The position numbers and the translations under genes were made by a program. Positions 1 to 64,000 of a stretch of DNA of 64,000 nucleotides are shown piece by piece. Below the pieces are notes generated by a model. The model ran no database searches, was not told where the DNA came from, and worked only from the letters and a program-made list of their open reading frames with translations. Where the stretch lies: NCBI GenBank assembly GCA_020850325.1, contig JADZEW010000001.1:62001-126000 (forward strand). Direction: 5' to 3'. Every line of letters starts with the position of its first letter. Positions within the stretch are counted from its first letter, which is position 1. Source of the DNA: Methanoregulaceae archaeon (GTDB taxonomy: Bacteria > Armatimonadota > Fimbriimonadia > Fimbriimonadales > Fimbriimonadaceae).

Positions 1-1488
1 GTGTATCGCAAGTACCCGGCGGGTTGGTCCGCCGAGGCGAGGCAGCGAGTGGCCGGGCCCGTGACGGTTAGTGTGACGGTGTGCGATTCTGATCTAGACC
101 GGCTGTCCTGCGAAGCGGCTATGTCCCCCTTTGTCCAGGTGCCGAAGCAGGGGCCTTGGCCCCATACGGACGTCGGCAATGCAGAACGACTAGCGTCGAT
201 CCTCAGGGGCAAGGCGCTGTGGTGTCACCCATGGAAGTCGTGGCTCATTTGGGACGGTGCGCGCTGGAAACGTGACGAAACAGGCGGTGCACCAATCATC
301 AGAGAAGCCACTGCGATGGTACGCGCTCAGTTCCGGTCAGCTATTGACAATGCCGCACAAAACTGGGCAAAGAAGAGTCAGGATCGCAGGCAATTGACCT
401 CAATGATCGAGCTGGCCAAGGCCGAGGAAGGCATCTCTATCACTCCAGATGCGCTCGACCGTGACGAATGGCTGCTGAACGTGGCCAACGGGACCCTCGA
501 CCTGCGCACGGGCGAGCTGCGCAGCCCGCGGCGCGAGGATCTCATCACGCGGATCACGAACGTGCCTTATGACCCCGAAGCCGACATCACCCGTTGGGAG
601 GCGTTCCTCGATCGGGTGACCGCTGGCTCGCGCGACCTGCAAGTGTTCCTGTACCGAGCGGCTGGATACTCGTTGACGGGTTTGACGACCGAACAGGCTC
701 TATTCTTCCTCTATGGTAGCGGGCGAAACGGCAAGTCCACTTTCATGGACCTGTTGATGCACGTCATGGGAGAGTACGCGATGCACACCCCGACGGAGAC
801 TTTGATGGTCAAGGGGAACAACTCGAGCGTACCAAATGACCTCGCCAGGCTCAAGGGTGCGCGCCTCGTCGCAGCCACTGAGACCGAGGCCGGCAAGCGA
901 CTGGCAGAGTCACTCGTCAAGCAACTAACCGGCGGGGACCCGATCACGGCTCGCTTTCTCCACGGTGAGTTCTTCACGTTCACCCCGACATTCAAGCTCT
1001 GGCTCAGCGGAAACTACAAACCCACGATTCGGGGCGCAGATGATGGCATCTGGCGACGGATCCGCTTGATCCCCTTCGAAGTGAGCATCCCGGAGTCCGA
1101 AGTCGACCCTGACTTGAAGGATAGGCTGAAGGAAGAAGCGCAGGGAATTCTGGCCTGGTGCGTCCGAGGGTGCCTTGAATGGCAGCGCGAACGGCTGTTC
1201 GCTTCCGATGTCGTGACCAGCGCGACCGATGGGTATCGACGGGAGATGGACACGATCGGGGACTTCCTGGAGGAATGCATTAGGGATGCGCCCGGAGACT
1301 TTCTTACGTCGGGCGATTTGTACCGAGCCTACAAAACGTGGTGTGAGGAGCATGGTGAGCAAGCGCGGAGCCAAAGGGCACTCAGTAACGAGCTATCAAG
1401 GCGCGGACGGGACCCACACAAGAACACCCACGGCGACCGAGGCTTCTATGACATCAACCTGCGAAACGCCGATATACCCAAGTATTAG
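1..1488 (+). CDS. Phage/plasmid primase-helicase, P4/D5 family (5' end may lie before window)
   Basis: ORF 495 aa with D5_N-like region and Walker A 'YGSGRNGKSTF', followed by 'LWLSGNYKPTIRGADDGIWRRIRLIPFE', characteristic of P4-type primase/helicases. Confidence 0.9.
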   Translation: MYRKYPAGWSAEARQRVAGPVTVSVTVCDSDLDRLSCEAAMSPFVQVPKQGPWPHTDVGNAERLASILRGKALWCHPWKSWLIWDGARWKRDETGGAPIIREATAMVRAQFRSAIDNAAQNWAKKSQDRRQLTSMIELAKAEEGISITPDALDRDEWLLNVANGTLDLRTGELRSPRREDLITRITNVPYDPEADITRWEAFLDRVTAGSRDLQVFLYRAAGYSLTGLTTEQALFFLYGSGRNGKSTFMDLLMHVMGEYAMHTPTETLMVKGNNSSVPNDLARLKGARLVAATETEAGKRLAESLVKQLTGGDPITARFLHGEFFTFTPTFKLWLSGNYKPTIRGADDGIWRRIRLIPFEVSIPESEVDPDLKDRLKEEAQGILAWCVRGCLEWQRERLFASDVVTSATDGYRREMDTIGDFLEECIRDAPGDFLTSGDLYRAYKTWCEEHGEQARSQRALSNELSRRGRDPHKNTHGDRGFYDINLRNADIPKY

Positions 1489-1998
1489 ACCAATGCTTGA
1501 TTTGACGTCGTGTTTGGAAGACCAGGACATCACCGGCGCATCGGCGTATCCGGCGCAAAGACCTGACTTTCTTTCTTACGCGCGCGTATTGGGCAAATAT
1601 AGAAGTACCTGTCCAATGCGCCGATGCGCCGATGCGAAGCGTGTGTCAGAAGTGACTCGGTGCTAGCTGTCAAGCCTATCCTCTCAAGCCTAGGATGGAT
1701 CCAGCGAATCCAACCGTTTGGGTGTATGACAGCCGAGAACATGATTGCTGCAACCGCAATCAGCCCCCGGAAGCGTCCGCTTGCAAGAGGGGCAGCAGCT
1801 GGGCTCTAGCCGATCTCTTCATTGACGTTCAAACTCAAAATAGCCAGGTGTATTACAACCCGAGACCCTTGACGGTTTAAGCCTGAGCGATCGAGGGTTG
1901 ACTGTTCTGAGGCCATTAGGCGCAGAACGCGACTATGAAATCGTTGACTCCGGCACCAGTCTCTCCAGAGTCGAAGACGTGGGCCGCGCGTCTCGGTA

Positions 1999-2685
1999 TC
2001 AAGACTCTACTGGGCTCGGAGAGCTTCCCGCTCGCACCCGGATGCCGCGTGTGTTACAGCCCGCCGCCTTGCAGACGTTCCGGACGCTAGATATCGACCA
2101 AACCTTACGGGGTTGACCTTCGGGGAGAACGTCCGAAGCGAGGGTTTCTACGATTTCCTGGTAGGTGGCGCCGCTCGCCCGGAGTTCGATGATGCGGCCG
2201 CGCGTCTTGGTATCCCAAACAGGACGGCCGAGTTTCATGCCCTTGGCTTTGCGCGCTGCCAAGGCATCCTTGGTGCGCTGGGCAATCAGGTCGCGTTCGA
2301 GCTCGGCCACGAGAGCCAGGATCCCGATGGCAAACCGCCCCATCGGGGTCGATGTGTCGAGATCCGCGTCCAGGACACGCAGCTGCCAACCTTCGGTCTG
2401 AGCCTGCTTGGCGAGTTGCAGGAAGCCTAGCGCCGACCGGCTGATGCGGTCGAGCTTCGCCGCGACGAGGATGTCCGCCTCGCCCGCCCGAAGCAAGGTG
2501 ATCGCCTCTTCGAGCCCTGGGCGGCTCATGGTCTTGCCGCTGAGCCCTGCGTCTTCGATGATGCGCACGATGGTCCACCCTCGCCGAATCGCCTCGGAGA
2601 GAATCGCTGAGCGCTGGGCATCGAGCCCCGCGCCCGATTGGGCCTGTTCGTCGGTGCTGACTCGGATGTAGCCGATGGCGTTCAT
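1999..2685 (-). CDS. Serine recombinase / resolvase
   Basis: N-term 'MNAIGYIRVSTDEQAQSGAGLDAQRSAI', 'AAKLDRISRSALGFLQL', C-terminal HTH-like region. Confidence 0.95.
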   Translation of the reverse strand: MNAIGYIRVSTDEQAQSGAGLDAQRSAILSEAIRRGWTIVRIIEDAGLSGKTMSRPGLEEAITLLRAGEADILVAAKLDRISRSALGFLQLAKQAQTEGWQLRVLDADLDTSTPMGRFAIGILALVAELERDLIAQRTKDALAARKAKGMKLGRPVWDTKTRGRIIELRASGATYQEIVETLASDVLPEGQPRKVWSISSVRNVCKAAGCNTRGIRVRAGSSPSPVES

Positions 2686-2806
2686 TCTTCGCCCTCCTCA
2701 AAGTCGAAATCGAGCTGGTCTTCAAGTCCAGGCAAGGACAGCTGCCGCTGCAGTTCGAGATCGTCAATCGGGTCGGCTTGTTTCACGCTTTATATTATAT
2801 AGCTAC

Positions 2807-2836
2807 TTTTGCCAAAAACGACCGTTTATGGCAAAA
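2807..2836. promoter_or_regulatory. Inverted repeat, possible operator/promoter upstream of recombinase gene
   Basis: TTTTGCCAAAAACG..CGTTTATGGCAAAA near-perfect palindrome, adjacent to AT-rich tttatattatat (~2789-2800). Confidence 0.45.
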
Positions 2837-3078
2837 ACAATTAGGGATGCCAACACATCGTCATGCCAGATAACTGGGAGTATTGGCGCGTGGGTCGATT
2901 GCGCGCCTGGACATCGGCAACACGGATGGGCGGCAGCGGTGCGCGGGGGTTGGCCGGCGCTGTGACGACGGTCCGGAGACGGTGGCAGTCCGATGCAGGG
3001 GAAGGGGGGAGGGGGACCGACACGCGCGGTGGGGCCCCCTCCTACCGCTCGGAGTTCCTGGCACAAATCTCCGGGAAC

Positions 3079-3750
3079 CTAGCGCAAGGGTTGATCCCAT
3101 AGTTGCGCCCCGCTTGCCTGATCATTGGTTAGCCTGCCTAACAGATCGTGATGATCGTTCGATACGAACATCCTCTCCGCCATTCTCATCTCGACTCCAT
3201 CGAGGGTTAGCGGCACCAAGAAGTTGGCATCAACACCCACATCCAGCATCTTTCGCTTGCGGCCGACCCGCATGAGTCGACCGTGGTCGTCCCGCAGACT
3301 CCCGTGACTGTGTCCGTGAAGGTGCCAACTTCTCTGCGCGGCTCCATTCCAGCTTCGCAGCGGGTAGTGGCAGAGGACGATATGTTGGGTGTCCGAACCT
3401 CGCTCAACGTACAGGTCCACAAGCGGCTCCAGCACCGTCCAGACCTGCGAAATCAGGTCTAGCTGTCGCTCGTGGTTTCCAGGCAGGTAGCAGATCTTGC
3501 CGTTGAAGCTCCGCAACAGATCGAGAGCCTGTCTCTCAACGAGGGCCGGACAGTCCCTCGGCAAAAGCAGCGCATCACCAAGGTTGAACACGATGCTGTC
3601 ACGATCAAACAGACGGTTGTGAGCATCGCGCATGGCCTCGTTCATGCCAAGGACACTAGCAAAGGGCCGATTCTGAAGCCTGATGATCTTCGCGTGATAC
3701 AGATGTAAGTCGCTGGTGAAACCGATGCGTTGTTGATCAGAAACATTCAC
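3079..3750 (-). CDS. Calcineurin-like metallophosphoesterase
   Basis: Motifs 'TSDLHLYH', 'NLGDALL', 'YLPGNHE', 'LCHYPLRSW', 'LHGHSHG'. Confidence 0.88.
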   Translation of the reverse strand: MNVSDQQRIGFTSDLHLYHAKIIRLQNRPFASVLGMNEAMRDAHNRLFDRDSIVFNLGDALLLPRDCPALVERQALDLLRSFNGKICYLPGNHERQLDLISQVWTVLEPLVDLYVERGSDTQHIVLCHYPLRSWNGAAQRSWHLHGHSHGSLRDDHGRLMRVGRKRKMLDVGVDANFLVPLTLDGVEMRMAERMFVSNDHHDLLGRLTNDQASGAQLWDQPLR

Positions 3751-3806
3751 AAGACACCTCCGGAACCTGCTCCGAAATCGCTTATCTCTCTAGGACAATC
3801 GACTCC

Positions 3807-5771
3807 TCACTCGACTTCCGAGTCATCACGGGCGGCCTTGCGTCGCTTTGCCTCTTCCTCCTTCTTTGCCCTTGTATAGTCCAGGTACAATAGGTTCGCC
3901 ATGATGTTGTTGGTATTGGAATAAACGTAGGCCAAGAAGAACTCCGTGATCGTCGCATTTCGGTTTGCCAATTCTTCAGCCAGCCGCAAGATGAGCGAAA
4001 CCCGTTGGTCGTTCTCCTGCATAAACGCTTCCCACCACTTCTTCGCGCTACCGGTCGTGTCTGCCCAACCAATCTTGGCCATCGTTGCCCGCAGAAGCTT
4101 GCGGATCTCGCGCTCGGACATTCCACGAGTATCAGTGATTCCAGGCTGCAGTTCAGTATGCCCGGTGGGCTTCACCGCTTCGACCGCTGGCTCTGCCTTT
4201 CTCTTCCTCTTAGGGACCTGCTTATCGGGCATAGCTCCACCTTGGGTGCGATTCCAAGTCTCGAAGCCCGGCAGTTGCCAAATTGGGCATGCATACCCCA
4301 GCAGCGGCGGCAACTCAGGGAGCAAAATGGTCAGCAACAAACCCTTGTCTGGATGTCTGCGCGGATTGGCGATCTCTTCGGGGGAGAGGACATGACGCAA
4401 CACCTCCCGTTCCGCGATGATCCGCGGATCGTCGGGACCAGCCGTCTGGAATTCCAGGTATCTGCACGTGGCCGATCTCTCACTCAGAAATTGCGCATCC
4501 GCAAGACCTAGCGGCGGGACGGCGATCAAGGTACCAAAGCCGTCAAGCAGTGCGGAGGCCCCCGGGCCATATCGCTCTCGGACCTGCCCCAGCGATTGAA
4601 CCGCGACCGTAAAGAAGCACTTGCGGCTTCGGGACGTGTGGATACTGTCCTCGATAGGGATCGGTGCAGCAAGCGAGCTGGCGAACTCGTCGACATAGCA
4701 GTTCATTGGGCGCGGCAGGCTGCCTCCATGGCGGTTAGCGCAATCGACCGTCCAAGCCAACAGTCGGCTGAGAAAGACCGTTGTCAACGAGGCCAGTCTG
4801 CTTGAACCCTCTGGACAGCGGTAGATGAAGACGCATGGTTGATCGGAGAGCATGTCGAACTTGAACTCACCCTGTGAAGTCGTCGCTGAGATTCGCGGGT
4901 CTGCAAACGCCTCGCACAGATTCTCAGCGACTGTGATCGTCGTTTCTGCATTTTTATTATCTCGGACGGCATAGATGAGCGATGCAGGTATGTTGCTAAC
5001 ACCGGATCTTTGCAGGTCCTTGACAATCGCATCCGCTGGCAGATCAAGGAGCCGTTTGAGGCCCGCAGGGTTAATTGGACTACCCGCTGCAATGTGGACG
5101 TGCAGCAAGTCTGTTACCAGTTTCGTACCCTGCACCTTGAAGTAGGTCCCATCTGAAGTCGTGCTCTTATCGATGAAGCTTAGACATTGAGCGATTTCTT
5201 GACATCCACCTCGATCGGACAGCCCATCGAACGGGTTCCAACGGATCGAGTGGAGCGGTTCCAACGGCGAGAAGTAGATCACGTTGGCGCGTTTTCCACG
5301 GGCTTTCTCAGCCATTTCTAAGACAACAGACGTCAAATCCCCTTTCGCATCGATGACGACGACGGTGCTTTCTTGGTTAAGAAGATCCCCATACATAAGC
5401 ACGGTCAGAATCTTCGTCGTCTTGCCAGATCCCGTCTTGCCTAAGATGAGGGTATGACGTTCACGCACATGCTCAGGGAAGCAGAGGTCGAAGGTCTTCG
5501 CCTCCAACTGCCCATCGGCTCTTTCGAAGAGGCCGGTGAACGATGGCAACTTAGAGGACCCCGCCTGATCCCCCGCCATTTGAGCTGCATGGATACCTTG
5601 CCACGTCATAAGCGATGGCTCGGAGTAGGCTCCTGGCGTCGGGCGCTCGGGGATCCAGGCCTCACGCACAGGCGGGAGTTCCTGACCTTGCGCGACCGCC
5701 AAGCTTGCTCTCACGCCAAGGCGAGTACTTCCCGCGAGAACGTCACGATCAATCAACACGCGATTACTCAT
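3807..5771 (-). CDS. VirD4/TraG-like type IV coupling ATPase
   Basis: Walker A 'ILGKTGSGKTTKIL', 'VVVIDAKGDLTSVV', TraD/TraG-type 'CYVDEFASSLAAPIPIEDSIHTSRSRKCFFTVAVQSLGQVRERYG'. Confidence 0.85.
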   Translation of the reverse strand: MSNRVLIDRDVLAGSTRLGVRASLAVAQGQELPPVREAWIPERPTPGAYSEPSLMTWQGIHAAQMAGDQAGSSKLPSFTGLFERADGQLEAKTFDLCFPEHVRERHTLILGKTGSGKTTKILTVLMYGDLLNQESTVVVIDAKGDLTSVVLEMAEKARGKRANVIYFSPLEPLHSIRWNPFDGLSDRGGCQEIAQCLSFIDKSTTSDGTYFKVQGTKLVTDLLHVHIAAGSPINPAGLKRLLDLPADAIVKDLQRSGVSNIPASLIYAVRDNKNAETTITVAENLCEAFADPRISATTSQGEFKFDMLSDQPCVFIYRCPEGSSRLASLTTVFLSRLLAWTVDCANRHGGSLPRPMNCYVDEFASSLAAPIPIEDSIHTSRSRKCFFTVAVQSLGQVRERYGPGASALLDGFGTLIAVPPLGLADAQFLSERSATCRYLEFQTAGPDDPRIIAEREVLRHVLSPEEIANPRRHPDKGLLLTILLPELPPLLGYACPIWQLPGFETWNRTQGGAMPDKQVPKRKRKAEPAVEAVKPTGHTELQPGITDTRGMSEREIRKLLRATMAKIGWADTTGSAKKWWEAFMQENDQRVSLILRLAEELANRNATITEFFLAYVYSNTNNIMANLLYLDYTRAKKEEEAKRRKAARDDSEVE

Positions 5772-6669
5772 AGTTATGCTCCTCCATCACTGCATCGCCC
5801 CAAAGCCTGAGCTCTAGGTCTGCCAGAACACCGTGCAAACCGCGGACACCGCTGCCCTGCTCCAGTGCGCTGTCAACCACCGTCCACAGCGCGTTCTCAG
5901 AGAAGTCGACTTGGGCACCGAGCGCCTCCGAAAGCGCATCGGCCAGCGCTCGAGCTGGCGATAGTGGGGACTCCAAAATGCGGAACAGGTCTTCCCTCCC
6001 GAGGGGCCGAAAGCCGATGCGATGTCGAATCGTGTCGAGCAGTATGGGAGGAAGTTGCCTATAGATAACGGCAGCGTGGTCGTTGTCCGGGGTCGGAACG
6101 TAGCTGAGGTTTGCCAACCAAAGAAGTCCCGTGAGATCCATCTCCGCCTTCGCCCCACGGTGCCGATAGCTCACCTTTCCAGGGTCACGAAGAACAAGGG
6201 CCAACTCCTCTCGAGCACTCGGCGTGGCATAGAGCAGGTCATCGACCAGAACAACCGCCACCGGTTTCGTCGGGACCTCTCGGTCGTTGTAGAGGTCGAG
6301 GAGGCCTGTGAGAGCACGCGAACGAATTTCATCTCGATGTCCAGCAACCGACGGCAAGTGGACCTCTACCAGAGGGAGGCTGGCCGCCTCGGTTACTTCT
6401 CGAACAGACTCGGTTTTGCCGACCCCGACCGGTCCAAAGAGCAGAACGGGGGGCACTCGCCGGTCAGTCTGGCGACTCCAAATGTAGTGCGCCGCAACCC
6501 CGCGCAGTCGAGCGATGGCCTGCTCTTGGCCTATGACCCGCGAAGCGAAGTTTGGGATTTCTGCGTCAATCCGCAACTCGGTCTGGGCAGTGCTTCGGTA
6601 CGGCTCAGGGAAGCCGTCGTCTTCAAACTGGTAGGTGGTGGACATGGGCGGGGGATCCTTGTTCTTCAC
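5764..6669 (-). CDS. AAA+ ATPase (ClpX/RuvB-like core)
   Basis: 'VIGQEQAIARL', Walker A 'LLFGPVGVGKTESV', Walker B-like 'VVLVDDLLYA'; stop overlaps start of downstream TraG-like gene. Confidence 0.8.
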   Translation of the reverse strand: MKNKDPPPMSTTYQFEDDGFPEPYRSTAQTELRIDAEIPNFASRVIGQEQAIARLRGVAAHYIWSRQTDRRVPPVLLFGPVGVGKTESVREVTEAASLPLVEVHLPSVAGHRDEIRSRALTGLLDLYNDREVPTKPVAVVLVDDLLYATPSAREELALVLRDPGKVSYRHRGAKAEMDLTGLLWLANLSYVPTPDNDHAAVIYRQLPPILLDTIRHRIGFRPLGREDLFRILESPLSPARALADALSEALGAQVDFSENALWTVVDSALEQGSGVRGLHGVLADLELRLWGDAVMEEHNYE

Positions 6670-6695
6670 AGGTGATTTGACCTGCTCTGTAAGTG

Positions 6696-6723
6696 ATTCT
6701 CCGCCGGCACAGGAATGGTTTAC
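6696..6723 (-). promoter_or_regulatory. Motif copy A: GTAAAC-N18-GAAT (putative ECF-type promoter)
   Basis: Minus strand TTGTAAACCATTCCTGTGCCGGCGGAGAATC, upstream of the AAA+ gene, just after the ThiF-like stop. Confidence 0.6.
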
Positions 6724-6738
6724 AAGGACTAGAAGATT

Positions 6739-7791
6739 CTATAGACCCTCGTCTGCGAAGCCATATACCGAGCAGAAGCAGTCTCGGATCAGCCCCGTGG
6801 GAACACTTGACTGACGGATCTCACCGTCTTCGTACACACACCGGATGGCTGTCGATCGAAGCAATCGGCCCGCGACAAGTTCCTCAATCGATCGCAATGC
6901 CCAACTGACGGCCATCATGTTGATGCTTCGGAGACTGCCTAGCCGACCACGCCCAAACTCGCGGCTTTCGTCTGCGATCTGCGCTGTTCTCCGATCGAGT
7001 CCCATCGTGCAAGCTAAGCACCGATCTCCGGGCAAGGAGACGGCGCCCTCAAAGCCGATCAAGGGCTCTTCAGCCGTCCCGAAAACGCCTGTCCCGATCG
7101 AGAGTGTTGGAACGAGGTAACGGCTGCCGATTGCGGCAATGGCTCGACGAGCTCGAGCAGAATCACACGCGGCGACGATAATGTCACAGTCAAGAAACTG
7201 GCTAAACGTGCTGAAGCCTTGGATGTCCCCTTGGATCGTTGTGACACGAACTTCTGGGTTGAGCTCACGGGCGAGCCGGCCGATCACGTCTACCTTTGGC
7301 CTTCCAAAGTCTATGAGTGCGATGGGTTCCGGCCACCGACTTGAATCTGTAGGCCCAAGGATGTCTGGGTCCGCCAGCACCAACTCACACACGCCCTCCA
7401 TAGCCAGGGCCGTTGCGAGATTCGAGCCTAGTCCTCCGACTCCGGCGATACCAACTCGCAGCCGACTCAGCTTCGACCAAGGAAGCAAGCCCAAACCTCC
7501 GGCTTGGCGGCTCCGCTCAACACCAACGAGAACAGGTTCAACTACCGTCCAATCAGGAACAAGAGCGATCTCACCGACCTCCGGACCATCCGGAAGCTGA
7601 ACCTTTAATGGCGCACCATCGCTGCCCAGCACAAAGTTTGCAGGCTGACCGTCCGCCGACGGCGTAAGGACAAGGAGGTCACCGAGCGGAGTGCGGGTGA
7701 CTCCCCGCCGCCACAAGGACGGCGGGGAGGTCAGGAACGACAAGGCGGGAACTCGAACTCGCATCGCAGTCATCTCAGTGCTGAGTGGCAA
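6739..7791 (-). CDS. ThiF/E1-like adenylyltransferase fold protein
   Basis: 'LRVGIAGVGGLGSNLATALAMEGVCELVLADPD' Rossmann nucleotide-binding motif, 'CDIIVAACDSARARRAI', 'CLAC'; true start may be downstream of 7791 because a hairpin lies at 7703-7727. Confidence 0.85.
   Translation of the reverse strand: MPLSTEMTAMRVRVPALSFLTSPPSLWRRGVTRTPLGDLLVLTPSADGQPANFVLGSDGAPLKVQLPDGPEVGEIALVPDWTVVEPVLVGVERSRQAGGLGLLPWSKLSRLRVGIAGVGGLGSNLATALAMEGVCELVLADPDILGPTDSSRWPEPIALIDFGRPKVDVIGRLARELNPEVRVTTIQGDIQGFSTFSQFLDCDIIVAACDSARARRAIAAIGSRYLVPTLSIGTGVFGTAEEPLIGFEGAVSLPGDRCLACTMGLDRRTAQIADESREFGRGRLGSLRSINMMAVSWALRSIEELVAGRLLRSTAIRCVYEDGEIRQSSVPTGLIRDCFCSVYGFADEGL
7703..7727 (-). terminator. Hairpin ccccgccg-N9-cggcgggg downstream of small-protein gene copy 1
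   Basis: 8-bp stem, 48 nt after the stop of the small gene; similar hairpins at 15028-15052 and 24855-24880; no U-tract. Confidence 0.4.
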
Positions 7792-8032
7792 GAGTCTGGA
7801 GTCCGACTACAAACTCGTGCACATCAAGCGTCGTCACCTGCTCCCTTCGCGAAACGAGCGGCAAGGTGATGGCGCGGTCAAGCCACTGATCGAACGACGC
7901 TTCGCTCCGACAGATCGCGGCACACACGTAGTCGATGCCGAAACGGTCTGCCAACCTCTCAAGCGCACCCTTTCGAGCAGCGTTCACTCGCCCCAGATAT
8001 TCGAGAGCATACAACCAAAGATCACGGTTCAT
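7775..8032 (-). CDS. Small helical protein family, copy 1 (unknown; adaptor-like)
   Basis: RBS AAGGAGG before ATG; 'MNRDLWLYALEYLGRVNAARKGALERLADRFGIDYVCAAICRSEASFDQWLDRAITLPLVSRRE' paralogous to 15091-15363. Confidence 0.75.
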   Translation of the reverse strand: MNRDLWLYALEYLGRVNAARKGALERLADRFGIDYVCAAICRSEASFDQWLDRAITLPLVSRREQVTTLDVHEFVVGLQTLATQH

Positions 8033-8077
8033 CTTTCCTCCTTCGATTCCCCTCATTTGCATGCGGGGTGTTAGGAG

Positions 8078-8105
8078 GTACACGGGACCGGGCTGTTTGG
8101 TTTAC
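8078..8105 (-). promoter_or_regulatory. Motif copy B: GTAAAC-N18-GTA(C)
   Basis: Minus strand TTGTAAACCAAACAGCCCGGTCCCGTGTACC, 46 nt before small-gene ATG; one mismatch in the downstream box. Confidence 0.5.
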
Positions 8106-8385
8106 AAGGCCCGCAGAAAACTCGCAGAACGGCAAGCAAGTCGCCCGCGATAGTGAGCATGTTCGGAGCCGCTGACCGCCCCGAAGGCAGGTCCGCCGAC
8201 CCAGTATCATCAGGTTCAGGGCCTTATGCCATCCTAGCTACTTGGCACCTTATACCGGCAACATTCTCGGCCGCAGAACCCTATCGCCTCTCAGAGCAAA
8301 GCCCCCTCGTGAATAGTCCATTTGTGGAACCCTCCACGCTACTGGGTCAGCGCACACCCCATTCCGAATGCAGTATCACGTACCC

Positions 8386-11300
8386 TCAAGTGCAACCCGT
8401 TCCCGCCGGCACGTATTCATAGATAAAGGGTCCCTCACCTTCCTTAAACACAGCAATGAGCCGCGACACTTCCTCTTCGGCAAGAACGACTGACGGCGCA
8501 CCAATCCAGTCAAGTACCACTGGCGCCTGATTCGAAGAAATACGCATTAGATACCCAAAGCTGGTATAGCACACCCCATTTAGGCTCAACTCCGGATACT
8601 CTCCAAAGCTACCCACGTTCGGAAGCTCGATTCTACCAGTCATCCGACCGCAACCGTCGAACACCGCAAGTTGTCCCTTGCTACTACCCACTGCAAGACT
8701 TCCGTCGTCCAGCACCATGCTAGAATTGATAACTCCTTCTAACTTTTTCTGCAAATGCCCTCTTTCACCGAGATCCATGGGCACGCCCATTGTGTCGAAT
8801 ATCGTTACACTGCCTTCCGAAGTCACAGATGCAACACGTCCAGCCTCAAGCGCAACAAGGCGTTGAAACAACTTGCAAGTTACACTCGGAGTTCTAGTCC
8901 TATTTGCATCAAACGGACTTCCACTCTGGTCGAACACTGCGACAACTCCCCTAGTTGTAGCAACAGCAAAACGGCCCTGTTCCAGATCGATCATCGAACA
9001 CACGCACCCTTCAACAATCGGCTCTTGCGTCCTCTTGGGCTCGACTGGGCTGCCACAGTTCTCAAAGACTGAGACCACTCCAAGGTCGGTCCCAACAGCA
9101 AACCGCTCTTGATTGATCGAGACAATCCTCGTAACCGTGCCCGCAACCCTCACTTCGCTTGCTGGCAGCCCAATAGGCTTTGCCAGTTGATCAAACACAT
9201 GAACGGAGCCTGAATCGGTAAGAATCACAAAGTGGCCCTGAGCCAGAGGACTTATCACAACAGGTCTCCCTGGGATGCTTGGATCGACAGTTTTGGATGC
9301 GTCCAATGGCAAACCATCTTTGCTAAAACCTGCAACAATGCCTTCATCTGTGCAAACAGCGAAGCACCCATTTTCAAGCGGTACTATCTTTACAACGCAT
9401 CCGACAACGCGCACCTCCCGGGATTCTGACCGTTGTAGCTGCGTGCCGTCATCTTGGAATACAGCAACAGCGCCTGTTTCCGTGCCAACTGCGAACAAGT
9501 TTGGACTGATTGGAGTCATTGACCAGATCATGCCATCTAAGCTCCTTCGATCAGACGGCACTGCTTTCTCTGACATCTTAGAGGTGTCAACCACAATGAC
9601 CATCCCCTCATCTGTGATTGCTACGACTCGCCCTAAATCTAGCGCCCCAAGCCACTGGACACCTCCTCTCACTCGCAATACTTGTTTTAGCTGGTAGTGG
9701 CTCGTCTCAGATTGACAATCGAACAACGCTACATCGCCAGATGTCGTTCCTACCACGAAGCGACGCTCGGAGATCAACTTAAGAGCCCAGATCCACCCGT
9801 CGCTTAAGTCCCAGTATCTTGTCTCATAGTTACTACCCTGTGCCCTGTTACATTTAAACACGGCGATTAGACCTAAGGAATCGCCAACTACAAAGTTCTC
9901 CTGATCGAGCAAATGTAGTTCTGATGGCCAATCACGCCAACTTGGATCTGTCGTCTTCGATTGATCAGTTGGAACTCCGTCGATATCAAAGACGGCCACC
10001 ACCCCGGAATCGGTACTAACGACGAAATGTTTCCCAGCGAGCGCAAGCATTGAACAGACCTTTCCAACAACACTTGTCGTATGCGTCTTAGCTGGATCAA
10101 CTGGTGCTCCGTCGATATCGAAGACCGCGACCACACCTTCATTCGTGCAAACGGCGAAGCGCCCATTCTCTAGCACGACGACTTCCCTGACCGCACCGTA
10201 TACACTCGCCACATGCGTCTTGGCAGTATCAACAGGCTCCCCGTCTCTATCGAAGACCGCTACGACTCCAGCATCCGTGCAAACGGCGAAGCGTCCGTTG
10301 TTGAGGGAGTTGCATTTTGGGAATGATCCTCTGACACTCACATCCTGCGTCTTAGCTTGATCAAGTGGTGCTCCGTTGTTATCGAAAACTGCCACCACGC
10401 CTTCATACGTACAGAGGACGAAGCGTTCGTTATCGATCAAGATGCATGTTGCGGGTGATCCGACAACACTCGCCTCCTGCGTCTTAGCTGGATCAACTGG
10501 TGCTCCGTCGCTATCGAAGACTGCAACCACACCTTCATTCGTACAAACTGCGAAGCGCCCATTCTCTAGCACGACGGCTTCTCTGACCGCACCGTATACA
10601 CTCGCCTCATGCGTCTTGGCAGTGTCAACAGGCTCCCCGTCTCTATCGAAGACCGCTACGACTCCAGCATCCGTGCAAACGGCGAAGCGTCCGTGAACGA
10701 GGGGTACTACAAGACCGACTTTTCCTCTTACACTCGTTTCTTGAGTCTTTGTGTAGTCAACTGGCAATCCATTGTTGTCGAATACAGCCACTACACCCGC
10801 ATCAGTGGCAACGATGAAGAAACCATGATCTAAGATAGAAAAGCAGGATGCTTCCCCTTTACATAACGCTGTGACGCGGTATTGCGGATGTGCGACTGTC
10901 CGCTCTCCACGCCGTATGACCCGTTCTTCTCTTCGAAACTCCAGCCGGCGGCGGGCCGATACAGAAACAGGCAATAGGCCGGCGTGGTTTGCGGCAAGGA
11001 TCAGTGGGCTCACGCCAACCAGCCGATGCTCAGCTGTAGCATCCAGCCAGTCGCACAATGTCTCAACTTCCTCGATTAGAGCCGCATCGGTGCTCAGGGC
11101 TCTCAGGTGCTGCATGAGCACAATGAGGTTCCGGCGTGCTCCCGATACAACAACTTCATGAACCCACCCCGACCAGAAGTCGGCGTCACCAATGATGACC
11201 CGAATCGCGTCTTGCGCCTTGGCCAAGAGAGGACAGGCCCTGTTGGGATCGACATTCATCAGACTTTGAATGTGCTCAAGGTGTCTAAGAACATGGTCCA

Positions 11301-13443
11301 TGAGGTAGCGCGCATCGTAGCGATCGACCCCGACGGCATCTTCCCAGCGATAGTGTTCATCGTTGGCTCGCTTCTGGATGTGCTTGTTCGCCTTTTCAAG
11401 CACGCACGCCTCGATGGCCGAGATCTGCTCTTGGAGACCCTCGACTTGTTCGAACGCCTCTCGAAGGGCGGGATGGCCCAGGTCGTAGACCACGGAGCGC
11501 GCCCGGGCATCGCTCTGGGTTCCAGGGTCGAGACTCAAGTCCGAAGCTCGGGTTTCCAGCACCCACCGCTGAACGGGCTCGCCTGCCTTCGCCAATGGAC
11601 CTGGTTTGAGGTTTCTTGGCAGGCGGTCCAGCCATGCCTGGTCGATCGCGCCCCGAGCCGCGACGATAGCTGGAATCCACTTCCAGCCAGCCGTTCGCTT
11701 CATTGACCGCCATTCAGCGCGGACGAGGTCAACGAGGCTCTTGGGCAAGTCCTCAACCCGCTCAAGCAGCGACCGGGACGGCTCAGTAGCGGTCTGAAGT
11801 TGGCCGAGCAAGCGGTCGGTGAAGAGCGGATAACCTTCCGTTCGGTCCCACAAAGCTTGAGTGACTGCGCCGAGTTCCACTTCGGGAAGCTCTGCGTGCT
11901 CTAGCGCTGACCCAATCCAGTGATCAAACGGGGGACGCGCGAGGTTCGCAAGCGAGTAGTAGTGGCAAGGACGCGGGTGGGAATTGGGACCCACGATGGG
12001 GACAATCGGCAGTCGCTCAGCAACCTGGGAACCTGTTCCCCGCACGCCCAGAAGCACGGTGACTTGCTTCGATATCTCCCAAGTCCAGATACCTTGAGGA
12101 TCCACGGACGCCTCGTCCACGCCGTCGATGACGACCACGATCCGCTTGCCTTCATAATCGCGGACGAAGTCTCTGAGCGTTGTAGACTCCTCGCCAATCC
12201 CCTCAGCATGGAGCTGCGCGAGAAGAGCCTGATGGATACGATCCCAATCAGAAGTGGCCGGCTCGCGCTGACTAATGTTGAAGCGAGCGACGGCAGCGTC
12301 GCCCCAGTCGTGGTTCACGAGTTCACCGATGAAGCTGGACTTGCCGACACCTGCTGGGCCGTGAACGACGATAAGCCCACCCGACCCCTGCTCGCGCACG
12401 AGGCATTGGACGTTTTCGACATCCTCTTCTCGACCAAACACCTTTCGGCAGCGTCCCGCTTGCACACGCAAAGAGGATTTGTAGGCAGCCTCGATCTGGG
12501 GGTCAGTGCTGAGAACCGGAGGCGGCACTGGATTCGTCGCTAACCTCCACGCCTCATCACGCGAACTGAACAGCTTGCACTTCTTGGTGTCAACGTTGTC
12601 GGGAAGCCGGTCGGCGAGGTAGTGCCTGGCCATTATGCCCTGTGACCAATCCGTAAATGCTTCGTGCTTAGCAGTTACCTCTGCGACCGACTCGGTCTCT
12701 CCCTTTACGATCGCCCCAGTTGCGCAAACAGTATGTAGGTCAGCGGGATGATGTTCATAGAAAGCGCGAAATGCGAGAAAGGCTGCCACCCCGACCGAAG
12801 GTCCATCCACCCACGCCGTTGCATCGGGAAAATGATCGGGTTTCCATACACTCTCCAGCGACCAAGCAACTCCTTCAGGTCCTGCGTCTCCGAGCGGCTT
12901 TGCAGCTTGACATGCTTCCTTGAGTGCTTCAAGAAAGCTTCGGCCGACATGGGTGCTCAGCAATGAGTGAGGGTTGTCGGGATGGTTGACTAATGGAGCC
13001 ATCACCACGACACCGGGAGTATCGGGCAGTGCGTAGAGTTTGAGCCGGAGGATTGCCGCCTGTGAGTTTGCGAACACGACCGGAAAGTGAATACTGACGC
13101 TTGGACGCTGAATTTGGTCGGTCAGAGCCGCCAACCACGCTGATTTTCGGGCGACGGGTTCGTCCCCAAGCTGTACGGGGAGATCGACCTTCTCCGCCAA
13201 AGCGGCCGCGAGTGTCACCGCTCTGGCCTCAGCTTCGATATCGACAGGCAGGCTCTGTCTTGCGTTCAAGACTTGGTAGGCACGCTCACTCGCCAACGAA
13301 ATGCAATGCTGCAACCAAGGGTAGTTCCCATGTTGCCCAAGAGGCACGTCAAAGCCAAACATCGGCAACTTGACCAGATTTTCCAGGGTCTGTCCACCCT
13401 CGACGGGCGCCAGCACTTTCTCAAGCCACTCTTTCGGCCTCAT
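8386..13443 (-). CDS. Lon-like (S16) protease domain + STAND-type NTPase + C-terminal beta-propeller repeat protein
   Basis: 'VDGPSVGVAAFLAFRAFYEHH..CATGAIVKG..SVAEVTAKHEAF..LPDNVDTKKCKLFSSRDEAWRLA' matches the Lon C-terminal protease layout (Ser and Lys retained); Walker A 'VVHGPAGVGKSSF'; 'RIVVVIDGVDEAS'; then ~43-aa repeats 'NGRFAVCTDAGVVAVFDRDGEPVDTAKTH'. ORF begins 13500 but ATG at 13443 (MRPKEWLEKVLAP) matches the paralog start. Confidence 0.8.
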   Translation of the reverse strand: MRPKEWLEKVLAPVEGGQTLENLVKLPMFGFDVPLGQHGNYPWLQHCISLASERAYQVLNARQSLPVDIEAEARAVTLAAALAEKVDLPVQLGDEPVARKSAWLAALTDQIQRPSVSIHFPVVFANSQAAILRLKLYALPDTPGVVVMAPLVNHPDNPHSLLSTHVGRSFLEALKEACQAAKPLGDAGPEGVAWSLESVWKPDHFPDATAWVDGPSVGVAAFLAFRAFYEHHPADLHTVCATGAIVKGETESVAEVTAKHEAFTDWSQGIMARHYLADRLPDNVDTKKCKLFSSRDEAWRLATNPVPPPVLSTDPQIEAAYKSSLRVQAGRCRKVFGREEDVENVQCLVREQGSGGLIVVHGPAGVGKSSFIGELVNHDWGDAAVARFNISQREPATSDWDRIHQALLAQLHAEGIGEESTTLRDFVRDYEGKRIVVVIDGVDEASVDPQGIWTWEISKQVTVLLGVRGTGSQVAERLPIVPIVGPNSHPRPCHYYSLANLARPPFDHWIGSALEHAELPEVELGAVTQALWDRTEGYPLFTDRLLGQLQTATEPSRSLLERVEDLPKSLVDLVRAEWRSMKRTAGWKWIPAIVAARGAIDQAWLDRLPRNLKPGPLAKAGEPVQRWVLETRASDLSLDPGTQSDARARSVVYDLGHPALREAFEQVEGLQEQISAIEACVLEKANKHIQKRANDEHYRWEDAVGVDRYDARYLMDHVLRHLEHIQSLMNVDPNRACPLLAKAQDAIRVIIGDADFWSGWVHEVVVSGARRNLIVLMQHLRALSTDAALIEEVETLCDWLDATAEHRLVGVSPLILAANHAGLLPVSVSARRRLEFRREERVIRRGERTVAHPQYRVTALCKGEASCFSILDHGFFIVATDAGVVAVFDNNGLPVDYTKTQETSVRGKVGLVVPLVHGRFAVCTDAGVVAVFDRDGEPVDTAKTHEASVYGAVREAVVLENGRFAVCTNEGVVAVFDSDGAPVDPAKTQEASVVGSPATCILIDNERFVLCTYEGVVAVFDNNGAPLDQAKTQDVSVRGSFPKCNSLNNGRFAVCTDAGVVAVFDRDGEPVDTAKTHVASVYGAVREVVVLENGRFAVCTNEGVVAVFDIDGAPVDPAKTHTTSVVGKVCSMLALAGKHFVVSTDSGVVAVFDIDGVPTDQSKTTDPSWRDWPSELHLLDQENFVVGDSLGLIAVFKCNRAQGSNYETRYWDLSDGWIWALKLISERRFVVGTTSGDVALFDCQSETSHYQLKQVLRVRGGVQWLGALDLGRVVAITDEGMVIVVDTSKMSEKAVPSDRRSLDGMIWSMTPISPNLFAVGTETGAVAVFQDDGTQLQRSESREVRVVGCVVKIVPLENGCFAVCTDEGIVAGFSKDGLPLDASKTVDPSIPGRPVVISPLAQGHFVILTDSGSVHVFDQLAKPIGLPASEVRVAGTVTRIVSINQERFAVGTDLGVVSVFENCGSPVEPKRTQEPIVEGCVCSMIDLEQGRFAVATTRGVVAVFDQSGSPFDANRTRTPSVTCKLFQRLVALEAGRVASVTSEGSVTIFDTMGVPMDLGERGHLQKKLEGVINSSMVLDDGSLAVGSSKGQLAVFDGCGRMTGRIELPNVGSFGEYPELSLNGVCYTSFGYLMRISSNQAPVVLDWIGAPSVVLAEEEVSRLIAVFKEGEGPFIYEYVPAGTGCT
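8400..10890 (-). repeat. Coding ~129-bp propeller repeats, some nearly identical at DNA level
   Basis: For example ~10160-10300 and ~10560-10696 differ at only a few positions over ~140 bp. Confidence 0.85.
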
Positions 13444-13457
13444 CTTTGATGCCCTTT

Positions 13458-13742
13458 CTACCAGAATATCCGCCGCCCCGGAGAGCCATTCCAAGCACAC
13501 TCACCCACAACTGGGCATCGTTTCGCATGCTCCCCGCCTTGTTCAATCATCGCGACGACTCCCTGACTGGTTCCAACTGGAAAGCATTGCCGTGACTGCA
13601 CCGTACGCGCTAGGCATGTACACTGGCTTTGAGGCAGAGGCTTGCCTCGAGCGACAAACACCCCGACGATTCTGTGGCTCGACCCAACCGCGGAGCCATC
13701 GCCAAACGGAACCATGGTCCCGACCCAACCTTCCACGCTAGG
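13458..13742 (-). pseudogene. Frameshifted beta-propeller repeat remnant
   Basis: Two reading frames carry fragments: 'EGWVGTMVPFGDGSAVGSS' then 'YGAVTAMLSSWNQSGS' / 'FPVGTSQGVVAMIEQGG', matching repeats of the adjacent propeller gene. Confidence 0.7.
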
Positions 13743-15005
13743 CTATTCCGTTTGGTCCTGCGCCAAATGCTGGTGATCGGCACCAAACGCCTCGACGAGT
13801 CCCTCACTGGTCCCAATCGCGAAGCCACCGCCAAGCGCGACCATTGAGGTGACCTCACCATGCAGGCGACACATGCTTCCCGCCAAAGGCTGGCCAACTT
13901 TTCCAAACGCCTCAACGTATCCCTCACTGGTCCCAATCGCGAAGCCATCGGCAATCGCCACCATTGAGGTGACCCAACTTTCTACGCTGGGTTCGTGCGT
14001 TTTGGCACCAGGCAGCGGCTGACCATCAGCACTAAACAGCGCGACGACACCATGGCTCGTTCCAACAGCAAAGCTATCGCCCAGTGGTAGCATCGCCGTG
14101 ACCCAACCTTCCACGCTGGGTGTATGCGTTTTGGCACCAGGGACCGGCCGGCCATCGGCACCAAACAACACGACGATTCCCTCGGTTGTACCAACCACAA
14201 ATCCACTGCCAAACGGGCGCATCGCGTTGACCGCACCGTACACGCTACCCTCGTACGTTTGGCTTGTCGGCAAGGGCTGCCCATCAGCACCAAACAGCGC
14301 GACGACACCATGGCTCGTTCCAACAGCAAAGCTATCGCCCAGTGGTAGCATCGCCGTTACCGCTCCTTCCACGCTGGGAGCGAGCGTGATGCTCCCTGCA
14401 AGAGGCTGGCCACCTGCACCAAACGACGCGACGATTCCCTCGCTTGTTCCTACCGCAAAGCCATCGCGAAACGGGATACTCGCCTTGACAATACCTCCAA
14501 CGGTATGTTCGTACGTATGACTTAACGGCTGACTGTTAGCACCGAACACAACGACGCCTCCATTGCTCACCGCCACCACGAACCCATCGCCAAACGGAAC
14601 CATCGCGTAGGCCCAACCTTTCACGCTGGGTTCATGGACTTGGCTTCCCGGCAGAGGCTGGCCATCAGATCCGAACGTCGCGACAACTCCCTTGCTTGTC
14701 CCAACGGCAAAACCGACGCCAAGAGGGATCATCGCGATGATCTCACCCTTCACAGCATCATGTCTTGATGAGGAAACCTCTTCGCCTTCGTCATCGAGAA
14801 TGCAGGTCTCACCCAGATCGGTCCCGACTGCACATCCGCCCCCTTTCAAGGTGACGAAATGCTTGACCCGACCTCGAAAAACCGCGGTCGTTCGATAACG
14901 CAGCACCAGGCGCTGGACGTTAGCCTCATCTGCCTCGCGACCAAACTCCGTCTGACCGCCCTCGACAGGCGCAAGCATTTTCTCGAGCCATTCCTTCTTC
15001 TTCAT
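13743..15005 (-). CDS. Propeller-only paralog lacking Lon-like and NTPase domains
   Basis: N-term 'MKKKEWLEKMLAPVEGGQT' equals start of the large protein, then jumps to 'EFGREADEANVQRLVLRY' (large protein 'VFGREEDVENVQCLVRE'), then ~42-aa repeats 'GDSFAVGTSHGVVALFGADGQPLP'. Confidence 0.8.
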   Translation of the reverse strand: MKKKEWLEKMLAPVEGGQTEFGREADEANVQRLVLRYRTTAVFRGRVKHFVTLKGGGCAVGTDLGETCILDDEGEEVSSSRHDAVKGEIIAMIPLGVGFAVGTSKGVVATFGSDGQPLPGSQVHEPSVKGWAYAMVPFGDGFVVAVSNGGVVVFGANSQPLSHTYEHTVGGIVKASIPFRDGFAVGTSEGIVASFGAGGQPLAGSITLAPSVEGAVTAMLPLGDSFAVGTSHGVVALFGADGQPLPTSQTYEGSVYGAVNAMRPFGSGFVVGTTEGIVVLFGADGRPVPGAKTHTPSVEGWVTAMLPLGDSFAVGTSHGVVALFSADGQPLPGAKTHEPSVESWVTSMVAIADGFAIGTSEGYVEAFGKVGQPLAGSMCRLHGEVTSMVALGGGFAIGTSEGLVEAFGADHQHLAQDQTE

Positions 15006-15027
15006 CTTTCATACCAACTCTACCGGT

Positions 15028-15052
15028 CCCCGCCACCCGAAGAGCGACGGGG
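15028..15052 (-). terminator. Hairpin downstream of small-protein gene copy 2
   Basis: ccccgccacccgaagagcgacgggg; related to hairpin at 7703-7727; no U-tract. Confidence 0.35.
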
Positions 15053-15090
15053 GATACGATAGGCGGAGTGTTTCCAGCTCGGCAGGGCCG

Positions 15091-15363
15091 TCACACCTGA
15101 GCAGCCAATGTCGCGAGGCCCGTGGCGAACTCGCGCTTACTTACCATCGGATACTTCTTGCGCGAGACCAGGGCAAGCGTCATCGCACGATCCAACCAGA
15201 CATCGAACGACTTCTCCGACTGGGTGCACACTGCCGCGCACACCCAGTCGGCTCCAAACCGATCGACCAGTCTCTGCAGGATGCCCAAACGGTGGGCCTG
15301 CTTCGCCTCGAACACGCGACAGATCGATTCCCATCGCGCCTCACTAATTGTCTTCCTCTTCAT
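15091..15363 (-). CDS. Small helical protein family, copy 2
   Basis: 'MKRKTISEARWESICRVFEAKQAHRLGILQRLVDRFGADWVCAAVCTQSEKSFDVWLDRAMTLALVSRKK'; GGAGG RBS; paralog of 7775-8032. Confidence 0.75.
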   Translation of the reverse strand: MKRKTISEARWESICRVFEAKQAHRLGILQRLVDRFGADWVCAAVCTQSEKSFDVWLDRAMTLALVSRKKYPMVSKREFATGLATLAAQV

Positions 15364-15404
15364 CGAGTCCTCCAAACTTCGCCCTCTGCGGGGGCGTATA
15401 GGGG

Positions 15405-15432
15405 ATTCAAAGATTCGGTTCAAGTGGTTTAC
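15405..15432 (-). promoter_or_regulatory. Motif copy C: GTAAAC-N18-GAAT
   Basis: Minus strand CTGTAAACCACTTGAACCGAATCTTTGAATC, 42 nt before ATG of small gene copy 2. Confidence 0.6.
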
Positions 15433-15716
15433 AGGGTGGTGAGCAACTTACTGTACTTCGGCAACGCCTTCGAAGATGCAGGTCTCACCCCAAGAGACGC
15501 GGGCCGCACATCCGACCCTTTCAAGGCAACGAAGTGGTCAACCTGACTTCGAAGAACCGTCGTCATATGACAAGGTAGGCGATACACTTTGAGATTGGGC
15601 GGACAACTCGGGTCGCGCTCTCGTCGCCTTCCGCCCGTAGCGACTGGGCAATCCCGGTCGGTAACTACCGAACGGCCGCCCAGATTCACGGTAGACGACC
15701 TTGACGGAGCGAGCAT
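15429..15716 (-). pseudogene. Third, truncated copy of the 'EWLEKMLAP..propeller' gene N-terminus
   Basis: DNA around 15480-15600 aligns by eye to 14790-14900 (gcaggtctcaccc.., ccctttcaaggcaacgaa..acctgacttcgaagaaccgtcgt); upstream 'MLAP' start retained at ~15716. Confidence 0.7.
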
Positions 15717-15756
15717 TTCAACGCACCCATCTCTATCCTGGTGGGGCCACTGAACC

Positions 15757-18732
15757 TCACCTGGGGGCTACTAGTCTCGTCGCCCCATTTCCAATCACGG
15801 TGAAGGGCGCCCAGTAGTATGGCGATGTGAAGCGAGGATCGCTTGCGACGGCGCATCGACCGTGCCTAGCCGCGGAGGCGACCGTCTCCCCTTGGAGCAA
15901 CCGCAGGTGGAACTCTTTAGCGAAGAGGAGCGAGGACCCGTCGTTCGCCGGCCACAAGGAAGCAACTACGCACTCTGCGCCAGCGGCGAGGTATGCGTCC
16001 GCTGCACCAAAGGCGGCCCCTGATATGGGTGAATGCCTAACGGTATCACACCCGGTAAGGACCACAACCTTCGCTGTTAGCTCGGCCAAATATACCTCTT
16101 TCGTTAAGAGGAGGTTCGCATCAGCCGACCCATCTCCCAAAACCATATACGAGAGCAATGCGTTTCGGGCAAAGGAGTCGTCCTCATTCAGATGAAGGGT
16201 GCCCGCAGCCGCGTCGCGCGCGCGCTGGCTCGGGCGTAAGGACTCATGGGGGTAGACATGGTGAGTCGCGATGTGGATGATGTCTGCTCTCCCCATCTCC
16301 ATTCGAACTCTCCTCGTGCTCTGCTCTTGGTGCTGTAGATGAACACAAGATGGGTAAAGCGTCGCCACCTCCTCAGCTTCAAGGACGGCCGCGGGAAGCC
16401 GGTCGAGGTGATTGTACATCTCTCCGTGCCGGAACTTAGGGGATATTGCGCTAGGCCGGTAGTGACTAAAGTCAGAAACGCCTATAACAAGCGCCTTCGG
16501 CTCGGATAGCACCGGACGATCCTGTGGTGGCATGAGACCACCGGTTGTTAGATAGATGTCATGAATGAGACCAAGGGGCCCCCTTGCTCTGTCAGAAACG
16601 ACAATCTCCCAGTCATCGGAACATCTGCCGCTTTCCAACAAACTACCCTTGAGAATTGCATTGTAGGGAACATCGCACCAGCTGTCTTCGGGAACGATAA
16701 CTAATGCACTTTCGGGCTTAAGATCACGCAACTGGGGTCCGTCAGGAAGGAGGCGAGACTCGATTTGGGCGTTCCAGCTACGCCACCATCCGTCGATCGT
16801 CCGAAGGTCGTCGGCTGTCAGCGAGGACTGAGTGCGCAGAGCATAGTGCCAAGGGGACTCGATATGACGTCGGATGGTCTCTTGAGACTCATGCATCTCA
16901 GTGACCACTATTCTCGACTGCCCGCTCTGGTAGCGGTGAACCTCTGAATCTTTCGTAGAGATGTCCAGGACCAAGCTGCCCGGTTGACGGTTGGCGACCG
17001 CCTGCAGGGCAGAGGAGCGCCGGAGCGCGAGAATCGTCAACTTTCTCTCAAGGATGCCCATGGCCGTATCGTCGCCTGAATACACGTCAATTAGCGTTTC
17101 CAAGCACTCTTCGGCCCACCGCTTGAGGTACCCGTAAATCTCCAACTCTGCGGTGCCATGGTACCAGTGCTTGGAAAGCTGGGCTAGAGCACTTTCTATG
17201 GGGTCGGGCAGGTAAGCGCTCCTGAGCCAGCGCGCCATCTCAATCTCTATGGACTGAGCGAGCTCGATCCTACGAAGAGGGTTTCTCGTGACAGCCAATT
17301 GCATGATCCCAATCGTCACAATCCGCATGCAGCCATCCACCTGTTCATCCTCCGAGACAGAGGACCGCACGAGGAGCTGCTCAATGAGCGCGAGCAAAGA
17401 GAGATCTAAACCCATCCCCCCATTGCAGAGGGCATGGCGGGCGCGTTTAAGTCCATCCCGCTGGGCAGCCGTGAGTTCAGAGCCCTGACGCCTCAATCTC
17501 AGGGCCCGGAGCACCAGGCAATAGACGCCTTCAGGGCTAAAGCACTTGAGCGCAAAATCGAGCACGAAGATCTGTGTCTTGTGCCAGGAGTCGTCGTCCT
17601 CCTGCATTTGGCCGATCTCCCTCGTCAGCAGATGCTCAAAGGACCGAAAGAAACGGGCGACGGAAAAAGGAACGGAAACCTCGTCTGGCTCGAGACTCTC
17701 TTCTCCTTCGAACAGGGTGACAAGCCCGTATCTTCCGAGGAGGTCAAGGTTGGACAGGGCCTCCTCTTTAAGAAGCTGAATGGTCTGTGCATAAGCATGT
17801 TCGTCTTCAGCGCCTGGGACCCGTCCGAGCGCGAACAAGAACTGGTAGGTGTGCATCTCGTCTCCGACCGCAGCCGCCTGGAGCATGAATCGCAGGAACG
17901 TAGCCGTTTGCAGGGGTAGCTTCGATTCAAGCCTCGGGGCCTGCTCGTAAATGGGTAAGGAGAAGGGATCGAAGAGAAAGTGGCCAGTAGCTTCGATCTT
18001 CTCGCCGCCAGAGCGTTTCGCCAACAAGAGTTCGCGGCCGAAGGCTAACGCGTGCCGATTAACAGTAAGAAGCGACCACAAATGCTGGTGCGGCTTGAGG
18101 TGAGGCTTTAGGGCCTGGATCGGAAGTAGAGACGCCTTGATCAGTAACTTTCGATCTAACTCGGAGTCGGTGAGCCCCGCAATGCAAAGTCGATAGTAGA
18201 CCTCCTCGAACCGATAGACCTCTTGTTCGTCCAGAATGTCTGGCGAACTCCGAATGAGTTCGGCGAGATCCGAAAATGCTTGCGCAAGGTTATAGCCCGG
18301 TAAGAGACCGTGTCGACCAAGAATCGCGGAGAGCAGAACATCGCCCGGCGAAGTTGTGAGAGTTTTGTAACCCACGGAAGGCATGAGAAGTAGCCCTCCT
18401 GATAAAACTGGATCCTGCAAGACAGGGCGCGTGATATCTGGGTCACCGGACGAGGAGAGGAGCCATGCACCGAATGCGATTGAGTTGTGCCGGATCGACT
18501 CACACTTTGACATAGTTTCGCGCGTAATGAATGTGCGGAAGAACTCAGCCTCGTCGTGGCTCTCGGGAAGCACAACACTTAATAGGCTCGACAGATTTAC
18601 GATCCGATCAAAAAGGTCCGGATCCGACATTGGGTCGAACATATGCGCGGCGCAGAGTACGTTGAAGAATGCCCCACTTGTTGGGTTATTGTTATTGGGA
18701 GGTGGGTTATGCATGGACATCAACGTTGTCAA
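15757..18732 (-). CDS. CHAT-domain protease, paralog 1 (helical N-terminal region)
   Basis: C-term 'ADIIHIATHH' ... 'AKVVVLTGCDTVRHSPISGAAFGAADAYLAAGAECVVASLWPANDGSS', consistent with the CHAT His/Cys dyad. Confidence 0.88.
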   Translation of the reverse strand: MTTLMSMHNPPPNNNNPTSGAFFNVLCAAHMFDPMSDPDLFDRIVNLSSLLSVVLPESHDEAEFFRTFITRETMSKCESIRHNSIAFGAWLLSSSGDPDITRPVLQDPVLSGGLLLMPSVGYKTLTTSPGDVLLSAILGRHGLLPGYNLAQAFSDLAELIRSSPDILDEQEVYRFEEVYYRLCIAGLTDSELDRKLLIKASLLPIQALKPHLKPHQHLWSLLTVNRHALAFGRELLLAKRSGGEKIEATGHFLFDPFSLPIYEQAPRLESKLPLQTATFLRFMLQAAAVGDEMHTYQFLFALGRVPGAEDEHAYAQTIQLLKEEALSNLDLLGRYGLVTLFEGEESLEPDEVSVPFSVARFFRSFEHLLTREIGQMQEDDDSWHKTQIFVLDFALKCFSPEGVYCLVLRALRLRRQGSELTAAQRDGLKRARHALCNGGMGLDLSLLALIEQLLVRSSVSEDEQVDGCMRIVTIGIMQLAVTRNPLRRIELAQSIEIEMARWLRSAYLPDPIESALAQLSKHWYHGTAELEIYGYLKRWAEECLETLIDVYSGDDTAMGILERKLTILALRRSSALQAVANRQPGSLVLDISTKDSEVHRYQSGQSRIVVTEMHESQETIRRHIESPWHYALRTQSSLTADDLRTIDGWWRSWNAQIESRLLPDGPQLRDLKPESALVIVPEDSWCDVPYNAILKGSLLESGRCSDDWEIVVSDRARGPLGLIHDIYLTTGGLMPPQDRPVLSEPKALVIGVSDFSHYRPSAISPKFRHGEMYNHLDRLPAAVLEAEEVATLYPSCVHLQHQEQSTRRVRMEMGRADIIHIATHHVYPHESLRPSQRARDAAAGTLHLNEDDSFARNALLSYMVLGDGSADANLLLTKEVYLAELTAKVVVLTGCDTVRHSPISGAAFGAADAYLAAGAECVVASLWPANDGSSLLFAKEFHLRLLQGETVASAARHGRCAVASDPRFTSPYYWAPFTVIGNGATRLVAPR

Positions 18733-18741
18733 GATCGCCGG

Positions 18742-21636
18742 TCAGGATCCCCCTGCGACCAGGCGCGCCATCCCCTTTCCGACAACCGAAAACGGAGCCC
18801 AGTAGTAGGGAGAGCGAAACCGGGGATCGCCGGCGACAGCCTGACGACCAAACCTGGCGGCCCGCGCTACTGTCATGCCCGAAAGGAGGCAGCAGTGGAA
18901 CTCTGTCATGAAGATGAAGGCCGCCTCATCATGGATGGGCCAAAGAGTTGCTACGACGCACTCGGCCCCCGCTGAAAGGTAAGCCCCAGCGGCGGCCAAA
19001 GGTGCCCCATGAACAAACGTCGTCTGGAACGTGCTGCAACCAGACAGCACGACAACCTTCGCCTTCAACTGAGCGAGGTGTACCTCCTTCGTCAAGAGTA
19101 GGTTCAGCCCACCGTCGCGGTCTTCAGCAAAGACCGTGTAGCTGTGGTGCGACAATTGGGCCCTTGCCTCGCCTGCCACAAAGGTCCAGCTCGTGCGGTC
19201 CTGACATCTGCGGTCGCCGAGCCGAATGCCACTCGGCTGTTCATGGTGACTCGCGAAGTGAATGATATCCGCCAACGGCAACTCCATTCGGATGCGTCGG
19301 ATCGTTTGCTCTTGCGGCCGGAGATGGACCGCGCCGTCTCCATAGATTTTTGCAACCCATTCCGCCTCCGCCTCGGCTAGCGGTAGGGGTTGAAGACGGT
19401 CCTCGGGCGGGCGATGCCACAGCATAGGGTCAATCGTGTCGGGGCTCATGTGGGAAAAGTCCGAGACGCCTGCGACAAGCGCCCGTATGGCGGACTCGAC
19501 CGGCGGACTAGGCTCGAGGTCGAATCCTCCCGGTGAGAGGTACAAGTCACGCGAAAGCCCGAGGGCCTCTCCCGTCTCCAAGTCGCGCAGCGCGTTGTAG
19601 GGAACGTCCCACCACTCTTTCTCCGGGGCGACCACGAGGTTCCCTCCTTGCGGCACTAGCTGATGCAGAGCAGTGTCCGGGCAGAGGTATTTACACACCC
19701 TCTGGCCCCACAGGTCCCACCAACCGTCTGGCGCCTTGAGGTCCTCTGGACCCAGGGCGCTTGATCCAACCATCGCGTGCTGCCACGGCGAGTAGATCTC
19801 CGCAGCTACCTCGGGCGATCTCCCGGGGAACCCAAACATCTGCACGTCGGTGGCGGTCACATAACGATGCATGGCTTCGCCAGTTGGGCAAAGATCGAGC
19901 AGGACAGAGCCCTTGTGGCGTTGCACCAATGTTCGCAGGGCAAGGCTCCGTTGGTGCGTCAGCTTGAGGATTTCTGATCGGAGCTGAATCGCCTCCCCTG
20001 GCACCATAGGCTCGCTCCTCAGGTAAGGCAGGACGCTCTCTACGAAAGAGCGTAGCGTCCGGACGAGCCGCTCATCTCCGATCATGAGCCCCCAGTTTTT
20101 AGCTAACTGCTGCAGAAACTGCTTGGTTCCTGGATGCGCGGACATGGTGACCACCCAGTTTTGGAGCGCCTGTTCGACTTCGACCGCGTGCTCGACCTGA
20201 GTAAGGCGGTTCCGAGACAGCGCAAACCGGGCGAGGCGGAGAACCAGGATCCGCATCCATTGGGCCTGTTTCGTCTCAGGATCTGTCTCATCGAGCGTCA
20301 GGAGGAGCTCAAGGTAATCCGCGGCCGCAAGGTCCCACATTCTCAGTCTATGAATCTCCTGGGACTGCGATCGCTGCAAAAGCTGGGCCTGCGCCTCGCC
20401 AATCGGACTACCCTCAAGACGTCCTTTCGTCACCCGAATAAGCTGATCATAAAGACTGTCTTTTTCATTTAGAAGCGCTCGTTCCAAAGTGTCCAGGACA
20501 AGGAGTGCCCGTGCCCTTTGCCTTGGCTGCCATGTCTCCTGTTCTCGGTGAGGAAGGGCCAGTGTCCGCTTCGCCTCACGGAAAAGGCGAATCAAACCGA
20601 ACATGGAAGAGATTCGACCCGGCGGCAACTCACGCTCCACGTCGAAGGTCGGGGTCAAGCCCCAAGTTCCAATAGTGGTGCACCACATCGATGCTTCGAA
20701 GGTGAGCATTTCGACTATCTCAGTTCCGGCGGGGCTGCTCATGTCCGGACTGTAGCCTTTGGCCATGCTCCTCAACTGCCGAAACAACAGCTCATCCCCA
20801 GATCCTGCGGCCCGGACCATGAGCATCACCATTCTAGCGACTCCGCGATCGACTCCAGCGGTGGCCAAATGTTCCTCAAAATAGGGGTGCCATCGACAAT
20901 AGGGGTCGAAGACATACTCTGGCTGCGCATAGACCCGGCCGCCCTCCCCATCCGACACGGCGACGGGTAGGGGCGCCCTGACGAGAAGAGAGCGATGGAT
21001 CGTAAGGAGCGACCAGATCTTTTGGTGAGAGGTGATCTCCGGACGCAGAGCGTCCAGAACAAGACCGGACGCATCCACCGATGCTGGCCACCGATCAGGA
21101 GCCTCATCTATCGCGGCGTCACAAAGTTTCTGAAACACCAACTCAAGGCGGTCGATGTCACGGATGTCAGGGTAGTCCGGAAACTTGGTCACGAACTCCC
21201 TCAGCTCAATGAATGCGTCCTCCGACGAAAAGTCGACTAGTCCGGACTGGCCTGCGATCGCAGCGAGGAGAACGTCACCGGGGGAAGCCTGAAGAAGGCC
21301 AGCACTTACGGGTGGCATCTCATGCTGCGTACCCTGCATCATCTCGGCACTTAGCAGCGCCGCCACAAGATCATCACAGTCACCCCTGACAATCTCTTGC
21401 GTGATCTCGATGGTAAGTCTCCGCAACGGGTCAGCCAAGTGCTTCTTGCTCCGAAGCGCCTCAAACGCACTCGCGTCGCCCTGCGTTTCCGGTACCAATC
21501 CTCCTATTAGGGTTAAGAGATTGACTGCGCGCGCGAGGACGGCAGGGTCACTCGTCGCCATGACAGGACCCAGCACAGCCTTAACCAATGGGTTCCGCTT
21601 CATGACGCGAAGTAAGCTCTCTTCCACTGGAATCAC
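18742..21636 (-). CDS. CHAT-domain protease, paralog 2
   Basis: C-term 'ADIIHFASHHEQ' ... 'AKVVVLSGCSTFQTTFVHGAPLAAAGAYLSAGAECVVATLWPIHDEA'; N-term block 'SPGDVLLAAIAGQSGL' shared with paralog 1. Confidence 0.88.
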   Translation of the reverse strand: MIPVEESLLRVMKRNPLVKAVLGPVMATSDPAVLARAVNLLTLIGGLVPETQGDASAFEALRSKKHLADPLRRLTIEITQEIVRGDCDDLVAALLSAEMMQGTQHEMPPVSAGLLQASPGDVLLAAIAGQSGLVDFSSEDAFIELREFVTKFPDYPDIRDIDRLELVFQKLCDAAIDEAPDRWPASVDASGLVLDALRPEITSHQKIWSLLTIHRSLLVRAPLPVAVSDGEGGRVYAQPEYVFDPYCRWHPYFEEHLATAGVDRGVARMVMLMVRAAGSGDELLFRQLRSMAKGYSPDMSSPAGTEIVEMLTFEASMWCTTIGTWGLTPTFDVERELPPGRISSMFGLIRLFREAKRTLALPHREQETWQPRQRARALLVLDTLERALLNEKDSLYDQLIRVTKGRLEGSPIGEAQAQLLQRSQSQEIHRLRMWDLAAADYLELLLTLDETDPETKQAQWMRILVLRLARFALSRNRLTQVEHAVEVEQALQNWVVTMSAHPGTKQFLQQLAKNWGLMIGDERLVRTLRSFVESVLPYLRSEPMVPGEAIQLRSEILKLTHQRSLALRTLVQRHKGSVLLDLCPTGEAMHRYVTATDVQMFGFPGRSPEVAAEIYSPWQHAMVGSSALGPEDLKAPDGWWDLWGQRVCKYLCPDTALHQLVPQGGNLVVAPEKEWWDVPYNALRDLETGEALGLSRDLYLSPGGFDLEPSPPVESAIRALVAGVSDFSHMSPDTIDPMLWHRPPEDRLQPLPLAEAEAEWVAKIYGDGAVHLRPQEQTIRRIRMELPLADIIHFASHHEQPSGIRLGDRRCQDRTSWTFVAGEARAQLSHHSYTVFAEDRDGGLNLLLTKEVHLAQLKAKVVVLSGCSTFQTTFVHGAPLAAAGAYLSAGAECVVATLWPIHDEAAFIFMTEFHCCLLSGMTVARAARFGRQAVAGDPRFRSPYYWAPFSVVGKGMARLVAGGS

Positions 21637-21959
21637 TCTGTCGATTCGGTCAGGAGGCGGTGGACCAGCCGCAAACGCTCCCTTAGGCTTTGTACTGACT
21701 CATCCAGTCCCGCAAAGTCCCCTAGCCGCCTGTCGACAGCTACCTGGACACTCACAAGCGCCCACTCGGGCAGGACCAACTTAGCGCAGATCTTAGAGAG
21801 CGCTTCCTTGAACTCTTGCTCCGCGTGGCTCGCGCCGCGCGAGGCACTCTCGCCGTTTGCCACTTGGTTTGCGTGGAGGAGTGTTACAAGGCTATCGATC
21901 TCCTCTTCCATGCACGCGATTTCTTTCAAGACGTCGGGGTTAATAGCCAATGAACACAC
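21633..21959 (-). CDS. Small hypothetical protein between the 442-aa gene and the CHAT genes
   Basis: ORF overlapping both neighbours by 4 and 20 nt, consistent with translational coupling. Confidence 0.6.
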   Translation of the reverse strand: MCSLAINPDVLKEIACMEEEIDSLVTLLHANQVANGESASRGASHAEQEFKEALSKICAKLVLPEWALVSVQVAVDRRLGDFAGLDESVQSLRERLRLVHRLLTESTE

Positions 21960-23268
21960 TCCTTAAGGTCTTAACATCTTGTATGAAGTCCAATAGCTCG
22001 AAGTTCGCCCCTTGTGCGGACTGTGCCCGGCTCATTAACAGATCACCCGCGGGTAGATCGCCGAGCCGCCAAGCTAAGCACGCGCCTACGGCGTCACAGA
22101 AGATCTGCGCAGGAGGGAACTTGAGAGCTACCTTATCGCTGAGCGCCCGGGCCCGAATGTATGATCGCTCTGCCGCGCCCAGATCGCCTGCCCGAAGGGC
22201 GGCAAGGCTGTCGGTGGCGAGGAGCCAAGCGGCCAGATCGACCTGCCCTGGCTCTAGCTTGGCCAGCAAGCGCGACAGCTCGTCCCGGACGTGGCTGAGA
22301 GCGGTCATCGCACCAAGCAACTTGCAGATTGCCCTCGCTTCTCCAATCGCGGGACGAGGATCCTTAGCCCACAGGAACGGAACCCCGATCTGGGGCACAG
22401 CCGTAGCTCTCATCCCACCGCGTTGTGCATGCCCGGCAAAAGCAGCACCCGAGGCCTCGATCGCAGCAAGAATCCCGGGGGCGATTATCTCGAGCAACAC
22501 ATCGACTGGGATCGGTGGTGTGCCCGCGAACTCCTCCGCAACGCCGCTAAGCTCCGTCTCCTCATACTGATCTACATAGTACTCGTGGCCCGGTTGAACC
22601 CCAAATCCCACGACGACTGATTCGCCGGTAACGTGAACGGATACCTCGTCAACCTCTTTGCCTTCACACTCGACCTTGACAACCGTGCCAGCATCTGCTC
22701 GAAACGTCAGTTCAAGGTACCAACCCGTGGCTTCTGCAAAAACGTCAGAATGTTGGAGCCGTCCATGGTCGATCACAATGCCAATCGAACCCAAACCGAG
22801 CTTGCCTTCGAGACCAATCTCCATTGCTTGCGAGTCCTTGGCCGCCGCAGCAGCAGCAGCACCCATGGGAATAGGTTGCGCCAGGCGCGACACGAGCTCA
22901 CCGATTCCGAGTTGAAGGCAGTAAGTTGCGTAGACGACAAACCCGTGCCAGTTTTTCAGATAACGGGCGAGTCTCTTCTGGTCATCGGCGCCGAGAGAAG
23001 GAGCCAAAGCTAAGGACGCCTGCAAACCAGCTTCAGCTGCAGATGTGAGCCTAACGTAATCTTCGGGGAGTGGATCGAGGTCAACCCCTTCGAGATTCGC
23101 GATTCGCTCGACGAGCTGATCGTCCATGATCTCGTTGATGACTTCAACCAGGAACGGATCGTCGCCCTTCATGTAGGCCCGAAGATCGTCGTCACTCACC
23201 TCATTCATAAGGTGAATCGTCTTTTGGACCTTCAGTTCTTGTTCATTAGTTAGTTTGATGTGCTTCAC
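21940..23268 (-). CDS. Hypothetical 442-aa protein, candidate sigma regulator (position only)
   Basis: Overlaps sigma gene stop by 4 nt; helical N-term, Ala run 'MGAAAAAAAKD', beta-rich middle, helical repeat-like C-term. Confidence 0.7.
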   Translation of the reverse strand: MKHIKLTNEQELKVQKTIHLMNEVSDDDLRAYMKGDDPFLVEVINEIMDDQLVERIANLEGVDLDPLPEDYVRLTSAAEAGLQASLALAPSLGADDQKRLARYLKNWHGFVVYATYCLQLGIGELVSRLAQPIPMGAAAAAAAKDSQAMEIGLEGKLGLGSIGIVIDHGRLQHSDVFAEATGWYLELTFRADAGTVVKVECEGKEVDEVSVHVTGESVVVGFGVQPGHEYYVDQYEETELSGVAEEFAGTPPIPVDVLLEIIAPGILAAIEASGAAFAGHAQRGGMRATAVPQIGVPFLWAKDPRPAIGEARAICKLLGAMTALSHVRDELSRLLAKLEPGQVDLAAWLLATDSLAALRAGDLGAAERSYIRARALSDKVALKFPPAQIFCDAVGACLAWRLGDLPAGDLLMSRAQSAQGANFELLDFIQDVKTLRSVFIGY

Positions 23269-24311
23269 TTGCTGTTCCTCTTTCCGCCCTTGAAACTATG
23301 AGAGACATCTGTCCGCTTTACCTTGATTCGAGCCTGTGAGACCATTTTTTTGACAGTCGGTTGAGGTCGACTCAAAATTGTCGACGCTTCCACAAGACTG
23401 AGTCCTACAACCTCAACCAATACCCAAGCCCGAAACTGGGGCTTGTTCTCGATCGCTCTGCGCGCATGCCGAACCTTGACTCGTGCCTTAGCAGACGCAT
23501 GTTGAACGATTCGCGCCCGATCAGACGTACGTTCAACGCCTCCAAACGGACGATCCACCCATAACTCTCCAATAGACTCCACTCCAAACGCTACTTCCTC
23601 ACCCAGCCGTCTCTGTACGTTGTCCGGAAGTCCCTGCAAGCTGTTCAAAGCCCAAGCGCTGAACTCGAACTTCTGTTCCATTGCGGCACGTATCTTCTGG
23701 CGAGCGCGATGCAACCAGGACTTTATAGTCCCCTTGTCGCGGTTCAACTTGATTGCGGCCTCATGTTCAGTGAGGTCCTCGACATCGCGAAGCACCCAGA
23801 CGGCGAACTCAGGGGGCGTAAGAACCCGCTCGGCCGTAGCGACGATTGCGCAAACTTGATCCTGCGTTTCCAAATCTGCGAACAGATTCAGCGACTCTGA
23901 GTCTGCTATCTCAGGCGCACCCTCGTCTTCGATCGAACGCGTCGGCATGCGTCCGGGGGCAGCATCTTGGTCCACTTTGTGCCACCAACCCAACCGATCG
24001 TCCCACTCGAACGACCCCTTCAATCTTGGTTTGGACTTGCGACACTTGTTTCTCGCGATCGCAAACACCCACGTCGAGAACTTGTAAGCGGGATCGAACC
24101 GCTTCAAGAATTGGAACGCTGCGACCTTCGTTTCTTGATAAGCGTCCTCCGCGTCAACCACATTTTCCATGGAACGGCAGCAGAACCTGTAGGTTTGTTT
24201 GTCCACCGTACTCCACAATGTGTCAAACGCTGGTCGATCCCCCTTCTGGGCGCTAATGACGAGTGCTTGGACAGTTACTGGGTCAAGTCCGCCTGCTTGC
24301 TGATCGATCAT
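23265..24311 (-). CDS. ECF-like RNA polymerase sigma factor with two region-4-like HTHs
   Basis: Region 2 'DAEDAYQETKVAAFQFLKRFDPAYKFSTWVFAIARNKCR'; region 4 'LTEHEAAIKLNRDKGTIKSWLHRARQKIR'; second HTH-like 'LSLVEASTILSRPQPTVKKMVSQARIKVKR'; RBS GGAGGAAGG. Confidence 0.88.
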   Translation of the reverse strand: MIDQQAGGLDPVTVQALVISAQKGDRPAFDTLWSTVDKQTYRFCCRSMENVVDAEDAYQETKVAAFQFLKRFDPAYKFSTWVFAIARNKCRKSKPRLKGSFEWDDRLGWWHKVDQDAAPGRMPTRSIEDEGAPEIADSESLNLFADLETQDQVCAIVATAERVLTPPEFAVWVLRDVEDLTEHEAAIKLNRDKGTIKSWLHRARQKIRAAMEQKFEFSAWALNSLQGLPDNVQRRLGEEVAFGVESIGELWVDRPFGGVERTSDRARIVQHASAKARVKVRHARRAIENKPQFRAWVLVEVVGLSLVEASTILSRPQPTVKKMVSQARIKVKRTDVSHSFKGGKRNSK

Positions 24312-24430
24312 CGTCCTTCCTCCATACTAACCTCTACCACTTGATCGGCCATCCACCGCCTCGCGAAACTCCTCTCTGCGTCTCGGTTTTCCAATCCTGA
24401 CGGCTACGACTCATGTTTGGTTCGCAGCCT

Positions 24431-24463
24431 GCCGGTCTCGCGCAGCCAACATGCAAGACCGGC
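24431..24463 (-). terminator. Hairpin gccggtct..agaccggc downstream of degraded small gene
   Basis: 8-bp perfect stem, ~50 nt past the end of the small-gene remnant; no U-tract. Confidence 0.35.
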
Positions 24464-24512
24464 GGTGGACCCGAACGCTAAGGCACTCTACCAGCGCCTC
24501 CGGGCCAGCGAA

Positions 24513-24729
24513 TTACTTCACCGGGTCGACCATCTGAGATGTGGATCGTCCAACCAATGGCATCGTAATCGTCCCATCGATCCACGCCTCGAAGGACGCC
24601 CCTCATAACAAACGGTGGCGACGGTGTAGTGGCCACCGAATCGCTCTCCAGACGTTCGATCACGGCCAACCTCTTCGGCTGGCGGCGAGCCAAGAACTCC
24701 TTCAAGTGGGTCCAAAGATCAGTGTGCAT
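24513..24729 (-). pseudogene. Small helical protein family, copy 3, degraded across three frames
   Basis: Frame 1 'MHTDLWTHLKEFLARRQPKRLAVIERL', frame 2 'RFGGHYTVATVCYEG', frame 3 'SFEAWIDGTITMPLVGRSTSQMVDPVK*' together reconstruct the family pattern. Confidence 0.75.
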
Positions 24730-24778
24730 CCGTTCCTCCTGTGGTCTCGACACCTCGATTGCGGTGCCGTACAGTCTA

Positions 24779-24806
24779 GTTCTCATCAGGCTCGAGAAAA
24801 GTTTAC
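24779..24806 (-). promoter_or_regulatory. Motif copy D: GTAAAC-N18-GAAC
   Basis: Minus strand CGTAAACTTTTCTCGAGCCTGATGAGAAC, upstream of degraded small gene and, further on, the sigma gene. Confidence 0.55.
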
Positions 24807-24854
24807 GGGCCAGCTCATATTCTTTGGAGACTTCTTGGCGTCTCAATGAGAGAG

Positions 24855-24880
24855 GCCCGCCTCCACCGAGGACGGCGGGC
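24855..24880 (-). terminator. Hairpin gcccgcc..ggcgggc after 49-aa ORF
   Basis: 7-bp stem; sequence related to 7703-7727 hairpin (CCGCCGTCCT..GTGG.GGCGGG). Confidence 0.4.
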
Positions 24881-24919
24881 TCTTCGGGTGCTGCACGGGC
24901 GGGGTTCGCTTGGGGAAGT

Positions 24920-25069
24920 TCAGTCAGCCAGGAATCGCTGGCGCTCGAGCTCTTCTTGGCGTCGACGGTCCCGACGCTTGCGACGAGCCAACTCCTCGCG
25001 GACGGCTTGAAGTCCTTGGGGCTTGACCGTCTCGGTCGGATGTTGGTTAACGATCATCGGCTGCTTCAT
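24920..25069 (-). CDS. Small basic/charged 49-aa protein
   Basis: 'MKQPMIVNQHPTETVKPQGLQAVREELARRKRRDRRRQEELERQRFLAD'; GGGAG RBS; preceded by motif copy E. Confidence 0.5.
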   Translation of the reverse strand: MKQPMIVNQHPTETVKPQGLQAVREELARRKRRDRRRQEELERQRFLAD

Positions 25070-25103
25070 TGGATTTCTCCCTGCGCATCGCGCATGTAGA
25101 TCC

Positions 25104-25131
25104 ATTCGCAAAGCAGCCGCCTACGGTTTAC
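25104..25131 (-). promoter_or_regulatory. Motif copy E: GTAAAC-N18-GAAT
   Basis: Minus strand CGTAAACCGTAGGCGGCTGCTTTGCGAATGG, 35 nt before ATG of 49-aa ORF. Confidence 0.6.
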
Positions 25132-25395
25132 GAGCTCGGCGCAGGGTTGCGGAACTTGTCCAAGAACGGTCCGGTCGAGTCTTTGAATCGTCCACCAACA
25201 ATCTTGGCACCCATAAGCCGACTCATACCACACAAGACGACCCGACTCGCGTCTTATCGGCCTCCTCTCTGCCTGATCACGGTTGGATCTGTACCGGATC
25301 CTCAAAATAGCTTCCGTCGAGCAGGCACCGTCATGCACGTGATGGCGTCTGCGAGACCCCACATTGGAACTTCCTCTTCGTTCTTCGCCGCTAAC

Positions 25396-25423
25396 GTAAA
25401 CCAACGGCGTCGGCGGTGAGAAC
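25396..25423 (+). promoter_or_regulatory. Motif copy F: GTAAAC-N18-GAAC
   Basis: CGTAAACCAACGGCGTCGGCGGTGAGAAC, 8 nt before ATG at 25432. Confidence 0.6.
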
Positions 25424-25431
25424 AAGGGAGC

Positions 25432-26037
25432 ATGATGATCACAATCGATGCTCCCTTCGACATCAAGGCTACGACCCACATCACGGCTATGGGGGCACTG
25501 GCCATCGAGTTGCGCTCCGAGCGCGCAGAACTCATCGACGCCGTCGGATTGCTCTTTCGGAAAGAAGGAACAGACTGGTGCTTCATCGGGGAAGTGCGCC
25601 TGAGCGGGAATCCTGTGGCCGCGCAGTTGTACAACTACCGCTCCACGAGCCTCCGCCTTGAAATTGTCCAAACCACCATTCGACGTTGCCGATCCACTCT
25701 GGCTACTGACTGCCCAGAGGAAGTCAGCCAGTTGGCTCTTCGACTTGGCGCCGACCACCCCTTCTGGGGTCATTTGCTTGATCGATTCGGAAGTGCGGGC
25801 CCCGAGTACCTTTGCCGGATTCTTCGCCGTTCTCACATCGCTCTCCGCTCGCAGGCCGAGATCCTGGCTCTGATCGAGCTTAAGTTGGCACGTGAAGCTA
25901 TGCCCGAGGAACTCCGTGGCCGGGACGACCTCGTTACGTCGACGGACGCACGGATCGAGATGGCAGCCCTCGCGATTGAGTTCACGAGTGACCTTCGTCA
26001 CGACAACCTGTGCCCTCAGCAAAAGAAATCTGCCTAG
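25432..26037 (+). CDS. Hypothetical 201-aa protein
   Basis: ORF directly preceded by motif F and AAGGGAG; no recognised domain. Confidence 0.6.
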   Translation: MMITIDAPFDIKATTHITAMGALAIELRSERAELIDAVGLLFRKEGTDWCFIGEVRLSGNPVAAQLYNYRSTSLRLEIVQTTIRRCRSTLATDCPEEVSQLALRLGADHPFWGHLLDRFGSAGPEYLCRILRRSHIALRSQAEILALIELKLAREAMPEELRGRDDLVTSTDARIEMAALAIEFTSDLRHDNLCPQQKKSA

Positions 26038-26039
26038 CC

Positions 26040-26067
26040 GTAAACCGATTCGAGGCCCGAGGAGAAC
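26040..26067 (+). promoter_or_regulatory. Motif copy G: GTAAAC-N18-GAAC
   Basis: CGTAAACCGATTCGAGGCCCGAGGAGAAC, 8 nt before ATG at 26076. Confidence 0.6.
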
Positions 26068-26075
26068 AACCAATC

Positions 26076-26168
26076 ATGGAGATTCGCCGCAAAACGTTCA
26101 CTAGCATCACCAAGACTACGACCGCCGTTCCAGACGTGGTTCGGACAGCGAAGCAAGCTTCGAACTGA
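26076..26168 (+). CDS. Putative 30-aa peptide
   Basis: MEIRRKTFTSITKTTTAVPDVVRTAKQASN*, same motif-to-ATG spacing as copy F. Confidence 0.35.
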   Translation: MEIRRKTFTSITKTTTAVPDVVRTAKQASN

Positions 26169-26197
26169 TCCGCTACGCGGCAGCATGGAGGAAGAGC

Positions 26198-26269
26198 ATG
26201 AAGAAGACAACTCATAAACCGTGGCCTGAGCCGGTGCTGGACGCCCGCAAAAGGTTCAAAGGACGATAG
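26198..26269 (+). CDS. Putative 23-aa peptide
   Basis: MKKTTHKPWPEPVLDARKRFKGR* with GGAGGAAGAGC RBS, followed by hairpin. Confidence 0.35.
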   Translation: MKKTTHKPWPEPVLDARKRFKGR

Positions 26270-26275
26270 AGACGA

Positions 26276-26299
26276 TGCCCCCAGAGCACAATGGGGGCA
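26276..26299 (+). terminator. Hairpin tgccccc..gggggca
   Basis: 7-bp stem directly after the 23-aa ORF. Confidence 0.4.
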
Positions 26300-26390
26300 G
26301 ATCTTTCAGAAAAGCCGGCCATCTGCCAAGGACTTCACTGGCAACATCGAGTAAGGTTCATCAGGTACGAACCGTCGTATCGATCAGAGT

Positions 26391-29300
26391 ATGAGCACCT
26401 CGATCCGAACCAATTTCGCGATATTCATAGAGCACGACCCGCAGCTGCTTCGGCTCGGCATGTTGGCGGAACGGTACTTCACCGAGGATCCAAACACGAG
26501 CGTACTGAAGATCCGCCAGTTCGCCGAACTGTTGGCGCAGCGAGTGGCATCCGAGGTCGGCGAGTTCACGAGCACTGAGGAGCCTCAATACGAGCTTCTC
26601 AGGCGGCTACAAGATTCCGGTGTGTTGCCGAGAGAGGTCGCCCAGCTCTTCGGCCACATCAGAAGAACGGGCAACGCGGCCAACCACTCGCTCGCCGGCG
26701 ACCACGACACGGCCCTTTCCGCCATGAGATTCGCGTGGCAACTCTCAATCTGGTTTCAACGAACGTTTGTCGAACCGGCATACGCCTCTGTGCCCTTTCT
26801 GCCGCCTGCTCCACCGCAAGACCCAACTCCGCAACTGCTGAAAGAAATCACCGAACTTCGGCAGAGACTCTCCGAGTTCCAAGCGGCGCATGCCGAGAGT
26901 GTTGCCTCACAGACAGACCTCCAAGAGCAACTTGCTTCGGCCAAGAGCGAACAGCAGTTCTGGGCCGACCTGGCTCAGCAAGAAGAGGCGGCCAAGATTG
27001 AGGCCAACGCCAGGCTCGCACAACTTCAAGCAGCCGCGATCCAGAAGCCGAGCAATCGACAGGCCGTCTCAAGAATGGCTGCCCAAGCGGCGCTCAACCT
27101 CAGTCTCGACGAGGCCCAGACCCGGGCGATCATCGACGAGCAACTACGACAGTCTGGCTGGGAAGCAGATACCCAGAACCTCGCTTATGGAACTGGAGCG
27201 CGCCCAGAGAAGGGCAAGAACCGGGCAATCGCAGAATGGCCGACGAGTACGGGACCTGCCGACTACATCCTGTTCTGCGGCCTAACACCCATCGCAACGG
27301 TGGAGGCGAAGCGAGCGAATGTTGATGTCTCTGGATCACTTCAACAAGCGCAGCGTTATGCCCGGTCCTATTCCAGCTCTGACTTCCCGCCGCCGCAAGG
27401 ATCACCGTGGGATAACCTCAACATTCCCTTCGCCTTCTCCACGAACGGTCGCCCTTACTTGCGCCAGCTCGAGACCAAGTCTGGCATCTGGTTTCGTGAC
27501 CTACGTCGGAGCTCGAACCTGCCCGTCGCCCTAGATGGCTGGAAGACCCCGGAAGGTCTTCTCGCTTCACTCGCCAGCGACCCTGAAGCTGCCGAAGCGA
27601 AGCTCCAAGATGAGGGCTTCGAGTACGGCTTCACCGTCCGAGACTATCAACGAGCCGCAATCCAAGCGGTGGAAGAAGCGATCCAGGACGGTCAGAGATC
27701 CATGCTCGTGGCCATGGCAACGGGCACAGGCAAGACAAAGACCTGTATCGCGCTGATCTACCGACTCCTCAAGGTGAAGCGCTTCCGGAGAGTGCTGTTC
27801 CTCGTCGATCGAACCTCGCTTGGTGAGCAAGCCGCTAACGCGTTCAAAGAGACGCGGATGGAGAGCCTGCAGACGTTTGCCGACATCTTCGGCATCAAGG
27901 AAATCGACGAGCAACTTGCCGATCCCGACACTTGCGTCCACATCGCCACGATCCAAGGCATGGTCAAGCGTGTGCTCTACCCTGGCGAGAACCAGCACCC
28001 CCCGTCCGTCGACGCGTACGACTGCGTTATCGTTGATGAATGTCATCGTGGCTACCTGCTCGACCGGGAAATGGCCGACTCGGAGTTGCTCTTCCGAGGG
28101 TTCGAGGACTACGTTTCAAAGTATCGGCGCGTGCTCGACTACTTCGATGCGTTCAAGATCGGACTCACCGCAACGCCAGCGCTCCATACCACCGAGATCT
28201 TTGGGCGCCCTGTGTTCGTGTACTCCTATCGAGAAGCCGTCATCGATGGATTCCTGAACGATCACGAACCGCCGATCCGGATCGACACCGAGTTGTCTAC
28301 CGGCGGCATCCAGTGGAAGGTTGGCGAAACCGTCAAGGTGTACAACCCGGGCCGCAATGCGATCGACCTCTTCAACGCTCCCGATGAAATCAAGATCGAA
28401 GTCGATGAGTTCAACCGAAAGGTGGTGACCGAGTCGTTCAACCGAGTCGTCTGCCAACACCTCGCCAAAGAGCTCGATCCGAAGTCACCGCAGAAGACGC
28501 TCATCTTCTGCGCCAACACCGACCATGCTGATCTGGTCGTCAAGGTCCTGAAGGAAGAGTTCGAGAAGCAGTGGGGTTCGGTGGATGATGACGCAGTGCT
28601 CAAGATCACCGGCAACGCAGATAAGCCGCTCGAACTGATCCGACGATTCAAGAACGAGCGTTATCCCAACGTCGCGGTGACCGTCGACCTGCTCACCACC
28701 GGCATCGACGTGCCCGAAATCTGCAATCTCGTCTTCCTCCGTCGGGTGAACAGCCGCATCCTCTACGATCAGATGCTCGGACGAGCAACGCGCCTCTGTC
28801 CGGAGATCGGCAAAGAGGCCTTCCGAGTCTTCGATGCCGTCCAGCTCTATGACGCACTGAAGGATCTCACCGACATGCAGCCCGTCGTGGTGAACCCGAC
28901 CATCGAGTTTGCCACCCTCCAGGACGAGATCGCTTCGAACCACTCCGAGGAGCATCAGGCTCTTGCCGTCGATCAGTTCCTTGCCAAGTTCCAGCGGAAG
29001 AAAGCAAAGCTGGACGATCAAGCCGCCGGTGAGTTCGAAGCCATCGCAGGGATGAAGCCCACGGCATTCGTCAATCACCTGCGAAGCCTCACCGTCGACG
29101 AGATTGCTGCTTGGTTCACGCAGCACCCGGGCCTTGGCGAACTGCTCGACCGAAAGACGAAGCAACCCCCCAGGCCCATCCTGATCTCCGAACACGAAGA
29201 CGCGCTAAAGAGCGTGCAAAGAGGCTATGGCGATGGAGTCAAGCCGGAAGACTATCTCGACGGCTTTAAGTCATTCCTGAATACCCACCGAAACTCGATC

Positions 29301-29747
29301 CCTGCTTTGATCACCGTTCTCACCAAGCCACGCGATCTCACCCGAAAAGACCTGCGCGAGCTGGCCATCGAACTCGACAAGGCTGGATTCAATGAGGCCG
29401 GACTGACCACCGCGTGGCGGGAAGCTAAGAACGTCGACATCGCCGCGCGTATCGTTGGGTTCGTTCGTCAAGCTGCCCTCGGAGATCCCCTAGTTCCCTA
29501 CGATCAACGGGTTGACCAAGCCCTCCAGTCCATGTTGAGTTCGCGAGCGTGGAGCACCCCTCAGCGGCAGTGGCTTCAGCGTATTGCCGCCCAAATCAAG
29601 GCCAATGTCGTCGTCGATGCCGAAATGCTGGACGACCCGCAGCTACTCTTCAAGCGAGAGGGCGGCGGTTCCGAGCGCCTCAACCGGCTCTTCGAGGGCG
29701 AACTCTTCGACATCTTGGCCAAACTCAAAGACGCCGTCTGGGCCTAA
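26391..29747 (+). CDS. hsdR: Type I restriction endonuclease R subunit
   Basis: N-terminal DUF4145-like region, 'MLVAMATGTGKTKTCIALIYRLL', 'VDECHRGY', 'LTTGIDVPEICNLVFLRRV..LGRATRLCP'. Confidence 0.95.
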   Translation: MSTSIRTNFAIFIEHDPQLLRLGMLAERYFTEDPNTSVLKIRQFAELLAQRVASEVGEFTSTEEPQYELLRRLQDSGVLPREVAQLFGHIRRTGNAANHSLAGDHDTALSAMRFAWQLSIWFQRTFVEPAYASVPFLPPAPPQDPTPQLLKEITELRQRLSEFQAAHAESVASQTDLQEQLASAKSEQQFWADLAQQEEAAKIEANARLAQLQAAAIQKPSNRQAVSRMAAQAALNLSLDEAQTRAIIDEQLRQSGWEADTQNLAYGTGARPEKGKNRAIAEWPTSTGPADYILFCGLTPIATVEAKRANVDVSGSLQQAQRYARSYSSSDFPPPQGSPWDNLNIPFAFSTNGRPYLRQLETKSGIWFRDLRRSSNLPVALDGWKTPEGLLASLASDPEAAEAKLQDEGFEYGFTVRDYQRAAIQAVEEAIQDGQRSMLVAMATGTGKTKTCIALIYRLLKVKRFRRVLFLVDRTSLGEQAANAFKETRMESLQTFADIFGIKEIDEQLADPDTCVHIATIQGMVKRVLYPGENQHPPSVDAYDCVIVDECHRGYLLDREMADSELLFRGFEDYVSKYRRVLDYFDAFKIGLTATPALHTTEIFGRPVFVYSYREAVIDGFLNDHEPPIRIDTELSTGGIQWKVGETVKVYNPGRNAIDLFNAPDEIKIEVDEFNRKVVTESFNRVVCQHLAKELDPKSPQKTLIFCANTDHADLVVKVLKEEFEKQWGSVDDDAVLKITGNADKPLELIRRFKNERYPNVAVTVDLLTTGIDVPEICNLVFLRRVNSRILYDQMLGRATRLCPEIGKEAFRVFDAVQLYDALKDLTDMQPVVVNPTIEFATLQDEIASNHSEEHQALAVDQFLAKFQRKKAKLDDQAAGEFEAIAGMKPTAFVNHLRSLTVDEIAAWFTQHPGLGELLDRKTKQPPRPILISEHEDALKSVQRGYGDGVKPEDYLDGFKSFLNTHRNSIPALITVLTKPRDLTRKDLRELAIELDKAGFNEAGLTTAWREAKNVDIAARIVGFVRQAALGDPLVPYDQRVDQALQSMLSSRAWSTPQRQWLQRIAAQIKANVVVDAEMLDDPQLLFKREGGGSERLNRLFEGELFDILAKLKDAVWA

Positions 29748-29753
29748 CCGAAC

Positions 29754-31235
29754 ATGAGCAACGTTCAAGACATCGTCGCCAAGCTGTGGAACCTCTGCAA
29801 CATCCTCAAGGATGACGGAGTCACCTACCACCAGTACGTCACCGAGCTCACCTACCTCTTGTTCCTCAAGATGGCAGAGGAGACCGGCAACGAGAAGCAA
29901 CTCCCCGAAGGCTATCGTTGGAAGGATCTCGTTCAGCACGCGGCGCCGGAGCGACTGACCTTCTACAAGAAGATGCTCGTCGACCTGGGCAACACGGGCT
30001 CACCCCTTGTTCAGGAGATCTACGCCAACGCGAGTTCCTTCGTCAAGAAACCCAAAACGCTCTCCGAGCTCGTCACCCAAATCGATAACCTGGACTGGTT
30101 CGAAGCCAAACGGGAGGGGATGGGTGACCTCTATGAGGGCTTGCTCGAAAAGAACGCGAACGAGAAGAAGTCCGGTGCGGGTCAGTATTTCACGCCTCGA
30201 CCCCTGATCGAATCCATGGTCCGCGTGCTCAAACCGCAACTCGGCGACATCATCCAAGATCCCGCAGCGGGCACCGGTGGCTTTCCGATCATGGCGAGCC
30301 ACTACATGCGGAACCTGCCTCCGTTCGCTCCGAATGCTGACGATGACCGATTGGCAACGTGGACCGATGCGCAGCAGAGGCAGTTCCACACGAAGACCTT
30401 CTATGGGATGGAGCACGTCCAAGACGCGCACCGCCTTGCCCTCATGAACCTGATGCTCCACGGTCTCGAGACCGATCCGGAACACAGTGGGATCTTTTAT
30501 GGCGACACGCTTTCCAGCGATCACGAGCGGATGCCCAAGGCGACGCTCATCCTCACCAATCCGCCGTTCGGCACCAAGAAGGGCGGAGGCGTACCGACGC
30601 GGGATGACTTCACCTACCCCACCAGCAACAAGCAACTTGCCTTCTTGCAGCACATCTATCGCGCGTTGAAGCCCGGGGGACGTGCGGGGGTCGTGCTCCC
30701 AGACAACGTGCTCTTCGAAGGCAACATCGGCCGGTCGATCCGCCAAGACCTCATGCACAAGTGCAATCTGCACACGATCTTGCGGTTGCCGACCGGAATC
30801 TTCTATGCGCAGGGCGTGAAGACGAACGTGCTCTTCTTCACCAAGGGGATGGAGGAGAAGGACAACACCAAGGAGACATGGGTGTACGACCTGCGCGCGA
30901 ACATGCCGAACTTCGGCAAGCGGACGGTGCTCGAGCATTCCCACTTCGAGCCGTTCGAGATTGCGTTCGGTGACGATCCCCTCGGCGGTCCCACTGCGCT
31001 GGCAAAGAGAGTCGATGAAGGCGAGACGGGCAGATTTCGGCGGTTCACGCGCGAAGAGATCGCCGCCCGGGGCGACAGTCTGGACATCTCTTGGTTGAGG
31101 GACGACTCCGCTGGTGCTAACGATGAATTGGAGGAGCCAAGCGTGCTCGCTCGCGAGGCGATGGATGAGCTCGAGGCGGCAATGGTCGAGTTACGCGGAA
31201 TCCTGGAAGAACTCGGCGAGGCGGTCGAGGCGTGA
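29754..31235 (+). CDS. hsdM: Type I R-M DNA methyltransferase M subunit
   Basis: 'GAGQYFTPRPLIESMV', 'DPAAGTGGFPIMA', 'LTNPPFGTKKGGG' (NPPF). Confidence 0.97.
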   Translation: MSNVQDIVAKLWNLCNILKDDGVTYHQYVTELTYLLFLKMAEETGNEKQLPEGYRWKDLVQHAAPERLTFYKKMLVDLGNTGSPLVQEIYANASSFVKKPKTLSELVTQIDNLDWFEAKREGMGDLYEGLLEKNANEKKSGAGQYFTPRPLIESMVRVLKPQLGDIIQDPAAGTGGFPIMASHYMRNLPPFAPNADDDRLATWTDAQQRQFHTKTFYGMEHVQDAHRLALMNLMLHGLETDPEHSGIFYGDTLSSDHERMPKATLILTNPPFGTKKGGGVPTRDDFTYPTSNKQLAFLQHIYRALKPGGRAGVVLPDNVLFEGNIGRSIRQDLMHKCNLHTILRLPTGIFYAQGVKTNVLFFTKGMEEKDNTKETWVYDLRANMPNFGKRTVLEHSHFEPFEIAFGDDPLGGPTALAKRVDEGETGRFRRFTREEIAARGDSLDISWLRDDSAGANDELEEPSVLAREAMDELEAAMVELRGILEELGEAVEA

Positions 31236-32809
31236 GTGACTTGCCAGAGGGCTGGGAACGAGTCCGCTTTGGCGACTTGAACAGTTATTCGTCGGGCACC
31301 GTGGACCCATCGAACACCCCAGGCGAGGAGTTCGAGTTGTACAGCGTTCCAATCTTCCCAACCGGTGAGCCTGAGTTCCAGCTCGGAAGCGAGATTGGTT
31401 CAACGAAGCAGTCAGTTGAGCCCGCAGACGTGCTCGTCTGCAAGATCAATCCGAGAATCAACCGTGTCTGGCAAGTGAAACCAAAGGGCCCGAAGCGACA
31501 GATCGCCTCCTCAGAGTGGATTGTGATTCGGTCGCCAGAGATGGACCCAAGGTTTCTACGCTACTACTTCATGAGCCCAGCGTTTCGCGAGTTCATCTGC
31601 CAGGACGTGACTGGAGTGGGGGGCTCACTGACTCGCGCTCAACCAAAGCGAGTGGCCACCCACGGCGTCCCTATTGCCCCACGACCTGAGCAAGGGCGCA
31701 TCGCCGACAAACTCGACGCGGTGCTGGCGCGGGTGGACGCCTGTCGAGCCCGCCTCGACCGCGCCGACGAGATCATCCAGCGCTTCCGCCAATCTGTCCT
31801 ATCTACCGCAACATCAGGCAACCAGAACGCGGAATCTTCTGCATCTGAAGCAGACTCTGTTGGTTGGGAGTTGCATACATTGGCTGATTTGTGCGAGCGC
31901 GGCCGGGTCATTACTTATGGAGTGATCAAGTTGGGCCCGGAGGCTCCATCGGGCATACCCTGCCTTAGAACGAGTAACGTGCGATGGCTTCGCTTTGAAC
32001 TCGATGGATTGAAGAAGATCTCCCCGAGCCTCTCATTAGAATATTCGCGGACAATCCTACAGGGTGGGGAAGTGCTCGTCAATGTAAGAGGGACCCTGGG
32101 AGGTGTCGCCGTCTCGACGCCTACCATGATGGGTTGGAATGTCTCCCGAGAAGTAGCTGTCGTGCCCGTCGACACTCTCAAGGTAAACCCTTCATATCTT
32201 GCCTACTGGATCGGCTCAAGCCGGAGTCAACAGTGGCTAGGTGCGGTTAAGAAAGGGGTTGCCTACATAGGCATAAACATCGAAGACCTTCGAAGCCTGC
32301 CGGTCATGCTCCCTACTCTCCAAGAACAGTCGCGAATTGTCGCATTGGTTCAGACTCTGAACTTGTTCGCGGACGTATTGGAGGCGCGTCTTCAGTCCGC
32401 ACGCTTGACAATCGATGCCTTGACGCCCGCCCTTCTGGCCAAGGCCTTTCGAGGCGAACTCGTACCCCAAGACCCCAATGACGAACCCGCCGCCGAACTG
32501 CTCGAGCGTATTCGAGCCTCCAAAACCCCAAAGAAGAGCGTCCCAAGACAGAAACGGCGCTCCGCGAGAAACACCAAACGAGAAGCCATGCTCACTCGAA
32601 CACCAACTCACCGGAAGGATCCTGCCGTGCGGGATCAACCCTACCTCAAGGAAATCGTTCTCGAGCTTGGCGGCCTCACCGACGCGGCTGTCCTCTTCAA
32701 TGCTGCTGCACTGCCGATCGTCGACTTCTACAAGCAACTGGCCGACGAGTTTCGGGCGGGGCACCTGCGAGAGGCGGGCGAAGGTCAAATCGAGGCGGCA
32801 AAAAGATGA
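31232..32809 (+). CDS. hsdS: Type I R-M specificity S subunit with C-terminal extension
   Basis: Two TRD-like halves with 'QSRIVALVQTLN..LLAKAFRGELVPQDPNDEPAAELLERI'; overlaps hsdM and the next gene. Confidence 0.93.
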   Translation: MSDLPEGWERVRFGDLNSYSSGTVDPSNTPGEEFELYSVPIFPTGEPEFQLGSEIGSTKQSVEPADVLVCKINPRINRVWQVKPKGPKRQIASSEWIVIRSPEMDPRFLRYYFMSPAFREFICQDVTGVGGSLTRAQPKRVATHGVPIAPRPEQGRIADKLDAVLARVDACRARLDRADEIIQRFRQSVLSTATSGNQNAESSASEADSVGWELHTLADLCERGRVITYGVIKLGPEAPSGIPCLRTSNVRWLRFELDGLKKISPSLSLEYSRTILQGGEVLVNVRGTLGGVAVSTPTMMGWNVSREVAVVPVDTLKVNPSYLAYWIGSSRSQQWLGAVKKGVAYIGINIEDLRSLPVMLPTLQEQSRIVALVQTLNLFADVLEARLQSARLTIDALTPALLAKAFRGELVPQDPNDEPAAELLERIRASKTPKKSVPRQKRRSARNTKREAMLTRTPTHRKDPAVRDQPYLKEIVLELGGLTDAAVLFNAAALPIVDFYKQLADEFRAGHLREAGEGQIEAAKR

Positions 32810-34368
32810 GACTTCTGAGTCTGAGAGTAACCGGTCACAGGAAGCTGAGAGACCTGACCATCGATTTTTCAACGCAACTGACCACCGTCATGATCGGAGA
32901 GAACGGGACAGGTAAGTCGACCATCTTAGAGGTCATTGCGGATATCTTCAAGCGGCTCGACTTTCAGGAGTCTCCGCCAACATACGGTGTCGAACTCACC
33001 TACCGGATAAACAACGTGACAGTGAAGGTGTCGAACCCAGAGAGTAAGTGGGAGATACTGGTTGGGGAAGATGCTTGCAGCTTGACTCAGTTCGTGGCTC
33101 AGGAGTTACTACCTGACATGATCTTCGGCTACTACTCTGGAGACAACAATCGCCTCGAGAGCATCTTCGAGAGGCACCAGACTGACTACTATAAGTGGGT
33201 GAGGAGCTCAGCTTCTCAAGAACTCTTGGTGACTCCGCCAAAAGAGAGGCGACTCTTCTTTTGCCGGCCGATCCATGGCGTACTGGCACTCATCACCAGC
33301 TTTATGTTCCCAGACGATGCCATCCATGACGAGTACAAAGAACTTCTCAAGATAGAGGCGTTTCATCAGGCGCTCTTTTTGCTCCGGGAACCATGGTGGA
33401 CCAGAGGCTCCGTCGACAGTTTTTGGGGAGCGACTGGAAGACCAGCTGAGATAAGCAAGTGGCTGGAACAATGTTCCTTCTTTCCAATAGTCATCAAGTC
33501 CAAGGTTCGAGACGATTATCGAGCGTCTGGCAGTGATGAGGAGCAATATGCGCTCTTCTTAAATGGCCAGGACAGCCTGGACGCGCTTCTCACGAACTTT
33601 GCTGAAGTTAAGCAGAAGGAGCGCGTGGTCTTCGAGTCTTTAGAAAGTCTCGACATTTCCGGGCTGTATCGCTGGGTGCAGGTCTGGCTCTCCAAGCGTG
33701 ATGAGCAAACGGGTGAAGTAAGTTTCGGCGACCTTTCTGACGGAGAACGACAAGTGCTGATGGTCTTGGGACTTCTGTGGGTCTCGACGGGCAGGAACAC
33801 GCTGTTCCTCTTGGATGAGCCTGATACTCATTTGAACCCTGCATGGCAACTCCGTTACTTGGATCTGATACAGAAGTGGGCTCGCTTCGACAAAGACAAC
33901 TGTCAAGTGATCATGGCGACCCACAATCCCCTCACGATTGCTTCCTTGAGCAGAGACGATGTAAGAGTCCTGGTCGAGCAGGATGGAGAGCTTCGAGCTT
34001 CAAGGCCCTTTACGGATCCCTTGGGTCTGGGTTTCTCCTCAATCCTTACAGAGGTCTTTGGACTACCATCGACGCTCGACTCCAAGACGCAAAAGGACAT
34101 TGATCGAAGAAATGAGCTTGCCAGGATAGGAGAACTCACTTCTGAACAGGAGATAGAGCTCGCGAATCTGAGTCAAAGACTAGACAAGCTTGGCTTCGCG
34201 TTCACGAGTCGAGAGCCGCTCTATAACGAGTTCTTGCGCGCTTGGAACGACGTACGATACCAAAGGACAGCCGGGCGATCGCCTGAGGAACTTGCCAATC
34301 GGAGAAAGGCGATGACGGCTCTGATCAAGCAGTTAACAACTCCGGAGGTGCCGGTTGATCCACATTAA
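32806..34368 (+). CDS. ATPase, PtuA-like (Septu/retron-associated type)
   Basis: 'MIGENGTGKSTILEVIADIF', 'LSDGERQVLMVLGLLW', 'LFLLDEPDTHLNPAWQ', 'VIMATHNPLTIASL'. Confidence 0.8.
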   Translation: MRLLSLRVTGHRKLRDLTIDFSTQLTTVMIGENGTGKSTILEVIADIFKRLDFQESPPTYGVELTYRINNVTVKVSNPESKWEILVGEDACSLTQFVAQELLPDMIFGYYSGDNNRLESIFERHQTDYYKWVRSSASQELLVTPPKERRLFFCRPIHGVLALITSFMFPDDAIHDEYKELLKIEAFHQALFLLREPWWTRGSVDSFWGATGRPAEISKWLEQCSFFPIVIKSKVRDDYRASGSDEEQYALFLNGQDSLDALLTNFAEVKQKERVVFESLESLDISGLYRWVQVWLSKRDEQTGEVSFGDLSDGERQVLMVLGLLWVSTGRNTLFLLDEPDTHLNPAWQLRYLDLIQKWARFDKDNCQVIMATHNPLTIASLSRDDVRVLVEQDGELRASRPFTDPLGLGFSSILTEVFGLPSTLDSKTQKDIDRRNELARIGELTSEQEIELANLSQRLDKLGFAFTSREPLYNEFLRAWNDVRYQRTAGRSPEELANRRKAMTALIKQLTTPEVPVDPH

Positions 34369-35176
34369 GGTTGATCCCAACATCATTCCGGCCGAAGTGC
34401 TCAAAGCTGCCCAGCACGCCGCAGAGAGCTTAGAGAAAGAGCCCGAGGAGAATCGGACGGACTTTATCAAGAAGCGATCTCACATCTGGTCAGCTTTCAA
34501 AGAGAGTCTGAGAGTGATGTCGCATGGGAAGTGCTGGTATTCCGAAGCGAGAGAGTCTCAGTCCTTCATGGCTGTCGACCATTTTCGCCCAAAGAACGCC
34601 GCCAAGCGCTCTGAGACTGAAGAAGACAAGCCGGGTTATCAGTGGTTAGCCTTTGATTGGGCCAACTACCGTCTCGCAGCAGACTGCTCGAATACCGCAA
34701 CGTGGAGTGACACGGGAACTCTCGATGGCAAGAACGAGTGGTTTCCCCTCTTGGGTGGGAGTCCAAAGGCGACTTGGGCGGAACGGTGTGTAAGTGACGA
34801 GAAGCCACTTCTCATTGATCCTACCAATGAGGAGGATGTTAGGCTCGTAGACGTAGCCGAAGACGGACTGATCGTACCCACCAAGTCAACGGTGGGTACC
34901 GCTGCCTATCGGGTCAAAGAGTCGGCTCGGATCCTCGGTCTGAATCATGGTCGCATCAAGGAGGCGAGAGTCCGAAAAATGCGGGAAATTAATGAGTGGC
35001 TCAATGTCTTGGAGGATCTTGCTGTATTGGGTCAATCGCTCCCACCGGATCGTGCTGACCTCCTGCCAGTAGCCAAGGTTGAGGAACTAGTGCGGTCCGC
35101 ATGTCGTCCGGAATCTGAGTTCTCACTCGCTGCAAGGAAGACTGTCGAGAGTCGTTATCCCGCGCTTCTAAGATAA
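34355..35176 (+). CDS. HNH nuclease, PtuB-like
   Basis: 'KCWYSEARESQSFMAVDHFRPKNAAKR..YQWLAFDWANYRLA', typical of PtuB-like HNH proteins; overlaps PtuA-like gene. Confidence 0.8.
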   Translation: MIHIKVDPNIIPAEVLKAAQHAAESLEKEPEENRTDFIKKRSHIWSAFKESLRVMSHGKCWYSEARESQSFMAVDHFRPKNAAKRSETEEDKPGYQWLAFDWANYRLAADCSNTATWSDTGTLDGKNEWFPLLGGSPKATWAERCVSDEKPLLIDPTNEEDVRLVDVAEDGLIVPTKSTVGTAAYRVKESARILGLNHGRIKEARVRKMREINEWLNVLEDLAVLGQSLPPDRADLLPVAKVEELVRSACRPESEFSLAARKTVESRYPALLR

Positions 35177-35234
35177 CTGGTGGTCTTGGCGGCTAGGGCG
35201 GGCATTTGTAGCATCTGCCCGATGAGACCAATGG

Positions 35235-36251
35235 CTAGTCACCTTCGAGCACGACGGTCCAGATACGCTTGAGGGGCAGTTCGGCACGGATCTCGTCGCT
35301 CAGTCGGTCGTAGTGGTCGAGCACAGCCGTCACCAGGTCATCGCTGCTCCACAGGCGGATCTCGAAGAACTGCCGGCTGGTCTCCTTGATCACGGTTCCC
35401 TTGAATCCGCCCCAAGCAATTACCATGCCGTGATCTGCACCGAACGACTTCATCACGCCCTGCAACTCCCGAACGACCTTGACATCGATGGGCGACTGTT
35501 CCGACTTCACCTGCACCACGAGTCTCGGCGGGTCGAATCCCAACGGACCTGAACCGGCCACAACGTCGACCCCACCGTCGGGCCCGGCGGGCGACGTCAC
35601 CGTTCGATAGCCTTGGGCTTCGAGCACCGCCGCCACGAGCCTGGACAGGCCATGACCCTTGAACCTCGCGTAGATCAACCCACGAATCTGCTCTCGCACG
35701 ACGGTCTCGAGATCAACGTCAACACCATCAGCGTCGGGGTCGTCCTGCCCAACAACGGGTGAGACCAAGGTGGCGTCCTTACCATCGAGCAGGGCGTGGA
35801 TCCGCACCTCGGCATCGTTTCTCCAGATGCGGCAGACCGTCATGAACGCACCGAGCGAATAGAGAATGTCCTGAGGAATCGAGCTCCGCGGCACTTCCTT
35901 GATCCACTCGACAGGCAGTTGGTTCTGCGCATCGTTTGGTGCGTCCGCCGCAAACTTGTACTTGCCGGTCACCCGCCCGAAAGCAACAAAGGGACGCGAC
36001 TTGAGTGGCAGCGCGACGATATCGCCCGGCTTGATGTCGTTCACAAAGGGCCAGACCTGGCTATTCCAGTTGATCAGGGTTTTGGGCTTGAGGTCCGGCC
36101 AAACTTCTTGAAGCCGCGTGAGGAGTGCGGTCTTGCTTCCGATCCCTGAGAGGTCACCAAGATCCGACCAGCCAGCGACAACGACACCCTTCTCCAGGGC
36201 GAGGTTCTCGTGCTCGCCCGACTTCCCCGCCCGCACCAACCAAACTGCCAC
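35235..36251 (-). CDS. Mrr-like restriction endonuclease
   Basis: 'SRLVAAVLEAQGYRTVTSPAGPDGGVDVVAGSGPLG..RLVVQVKSEQSPIDVKVVRELQG' (PD-(D/E)XK Mrr_cat pattern); start inferred as GTG at 36251. Confidence 0.85.
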   Translation of the reverse strand: MAVWLVRAGKSGEHENLALEKGVVVAGWSDLGDLSGIGSKTALLTRLQEVWPDLKPKTLINWNSQVWPFVNDIKPGDIVALPLKSRPFVAFGRVTGKYKFAADAPNDAQNQLPVEWIKEVPRSSIPQDILYSLGAFMTVCRIWRNDAEVRIHALLDGKDATLVSPVVGQDDPDADGVDVDLETVVREQIRGLIYARFKGHGLSRLVAAVLEAQGYRTVTSPAGPDGGVDVVAGSGPLGFDPPRLVVQVKSEQSPIDVKVVRELQGVMKSFGADHGMVIAWGGFKGTVIKETSRQFFEIRLWSSDDLVTAVLDHYDRLSDEIRAELPLKRIWTVVLEGD

Positions 36252-36268
36252 GGGTGTTATGCTACCGG

Positions 36269-36805
36269 ATGGTTGACCGTTCCGAAGCTCACTTCCGCAA
36301 GCCAGGTGGTTTCTTTGGCGCACGGGTAGGCTGGCACGTGCACACCTTTGAGCTGGCCCATGTGAAGTGGTGGAACAAGCAACTGATCCTTGTCGATGGC
36401 GCGCCTACGGTGGCTGAGCTGGGTGTCCTTGCCGTCAGCCTCAGAAAAGACGAACGCGGGGTCTGGTTGAATGCTTCGAGTCGCAAATGGATGAACCGAC
36501 CGAGCGGAAAGCACACAGGCGTCATCGGGTTAGCAAGAGATGCTAGCAAGCCAAGTGGGTTCTCGACGATCCGTGCGCCCATTCCAGAGGCGGTCATCGA
36601 GAGGCTTATCGTGATCTACTCCCACGCGGGCATTGCCCGAGGGTGCCCGGACCTAGTTCTTTGGGATGAAAGGGTGAGGCGGATTCGCTTGATTGAAGTC
36701 AAGTGTCCGCTCTGGGATCGTCTGTCAGCCGACCAGGTTTCATTTCTCAACGTCGCGCGAGCGCTCGGCATCGACGTCGAGATCCGCGAGTGGCGTCCTT
36801 CTTGA
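36269..36805 (+). CDS. VRR-NUC-like nuclease
   Basis: 'GCPDLVLWDERVRRIRLIEVKCPLWDRLSADQVSFLNVARALGIDVEIREW'. Confidence 0.78.
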   Translation: MVDRSEAHFRKPGGFFGARVGWHVHTFELAHVKWWNKQLILVDGAPTVAELGVLAVSLRKDERGVWLNASSRKWMNRPSGKHTGVIGLARDASKPSGFSTIRAPIPEAVIERLIVIYSHAGIARGCPDLVLWDERVRRIRLIEVKCPLWDRLSADQVSFLNVARALGIDVEIREWRPS

Positions 36806-36974
36806 TGGTAGGTCGATCCGCGACGGCGGTCATCCGGAAGGCGCAGCCAAACCCCCGACAAATCGGCCGTCAGGTTCAACGCAATTTATACTTAAATTTA
36901 CACTTCCATCGCATTCAAGGCCTTCCGCGGCTCTTCTTTTAGGTTCAAATAGCCGACTAAAATGCCCTTCCCGG

Positions 36975-37022
36975 TGATTTGTAAACAGCGGGTCGCGGGT
37001 TCGAATCCTGTCACCGGCTCCA
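36975..37022 (+). other. 3' fragment of tRNA-Thr(TGT): probable att site marking island right end
   Basis: tgatttgtaaacagcgggtcgcgggttcgaatcctgtcaccggctcca: anticodon arm, T arm, acceptor and CCA; no D arm or 5' acceptor upstream. Confidence 0.8.
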
Positions 37023-37127
37023 GTTCACTTACACGTCACCTCTCCTCACCGAGTTTATGCTTGGGGTTTATCCTCCGGAGCCACTCGCCCTAGCTCATCC
37101 TTCACGACCTCGCGTACACTGAAATCC

Positions 37128-37766
37128 ATGCTCGCCGCCGTCGCATTAGTCGCGCTCTCCCAAACCCCCACCCTCAATACACCTCCCAAAGACTTCATCG
37201 CTCTGTTCAACGGCAAGGACCTCAGCGGATGGAAAGGCTTAGTCGCGTCCCCGCCCGAGCGGGCCAAGATGACCCCCGAATCCCTCAAGCAGAAGCAAGC
37301 CGAAGCCGACGAGCGGATGAGGGCGCACTGGCGCGTCGAGGACGGTGCCCTCGTTTTTGATGGCAAGGGCGACAGCCTCTGCACGGCCAAGGACTACGGC
37401 GACTTCGAACTGTTGGTCGACTGGAAGATCCTCAAAGACGGGGACAGCGGCATCTACCTGCGAGGCTCGCCTCAGGTGCAGATCTGGGACAACCCGCTCG
37501 GCTCGGGAGCCTTTTACAACAACCAGAAGAACCCATCGAATCCGCTGGTCAAGGCAGACAGGCCGATTGGCGAGTGGAACACGTTCCGCATCCGCATGGT
37601 CGGCGAGCGCGTCAGCGTTTGGCTGAATGACACGCTCGTCACGGACAATGTAGTGATGGAGAACTACTGGGAGCGCGACAAGCCTATCTATCCGCGGGGC
37701 CAAATCGAACTGCAAAATCACGGCAACACCCTGTGGTTCCGCAACGTGTTCATCCGCGAACTCTAA
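37128..37766 (+). CDS. DUF1080 (3-keto-disaccharide hydrolase-like) secreted protein
   Basis: 'FIALFNGKDLSGWKGL', 'DFELLVDWKILKDGDSGIYLRGSPQVQIWDN', 'PLVKADRPIGEWNTFRI'. Confidence 0.9.
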   Translation: MLAAVALVALSQTPTLNTPPKDFIALFNGKDLSGWKGLVASPPERAKMTPESLKQKQAEADERMRAHWRVEDGALVFDGKGDSLCTAKDYGDFELLVDWKILKDGDSGIYLRGSPQVQIWDNPLGSGAFYNNQKNPSNPLVKADRPIGEWNTFRIRMVGERVSVWLNDTLVTDNVVMENYWERDKPIYPRGQIELQNHGNTLWFRNVFIREL

Positions 37767-37840
37767 ATCACGACTCTGCCCACCCCACAAGGGCCCACTC
37801 TCGCCATCTCGATTCGAGTATGTTAAGAACTCGTTAAGGG

Positions 37841-38908
37841 ATGGTTATGAACGTCGACAGTTGGGTTCTTAGAGCGGGCGGATTCGGATTGATCATGGGG
37901 CTAACGGCGTGCTCATCGGCACAGGGAAAGCCTGACCCCGGCAAGTTCTCGGGCGTCCTGTTCGGGGACCTGTACTCGGTGGGTTCGCACAATACGGGCC
38001 GACCCGACGGACGCGAGGGCTGGTTCAACCGCCGATTCAACCTCTCTTACGACCGCAAACTCGACGCCGCATGGAGCATGCGGTTGCGGGTTGAGTTTGG
38101 CGACACCGGAAGCGGCGGCCACGGCACAAACTTGTTCTCCTCTGAACACTCAGTGGATCCGTTCATGAAGGACGCTTGGCTGCGATATGCCGCGAACGGG
38201 CACAAGATCAACTTTGGCTTGATCCCAACCCCAACCTACGAGGCCAACGAAGACAAGCTCAACTATCGCCCCATTGAGAAAACCCCCGTCGACCTGTGGC
38301 GTATGGGCTCCTCGCGCGACAAAGGCATGTCCGTCGCCGGCCCCATCGACGCCCAGAAGAAGTTCGATTACACCCTCATGGTCGGCGACGGAAGCGGGAC
38401 CAAGTCCAGCAAGTCCGGCTTGCACACCCTTTACGGGCGAATCGGCTACAAGCTCAGTCCGCAGGTCTACCTCAACGTCTATGCCGATTCCTGGAAGCGA
38501 GATCGCGGGGTTCGCTGGCAGACAACGATGGCCGAGGTCTTCCACAATACGCCCACCACAAAGGTCGGCCTTAGCGTGGTCAACCAGCGCCGCACGCAGC
38601 CGGGACGCGCCGCGGTCGACGTCGATGTGATCTCGCTCTATGGCGAGGCGAAACTCACCGAGCGAATGAGCCCCTATGCGCGGATCGATGTCGTTGGCGA
38701 CGCATTGCCTGATGCCGATCGGATCGCTTACTACCGGATGTCCAAAGACGGCAAGCCGACGCTGTTTCAAGCGGGTCTGCGCTACCGAGTTCACGATAAT
38801 CTCGAGTTGGTGCCCAACGTCACCTTCGTCAGCTACCGCCGCGGCCCCACTGGAGTCACCCCGTCGCAAGACGTGATCTTCCGTTTAACGTTTAGTCTCA
38901 AGTTCTAG
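37841..38908 (+). CDS. Porin-like outer membrane beta-barrel protein
   Basis: Signal peptide/lipobox-like 'LIMGLTACSSA', alternating beta strands, terminal aromatic 'FRLTFSLKF'. Confidence 0.65.
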   Translation: MVMNVDSWVLRAGGFGLIMGLTACSSAQGKPDPGKFSGVLFGDLYSVGSHNTGRPDGREGWFNRRFNLSYDRKLDAAWSMRLRVEFGDTGSGGHGTNLFSSEHSVDPFMKDAWLRYAANGHKINFGLIPTPTYEANEDKLNYRPIEKTPVDLWRMGSSRDKGMSVAGPIDAQKKFDYTLMVGDGSGTKSSKSGLHTLYGRIGYKLSPQVYLNVYADSWKRDRGVRWQTTMAEVFHNTPTTKVGLSVVNQRRTQPGRAAVDVDVISLYGEAKLTERMSPYARIDVVGDALPDADRIAYYRMSKDGKPTLFQAGLRYRVHDNLELVPNVTFVSYRRGPTGVTPSQDVIFRLTFSLKF

Positions 38909-40950
38909 GGCGTCAACGTCAACGTTTGTGTCCGAAGCACGGGTCCACGGTGGGCAACGAGCGTCACGTTGATCGTCGACGTCACGTCGGTTGTCGCGAA
39001 ACTGAGATTCCTCGTATTCGTGCCCACTGGCACAGCGGTGCTCGAGGGCAAGACGACCAGCCCGGGCGCACCGGAGATCAGAGAAATGCTGTAGCCACCC
39101 GTCGGAGCGAGTGCGTTCAGCGTGACGGTCAGCGACCCGTTCTGCCCGCCGACGACGCTGGATGATCCGAGCGTAAACGTCGACAGCGCGGGTGCATTGA
39201 CGGCCATAAAGGCGGTCCGGGTGACGCTGTTGCGAGTTGCCGAGATGACGATGCCCGTGTTTGCGGAGACCGGGTTCGTCGAGATCACGAACGGGGCGGT
39301 CGAGAGCGTGGCGGGGATCGTGACGGTGGAGGGCACGGACGCCGCCGCGTTGCCCGAACTCAAGTTGACCAACCACCCTCCGGTCGGCGCATCGCCGGCG
39401 ATGGTCACGGTTCCTTGAGTCGAAGTCCCTCCCGTCACCTGAACCGGACTGACGACCAACGTCGAAAGGAGGGGCGGCAACAAGGTGACGGCCTTCTGGG
39501 TGATGTATCCCACATGCCGAACATTGACCGTCGCGACCTTGGTCGAGGTTACGCCGAGGGTGTTGATGGGCACGGTGGTGCCGGTGCTTCCGAGAGGCAG
39601 GTTGACGCTGGTGGGTACGGGAAGTTCAACTGCGTTGGAGAACAACAGAACGGGCAAGTTGGCGACCGGGGTGGGTCGAGTCAACAGGACTTGAAGCAGG
39701 ACCGAGTTGCCGCCAATGACGCTCGTGCGGTCGAACCCGACGAGCAGGCCCTGCAACACATAGAGGTCTTCCGCGCTGCTGAGCAGGACGTTCCCAGTTG
39801 GGGTGACATCGAGGTCGGTGGGTAAGGAACTGACTCCAGTGATCACGTGTTCCCAGAGAAGTGCACCGGTTGACGGGTCGCGCCGTTCGATCACGGTATC
39901 CATCCACGACTGTTGGGTGTCCCTTCGGCCGATGAGGATGTTGCCGCTGGCGTCCTGGTCTGCGAGCAAAAAGTAGAGTGATTGGTTGAATAAGTCGATT
40001 GACCAGCTTACGCCAGCCGCGCTCCGCCGCAAGATCCTATCGCCCTCACCAGATCCAAAGAACTGGAGAGCGATGATTGCGCTTCCATCAGCCTGCGGCA
40101 GGACCGCCTTCAGGCTGTCGAAGTCGTCTGCATTGATCGTCCATGCTGAGCCCGATCCGTCGCTGAGCTTTCCCCGGTAGAGCAAGACGTTCGATCCTCC
40201 GTTGACCAGGGTCCCATCGTAGCCAACCATCACGAGGCTCCCATAGACGTTCATGGTCCGGGCAGTCCGGGCCGCATAACCTGGGAAGGAGAGGGAGAGA
40301 TCGTAGTGGAGGCTCCCGGCGGCGTTTACGCGGATGAGCCGAGAGACGCTTCTGGTCGTGCCAGGACCGGCAACGTAAACGTGCCCCGAACCATCCATTG
40401 CCGACTGGTCTAACTCGGTGAGACTGGCTAGGGTGGTGGATCCCAAGTTGTTGCCCGTGGCGGCCGCTCGGCGGCGAGCCGTTCGGGTCGTGCCGTTGTC
40501 TTCGAGGGTGACAACTTGCGTTGCGGTGGCGTGAATCGCCTGAACCTCGACACCGTCCATGACATCGAACCACGCCATCGTCAAGTCGCCTGTCTCAAGC
40601 GCCATGATTCCTGAGCCGTCGGCACTCGTCAAACCCACATAGATCCTTCCACCTGCAAAGGACGGGGCTAGCGTCTTGGCGTTGCTCCCCGTGGCGAGCC
40701 ACCGAGACGCGTCGGCAAGCCGAACGCCGGTCGGCGAGTACTTGATCACATGGATCGAGTAGTTACCTCCGAAGGAGTCTGCACCGACCCAGAAAATACT
40801 CCCGTCGGCATCCACCGCCGTCTGTGAGTTCGTGAACCCAGGAGCAAATCCTCGCCAAGCGAGGGGGTCCTGCGCGCGCGTCAACAATGCGCATGCACAC
40901 AGGAAGACAAGAGCAGCGATGCGCAGAGGCATCCTTACACTATAAACCAC
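38905..40950 (-). CDS. Secreted repeat protein (propeller-like N-term, Ig-like C-term repeats)
   Basis: Signal peptide; 'SVVGGQNGSLTVTLNALAPTGGYSISLIS' type repeats. Confidence 0.65.
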   Translation of the reverse strand: MVYSVRMPLRIAALVFLCACALLTRAQDPLAWRGFAPGFTNSQTAVDADGSIFWVGADSFGGNYSIHVIKYSPTGVRLADASRWLATGSNAKTLAPSFAGGRIYVGLTSADGSGIMALETGDLTMAWFDVMDGVEVQAIHATATQVVTLEDNGTTRTARRRAAATGNNLGSTTLASLTELDQSAMDGSGHVYVAGPGTTRSVSRLIRVNAAGSLHYDLSLSFPGYAARTARTMNVYGSLVMVGYDGTLVNGGSNVLLYRGKLSDGSGSAWTINADDFDSLKAVLPQADGSAIIALQFFGSGEGDRILRRSAAGVSWSIDLFNQSLYFLLADQDASGNILIGRRDTQQSWMDTVIERRDPSTGALLWEHVITGVSSLPTDLDVTPTGNVLLSSAEDLYVLQGLLVGFDRTSVIGGNSVLLQVLLTRPTPVANLPVLLFSNAVELPVPTSVNLPLGSTGTTVPINTLGVTSTKVATVNVRHVGYITQKAVTLLPPLLSTLVVSPVQVTGGTSTQGTVTIAGDAPTGGWLVNLSSGNAAASVPSTVTIPATLSTAPFVISTNPVSANTGIVISATRNSVTRTAFMAVNAPALSTFTLGSSSVVGGQNGSLTVTLNALAPTGGYSISLISGAPGLVVLPSSTAVPVGTNTRNLSFATTDVTSTINVTLVAHRGPVLRTQTLTLTP

Positions 40951-40963
40951 GCTTGTCTAGAAA

Positions 40964-41161
40964 TCAAGCGGACTGGGCGAGTTCGAAGCACACTTCCCGC
41001 TGAAGCCGGCCATCAGTTACTTCGGTGAGGTGCACGGCACTCAGGTGGGGCCGTTGGAGCATCGCGCCCAGATACGCCGCCAAGTCCTCGGCCTCCGCGC
41101 GGGTCAGCACGATCTTCAGGTCATTTAACTTGGCCGAGCTTTCGTAATCGAAGATCTGCAT
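40964..41161 (-). CDS. Small hypothetical protein
   Basis: 65-aa ORF. Confidence 0.4.
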   Translation of the reverse strand: MQIFDYESSAKLNDLKIVLTRAEAEDLAAYLGAMLQRPHLSAVHLTEVTDGRLQREVCFELAQSA

Positions 41162-41243
41162 GTTTTCCGTGTCTCCTGCTTGGATGCAGGCTAAGACGCT
41201 GATCCTGCGCGATTGTTCAGTGCCGAAAGCGGTACAAAGATGT

Positions 41244-41750
41244 ATGCCCGTTGAAGCGTCCCGTTTCGAGAGCTTGGTGAATCAGCACAAAGACGCCGTG
41301 TATCGCCAGATGGCGCGGGTATGCGGCCACCGTGAAGATGCCGAAGATGCCCTTGCCACCGCACTCATGCACGCCTACAAGGCGCTACCCAAGCTTGAGT
41401 CGGACGAGGCATTTCGCAGCTGGCTTGGCACCATCGGGCGGCGGGTGTGCAGTCGCATGCGTCACCACCCCTCCATCGAGAACGCTTTGGAGCTTGCGGA
41501 CGAAGTCGGGCTCGCCCTCGGGAACGACCCCGGGTACGAAATGGCGGTTCTCAAGGGTTGCGTCAAAGACGCAGTGGATGCTCTCCCTGAGTCGTACCGG
41601 GTGGTTTACGAACGCTGCGAACTTGACGAGAAAACGGTGCCGGAAGCCGCGGATGAGCTCGGTCTCAGCGTTGCTGCGGTGAAGTCTAGGCTCCTACGCG
41701 CCCGGGCCATGGTCCGCGAGCAACTCGACCACTCGGTTTGCGCCCCGTGA
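41244..41750 (+). CDS. ECF-type RNA polymerase sigma factor
   Basis: 'LVNQHKDAVYRQMARVCGHREDAEDALATALMHAYKALPKLESDEAFRSWLGTIGRRVC', 'LDEKTVPEAADELGLSVAAVKSRLLRARAMVREQL'. Confidence 0.9.
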   Translation: MPVEASRFESLVNQHKDAVYRQMARVCGHREDAEDALATALMHAYKALPKLESDEAFRSWLGTIGRRVCSRMRHHPSIENALELADEVGLALGNDPGYEMAVLKGCVKDAVDALPESYRVVYERCELDEKTVPEAADELGLSVAAVKSRLLRARAMVREQLDHSVCAP

Positions 41751-41787
41751 ATCCTTTCTCGCCTTCGGGGGCTCTTAAGCCCTAGAC

Positions 41788-42540
41788 ATGGAGTGGATCG
41801 CCGTTTTCGGCATGGGCGTGCTGCTGGGACTTCTCGGCGGCGGCGGGGGCATCCTGACCGTTCCCATCCTCGTCGGGTTCTTCGGCATGCCCGCCACTCA
41901 GGCCACTGGTGCTTCCCTCTTCGTCGTCGGTGTGGCGAGCATCGTGGGCTCGGTACAAGGCTTCTGGAAGAAGGAAGTTGACTTGCCTTCGGCGATCATG
42001 ATTGCCGCGCCTTCCGCGATCGGTGCGTTCGTTGCGCGCAAGTATGTGGTGCCAGGATTGCCTGAATCGATCCTAGGCATGTCGAAGGACGACTTCCTGC
42101 TCGTCGCCTTTGCCGCGCTGATGATCGTGGTCGGATGGCGGATGCTGAGTTCTAAGGATGCGCCTGATCGGCGCGCGGCGCCGCCCTACATAACGGCTGC
42201 CCTCGGCTTGATGATCGGCTTGGTTGCCGGTACCCTCGGCGCAGGCGGTGGCTTCCTCATCGTGCCCGCACTAACCCTGCTTCTCGGCGTCGACATCAAG
42301 CGTGCGATCCCCACGTCGCTGACCGTGATCGCCATCCAATCGCTGATCGGGTTCTCGGGGGAGCTGGGCAAACCGATCGCGTGGGATACCTTGATGCCGG
42401 TGCTTGGCGTGGGCTTGCTTGGCATGTTCGGCGGAATGCCGTTGCGCGAGCGCACACCGAAGGGACACCTCAAGGTTGGCTTTGCCGTGCTCATCTTTGT
42501 CGTCGCTGCGTGGATGCTCTTTCGCGTCGCGAACGGCTGA
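41788..42540 (+). CDS. TauE/SafE-family sulfite exporter-like permease
   Basis: 'GVLLGLLGGGGGILTVPILV', 'GLVAGTLGAGGGFLIVPAL'. Confidence 0.93.
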   Translation: MEWIAVFGMGVLLGLLGGGGGILTVPILVGFFGMPATQATGASLFVVGVASIVGSVQGFWKKEVDLPSAIMIAAPSAIGAFVARKYVVPGLPESILGMSKDDFLLVAFAALMIVVGWRMLSSKDAPDRRAAPPYITAALGLMIGLVAGTLGAGGGFLIVPALTLLLGVDIKRAIPTSLTVIAIQSLIGFSGELGKPIAWDTLMPVLGVGLLGMFGGMPLRERTPKGHLKVGFAVLIFVVAAWMLFRVANG

Positions 42541-42642
42541 AGGGGTCTCCTCTCGCCTTGCTGGTCGTCCGAGGCAGGGTTGCGCCAAAGGAACTTGGTG
42601 GATCCCTGAATCGTTTTCAGCCAGGACTGCCTCTTCTATCGC

Positions 42643-43191
42643 ATGAGACATTCGATCTCGGTGGAAGAGTTGTCCCGTCTGATGGACTCGAACCCCGCCG
42701 TAAAGCTAATCGACGTTCGTTCGCCCGGTGAATACGCGACCGGGCACGTCCCCCAGGCCAGCAACATCCCGCTCGAACAGGTCGAGATGCGGCTCGGTGA
42801 CCTGGGCGATGGTCCGGTCGCCCTCCTGTGCCACAGCGGCAATCGCGCCAACATGGCCTGCGAAATCCTCGCCGACCACCATCCCGAGTTGCTCGTCGTC
42901 GAGGGCGGCACGCAAGCCTGGATCGAAGCGGGCAGGCCGATCGTGTCTTCGAGCTGCACCCGCTGGTCGCTTGAGCGGCAGGTGAGACTGATTGCAGGCT
43001 CAATGGTCCTCGCCGGTTCACTGCTTGCCCTGCTCGTCAGTCCGTCTTGGATCTACCTTCCCCTGATGATGGGTGCCGGACTCACGTTCGCCGGGCTCAC
43101 CAACAAGTGCGGCATGGCTTCCATGCTCGCACTCCTGCCCTGGAACCAACCCGCGAAGGTCAAGGCTTGCGGCACCGAGGTGAAGGCATGA
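42643..43191 (+). CDS. Rhodanese-domain membrane protein
   Basis: 'LIDVRSPGEYATGHVPQASNIPLEQ', 'LLCHSGNRANMA', C-terminal two TM segments. Confidence 0.92.
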   Translation: MRHSISVEELSRLMDSNPAVKLIDVRSPGEYATGHVPQASNIPLEQVEMRLGDLGDGPVALLCHSGNRANMACEILADHHPELLVVEGGTQAWIEAGRPIVSSSCTRWSLERQVRLIAGSMVLAGSLLALLVSPSWIYLPLMMGAGLTFAGLTNKCGMASMLALLPWNQPAKVKACGTEVKA

Positions 43192-44567
43192 TCATCCGCA
43201 ACTTCTACGATGACAAGCTCGCCCAGGCGAGTTACCTGGTCGGCTGTGCCGCGACCGGTGAAGCGATCGTGATCGACCCGCTACGCGACATTAAGCAGTA
43301 TCTGGATATGGCCGAGGCGCAAAACCTGCGCATTACCGCCGTCACCGAAACTCACATCCACGCCGACTACCTGTCGGGGAGCCGTGAACTCGCCGCCGCC
43401 ACCGGTGCCCAACTGTTCCTCAGCGACGAGGGTGATGACCTGTGGAAGTACGCCTACGCGAACGAGCCGGGAATCACGCTGGTCAAGGACGGTCACGTCA
43501 TCCGGGTCGGCAACTTGACCCTCAAGGTCATGCACACGCCGGGACACACCCCCGAGCACATCAGCTTTCTGCTCACCGACCACCCGATGAGTAATGAGCC
43601 TCACTCGCTCTTCACCGGCGACTTTGTGTTCGTCGGCGATGTCGGCCGCCCCGACCTGCTCGAGCGTGCCGCGAACTTCGAAGGAACCATGGAAGCGGGA
43701 GCGCGGACGCTGTTCCGCTCCTTGCGCAAACTCGACGAGCTTGCCGATTCGCTGCTCATCTGGCCCGGCCACGGGGCGGGATCGGCATGCGGCAAGGCCC
43801 TTGGCGGCTCGCCGGTGACCACGCTGGGCTACGAGCGGCGCACCAACTGGGGTTTGCTTGCGAAAAACGAAGACTCCTTCGTGAGTGAAGTCCTCTCCGG
43901 TCAGCCGGAGCCGCCGTTCTACTTCAAGGAGATGAAGCGGCTGAACAAGGAGGGCCCCCGCATTCTCGGCCACCTTCCGCACCCGGAGCCCGTCCACACG
44001 GCGGTCGGCAAGCTCATCGACGTGCGAACCCTCGCCGCGATCCGTCGCGGCCGCTACGAAGGTTCGATCGCGATCCCGACCGGCCGGTACCTGACCACTT
44101 GGGCGGGATGGCTACTGGACTACGATCAGCCGGTAACCCTGATCGCCGACTCGCAAGAACAGGCGAACGAAGCCGCGCGCGACCTCGCGACCATCGGTCT
44201 CGACGTAGTCTGTGGATGGGTCCATCCCGACGATCTCTCGTTTGAGCAGTTCCAGCCGGTGCACGCCGCCCACATGGACGACCTGCCCGGGGCGTTTGTG
44301 CTCGATGTCCGTGGAGTGAACGAGCGTGCGGAGGCGCATATCCCTGACTCCGCTCACATACCGCTTGGCTACCTGAGCCAGCGTTTGGATGAACTCCCCA
44401 AGGACCGGCGCATCATCGTCCACTGCGCGTCCGGCGGACGGACGCCAACCGCGTACTCGATCCTCGCGAATGCCGGCTTTAGCGACATCTACGAGCTTGC
44501 TGACGGCCTAACGTCGGTGATCGAAGCCAAGCCCGAGTTGGTCACTCAGAACACGCTCCCCTCTTGA
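43188..44567 (+). CDS. MBL-fold persulfide dioxygenase-like/rhodanese fusion
   Basis: 'THIHADYLSGSRELA', 'TPGHTPEHISFLL', 'TGDFVFVGDVGRPDLLE', C-terminal rhodanese 'DVRGVNERAEAHIPDSAHIPLGYL'. Confidence 0.92.
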   Translation: MIIRNFYDDKLAQASYLVGCAATGEAIVIDPLRDIKQYLDMAEAQNLRITAVTETHIHADYLSGSRELAAATGAQLFLSDEGDDLWKYAYANEPGITLVKDGHVIRVGNLTLKVMHTPGHTPEHISFLLTDHPMSNEPHSLFTGDFVFVGDVGRPDLLERAANFEGTMEAGARTLFRSLRKLDELADSLLIWPGHGAGSACGKALGGSPVTTLGYERRTNWGLLAKNEDSFVSEVLSGQPEPPFYFKEMKRLNKEGPRILGHLPHPEPVHTAVGKLIDVRTLAAIRRGRYEGSIAIPTGRYLTTWAGWLLDYDQPVTLIADSQEQANEAARDLATIGLDVVCGWVHPDDLSFEQFQPVHAAHMDDLPGAFVLDVRGVNERAEAHIPDSAHIPLGYLSQRLDELPKDRRIIVHCASGGRTPTAYSILANAGFSDIYELADGLTSVIEAKPELVTQNTLPS

Positions 44568-44676
44568 GGGGAGCTGACGAGCGGAGCGAGTCTGAGGGGT
44601 AGCCGTAATCCTGGGTGACGTACAGCTACCCCTCCACCCTTCGGGCACCTCCCCTTTCTGAAGGGGAGGTGGTTCA
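44556..44676. repeat. Multi-hairpin palindromic intergenic repeat
   Basis: ctcccctcttgaggggag ... aggggtagc..gctacccct ... cacctcccctttctgaaggggaggtg. Confidence 0.75.
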
Positions 44677-44707
44677 TAGATGTACCTCATTGCGCTATGC
44701 TCTGCAG

Positions 44708-45571
44708 ATGCGCATCCTCGTCGTCTGCTTGGCCCTTGCCACCAGCACTTCTGCGGTCGCCCAGTCCAGTGGCGTCGCCATCGAACTCCAGTCGGTCGAG
44801 GCGGCGAACCGGGCGCTGATGCCCGCGATCAACGAAGCGCGTCAAGCCAAGAAGCTGCCCACCCCCGAAACCATCAAGCAGTGGCTGGCCGCGCCGCTCA
44901 AGGTCACCCTCGACCTCCCCAAACCCAACACCACCCCGCTCAAGCCCGCCGAGATCCTCGCGCGCAGCCGCAAAGCGATGGTTCGCCTGGGCTGGCACTA
45001 CCTCTGCAAGAACTGCGATAACTGGCACACCAGCCTAGCGGCAGCCTATGCAATTGCGCCCGGCTATGTAGCGACGTGCGACCATGTCATCCAGGTTCCG
45101 GAGACCATGCGCGAGGGTGTGTTCGTGTGCGCCACTGCGGACGGAAAGCTGATTCCGATCCTCGGGGTTGTTGGCCATCATGCCAAGCTCGATGCTGCCA
45201 TTCTGAAAGTGGACGCGCCCGAGTTGGTACCGCTTCCGCTGCAGCCCGACGCCGCCCCCGGCGATGCCGCGTTCCTCTACAGCGATCCTGTCAATGTGCG
45301 TGGCTACTTCAGCACGGGCATCATCAACCGCTTCTTCTGGCAAGGCGACCGCCCCGGATACGTCGGCACGCTCGATGGAATCGCCTCGCTACGGATCAAC
45401 CTCAGCACGGATTGGGCCCCCGGCAGCAGTGGCGCGCCGCTGATCGACGCGTTCGGCAACGCCCTCGGCCACGTGACCACCATCAGCCCGGTGTCGCAAG
45501 GTGAGCATCCGATGTTCTGGACCCACGAGGCGGTTCCGGCTCGGGGGATATTGAAGCTGCTTGGTAAGTGA
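44708..45571 (+). CDS. Secreted trypsin-like serine protease
   Basis: Signal peptide MRILVVCLALATSTSAVAQ; 'GYVATCDHVIQ', 'KLDAAILKVDAP', 'TDWAPGSSGAPLIDAFGN'. Confidence 0.8.
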   Translation: MRILVVCLALATSTSAVAQSSGVAIELQSVEAANRALMPAINEARQAKKLPTPETIKQWLAAPLKVTLDLPKPNTTPLKPAEILARSRKAMVRLGWHYLCKNCDNWHTSLAAAYAIAPGYVATCDHVIQVPETMREGVFVCATADGKLIPILGVVGHHAKLDAAILKVDAPELVPLPLQPDAAPGDAAFLYSDPVNVRGYFSTGIINRFFWQGDRPGYVGTLDGIASLRINLSTDWAPGSSGAPLIDAFGNALGHVTTISPVSQGEHPMFWTHEAVPARGILKLLGK

Positions 45572-45574
45572 GTA

Positions 45575-45655
45575 GGCAGTTGGCAGTTGGCAGTAGGCAG
45601 TTTGCGGTTGGGTGCCTTGAGTGTTAACTGCTAACTGCTAACTGCCAACTCTACG
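45575..45655. repeat. Heptamer-based inverted repeat
   Basis: gttggcagttggcagtaggcagtt ... aactgctaactgctaactgccaac. Confidence 0.7.
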
Positions 45656-46091
45656 GAAGCGGCAACACCTGCTTTGGCGCGAAGAAGGGCGGCTCGGTCC
45701 AACCGATCCAGTACACGTCCGTCGGCCCGATGACGAAGTCGGCGACGGTCCACTTCTTGTTCTTCAGCTTAAGCAGTGCGTAGGTCGTCTCGCCATCGAA
45801 GGTGCCATCTTCAAGCCGCTCCTTGTACTTCGTCTTCTTGAAGTCGATCGGCTTTGAGTTCGGCTGAACCGGACGACATTGCACGAATGCCCAGCCGTCG
45901 TAGACCCGAATCTTCTGGACGACGAAGATGACCTTCTGCTTGAGGTCCTTCTCGATGTTCGGCCGAAGTCCATCGAGCACCGCCTTGCGGAGCTTGGTGC
46001 CGGGTCCGGGTTGCTCGACTTTCTTGGTCTGGGCAAACGTCGGGCAGACGAGCACCGCAATAGCGACGATGACCAGAAGTAGACGTGTCAT
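45651..46091 (-). CDS. Secreted hypothetical protein
   Basis: Signal peptide MTRLLLVIVAIAVLVCPTFAQ. Confidence 0.6.
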   Translation of the reverse strand: MTRLLLVIVAIAVLVCPTFAQTKKVEQPGPGTKLRKAVLDGLRPNIEKDLKQKVIFVVQKIRVYDGWAFVQCRPVQPNSKPIDFKKTKYKERLEDGTFDGETTYALLKLKNKKWTVADFVIGPTDVYWIGWTEPPFFAPKQVLPLP

Positions 46092-46226
46092 GGTTGTATT
46101 GTAGGTGATTCGGGAGAGCGCTGCTCTTCAACGCCGGTTTTGGTCGCGACCGAAGCGCGACCTCCCAATACAAGAACGCTCCCCTGAGAAACCTCAGGAG
46201 AGCGTCCAGTTCACACCAGCGTCGCT

Positions 46227-48692
46227 TTAGCGTCGCGGGCGGAAGCGAGCGTTCACATCCTCGTCGTCACCCTTCTTCTTGGGGAACTCGTCGGGAACGA
46301 CGGGCGTCTCGTCACGCGGGCGCTCTTCGCGCGGACGGTCCTCACGGGGTCGATCCTCGCTCGGGCGATCTTCACGGGGTCGGTCGTCGCGCGGACGATC
46401 TCGATCACGATCTCGGCCGCCGAAGCCGCCTCGATCTCCACCGCGTCCACCGCGATCTCCGCCGCGTCCGCCGCGGTCTCCGCCGCGATCACCACCGCGT
46501 CCACCGCGATCACCACCGCGTCCGCCGTAGCCGCCGCGATCACCGCCACCGCGACCCGGCGCGGGCGGCTCGCCAGCTTCGTTGCCCTCGAGGCCGGGCA
46601 GCGTCTGCTTGAGGCCGATCGCCGTGAAGTTCACGCGACCTTGGCCGTCGATTTCGTGGACGCGCACATTGAGTTCGTCGCCGATGTTGACGACGTCCTC
46701 GATGCGACCCAGCGGGTTGACCGACAGCTGCTCCTTGGGGACCATGCCATCACGACCCGGCATGTATTCCACGAACGCGCCTCGGCCGATGATTCGAGTG
46801 ACCTTACCGCGGAACTCGGCACCCATCGCGACTTCGTCGGTCAGGCCCTTGATCATTGCGATCGCGCCATCGATCATCTCCGAGCTCGTTCCACCGATGA
46901 GCACCGTGCCATCCTGTTGGATGTCCACGCTGGCACCGGTCGTGCCCGTGATCTTCTTGATCGTAGCGCCACCCGGTCCGATGACCGCACCGATCTTCTC
47001 GGGGTTGATCTTGATGGTGACCACTTGCGGAGCCGACGGCGCCACGCTGTCGCGGGGAGCCGAGATCTCAGCTTCGATCACGTCGAGAATCTGGAACCGA
47101 GCGGTCTTCGCCTGGCCGAGAGCCTGAGCGAGAACCTCGTCGGGAATACCGTCGAGCTTCGTGTCGAGCTGAAGGGCGGTGATGCCGTCTCGCGTACCGG
47201 CGACCTTAAAGTCCATGTCGCCGCAGAAGTCTTCCATGCCCTGGATGTCCGTGAGCACCTTGAAGACCTTGCCGTCCGACATGAGACCCATGGCGATACC
47301 GGCGACCGGTGCCTTGATCTTGATGCCAGCATCCATCAGCGCAAGGGTCGAACCGCAGACTGACGCCATCGACGTCGAACCGTTGGATTCGAGAACTTCG
47401 CTGATGAGAAGCAGGGTGTACGGGAAGTCCGGATCGTCGAGCGGGATCACGCTTCGCAGCGCGCGCTCGGCGAGGGCACCATGGCCGATTTCGCGTCGGC
47501 CGGGGCCGCGCATCGGTCGCACTTCACCGACCGAGTAGGCCGGGAAGTTGTAGAAGTGCATGTATCGGTTGTTCTCGACATCTTCGATGCCGTCCATCGT
47601 CTGCGCCTCGCCAGGAAGGCCGAGGGTGGCGACGGTCATGACCTGAGTCTGGCCGCGGGTGAAGAGGCCCGAACCATGGACACGAGGAAGAATGCCTGCG
47701 ATGGCTTCGAGCGGGCGGATTTCGTCCAGCTTTCGGCCGTCGGGGCGAGTGTCCTTCTTGAGGATGTTCTCGCGAACAACGCCCTTGACCACGTAGTCGG
47801 CGGCTTCAAACAGCTGCTTCTGAAGATCGGGCTGATCTTCGTATTCCGGCTTGAGCTGCTCGACGACATCCTTGATGATGTCGTTCAAGGCAGACTCGCG
47901 CATCGCCTTGTCCTTCGCGCCCAGCATCGCCTTAGAGATGTCCTTGCCGAACTTCTTTTGGATAGTGGCGACGAGGCCCTCGTCGACTGAGTACAGCTTG
48001 ACTTCGCGCTTCGGCTTGCCTGCGGTCTTGGCGAAGGTCTCGAACTCGGCGACGATCACCTTGATCGCTTCGTGGGCGAACTTGAGGGCCTTCTGCATCA
48101 CCTCTTCGGTGACTTGGTTGGCACCGGCTTCGACCATCGAAATCGCATGCTTATGGCCAGCGACAACGAGGTCGAGGTCCGAAACCTTGATCTGCTCGAT
48201 CGACGGGAAGAGGATGAACTCGCCTTCGATCAGTCCGACGCGAACGCCGGCGACCGGATACTTAAAGGGGATGTCGCTGACCGCAAGCGCACAGCCGGCG
48301 GCGCAGATGGCGAGCACGTCGGGCGGACACTCTTGCTCCACCGCGAACGGCATGCTGATCACCTGTACCTCGTTGCGCAGACCCTTGGGGAAGAGCGGGC
48401 GAAGCGGGCGATCCATGAGTCGGCTGGTGAGAACCGCCTTCTCGGAAGGTCGGCCACCGCGCTTCATGAAGCCGCCGGGAATCTTACCGACGGAATACTT
48501 GCGCTCTTCGTAGTCGCAAACGAGGGGGAGAAAATCGATGCCTTCGCGGGGGTTCTCGGACATCGTGGCGACGCCCAGAACGACGGTCTCGCCCATACCG
48601 AGGAGAACGGCGCCTCCGGCCTGCTTGGCCACGCGCCCCGACTCGATGCTGAGGGTCTTGCCCCCAACCTCGAATGAGTGGGAATGAATCAT
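46227..48692 (-). CDS. pnp: Polyribonucleotide nucleotidyltransferase with RGG/RD-rich C-terminal tail
   Basis: PNPase core 'RTRPDGRKLDEIRPL'-type, KH 'IGAVIGPGGATIKKITGTTGA', S1 'VTRIIGRGAFVEYMPGRDGMV'. Confidence 0.97.
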   Translation of the reverse strand: MIHSHSFEVGGKTLSIESGRVAKQAGGAVLLGMGETVVLGVATMSENPREGIDFLPLVCDYEERKYSVGKIPGGFMKRGGRPSEKAVLTSRLMDRPLRPLFPKGLRNEVQVISMPFAVEQECPPDVLAICAAGCALAVSDIPFKYPVAGVRVGLIEGEFILFPSIEQIKVSDLDLVVAGHKHAISMVEAGANQVTEEVMQKALKFAHEAIKVIVAEFETFAKTAGKPKREVKLYSVDEGLVATIQKKFGKDISKAMLGAKDKAMRESALNDIIKDVVEQLKPEYEDQPDLQKQLFEAADYVVKGVVRENILKKDTRPDGRKLDEIRPLEAIAGILPRVHGSGLFTRGQTQVMTVATLGLPGEAQTMDGIEDVENNRYMHFYNFPAYSVGEVRPMRGPGRREIGHGALAERALRSVIPLDDPDFPYTLLLISEVLESNGSTSMASVCGSTLALMDAGIKIKAPVAGIAMGLMSDGKVFKVLTDIQGMEDFCGDMDFKVAGTRDGITALQLDTKLDGIPDEVLAQALGQAKTARFQILDVIEAEISAPRDSVAPSAPQVVTIKINPEKIGAVIGPGGATIKKITGTTGASVDIQQDGTVLIGGTSSEMIDGAIAMIKGLTDEVAMGAEFRGKVTRIIGRGAFVEYMPGRDGMVPKEQLSVNPLGRIEDVVNIGDELNVRVHEIDGQGRVNFTAIGLKQTLPGLEGNEAGEPPAPGRGGGDRGGYGGRGGDRGGRGGDRGGDRGGRGGDRGGRGGDRGGFGGRDRDRDRPRDDRPREDRPSEDRPREDRPREERPRDETPVVPDEFPKKKGDDEDVNARFRPRR

Positions 48693-48706
48693 TGTTGCCT
48701 CCGTGG

Positions 48707-48988
48707 TTAACGGGGCTTGACTTCGCGGATGCCGAGACGGGAGATCAACTCACGATACTTGACGACGTCCTTGTTGCGGAGGTAAGCCTCCAGCCGACGC
48801 CGCTTTCCAACAAGCAACATGAGGCCACGACGGGAGTGGAAGTCCTTCTTGTTCCGTCGTAGGTGGTCCGTGATCTGCTCGATACGCGATTGCATGACGG
48901 CGATTTGCACCTCCGTCGATCCCGTATCACCCTCTTGGGTCGCGTAGTCCGCGATCACCGTTGCCTTCTTTTGCTTGTCCAGCGGCAT
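48707..48988 (-). CDS. rpsO: 30S ribosomal protein S15
   Basis: '[50 protein letters not shown]'. Confidence 0.97.
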
Positions 48989-49236
48989 TCTTTGAAATCA
49001 GCTCCGTTTCCGATTGGTCGACGGAAAGACTAGCCTGCCGCTCTACGCAAACTCCCCGCAAGGTGGAGAGGCTCCGTACAACGGCACACACACTTCTCGC
49101 CGATTTAGGGATGATACCTGATTCCCACGACTGTGTCAAGGAGCGGATCCGCGCCGCCAAAGGTAAACTTGACAACGTAGTAAGGATTGATCGCGCGATG
49201 TCGGGTCTCCCGAGTGGGCGCGCTCGAAACACCACC

Positions 49237-50790
<1,554 letters not shown>

Positions 50791-50798
50791 TCCCAAAC

Positions 50799-50827
50799 GC
50801 CGCCCCGCGAGCAATCGTCTCGCGGGG
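50799..50827 (+). terminator. Hairpin cgccccgcgag..ctcgcgggg after sufB
   Basis: Inverted repeat ccccgcgagcaatcgtctcgcgggg immediately after sufB stop. Confidence 0.6.
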
Positions 50828-50844
50828 AGGGTGGTGGGGCCGCG

Positions 50845-51222
50845 TTACGAAGAGCTTTCCGGAAACAGGTTCTGCAATCCCGAAAGCGCACGATCCCAGC
50901 CTGGGTAGTCGTACACCTGCTGGATAACTTCCTTTTCGGCGGCTGCATATTCGGCGGCCGTCATCGTCGCGCAGAGCACCGGGTTGAATCGATTGCTGAC
51001 GGTCGTTCCGCCCTTTCGCTCCACCAAGACAGAAATCGGCGGGATGTTGTGGTCGAGGCAGACCCAGTCCCGGATGAAGGCGAGCGGACGGCTGAATAAC
51101 CGAGTCTCGACGCCCGCTGCTTCGCCGAGTTCGTCGTACGTGGTTCGGCGCCCCGTCTTTGCGCATTCCACCAAGTGGGGGAAGATCTTGACCGCGATGG
51201 GGACGTGGGAAGGTAGGGCCAT
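50845..51222 (-). CDS. Hypothetical protein
   Basis: ORF with plausible internal start MALPSHVPIAVKIF. Confidence 0.55.
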   Translation of the reverse strand: MALPSHVPIAVKIFPHLVECAKTGRRTTYDELGEAAGVETRLFSRPLAFIRDWVCLDHNIPPISVLVERKGGTTVSNRFNPVLCATMTAAEYAAAEKEVIQQVYDYPGWDRALSGLQNLFPESSS

Positions 51223-51306
51223 ATCCCATTGTGGTGCATTGGGGCCCTGGCGTGGGTTTTGGGATGAGAACCGCCAGCGCGCCGAGCGTCGTCCTAGTTC
51301 TTGACC

Positions 51307-51939
51307 ATGCGCAAACTCGGTCTCTGGCTGATCAAGGCGATCCAAGTTCTAGCGGTGATCTCGCTCGCTTGGGTCGGGGGCGGGATGTGGCTGAGCAAGA
51401 ACTCCTCCCCGAGCGAGTCGACGATGGGGGGCTGGCTGTCGGCAGGTGCGGTTGTTGTTGCCGTTTTGGGTGCGTTTTTGATCTACGGAAGGCAAGACTA
51501 TGCCAAGCCGCTCAAGAGCACGTTGCTGGGAATGGTCATTGTTTGGATTGCCTCAGCGATCATGACGCCCGTCTTCCAGAGCGCGAAAGAAGCATCGAAG
51601 CCAACCTACTGTGCGTCGAACCTGAAACAGTTGGGCACCGCCGCCCATATCTACTTCTTCGACAACAACGACGCTTTCCCACCAGCGACGTCGTGGGAGG
51701 ACCTGCTTCGTGCGTACACGAAGGCTGAGTATCGGTGCCCTGAGGCCAAGTCGAAGTACAGCTATGGGATGAACACGGCCCTCGGAGGGCTCGCGGTGGA
51801 CAAGATCGAGAGCCCCGAACGGACGGTGTTGTTCTTCGAGATGGACTCGGACATTCCGAACGCCCACGGCACTGCGAAGGATGCCGTCGCCCGCCACGAT
51901 GGGTGGTTCAACATGGGTCTCCCGACGGTTCTGCCTTGA
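51307..51939 (+). CDS. Membrane protein with pilin/DUF1559-like C-terminal region
   Basis: 'CASNLKQLGTAAHIYFFDNNDAFP', 'FFEMDSD..VARHDGWFNMG'. Confidence 0.6.
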   Translation: MRKLGLWLIKAIQVLAVISLAWVGGGMWLSKNSSPSESTMGGWLSAGAVVVAVLGAFLIYGRQDYAKPLKSTLLGMVIVWIASAIMTPVFQSAKEASKPTYCASNLKQLGTAAHIYFFDNNDAFPPATSWEDLLRAYTKAEYRCPEAKSKYSYGMNTALGGLAVDKIESPERTVLFFEMDSDIPNAHGTAKDAVARHDGWFNMGLPTVLP

Positions 51940-51988
51940 GGAGCACATCGATCGAGCCGAAGTGGACGCCGTGATCAGAGGACGACGG

Positions 51989-52600
51989 ATGCCGCAGAGT
52001 ATCCCCTTCACTGACTGGGTTTACGACGCTTGGGACCAACTTGTTCTTGACAAAGGGGCCAAGCTTTCGTTCGCCGAGCGATACGCGGGGTGGCGGGCGC
52101 TCTACGAAAGATGCTACATCGACGGCAAGTGGACCATCCCCGTACACGATGCGGAGCTTGTGACCAGCTTGGGCTTCTATCAGGGCTGGGAGACCCGTTC
52201 ATTTCAAGACTCTCGCGATCGGGTGCGTGAGCTCCTTGACCACCCAGACTTCGCCCAGCTCTCGCGCTGGGAATCCCACGATTGGGTCGCGAAGGAAGCG
52301 ACTGCGACCTTTCTCTGCGGTGACACCGGACATGCCCTTGGGCAACTTCGAAGGTGCCTGGAAACTCGCGGGCATGGAGAGCTCGTTCTGCTGAGAGCAA
52401 GTCTCTACATGCTTCTTGAAGCACTGGGCCCGGATCACGTGCCCTCCGAGGGCTTGGTGGCATTGGTCGCAGATGTCATCGCGGCTCATCCTGGGCGAAA
52501 GCGACTAGCCAAATCGGTGCGCACGGCCAATACGACCTCGGAGTTGCAGGACGCTCTGGATCGCTCCTACGTGAGGCCCAACGGGCCGATCACCCGATAG
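51989..52600 (+). CDS. Hypothetical protein
   Basis: ORF, no recognised motif. Confidence 0.5.
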   Translation: MPQSIPFTDWVYDAWDQLVLDKGAKLSFAERYAGWRALYERCYIDGKWTIPVHDAELVTSLGFYQGWETRSFQDSRDRVRELLDHPDFAQLSRWESHDWVAKEATATFLCGDTGHALGQLRRCLETRGHGELVLLRASLYMLLEALGPDHVPSEGLVALVADVIAAHPGRKRLAKSVRTANTTSELQDALDRSYVRPNGPITR

Positions 52601-53218
52601 CCCGGGCCGCAAGGCCCGGGTAGAGCAGTTCCCATTCGAGCCCTGAAGGGGCGACACAAGACGTCAATCCCACAGGTACCGCTCGTCGAACTCCACGCCA
52701 ACCTCCGTCAAGAGCGCGCGATACTCGTCCTCGAAGGAGATCTTTGCGTGGTGCTCGACTTGGCGCTGAATGTACGCGACGATGCGGTCGCGTTCGCTCG
52801 GCCCAACTGCGAACGCACCATAACCCGCCTGCCAGGCGAAGTCGCGGAGCCCATGGCCTTTGAGCCAATGGGTCGAACTGGTCTTGAGTTCCGACACGAC
52901 GGTTGCCAGCGCGGTTGTCCTAGAGAGGGCAAAGAAGGCGTGGACATGATCCTCAACGCCTCCGATTCGAATGCTCGGACAGCCCAAGCCACGGAGCGTG
53001 CCCGCCATGTAGGCGTGAAGGTGTTCACGCAGTTCTGGCGTTAGCACGGGTGCCCGATGTTTGGTGGAGAACACGACGTGGATGGTCAGATTGGCAAGAG
53101 ATTGCGGCACGTATTTAGGATAAGGGTTCGCGGCCTCATTTGCACGCTTTGATTTGTGTGTCGCCCTTGCAGGGCTCACGGGATTCTGGTGGCTTTCCCA
53201 GGCCTTGCGGCCTGGGCT
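52599..53218 (-). mobile_element. REP-associated tyrosine transposase (RAYT)-like unit with flanking inverted REP-like hairpins
   Basis: Left agcccgggccgcaaggcccggg + gagccctgaaggggcgacacaa; right inverted tttgtgtgtcgcccttgcagggctc + cccaggccttgcggcctgggct. Confidence 0.75.
52664..53110 (-). CDS. Y1 (IS200-like/RAYT-like) transposase
   Basis: 'LTIHVVFSTKHRAPVL', 'GGVEDHVHAFFALS', 'FAWQAGYGAFAVGPSERDRIVAYIQRQVEHH'. Confidence 0.88.
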   Translation of the reverse strand: MPQSLANLTIHVVFSTKHRAPVLTPELREHLHAYMAGTLRGLGCPSIRIGGVEDHVHAFFALSRTTALATVVSELKTSSTHWLKGHGLRDFAWQAGYGAFAVGPSERDRIVAYIQRQVEHHAKISFEDEYRALLTEVGVEFDERYLWD

Positions 53219-53290
53219 GTCGGGTCGTCGGCCCGTTGGGCCCCCAGGAGAAACTTGCACTTCAGAGTCAACACAGTCCACTGAAGCCCG

Positions 53291-53704
53291 TCAGGAGCTC
53301 CAGACATGCCATGACTTCAACATCCGGTTTGGGTCCATGATCAGCACAAGGCCCGAGAAGCCCATCGCCGAAATGCCATCGGCCATCGGGTAGGTCATGA
53401 TCGTGTCGTCTGGAGCGGCTCCAGGCGCCATCGAATCCCAGCCACTAGAGTCCCTAAACACAAACTCCTGAAGCGGATTCCCCATGAGCGCAATCACTCC
53501 CTCCCTTGTCATGCCGGGCCTTAGGTGGTTCTGACCCAAGTCGCCGACCATCCGAGTGCGCTCAGAGAAGAACATCCCGCGTTCCGCGGACTTCCATCTT
53601 GCGGAGTCGAATGGCATAGGGCGCAACTCCAGCAGCAGCAAGACCAGACCGATCAGCCAAAGTGTTGCCACGCAGGCCAGTAGCCGCTTTCTCCACCTAG
53701 GCAT
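53291..53704 (-). CDS. Hypothetical SmpA/BamE-like membrane-anchored protein
   Basis: N-terminal TM, 'LRPGMTREGVIALMGNPLQEF'. Confidence 0.5.
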   Translation of the reverse strand: MPRWRKRLLACVATLWLIGLVLLLLELRPMPFDSARWKSAERGMFFSERTRMVGDLGQNHLRPGMTREGVIALMGNPLQEFVFRDSSGWDSMAPGAAPDDTIMTYPMADGISAMGFSGLVLIMDPNRMLKSWHVWSS

Positions 53705-53780
53705 GACAGTAGTGTAACAAACGATTCGACGACCCGGAACCAGAATCGGCGGGGGCGAACCTCTGTGCCCATAATCTCCC

Positions 53781-54086
53781 ATGCCCCCGAAGCTCCTCCG
53801 CGATGCGCTCGATGTCGTCCTCACGTGGGGCCCCGAGCGCATGACGCCCGAACTCGACCGCCTCAAGGAGAAGCAACCCAAGTCATCTGAGGAGGAGCGA
53901 CAAGAGGCCTTGCAGACTGCCTACCAAGTCCTCAGCGCCGCCGAAGCCCTCGCCCCCGAGATCAAGGGCGGCGCGACCAACGCCACCGCCCAACTTCGGG
54001 AACAGTTCCCGTGGGTGAGCGACGACCAACTTGCCCGCGCGATCCAGCAGGGCCTCTATTCCCACTGGCGCGACACCGGGCTCTAG
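53781..54086 (+). CDS. Hypothetical protein
   Basis: 101-aa ORF. Confidence 0.5.
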   Translation: MPPKLLRDALDVVLTWGPERMTPELDRLKEKQPKSSEEERQEALQTAYQVLSAAEALAPEIKGGATNATAQLREQFPWVSDDQLARAIQQGLYSHWRDTGL

Positions 54087-55120
54087 AGGATCTGCACGTC
54101 GTTCGGGCCCTTCTGCACGGTGCCAATGATCGCCGCCGCTTCGCCCGACTCGTTCAGCCGTTGCACCACCGCCGCCGCGAACTCCTTGTCCACGAGCAAC
54201 ACCATGCCGATTCCCATGTTGAACGTGCGGTACATCTCGACGTCGGGCACTCCGCCCGTGTCCTGAATCAGCCGGAAGATCGGCAACGGCGACCACGACC
54301 GCCGCTCGATAATGGCCTGATAGTCCGAGGGCAGCACCCGGGGAAGGTTGTCGTAAAGACCTCCGCCGGTAATGTGCGCAAGCGCATAGATTTGCGGAAG
54401 TTCCTGAAGCAAGGGATAGATGGATCGGTAGTAGCAGCGGTGGGGAGTCAGCAGTTCCTCGCCGAGCGTCCTTCCCAAACCCGGAACCTCGTCCCGGACC
54501 GACATGCCGCCCATCTCGAGCAATACCCGCCGCGCCAGCGAGAAGCCGTTCGTGTGTAAGCCGTTGCTGGCCACGCCGATGATCGCGTCGCCGGTCGTGG
54601 GCTTGCCGCGCGGCAGTTTGCGATCGGCGTCCACCACGCCGACAATCGTGCCCACCACATCGACCTCGTCGTCGTGATAGACCCCCGGCATTTCGGCGGT
54701 CTCACCGCCGATGAGCACCGTCCCCGACTCGCTGCACGCTGTCGCCATCCCGCGCAGCACCGCCTCAAACTGGCTGGACTGCAGCCGCGACGTGCCGTAG
54801 TAGTCGAGAAAGAAGAGCGGACGCGCGCCTTGGCATAGGATGTCGTTGATGCAGTGGTTGACGATGTCGTGGCCGAGGCCCTCATACCAGCCAACCATCG
54901 CCGCGACTTTGGTTTTCGTGCCCACCCCGTCGATCGAACTCACCAAGATGGGATTCTCGATATCGGGGAAGCTGGCGCGGAACAGACCGCCGAATCCGCC
55001 CACCCCTGCGACGACGTTCTCGTTGTAAGTGGCCTGAATCGTCGGAACGACGGCGCGAAGGGCGCGTTGTGCCTCGTCGATATCGACGCCGGCATCGCGG
55101 TACGAGGGAGACTCCGCCAT
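54083..55120 (-). CDS. purM: Phosphoribosylformylglycinamidine cyclo-ligase
   Basis: 'YRDAGVDIDEAQRAL', 'SSIDGVGTKTKVA', 'HCINDILCQGARPLFFLDYYGT', 'GGETAEMPGVY', 'ITGGGLYDNLPR'. Confidence 0.97.
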   Translation of the reverse strand: MAESPSYRDAGVDIDEAQRALRAVVPTIQATYNENVVAGVGGFGGLFRASFPDIENPILVSSIDGVGTKTKVAAMVGWYEGLGHDIVNHCINDILCQGARPLFFLDYYGTSRLQSSQFEAVLRGMATACSESGTVLIGGETAEMPGVYHDDEVDVVGTIVGVVDADRKLPRGKPTTGDAIIGVASNGLHTNGFSLARRVLLEMGGMSVRDEVPGLGRTLGEELLTPHRCYYRSIYPLLQELPQIYALAHITGGGLYDNLPRVLPSDYQAIIERRSWSPLPIFRLIQDTGGVPDVEMYRTFNMGIGMVLLVDKEFAAAVVQRLNESGEAAAIIGTVQKGPNDVQIL

Positions 55121-55197
55121 AGGTGCGAGCGTACCCGTGGCTCAATCAGCTTCACTTGGTGATACCGTCCGGGCGGGCTGTGCGTCTGGTTCCTTCG

Positions 55198-56310
55198 ATG
55201 ATGCTTTTGACGCTTGCGTTGATGGACGACGATGCCGCCTTTCAGAAGGCGCTGAAGTGGGTGGAGGGACAGATTGCTCGAGTGGAGCAAGGGCCGAGAT
55301 TCGGGGACGACGGCGCGATGCGGTTTGCCGCTATGGATGCGCAGGAGGCTTGCGAAGCGGTGCTGGCGAAGTACGGCTCACGCCCGGCGATCCACCGCGT
55401 GATGGGGCGCGTCCATCAGGCACTGGGCAAGTACGCGGAGGCTTCCGCGGCATTCGAACTCGGCGGCCAACCCGCCCAGGCGAATCGCTCGCGAGAGTTC
55501 GGGCAGGTGAAGTCACAGTTCGAGGCGAACCATCCAAAGCGGGTGGTGGCCAGCATGGCCCGGATCGGCGAAGGGGGCAAGGTGCGCTGGGTCATCGCGC
55601 ACGGCGATCGCCACTCGGACACCGACGCCATCATTACCCCCCACGTGAACGTACGCGTCACGATCAGCGAAGCGGGGGCCAACGTCTACACCTCGCCCAA
55701 TCTGAAGCGCCCGGAGTGGGACGAGAGCGAGTTCAACGAGGCCAATCTCTACATTCGAGATTTGAACCGCGACGGCCGGAGCGAGGTCGTGTTCATCGGC
55801 GTCTTCTATGGGGCCAGTTGGACGCCGTCAGTCCTAAACGTGCTCAGCGCGAGCGGTGCGAAGTGGCAGACCTCGCGGACGATCGCTACGCATGATCCGC
55901 TTTGGATCGACGATCTCGATGGCAATGGCACGATCGAAGTAGGTGGGGTCAATGTGATTGGGGTCACCCTCTCGCATGCTGCTCAGCCGCGTTGGCTCGA
56001 AGTCTACGAGTGGACACCCGCCGCCGGCCCGGTGCGTGCCGACTCGAAGTATCGCAACCGTTACCGAGACCTTCGGAAGGAGATCGACGAGTTGCTGAAG
56101 GAGAACGAGCACGACTGGGAGCTACTTGCCTACCGAGGACGTACCGCCCGCATCTTCGGCAATCGCAACGAGGCGGCAAACTGGGAGCAACGAGCGCAAG
56201 CTGCTTTCGCGGCCGAGCGACGACGCGATTCCGAACTGCCAGCCTCGCTCGGCGCCTACATCCGAAAGGTGGTTCGCCAAGACGAAGTGGGCGACTCGCC
56301 GCGCATGTAG
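55198..56310 (+). CDS. Hypothetical protein
   Basis: ORF with 'IRDLNRDGRSEVVFIG', 'IDDLDGNGTIEVGG' FG-GAP/VCBS-like motifs. Confidence 0.6.
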   Translation: MMLLTLALMDDDAAFQKALKWVEGQIARVEQGPRFGDDGAMRFAAMDAQEACEAVLAKYGSRPAIHRVMGRVHQALGKYAEASAAFELGGQPAQANRSREFGQVKSQFEANHPKRVVASMARIGEGGKVRWVIAHGDRHSDTDAIITPHVNVRVTISEAGANVYTSPNLKRPEWDESEFNEANLYIRDLNRDGRSEVVFIGVFYGASWTPSVLNVLSASGAKWQTSRTIATHDPLWIDDLDGNGTIEVGGVNVIGVTLSHAAQPRWLEVYEWTPAAGPVRADSKYRNRYRDLRKEIDELLKENEHDWELLAYRGRTARIFGNRNEAANWEQRAQAAFAAERRRDSELPASLGAYIRKVVRQDEVGDSPRM

Positions 56311-56325
56311 GGTAAATCGCCAAAG

Positions 56326-57921
56326 TTGAAGAGCGATCCCGCCGGAACGGTCAATCCGTGGCGTTTCATCCCCCTCCTGTACTTCATGCAGGCGGTTCCG
56401 GTTACGCTCGTGCAAGACGTCGCGACCGTCGTCTACAAAGACCTCGGCATCGCAAACGAGTCGATCACGCGATGGACGTCGCTGATCGCACTGCCGTGGT
56501 CGCTTCAAATGATCCTCGGTCCGCTGGTGGACCTCAACGGCACCAAGCGCCGGTGGATCGCCGGCGGTCAACTCGCCATCGCCGCCGGGCTGATCCTCGC
56601 CGCCTTTGCGCTAGGCACACCGAGAGCGTTTGAGCTGTCGCTGGTGATCTTGGGCTTCACCGCGGTTGCAAGCGCGCTCACCAACATCGCCACTGACGGG
56701 TTCGTGATTCTCTCGACCACCAAGAACCAGCAGGCGAAGTTTGCCGGGTTCATGTCGACGTTCTACCGCCTGGGGCGGCTGTTCGGCGCGAGCCTCCTCG
56801 TGTTCCTTGCCGGCGTGCTCATGCGCTCCATGCCCGCGGGCCAAGCTTGGCCCATCGTGTTCTTCCTGGGCACGGCGGTCTATGGGTTGGCCCACCTCGG
56901 ACTGCGACCCCTTCTTCCCCGCCCCGAAGCGGACATCGTGAAGGGGGATCGGGCCGAGACCTCGATCACCCTTCGCCAGACCGTTGCCTTGCTCGGTACC
57001 GCGCTCGGCGGCTACTTTACGATCAACGCGATCGTGCGGCTGGTCGCTCATGCCTTGGCGGTGAACTTCGACATCATGCCTGGCTGGCGGCTACCCGAGG
57101 ACAACCGTATTCCCCAACTGATGGGCACCGTCGAAGGCGGGCAGATCGGGTCTCCCGTGATGACGGAAGTGGCCCAACTGGTCGTGGCGGGGACGGTCGC
57201 CGTTCTCTCGGTCTCGGCCGCCATCCGCTGGATTCGTGGCCGCGAGATGGGCAATGCCCTTGGTAGCTTCTTCGCTCAAGAGCGGGTTGCCGCGATCCTG
57301 TTCTTCATCCTCTTCTATCGGTTCGGCGAGGCGATGGTCGGGAAGATCACACCGCTGTTCCTCAAGGACGCGCTCGACAAAGGCGGGCTGGGCATCGGTA
57401 ACGAGCAGCTCGGCCTGTTGAGCGGCGGGGTGGGCGTGGTTGGGATCATCCTCGGCGGCATTACCGGCGGCTGGGTGGTGTCGAAGATCGGCCTGCGGCG
57501 GGCGTTCATTCCGCTTGCGCTCGCAATGCACGTGCCGAACATTCTCTACCTGCTGGCGAGTTACCGACTCTTACCCATGCAGGCGTACGACCTTCCCTGG
57601 CTGGGGCCGCTCAGCCCAATGCTCGGCGGAATGTTGTTCGTCGACCAGTTCGGCTACGGGTTCGGGTTCGCCGGGTACATGATCTACTTGATGTGGGTTG
57701 CCCAGCGGGGCAACTTTGTGACGAGCCACTACGCGATCGGCACCGGCCTCGGTGCGTTGTGCATCGCCATCGCGGGGATTCTCAGCGGCGTGGTGCAGGC
57801 GAACTTTGGCTACTCGGGGGTGTTCTGGGCGGTGCTGGTCGGATCGATTCCAGGATTGCTCGCATTGCTGTGGATACCGTTGGAGGATGCGCATCGCTCG
57901 ATCAAAGTCTCGGTGGAATAG
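56326..57921 (+). CDS. MFS transporter (AmpG-like)
   Basis: 'FIPLLYFMQAVPVTLVQDVATVVYKDLGI', multiple TM segments. Confidence 0.85.
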   Translation: MKSDPAGTVNPWRFIPLLYFMQAVPVTLVQDVATVVYKDLGIANESITRWTSLIALPWSLQMILGPLVDLNGTKRRWIAGGQLAIAAGLILAAFALGTPRAFELSLVILGFTAVASALTNIATDGFVILSTTKNQQAKFAGFMSTFYRLGRLFGASLLVFLAGVLMRSMPAGQAWPIVFFLGTAVYGLAHLGLRPLLPRPEADIVKGDRAETSITLRQTVALLGTALGGYFTINAIVRLVAHALAVNFDIMPGWRLPEDNRIPQLMGTVEGGQIGSPVMTEVAQLVVAGTVAVLSVSAAIRWIRGREMGNALGSFFAQERVAAILFFILFYRFGEAMVGKITPLFLKDALDKGGLGIGNEQLGLLSGGVGVVGIILGGITGGWVVSKIGLRRAFIPLALAMHVPNILYLLASYRLLPMQAYDLPWLGPLSPMLGGMLFVDQFGYGFGFAGYMIYLMWVAQRGNFVTSHYAIGTGLGALCIAIAGILSGVVQANFGYSGVFWAVLVGSIPGLLALLWIPLEDAHRSIKVSVE

Positions 57922-59713
57922 TTGGCTCGCCACCGTGGTCGTTGTGGCCAATGGCTGTGGGTCCGGCAGTCAGCAAACGGATCCCCTCACCCCCCAACCC
58001 CCTCTCCCCGCAAAGCGAGGAGAGGGGGAGATGGACCCTTGGACGGTCGTCAACCGAGACGCGGCTGAGAAAACGCTCGCCTGGGTGAGCAATGGGCAAG
58101 TCGGGGCGAGAATCAGTCGCTCGGGAGAGATCGCCCTCATCCTCCTACCCTCTGAATCCGGGCCCGAGAACTGGACTCCCTACAAGCACCGGTCAATCCG
58201 GCACACTTGGGATGGCCAGACCATCGAACCCGAATCCGACTACGAGGAACGATGGGATCTCCGCACCGGAGTTCTGACCCAGCGCTACTCGTTCCGCGGG
58301 CTGAGAGTTCTCGTAACCACGCAAGTCGTTGGCGACCGGATCGAGCAAGAGCGGCACGTCATCGCCGAAACCGATGGGGTGCTCGGCCCGCCCGTGAGGC
58401 GGATGACCCGGGGCGAGGCGACGACCTTGGGGAGCCTCTCCACTCTCGACCCAGGTGAGGGCGCATCGGTCGAAATCGATGGCCCCGCCGAGGACCAGCA
58501 GGCGATCAACGCGATGCGGTTGACGCTCTTGTCGTCGATCCACCCAGGGGTTGGCCGATCGATCGCACCCCACGGAACCAGCTCGACACTCTACAACGGC
58601 CGGGTCTTCTGGGACGCCGAGATGTGGGTGTTCCCGAGCCTCTTGTTGCTGGATCCCGCACGGGCCAAGTCGATCCTGGACTACCGCCTTGCGCGCACCG
58701 GCGCTGCCCTCCAAAATGCAGAGCAATGGAGCAAAGAGAGGGGAACTAAGCTCTCGAATGCGGCGATGAAGTTTCCGTGGGAGTCGGGGCTGAGCGGCGC
58801 CGAACTCGCCACCGGCGAGTTCAAGGATGAGCTCCACGTGAACGGCGGCGTGTTGTGGGCGCTCCATCAAGGCCAGCAGTTTGGACTCGTAGAGTCTCAG
58901 CAAACCGACCCGATCGCCCAAGGCCTCAGCGCGTTTTGGCGTGGACTGCTGACCGCTCGCCCCATCCCCAGTGTAGACGCGGGTTTCGACTCCCGCTCGC
59001 GAGACGAGGCCCCGCGCAATCTCTACGACCTCAAGAACGTCCTCGGCGTCGACGAATGGAAACGCGTGGACAACGAGTTGTACACGAACCTACTCGCGCA
59101 ATGGACGATCAACGGCCGCACGTGGAAGCGTCCAAGTTGGGCCCCGGAGCTCTACCTACCCCGAAGGGCCGGCTCCTTCACCGCCTACGAAGGCGAGCGG
59201 CAAAACGTGTTCAAGCAGGCGAACACGCTGCTCGCGGTGTACCCGCTTCAGTATTCCGGCGCGGAAAAGGAAGCCCAGCGGCTGCTCGCCCTTTATGCGC
59301 ACAAGATCGACAAACGTGGTCCGCCGATGGCCGAGGCGATCCACGCAACCGTCCGCGCGCGATTCGGAGACCCCGGCGAGGCTTATGCCGAGTGGCGCAA
59401 AGGCTGGAAAGAGTTCATGCGCAACGGACTCTTCAGCGAAAGTCGCAAGGAAGATCGGACCGTTTTCGTCACCGGAGCGGGCGGCTGCCTGCAAACCGTG
59501 CTCTACGGATTCGCCGGATTTCGGATAGACTATCAGCAGAACCCGGACGCGAAATGGAGCATTCAGCTCCGCGACGGTGGATGGTTGAATGTGAGTCCCC
59601 GGCTACCGACCCCTTGGAAGCGAATCACGCTGCGAGGAGTGACGATTCTGGGCAAGAAACTCACGTTTGTCATCACCGCCGAGAAGGTCCAGGTACTGGA
59701 AGGAGACGGGTAG
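57887..59713 (+). CDS. GH65-like glycoside hydrolase/phosphorylase-fold protein
   Basis: 'TLYNGRVFWDAEMWVFPSLLLLDPARAKSILDYRL', 'GAKFPWESGLSGAELA'-type sequence. Confidence 0.7.
   Translation: MRIARSKSRWNSWLATVVVVANGCGSGSQQTDPLTPQPPLPAKRGEGEMDPWTVVNRDAAEKTLAWVSNGQVGARISRSGEIALILLPSESGPENWTPYKHRSIRHTWDGQTIEPESDYEERWDLRTGVLTQRYSFRGLRVLVTTQVVGDRIEQERHVIAETDGVLGPPVRRMTRGEATTLGSLSTLDPGEGASVEIDGPAEDQQAINAMRLTLLSSIHPGVGRSIAPHGTSSTLYNGRVFWDAEMWVFPSLLLLDPARAKSILDYRLARTGAALQNAEQWSKERGTKLSNAAMKFPWESGLSGAELATGEFKDELHVNGGVLWALHQGQQFGLVESQQTDPIAQGLSAFWRGLLTARPIPSVDAGFDSRSRDEAPRNLYDLKNVLGVDEWKRVDNELYTNLLAQWTINGRTWKRPSWAPELYLPRRAGSFTAYEGERQNVFKQANTLLAVYPLQYSGAEKEAQRLLALYAHKIDKRGPPMAEAIHATVRARFGDPGEAYAEWRKGWKEFMRNGLFSESRKEDRTVFVTGAGGCLQTVLYGFAGFRIDYQQNPDAKWSIQLRDGGWLNVSPRLPTPWKRITLRGVTILGKKLTFVITAEKVQVLEGDG
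57980..58035. repeat. C-rich palindromic repeat embedded in frame in the GH65-like gene
   Basis: ccctcaccccccaaccccctctccccgcaaagcgaggagagggggag, encoding PLTPQPPLPAKRGEGE. Confidence 0.85.
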
Positions 59714-59721
59714 AAGAAGTT

Positions 59722-60483
59722 ATGCCGAATGTTGTTCTCACCATCGACTGCGAAGGAGCCCACCACGATCGCTGCTATACCAGCGAATACGTCAAGATTC
59801 TGGAGAGCGCGTTTGTCCCCGCGACGTGGTTGATCCACGTTTCGATGAAGGACCCGAGCGCCAACACTAACCTGTACTATCACGAGTACGTCCACAAGAT
59901 CCCCAGCTGGCACGAGTTCGGAATGAAGGTCAACTTCGAGAACGAGCGCGGCTATGTCGAGGACGAGAAAGAGCGATGCAACATCATGTGGATCGCCAAG
60001 GACACCTTGAAGTCCCACCTGATGAAGGCGACTTCGTTCCGCGCAGGCGGCTTTGCGTTGCTCCCATCGGACATCAAATACCTTGAGGATATGGGCATCA
60101 TCGTCGACAGTTCGGTGGTTCCCGATGCCGAGTACAAGATGTTCGTCGACTGGACCGGCGCTCCGCACGAGCCCTACCATTCCGACACCGCCGACCTCAA
60201 GAAGGAAGGCAACAACAAGGTTCTCCACGTGCCGGTTGCCACCCACAACGGGATGCATGGCTACCTGCACCACGGGTTCGATGCGCTCGTTCCGCTTTTT
60301 GAAGCGAACATGCATCGTGAAGTCATCTGCCTCGGATTGCGGGACTACCACGACTCGTGCGACGACCTGCAGAAGACCATCCAGTATTTCCGCGGCAAGG
60401 GCGCGCACTTCACGACGCTCACCCAAGCCGCCAGCGAGCATTACGAGCACCATGCGGCGCTTGCCGCCGCGCAGGCCAAGTAG
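59722..60483 (+). CDS. Polysaccharide deacetylase-like protein
   Basis: 'NVVLTIDCEGAHHDRCYTSEYVKILE', 'SFRAGGFALLPSDIKYLEDMGIIVDSSVVP'. Confidence 0.75.
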   Translation: MPNVVLTIDCEGAHHDRCYTSEYVKILESAFVPATWLIHVSMKDPSANTNLYYHEYVHKIPSWHEFGMKVNFENERGYVEDEKERCNIMWIAKDTLKSHLMKATSFRAGGFALLPSDIKYLEDMGIIVDSSVVPDAEYKMFVDWTGAPHEPYHSDTADLKKEGNNKVLHVPVATHNGMHGYLHHGFDALVPLFEANMHREVICLGLRDYHDSCDDLQKTIQYFRGKGAHFTTLTQAASEHYEHHAALAAAQAK

Positions 60484-60568
60484 TCTCAAATCGGGATGAG
60501 GAAGCGGGTGGGAGCGATCTCCCGCCCGCTTTGTTCTTTTGCGATCCGCAACCTGGTAGATTGTGCCC

Positions 60569-61204
60569 ATGAGGGCATCCCTCCTGTTGATCAGCATTGT
60601 CGTCCTTGCCGGTTGCGGCGCTAAGCCTTATGTGGGTACAGCTCCAGCCGGAAAGCACCAGGACATCTCGTTCCGGGCGGTCTCAACCAAGTTGGAGTAC
60701 CAGTCCGGCGAACCGATCAGACTCGCGGGTTACGTCAAGAACGAAGGCAAGCGGCTGCAAACGGTGCTGATCGACGCTGACCCCCGGATTGGCGTCGTCT
60801 TCCGGTGTGAGATCAAGGGATCGAGTGGCGCATTCACTCCTGAACTCCGCCCGGCCGAGCCGCGCGCAGAACTCGCACTCGATAACTCCTCGTTCATGAT
60901 TCTCGACCCGGAGAAGGAGTCTCGCGTCAGCGTGTTCGATATCCGCACCGTGAAAGGTCCCGACGGGAAGACCGGAACTCTGCCTCCGGGCGAATACCAA
61001 GCGATGATTCGCTACGAGGTTCCGCCCACCGCCGGTGAGAAAACCACCGACGGCCAATCGGTTACCCAACTCGGACAATCGGCGCGCTACTTATCGAAGT
61101 CACCGCGGGCGGTGTGGGAAGGCATCGTCACGTTCAAGGTCAGCGCCGACGCCTACACTCCGCCGAGTCGTGGACCGCGCGGCGGCGGACCTAGCGGCGG
61201 ATAG
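60569..61204 (+). CDS. Hypothetical lipoprotein
   Basis: Lipobox 'LLISIVVLAGCGAK'. Confidence 0.6.
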   Translation: MRASLLLISIVVLAGCGAKPYVGTAPAGKHQDISFRAVSTKLEYQSGEPIRLAGYVKNEGKRLQTVLIDADPRIGVVFRCEIKGSSGAFTPELRPAEPRAELALDNSSFMILDPEKESRVSVFDIRTVKGPDGKTGTLPPGEYQAMIRYEVPPTAGEKTTDGQSVTQLGQSARYLSKSPRAVWEGIVTFKVSADAYTPPSRGPRGGGPSGG

Positions 61205-62875
61205 TCAGCGCCCTGCCGCTCCCGAGGTCGAGATGCGGGGGTCGACTCCCGTTTGGCGATTGCCCTGCCCAGTCGTCCAAATGGCATGGCAGGAACCCAT
61301 CGTGCGCGCTTGAGCCTCGAACACGTGCCCCCTGGCCTCCATCGCGGTTCGCAGGTCAGAACCAAGTCCGTAGGGCTCCCACCGGATCGCGTCCGGCATC
61401 CACTGATGGTGGAAGCGTGGGGCCGCAACCGCTCGCTGGATGTTCATTCCGTGGTCGACCACGTTCATGATCGTCTGGAAAACGGTGTTGATGATCGTCG
61501 GTCCGCCCGGTGACCCGAGCACCATCACCACTTTGCCATCCTTGGCGAGGATCGTCGGCGTCATCGACGACAGGGGCCGCTTTCCGGGCTGGATCGAGTT
61601 CTTCTCGCCTTGAATGAGCCCGAACAGGTTCGGCGTGCCCGGCTGAGCCGCGAAGTCGTCCATCTCGTTGTTCAGCAAAAAGCCAGCTCCTTCGACCACC
61701 GCACCTGCGCCGTAGCTGCCATTGAGCGTGTACGTCGTACTGACCGCATTGCCCTCGCCATCGATGATCGAGTAGTGGGTCGTTTGCTCAGATTCCTTGC
61801 CCCAGGGTTTGATCTCCTTCGCGGGGAGGGCTCGATCGGTGATGCTCTTACGGAGTCGGCTGATGTAGTCGGGCGCGAGAAGCTGGGCGACCGGCACGGA
61901 GACGAAGTCGGAATCGCCCAAGTGCTCGGACCGATCCGCAAAGGCGCGTTTCATCGCCTCGACCGCCAAGTGAAGCGTTGCCGATGAGTTCCATCCGAGT
62001 GACTTAAGGTCATCGCCCTCGACCATCCCCAGCATCTGCAAGAGCGCGATCCCGCCTGAACTCGGTGGCGGCATCGTAATCACCTCGTATCCACGATACG
62101 TGCCGACCAGCGGCTTCCGCGCGACCACGCGGTAGCTCTTGAGGTCCTCGGCGGTGATCAGCCCACCTTTGGCCGCCATGTCCTTCACGATGAAACCCGC
62201 GGTCTCGCCCTCGTAGAAGTCCTTTGCCCCATGGTCGCGGATGCGCTCCAGCGTCCTTCCGAGGTCGGGTTGCCGGAAGTTCTCGCCCTCCGCATAGAAC
62301 CTACCGTTGCGGCAGAACTGGGCGTAGGCCGCCGGAAATGGCTTGAACAAATCGGCATTTTCGCGAAGGCTATCCGCCAGCCCACGCGGCATCTTGAACC
62401 CACGATTTGCAAGCAAGACCGCGGGCTCGATCAACTCCTGCCATCGGAGTTTCCCGAACCTTCGGTGCGCCTCCGCCAGGCCCGCAACCGTCCCCGGAAC
62501 CCCGGCCGCCCGGTAACCGACGAGGGAGTCCTTCGTCACTTTGCCGTCTGGTCCGATGTACATCGTCTTCGTTGCGGAGAGCGGCGCAATCTCGCGGAAA
62601 TCCAGCGCCACCGTCTCGCCGCTGCGCCGGCGAACGATCATAAACCCGCCCCCGCCGAGGTTCCCCGCCGCTGGATGCGTGACCGCCAACGCAAAGCCCA
62701 CCGCAACCGCCGCGTCGACGGCGGTTCCTCCCTTGGCCATGATGTCCGCTCCGATTTGCGACGCAATCGCGCTGTCCGACACCACCGCCTCGTACCAGTA
62801 GCGCTGAGGGTGTAACTGGGCATGACCCACGCCAGCAACTGCGCAGATCGCAAGCGCAATAAGCGATCTATTCAT
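61205..62875 (-). CDS. ggt: Gamma-glutamyltransferase
   Basis: 'GGTAVDAAVAVGFALAVTHPAAGNLGGGGFMIVR', 'QTTHYSIIDGEGNAVSTTYTLN', 'GSPGGPTIINTVFQ'. Confidence 0.95.
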   Translation of the reverse strand: MNRSLIALAICAVAGVGHAQLHPQRYWYEAVVSDSAIASQIGADIMAKGGTAVDAAVAVGFALAVTHPAAGNLGGGGFMIVRRRSGETVALDFREIAPLSATKTMYIGPDGKVTKDSLVGYRAAGVPGTVAGLAEAHRRFGKLRWQELIEPAVLLANRGFKMPRGLADSLRENADLFKPFPAAYAQFCRNGRFYAEGENFRQPDLGRTLERIRDHGAKDFYEGETAGFIVKDMAAKGGLITAEDLKSYRVVARKPLVGTYRGYEVITMPPPSSGGIALLQMLGMVEGDDLKSLGWNSSATLHLAVEAMKRAFADRSEHLGDSDFVSVPVAQLLAPDYISRLRKSITDRALPAKEIKPWGKESEQTTHYSIIDGEGNAVSTTYTLNGSYGAGAVVEGAGFLLNNEMDDFAAQPGTPNLFGLIQGEKNSIQPGKRPLSSMTPTILAKDGKVVMVLGSPGGPTIINTVFQTIMNVVDHGMNIQRAVAAPRFHHQWMPDAIRWEPYGLGSDLRTAMEARGHVFEAQARTMGSCHAIWTTGQGNRQTGVDPRISTSGAAGR

Positions 62876-62928
62876 AGTCCATTTTGGCCCGCCCAATCTT
62901 CGGGCAGCTTAGCCTGCCAAAATCATCC

Positions 62929-64000
62929 GTGTCCTCGGCCGCCTTCACAACCCTTGGCTGCAAAGTCAACCAATACGAAACCCAGCGAATCTTGGAGAGC
63001 TTCTCCGAAGATGGTTTTGAGGTCGTTCCCTTCGATCAGCCAGCTGACATTTACGTCATCAACACCTGCAGCGTGACCTCGATCGCCGAGAGCAAGAGCC
63101 GCTACACGGTGCGCCGCGCCCTGCGCAAAAACCCTGCGGCTAGGGTGGTCGTTACCGGTTGCGCGGGCCAGTTCGCGCTGATCCGCGGCGAGGAAATCCC
63201 CGGCGCCGACCTGATCGTGCCGAATCCCGAAAAGCTGCGAACCATCGAGTTCGCAAGGAACGCCTTTCCGGAGTTGTTCGAGGATTTGGCCTCCAATCTG
63301 AAGTCTGAAATCAACAATCCGAAACTCGGGTCGACCCCACCCCCCGGCCCCCTCCCCGCAAGCGGAGAGGGGGAGTCCGGTCCCCTCACCCCCCAGCCCC
63401 CTCTTCCCGCCGTTCATAGGGGCGAGGGGGAGTTGAGGGGACGCACCCGAGCGACCCTGAAGATCCAAGACGGCTGCAGCGTGATGTGCAGCTATTGCTC
63501 GATCCCCTACACTCGGCCGGGCTTGGTGTCTCGTCCCCATGAAGAGGTGATCGCCGAAGCGGTCCGTATGGCCGAAGCCGGCTATCGCGAGATCGTCTTG
63601 ACCGGAGTATTGATCGGCGCGTACGGGCCTGAAACCGGCAGCGGTGGCCCAGACTTTGAGGAACTGATTGAGTTGATTGGAAAGGCCGTCAGCAGAGCAC
63701 AAGTCATCCCGGCCGCTTCCCCCGTCCGACTCCGCATCTCGAGCATCGAACTCCGCCAAGTGACGCCGCGGGTCATCAGCCTGATTGAGCGCGGCGTCGT
63801 GGTTCCCCACCTGCACATCCCTCTGCAGGCGGGCAGCGACCGCGTGCTCGCCGACATGAACCGGCCCTACACCCAAACCGACTACCTCGATATCGCCCGG
63901 AGGCTGAAGCAACAGGTCCCCAATATCAGCCTCACCACCGACATCATGGTCGGCTTCCCCACCGAGACCGAGGACGATTTCGCCGAGACGGTTCGCGTAT
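62929..64000 (+). CDS. mtaB: MiaB-like tRNA methylthiotransferase (MtaB type), runs off window end
   Basis: Not in supplied ORF list; reading from GTG 62929: 'FTTLGCKVNQYETQ', 'INTCSVTSIAESKSR', 'VVTGCAGQ', radical SAM 'QDGCSVMCSYCSIPYTRP'. Confidence 0.88.
   Translation, partial: MSSAAFTTLGCKVNQYETQRILESFSEDGFEVVPFDQPADIYVINTCSVTSIAESKSRYTVRRALRKNPAARVVVTGCAGQFALIRGEEIPGADLIVPNPEKLRTIEFARNAFPELFEDLASNLKSEINNPKLGSTPPPGPLPASGEGESGPLTPQPPLPAVHRGEGELRGRTRATLKIQDGCSVMCSYCSIPYTRPGLVSRPHEEVIAEAVRMAEAGYREIVLTGVLIGAYGPETGSGGPDFEELIELIGKAVSRAQVIPAASPVRLRISSIELRQVTPRVISLIERGVVVPHLHIPLQAGSDRVLADMNRPYTQTDYLDIARRLKQQVPNISLTTDIMVGFPTETEDDFAETVRV
63344..63440. repeat. Tandem C-rich palindromic repeats embedded in frame in mtaB-like gene
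   Basis: ccccccggccccctccccgcaagcggagagggggag..ccctcaccccccagccccctcttcccgccgttcataggggcgagggggag. Confidence 0.85.

Follow-up and report, generated by a model that had tools for sequence, protein, structure and literature searches.

Seven copies of a bipartite promoter-like motif in a tRNA-Thr integrative element: a putative regulon of the element's own ECF sigma factor

Gene order has led to the prediction of bacterial conflict systems that combine caspase-like proteases with ECF sigma factor genes, with CASP as the worked example. The CASP-sigma factor has predicted target promoters within the locus that encodes it; Csx30 inhibits this factor and is cleaved by the CHAT protease Csx29 (PMC10028731). 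ECF54 genes have CHAT or subtilase genes nearby, and regulation by proteolysis was proposed for them (PMC8999054). ECF sigma factors demand fixed spacing between promoter boxes, and one studied ECF promoter is composed of GGAACA, 17 bp and GTT (PMC6411747). Here, we describe an island in which an ECF sigma gene and CHAT protease genes are accompanied by seven copies of a bipartite motif.

The window is the whole 64,000-nt stretch of DNA that was analysed, and coordinates refer to it unless the contig is named. A tRNA-Thr gene and an adjoining tyrosine integrase gene (PF00589) are located 2.3 kb to the left of the window, and the 3′ end of the tRNA recurs far to the right:

36979–37027, plus strand: direct repeat of the tRNA-Thr 3′ end, putative right edge of the element

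A tyrosine integrase beside a tRNA gene, with the tRNA 3′ end repeated at the far edge, is the arrangement of a tRNA-integrative element. From the repeat we infer the edges of an approximately 39-kb element at tRNA-Thr(tgt), extending over contig positions 59698–99027, which correspond to window positions 1–37027 plus the 2.3 kb to the left. A clean empty site for it was not found in the sister genome (same genus). The element carries a D5-like primase, a resolvase, a conflict cluster and a type I restriction system. The restriction and nuclease genes at 26391–36805 adjoin the conflict cluster and comprise type I restriction genes, an AAA gene, a 273-aa gene downstream of the latter, and genes for an Mrr-type endonuclease and a VRR-NUC protein.

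The initial annotation had reported GTAAAC, followed after 18 nt by GAA[CT], at six places in the conflict cluster, and a divergent seventh copy. A pattern scan of the 64-kb window recovered all six exact sites at those coordinates and strands, and the seventh reads GTAAAC-N18-GTAC, as had been described. The copies are listed below, with distances counted from the second box:

6696–6723, minus strand: copy 1, GTAAAC at 6718–6723 and GAAT at 6696–6699; precedes the genes for the AAA ATPase and the coupling-protein-like ATPase; candidate starts GTG at 26 nt or ATG at 50 nt
8078–8105, minus strand: copy 2, with GTAC as second box; precedes ORF-C and the ThiF/E1 gene; SD GAAGGAGG, ATG at 45 nt
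15405–15432, minus strand: copy 3, before ORF-B, the beta-propeller gene and the STAND/beta-propeller gene; SD GGAGG, ATG at 41 nt
24779–24806, minus strand: copy 4, in an autoregulatory position ahead of ORF-A and the ECF sigma operon; SD AGGAGG, ATG at 49 nt
25104–25131, minus strand: copy 5, before a 49-aa ORF; SD GGGAG, ATG at 34 nt
25396–25423, plus strand: copy 6, before a 201-aa ORF; ATG at 8 nt
26040–26067, plus strand: copy 7, ahead of two ORFs of 30 and 23 aa; ATG at 8 nt

Dinucleotide-preserving shuffles of the 64-kb window gave an expectation of 0.10 for GTAAAC-N18-GAA[CT], compared with the six occurrences observed. Among the 15 GTAAAC hexamers in the window, the second box is present in 7/7 of those between 6.6 and 26.1 kb and in 0/8 of the others (hypergeometric 1.6e-4). 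The earlier statement that hexamers elsewhere lack the second box thus stands, but the accompanying listing had omitted 36981(+), which sits inside the tRNA fragment, and some of its coordinates were a few bases off. Since the pattern was selected post hoc and millions of such dyads exist, it might be a chance pattern picked by the reader among many possibilities; therefore, the discovery was rerun without it. Every combination of a 6-mer, a gap (12–22) and a 3-mer was counted in 120-nt regions taken upstream of 23 genes. The top dyad in this blind search was GTAAAC-18-GAA, present in 5 of the 23 upstream regions, while none of 1000 shuffled sets gave any dyad a count of 5. A weight matrix was also built from the seven sites and used to scan 66.5 kb. 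The sites scored 19.9–23.1 (16.6–22.0 in leave-one-out) and the best non-site score was 13.7, within a gene. GTAAAC is identical in all seven copies, and conservation extends further: a pyrimidine precedes GTAAAC in 7/7 copies and C follows it in 6/7, G stands two positions before GAAY in 6/7 and A/T six positions after it in 7/7. The blind recovery, the gap in matrix scores and these extra conserved positions all argue against a chance pattern, which we regard as hardly credible.

The orientation of the motif agrees with that of the downstream gene in all seven copies. The initial annotation had placed every copy immediately upstream of a plausible start codon. This was borne out at five sites, in which an ATG is found 34–50 nt past the second box and 4/5 have a clear SD, and applies with a qualification at 25396 and 26040, in which the ATG lies at 8 nt. 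Such a short distance fits leaderless messages only. We propose that the seven sites would act as ECF-type −35/−10 promoters of the form Y-GTAAAC-C, 18 nt, GAAY, with transcription starting approximately 6–9 nt further, and a start 6–9 nt past the −10 would yield leaderless messages at these two sites. Three observations count against the promoter reading. The usual ECF −10 is CGTC, TCAAA and the like, which makes the GAAY of the island unusual. At 25396 an SD-like AAGGGAG abuts the second box and would precede the predicted transcription start. Of the target ORFs, the one behind 26040 has only 30 codons and the one behind 24779 is a frameshifted gene copy. In the studied GGAACA-17-GTT promoter, AAC is separated from the −10 by 18 nt, the same distance as in the island motif (PMC6411747). 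With an AAC-containing −35, a short −10, fixed spacing and an upstream, gene-oriented position, the copies are predicted from their sequence to be ECF-type promoters.

Gene order points to co-transcription inside each unit behind the motif. The unit behind 24779 contains, in order, ORF-A (frameshifted), the ECF sigma gene, genes for the 442-aa and 108-aa proteins, CHAT 2 and CHAT 1, which makes sigma the second gene behind this copy:

24478–24729, minus strand: ORF-A, a member of the ORF-B/C family with a frameshift (three-frame translation), immediately following the putative sigma-operon promoter
23265–24311, minus strand: ECF sigma factor, 348 aa; Pfam sigma2 and sigma4, plus a C-terminal extension that contains another sigma4-like copy
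21940–23268, minus strand: 442-aa orphan protein, between the sigma and CHAT genes
21633–21959, minus strand: 108-aa protein, no assigned function
18742–21636, minus strand: CHAT protease 2, 964 aa; PF12770 E 7.7e-31; His and Cys motifs ASHH and LSGC
15757–18732, minus strand: CHAT protease 1, 991 aa; PF12770 E 1.5e-29; paralogue of CHAT 2

Behind 15405 the unit comprises ORF-B, a beta-propeller protein and a STAND/beta-propeller protein; behind 8078, ORF-C and an E1-like enzyme; and behind 6696, an AAA ATPase and a coupling-protein-like ATPase. The unit behind 26040 begins with the 30-aa and 23-aa ORFs, followed by a strong hairpin (z −4.55) and then the hsdR gene; because this hairpin precedes hsdR, the restriction genes are probably outside the unit. 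The genes in question are:

15091–15363, minus strand: ORF-B, a helical protein of 90 aa whose gene opens the unit behind copy 3; AF2 pLDDT 73
13743–15005, minus strand: 420-aa beta-propeller protein, a shortened relative of the 1704-aa protein
8386–13500, minus strand: STAND/NACHT NTPase, 1704 aa; AAA_16/NB-ARC matches and many similar beta-propeller repeats
7775–8032, minus strand: ORF-C, 85 aa, paralogous to ORF-B; opens the unit behind copy 2
6739–7791, minus strand: ThiF/E1-like adenylyltransferase; PF00899 E 2.8e-22; PADLOC E1-E2
5764–6669, minus strand: AAA+ ATPase; PF00004
3807–5771, minus strand: T4SS coupling-protein-like ATPase; PF02534 E 1.1e-19
24920–25069, minus strand: 49-aa basic ORF, behind copy 5
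25432–26037, plus strand: 201-aa protein, behind copy 6; no assigned function

Copies 7 and 5 appear to drive only short messages (26068–26300, plus, and 24920–25069, minus, respectively) for peptides of 23–49 aa, with a hairpin after each. Another hairpin (24420–24475, minus; 11-bp stem, z −2.4, no U-run) lies between ORF-A and sigma and is a possible attenuator or processing site. The 420-aa gene looks like an internally deleted relative of the STAND/beta-propeller gene. In the N-terminus of the 1704-aa STAND protein a DGPSVG...K stretch recalls Lon, with a comparison score barely above that of shuffled controls. The AF2 model of ORF-B gave no significant PDB match, and ORF-B matches in three genomes were weak and were set aside, as they look like chance.

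ORF-B and ORF-C are 58% identical over 69 aa, and together with ORF-A they place three of the seven copies before one small-protein family. The copies could thus be remnants of a duplicated promoter-plus-ORF unit rather than a regulon. The other four, however, precede unrelated genes. The spacers of the seven copies bear no relation to one another, and even the three paralogous loci show no relationship in spacers or flanks, whereas GTAAAC is the same throughout. This contrast between fixed boxes and unrelated spacers appears to reflect selection on the boxes rather than mere copying; we reject recent duplication and consider remnants of this kind very unlikely as an explanation of the motif.

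A scan of the full genome (3.52 Mb), suggested by the initial annotation, returned 15 exact matches, six in the island and nine elsewhere, compared with eight for the reversed pattern. The genomic background predicts 0.10 matches in the element, in which six are seen (P 1.4e-9). Eight of the nine off-island matches fall within reading frames. The ninth precedes a 481-aa sugar-isomerase-like gene and falls within a GC-rich repeat; it was discounted as a target. The sister genome had six motif matches versus seven for the control, which is background only; relatives of the 442-aa or CHAT proteins were not found in it. Whole genomes were searched across one phylum; outside it, the searches extended to plasmids and viral contigs, and named genomes were scanned with a peptide pattern. 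Sigma, the 442-aa protein, CHAT 2 and ORF-B served as queries in 292 genomes of the phylum, and some of them in named genomes, plasmids and viral contigs; these searches gave only generic ECF and CHAT relatives and no homologous island. The presence of the motif set before the gene groups of the island and its near-absence elsewhere suggest an island with its own transcription factor, whose genes are switched on together. The local promoter set advanced by the initial annotation is therefore well supported as a prediction by the blind dyad recovery, the weight-matrix gap, the background-level counts elsewhere and in the sister genome, the orientation and the leader geometry.

The same annotation had named the ECF sigma at 23265–24311 as the likely reader of the motif. 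Sigma70_r2 (39–92), Sigma70_r4_2 (164–207) and TIGR02937 are above cut-off, and with sigma2 and sigma4 and without sigma1 and sigma3 the protein is assigned to the ECF sigma factors (group 4). A close relative was not found in 292 genomes of the phylum. Its second sigma4-like copy is 38% identical to the first over 42 aa (E 1e-7), and this helix-turn-helix may bind DNA or serve as a decoy. The evidence tying sigma to the motif is circumstantial, though consistent: the −35 is of the AAC type and the spacing is in the ECF range (PMC6411747), the motif is restricted to the element carrying the sigma gene, and a copy stands at the head of the sigma operon. A real local promoter or operator set could also be read by another protein, either another host ECF sigma or an element regulator binding two half-sites. 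The host has several further ECF sigma genes, one of them in the window at 41160–41750. A host ECF, however, should have host targets, and no convincing promoter-like copies were seen in the rest of the genome. Half-site binding agrees poorly with boxes that are not repeats of each other, with an orientation that always follows the downstream gene and with spacing equal to that of a −35/−10 pair (PMC6411747). We regard a different reader as rather unlikely. The best explanation as a whole is a private, self-reinforcing ECF regulon confined to the element and read by its ECF sigma, to which we give a probability of roughly three in four.

According to this regulon model, the element-encoded sigma would read all seven promoters, and its activation would be self-reinforcing, since one promoter heads its own operon. 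The CHAT proteases would be expressed as later genes of that operon, while each of the other promoters would start another module, i.e., STAND/beta-propeller, E1-like enzyme, AAA/coupling ATPase or small-protein messages. Both the regulon and the feedback loop are directly testable, because the target promoters can be read from the island sequence.

We also considered how such a sigma might be controlled. The two CHAT proteins share 34% identity over 988 aa, and the His and Cys motifs are kept in both, as in CHAT proteases (PF12770). An ECF sigma gene was located directly upstream of the CHAT gene on the same strand in 10 of 23 CHAT neighbourhoods of the phylum, and ECF-CHAT coupling therefore recurs. 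The gap between frames in these ten loci ranges from −126 to 882 nt, and by database labels they belong to eight genera. In 4/10 a middle gene bears (by eye) an HxxxCxxC pattern, like zinc anti-sigma factors; three of these middle proteins were examined and gave no Pfam anti-sigma match. The 442-aa protein occupies the same place as these middle genes and is a candidate sigma inhibitor by its position. It had no Pfam match, its AF2 model was uninformative, and only the protein itself was recovered among 292 genomes of the phylum. No relatedness was detected when it was compared with middle proteins from two further ECF-CHAT loci, nor was similarity to anti-sigma factors in comparisons with Pfam, one DUF1822 protein and those two middle proteins. 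A CHAT protease gate on sigma is a weaker inference, made by analogy: sigma may be held inactive, perhaps by the neighbouring 442-aa protein, until a CHAT protease is triggered, like Csx29 cleaving Csx30 to free CASP-sigma. In the fullest version, which we offer as speculative and hold to be somewhat doubtful, the doubled-sigma4 sigma would be checked by the orphan protein, STAND/beta-propeller or CHAT sensors would detect an invader, CHAT proteolysis would free sigma, and the seven promoters would fire without host regulators, as in a CRISPR-independent counterpart of Craspase.

Several described systems share parts of this arrangement. As in ECF41, the island sigma has a C-terminal extension past sigma4 and a putative local regulon with a bipartite promoter; the ECF41 extension is, however, a SnoaL-like domain and its −35 is TGTCACA (PMC3426412), in contrast to the second sigma4-like helix-turn-helix and GTAAAC of the island. 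EACC2-caspase conflict systems likewise pair a caspase-clan protease with an ECF sigma and have a third protein in the same neighbourhood, which in their case is a DUF1822 TPR protein beside the ECF gene (PMC8195603). The 442-aa protein showed neither a Pfam match to DUF1822 nor similarity to one DUF1822 protein, and no EACC2 or TRADD-N domain was identified in the island. ECF54 and the island both have an ECF gene beside CHAT genes and no recognised anti-sigma, and the accessible part of the ECF54 report makes no mention of a multi-promoter regulon of a mobile element like that proposed here (PMC8999054). Type III-E CASP/Craspase (Cas7-11, Csx29 TPR-CHAT, Csx30 and CASP-sigma; PMC10028731) and the island both combine an ECF sigma and a CHAT protease in one defence locus, with predicted sigma promoters in the same locus and positive feedback on defence genes proposed. 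As no Cas7-11-, Csx30- or Csx31-like protein was identified among the element proteins scanned, the island is not a member of CASP/Craspase, though it may be alike in outline. It differs in having seven promoter sites versus three, a sigma with a second sigma4-like domain, and STAND/beta-propeller proteins as candidate sensors in place of crRNA. That ECF genes directly precede CHAT genes at 10 of 23 loci in the phylum suggests that protease-controlled transcription extends beyond CRISPR type III-E.

Follow-up and report, generated by a model that had tools for sequence, protein, structure and literature searches.

A propeller-only open reading frame beside a STAND NTPase gene is probably a decaying remnant of a tandem sensor paralog

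Introduction

In STAND ATPases that carry repetitive propellers, frameshifts or in-frame stops frequently interrupt the gene, and further blades are found in the flanking non-coding DNA (PMC9218822). Lupas and co-workers connect this disruption of propeller genes with rapid turnover in the innate immunity of prokaryotes (PMC9218822). The WRAP-type or recently amplified STAND propellers (Dunin-Horkawicz 2014, as cited in PMC9218822) were the named system against which the locus described here was compared. As outlined in that citing account, they share with the present locus a STAND ATPase, a C-terminal repetitive propeller, a defence-type setting and recent blade amplification, together with an in-frame stop and blades left in the non-coding flanks. 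Against the same outline, the present locus differs in its N-terminal domain, which is unclassified (possibly Lon-like), in a propeller without a clear WD40 match, and in a truncated copy that has lost both the NTPase and the N-terminal domain by internal deletion.

The NTP-dependent conflict systems (Kaur et al. 2020, PMC7159879; Kaur et al. 2021, PMC8195603) resemble the locus in being multi-gene assemblies of NTPase and protease with propeller components, and in some of them an ECF sigma factor lies beside caspase-type genes. They differ in that no MoxR-vWA pair, TRADD-N or EACC component was identified at the present locus. By word search, the main texts of PMC7159879 and PMC8195603 make no mention of CHAT or Lon.

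Results

Organization of the gene cluster

The window, which is the whole stretch of 64 000 nucleotides that was analysed, belongs to a genome of 3.5 Mb in 41 contigs. A co-directional cluster on the minus strand of the window, running from a sigma factor gene to a gene for a TraG/HerA-type ATPase, includes a long gene encoding a STAND NTPase with a propeller and a short ORF encoding a propeller only (Table 1).

Table 1. Coordinates of the cluster genes, adjoining features and parts of the short gene (positions in the window)
Feature	Position	Strand	Basis or remark
Sigma-70/ECF-type sigma factor	23265..24311	-	Head of cluster
CHAT protein 2	18742..21636	-	PF12770, E=7.7e-31; paralog of CHAT 1
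CHAT (caspase-like) protein 1	15757..18732	-	PF12770, E=1.5e-29
Frameshifted blade 1 region left from a second short-type gene	15456..15578	-	5' of small protein A
Small protein A	15091..15363	-	Paralog of small protein B
Short propeller-only ORF	13743..15005	-	420 aa, ATG start, nine blades at residues 46-420
Conserved 19-codon N-terminus, MKKKEWLEKMLAPVEGGQT	14949..15005	-	DNA match and dN/dS
Vestige of NTPase pre-Walker-A segment (FGRE...NVQ.LV), EFGREADEANVQRLVL	14901..14948	-	DNA score against shuffles
Decayed 3' end: in-frame TAG (13743-13745), blade 10, frame-broken blade 11	13520..13745	-	Blade matches
Long gene: N-terminal domain (1-333), STAND/AAA_16 NTPase (from 334), ~19-blade propeller (from 865)	8386..13443	-	
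Small protein B	7775..8035	-	Paralog of small protein A
ThiF/E1-like protein	6739..7791	-	PF00899, E=2.8e-22; PADLOC E1-E2
AAA gene	5764-6669	-	
TraG/HerA-type ATPase	3807-5771	-	
Type I restriction gene	26391-29747	+	Follows cluster

Two unassigned genes separate the sigma factor from CHAT 2, and a 442-aa protein beside the sigma factor (21940-23268, minus strand) gave no Pfam or NCBIfam match. The two CHAT genes lie in tandem and their products align along nearly the full length at 34% identity; a third CHAT gene is located elsewhere in the genome. Small proteins A and B, both without a significant Pfam match, share 58% identity over 69 aa (E=6e-24) and may possibly be adaptors. One of the two adjoins each sensor-type gene. 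The ThiF/E1-like, AAA and TraG/HerA-type genes (3807-7791, minus strand) follow directly behind the sensor genes. The type I restriction gene on the opposite strand after the cluster suggests a defence-type neighbourhood, and PADLOC and NCBIfam searches of the operon matched no named defence system. The intergenic region between the short ORF and the long gene showed no site resembling a promoter or terminator, therefore the two are probably co-transcribed.

The long gene and its N-terminal domain

The NTPase of the long protein was matched by AAA_16 (E=1.2e-8) and NB-ARC (E=1.4e-5), both above the cut-off, and was assigned as a STAND domain with its Walker A motif. The C-terminal region was assigned as a propeller, with about 19 repeats of 34-46 aa and several propeller Pfam matches. 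The preliminary description of this DNA had called the N-terminal domain Lon-like, a label that was not borne out. A Lon_C profile search of the genome recovered the true Lon with E=3e-85, while the long gene was absent even at E<=10, and Pfam gave no match in residues 1-334. In a check for the Ser-Lys dyad of the Lon fold, the sequence DGPSVG of the long protein aligned with DGPSAG of the Lon of the genome, with a non-significant score that was equalled in 18 of 300 shuffles. AlphaFold modelling of residues 1-348 gave an unusable structure (pLDDT 37). The domain may be a divergent Lon-type protease.

The short ORF shares its N-terminus and upstream DNA with the long gene

Residues 1-19 of the short and long proteins are identical at 16 of 19 positions, as the preliminary description had noticed. 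The pairwise alignment that it had proposed showed this match to be homologous at the DNA level, with 75 of 99 positions shared (76%, E=6e-15) and the match extending 5' of both ATG codons, so that ~50 bp of upstream sequence is common to the two genes. The short gene has an in-frame TGA just 5' of its ATG, and this stop, together with the homology across the ATG, indicates that the long gene likely starts at ATG 13443 and not at GTG 13500. Eight of the 12 differences in the 19 codons fall at third positions. Over this short stretch the rough values of dN and dS were 0.09-0.10 and 1.0-1.7 respectively (NG86 and YN00), and dN/dS between the short and long genes was ~0.05-0.2 for the N-terminal 19 codons and for the segment described below. 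The low ratio for the peptide may reflect either constraint in both genes or a deletion that took place late compared with the duplication.

A vestige of the NTPase marks an internal deletion

Behind the N-terminus, EFGREADEANVQRLV of the short protein aligns to VFGREEDVENVQCLV of the long protein at a collinear site. The DNA of this segment scored 45, the best of 1000 shuffles scoring 36. The protein-level score alone was within the range of shuffles, therefore the homology is argued from the DNA score and collinearity. Over the 16 codons of the segment dN was 0.22 and dS 1.25, rough values from a short stretch. An alternative alignment, of EFGREAD to LEFRREER ahead of the propeller of the long protein, scored 22 versus 47 and was dropped. 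As the Pfam AAA_16 domain begins at long-protein residue 334, which is the site of this match, and the Walker A motif GPAGVGKS follows at residue 362, the segment in the short gene is a vestige of the NTPase. Only ~16 residues preceding the Walker A are retained; the short ORF has no NTPase match in Pfam and was not assigned a STAND NTPase domain. The placement of this segment before the STAND Walker A, as first proposed from the letters of the DNA, was thus upheld at the DNA level.

The first junction is in frame, joining codon 19 to about codon 334 with the loss of ~314 codons. The second falls at some point from long-gene codon 350 up to the first blade, which lies near codon 865; divergence of the flanking sequence precludes an exact placement. 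The loss of the N-terminal part and most of the NTPase with retention of both flanks, which had been described as precise, was supported at the DNA level, and precision applies to the first junction and not to the second. A vestige of this type without a P-loop has no obvious use, and deletion from a long-type ancestor, rather than insertion, is consequently the natural direction. Judged from these alignments, the short ORF derives by deletion from a paralog that lay in tandem with the long gene.

The propellers of the two genes have diverged separately

Propeller repeats follow the vestige, as had been noted, with nine blades before the stop. The blades of the short gene share up to 84% base identity with each other, whereas the best identity between short and long blades was 0.48-0.58, with a dS that is saturated or no lower than about 1.7. 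These data suggest that the two propellers have long been amplified or homogenised separately. By this comparison, the short gene differs from the long gene by more than the absence of two domains. The blades of the short ORF mostly differ with dN < dS. In the long gene, blades 2-7 (9931-10731, minus strand) carry a recent block duplication, with 91% nucleotide identity between L3 and L6 and 83% between L2 and L5.

Decay at the 3' end and an upstream relic

The 420 codons of the short ORF contain no internal stop. The terminating TAG falls where blade 9 ends, on a blade boundary, and behind it blade 10 continues in frame and is followed by blade 11 in a broken frame. The region behind the TAG matches intact blades (DNA, E=2e-13; tblastn, E=2e-15), which indicates that the ancestral short gene was longer. 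The short gene thus has the features of a disrupted propeller gene, namely a frame interrupted by an in-frame stop or frameshift and related blades in the neighbouring non-coding DNA. Blade 10, which lies past the stop, departs from the consensus at six of 23 positions, and blades 3, 8 and 9, before the stop, at 8/25 to 8/26. Blade 10 is therefore no more degenerate than these blades, and selection on the present ORF is inseparable from decay.

The relic of a second short-type gene spans two frames and sits between CHAT 1 and small protein A. It scored 101 against the short gene, with a shuffle maximum of 48, and locally only 32 against the long gene; dN (0.32) and dS (0.48) against the short gene are close to neutral. 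The preliminary description did not mention the in-frame TAG and the blades that follow it, the relic, or the nearly saturated divergence of the blades.

Predicted fold of the nine-blade product

An AlphaFold2 model of the short ORF, generated from a three-row alignment, gave a pLDDT of 83 with nine blades at residues 46-407, although for repeats with so shallow an alignment symmetric closure may be favoured. With VIA-align the best solved structures were Cake10 and Cake9 (Z 34, rmsd 2.5, 339-340 residues), followed by others at Z about 26. Cake9 is nine-bladed, and WRAP and Cake repeats are able to close with differing blade numbers (PMC8458387). The likeness to the designed propellers Cake9/Cake10 and Tako8 is one of structure only, the identity to the short model being 15-16% with no evolutionary relation implied. 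It is plausible from the model that the nine blades of the short ORF close as a ring and yield a foldable product.

Search for relatives

The long gene found NTPase-level or weak partial matches only in 101 genomes of relatives and then in 291 genomes of the phylum. Pattern-based scans of genome contigs gave no relative of the long N-terminus and NTPase and none of the CHAT pair; a scan of viral contigs gave none of the short protein, and plasmids and phages gave no match. Such pattern-based scans detect only close relatives, and failure to find a gene by them is weak evidence of its absence. A ThiF relative in another genome (G002) had unrelated neighbours. Pseudogenisation coupled with a lack of similar pairs had been named beforehand as evidence against a propeller-only paralog; the first half was seen, as 3' decay, and for the second no relatives of either gene were found.

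Discussion

The short ORF is probably a by-product of the birth and decay of STAND-propeller sensors, and a remnant of a tandem paralog of the long gene. This reading is favoured because it brings together the homology of the N-terminus and upstream DNA, the FGRE vestige, the TAG with blades 10-11, the relic, the operon paralogs, the L3/L6 duplication and the published precedent. An old duplication of the full-length gene would have come first, and the two copies would then have amplified their blades independently, as their divergence suggests. Next, an in-frame deletion would have removed the N-terminal domain and almost the entire NTPase from one copy; the vestiges are present in the DNA and the direction is the presumed one. 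A nonsense codon arose at the end of blade 9, and the blades behind it have decayed. If translated, the product would form a ring of nine blades, lacking the NTPase and carrying a short helix at its N-terminus, and most likely its role is not essential, or is transient at best. The setting is a defence-type operon with a sigma factor, two CHAT proteases, the STAND-propeller protein, ThiF/E1 and AAA. Counting against decay are the stop-free frame of 420 codons, the blades with dN < dS, the low dN/dS of the N-terminus and FGRE segment, as if under constraint, the stop at a blade boundary, the ring model and the probable co-transcription.

Several of these observations would also be expected if the short ORF encoded a working propeller-only subunit, which would bind the ligand of the long sensor, one akin to it, or the long protein, and tune the threshold of the long sensor as a dominant-negative or adaptor docking via the common 19-aa N-terminus. 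This alternative, which takes in the sensor decoy and the regulatory subunit of the preliminary description, is possible but rather doubtful. A plausibly foldable nine-blade product is its main support, the model being confident and blade numbers being variable in WRAP and Cake repeats; the ORF is also intact with its original start region and strongly conserved first 19 codons, and lies on the same strand as the long gene with no predicted terminator between them. However, the nonsense codon cost the gene blades 10-11, the N-terminal conservation could be older than the deletion, the state of blade 10 fits selection and decay alike, and no relatives with a recurring arrangement were found in the genomes of relatives, the phylum or the contig scan. 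The more specific proposal of a selected nine-bladed partner that regulates the full-length STAND sensor through a common 19-residue docking peptide is unlikely; if true, the short protein would be the bacterial counterpart of truncated NLR helpers or decoys.

Sequencing or assembly error could be the origin of the lone in-frame TAG, which stands between blade 9 and a blade 10 in the same frame, and the real gene would then extend through blades 10-11. The damaged frame of blade 11 and the independently broken relic require more than one error, however, and this explanation is very improbable. The earlier suggestion that the short gene is a donor of repeat diversity, i.e. a store of blades that recombine into the long gene, agrees with the blade turnover in both genes. 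Exchange would give near-identical tracts, but no short and long blades exceed 58% nucleotide identity and their synonymous divergence is at or near saturation, and such a role is scarcely credible.

Birth and decay of the short gene, as favoured here, follows a known pattern of rapid sensor turnover, on which the internal loss of the N-terminal domain and NTPase is a modest variation. The locus would then offer a legible case of STAND-propeller sensors being duplicated, multiplying their blades anew, shedding catalytic domains and decaying. Should the short protein be produced and act on its long counterpart, the pair would provide a direct test case for the regulation of bacterial immune NTPases by truncated sensor paralogs. 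The paired CHAT genes, the paired small proteins and the sensor copies indicate repeated duplication and decay in the cluster as a whole. Near the cluster end lies a resolvase-type recombinase gene (1999-2685, minus strand, PF00239), which perhaps marks the edge of a mobile element.
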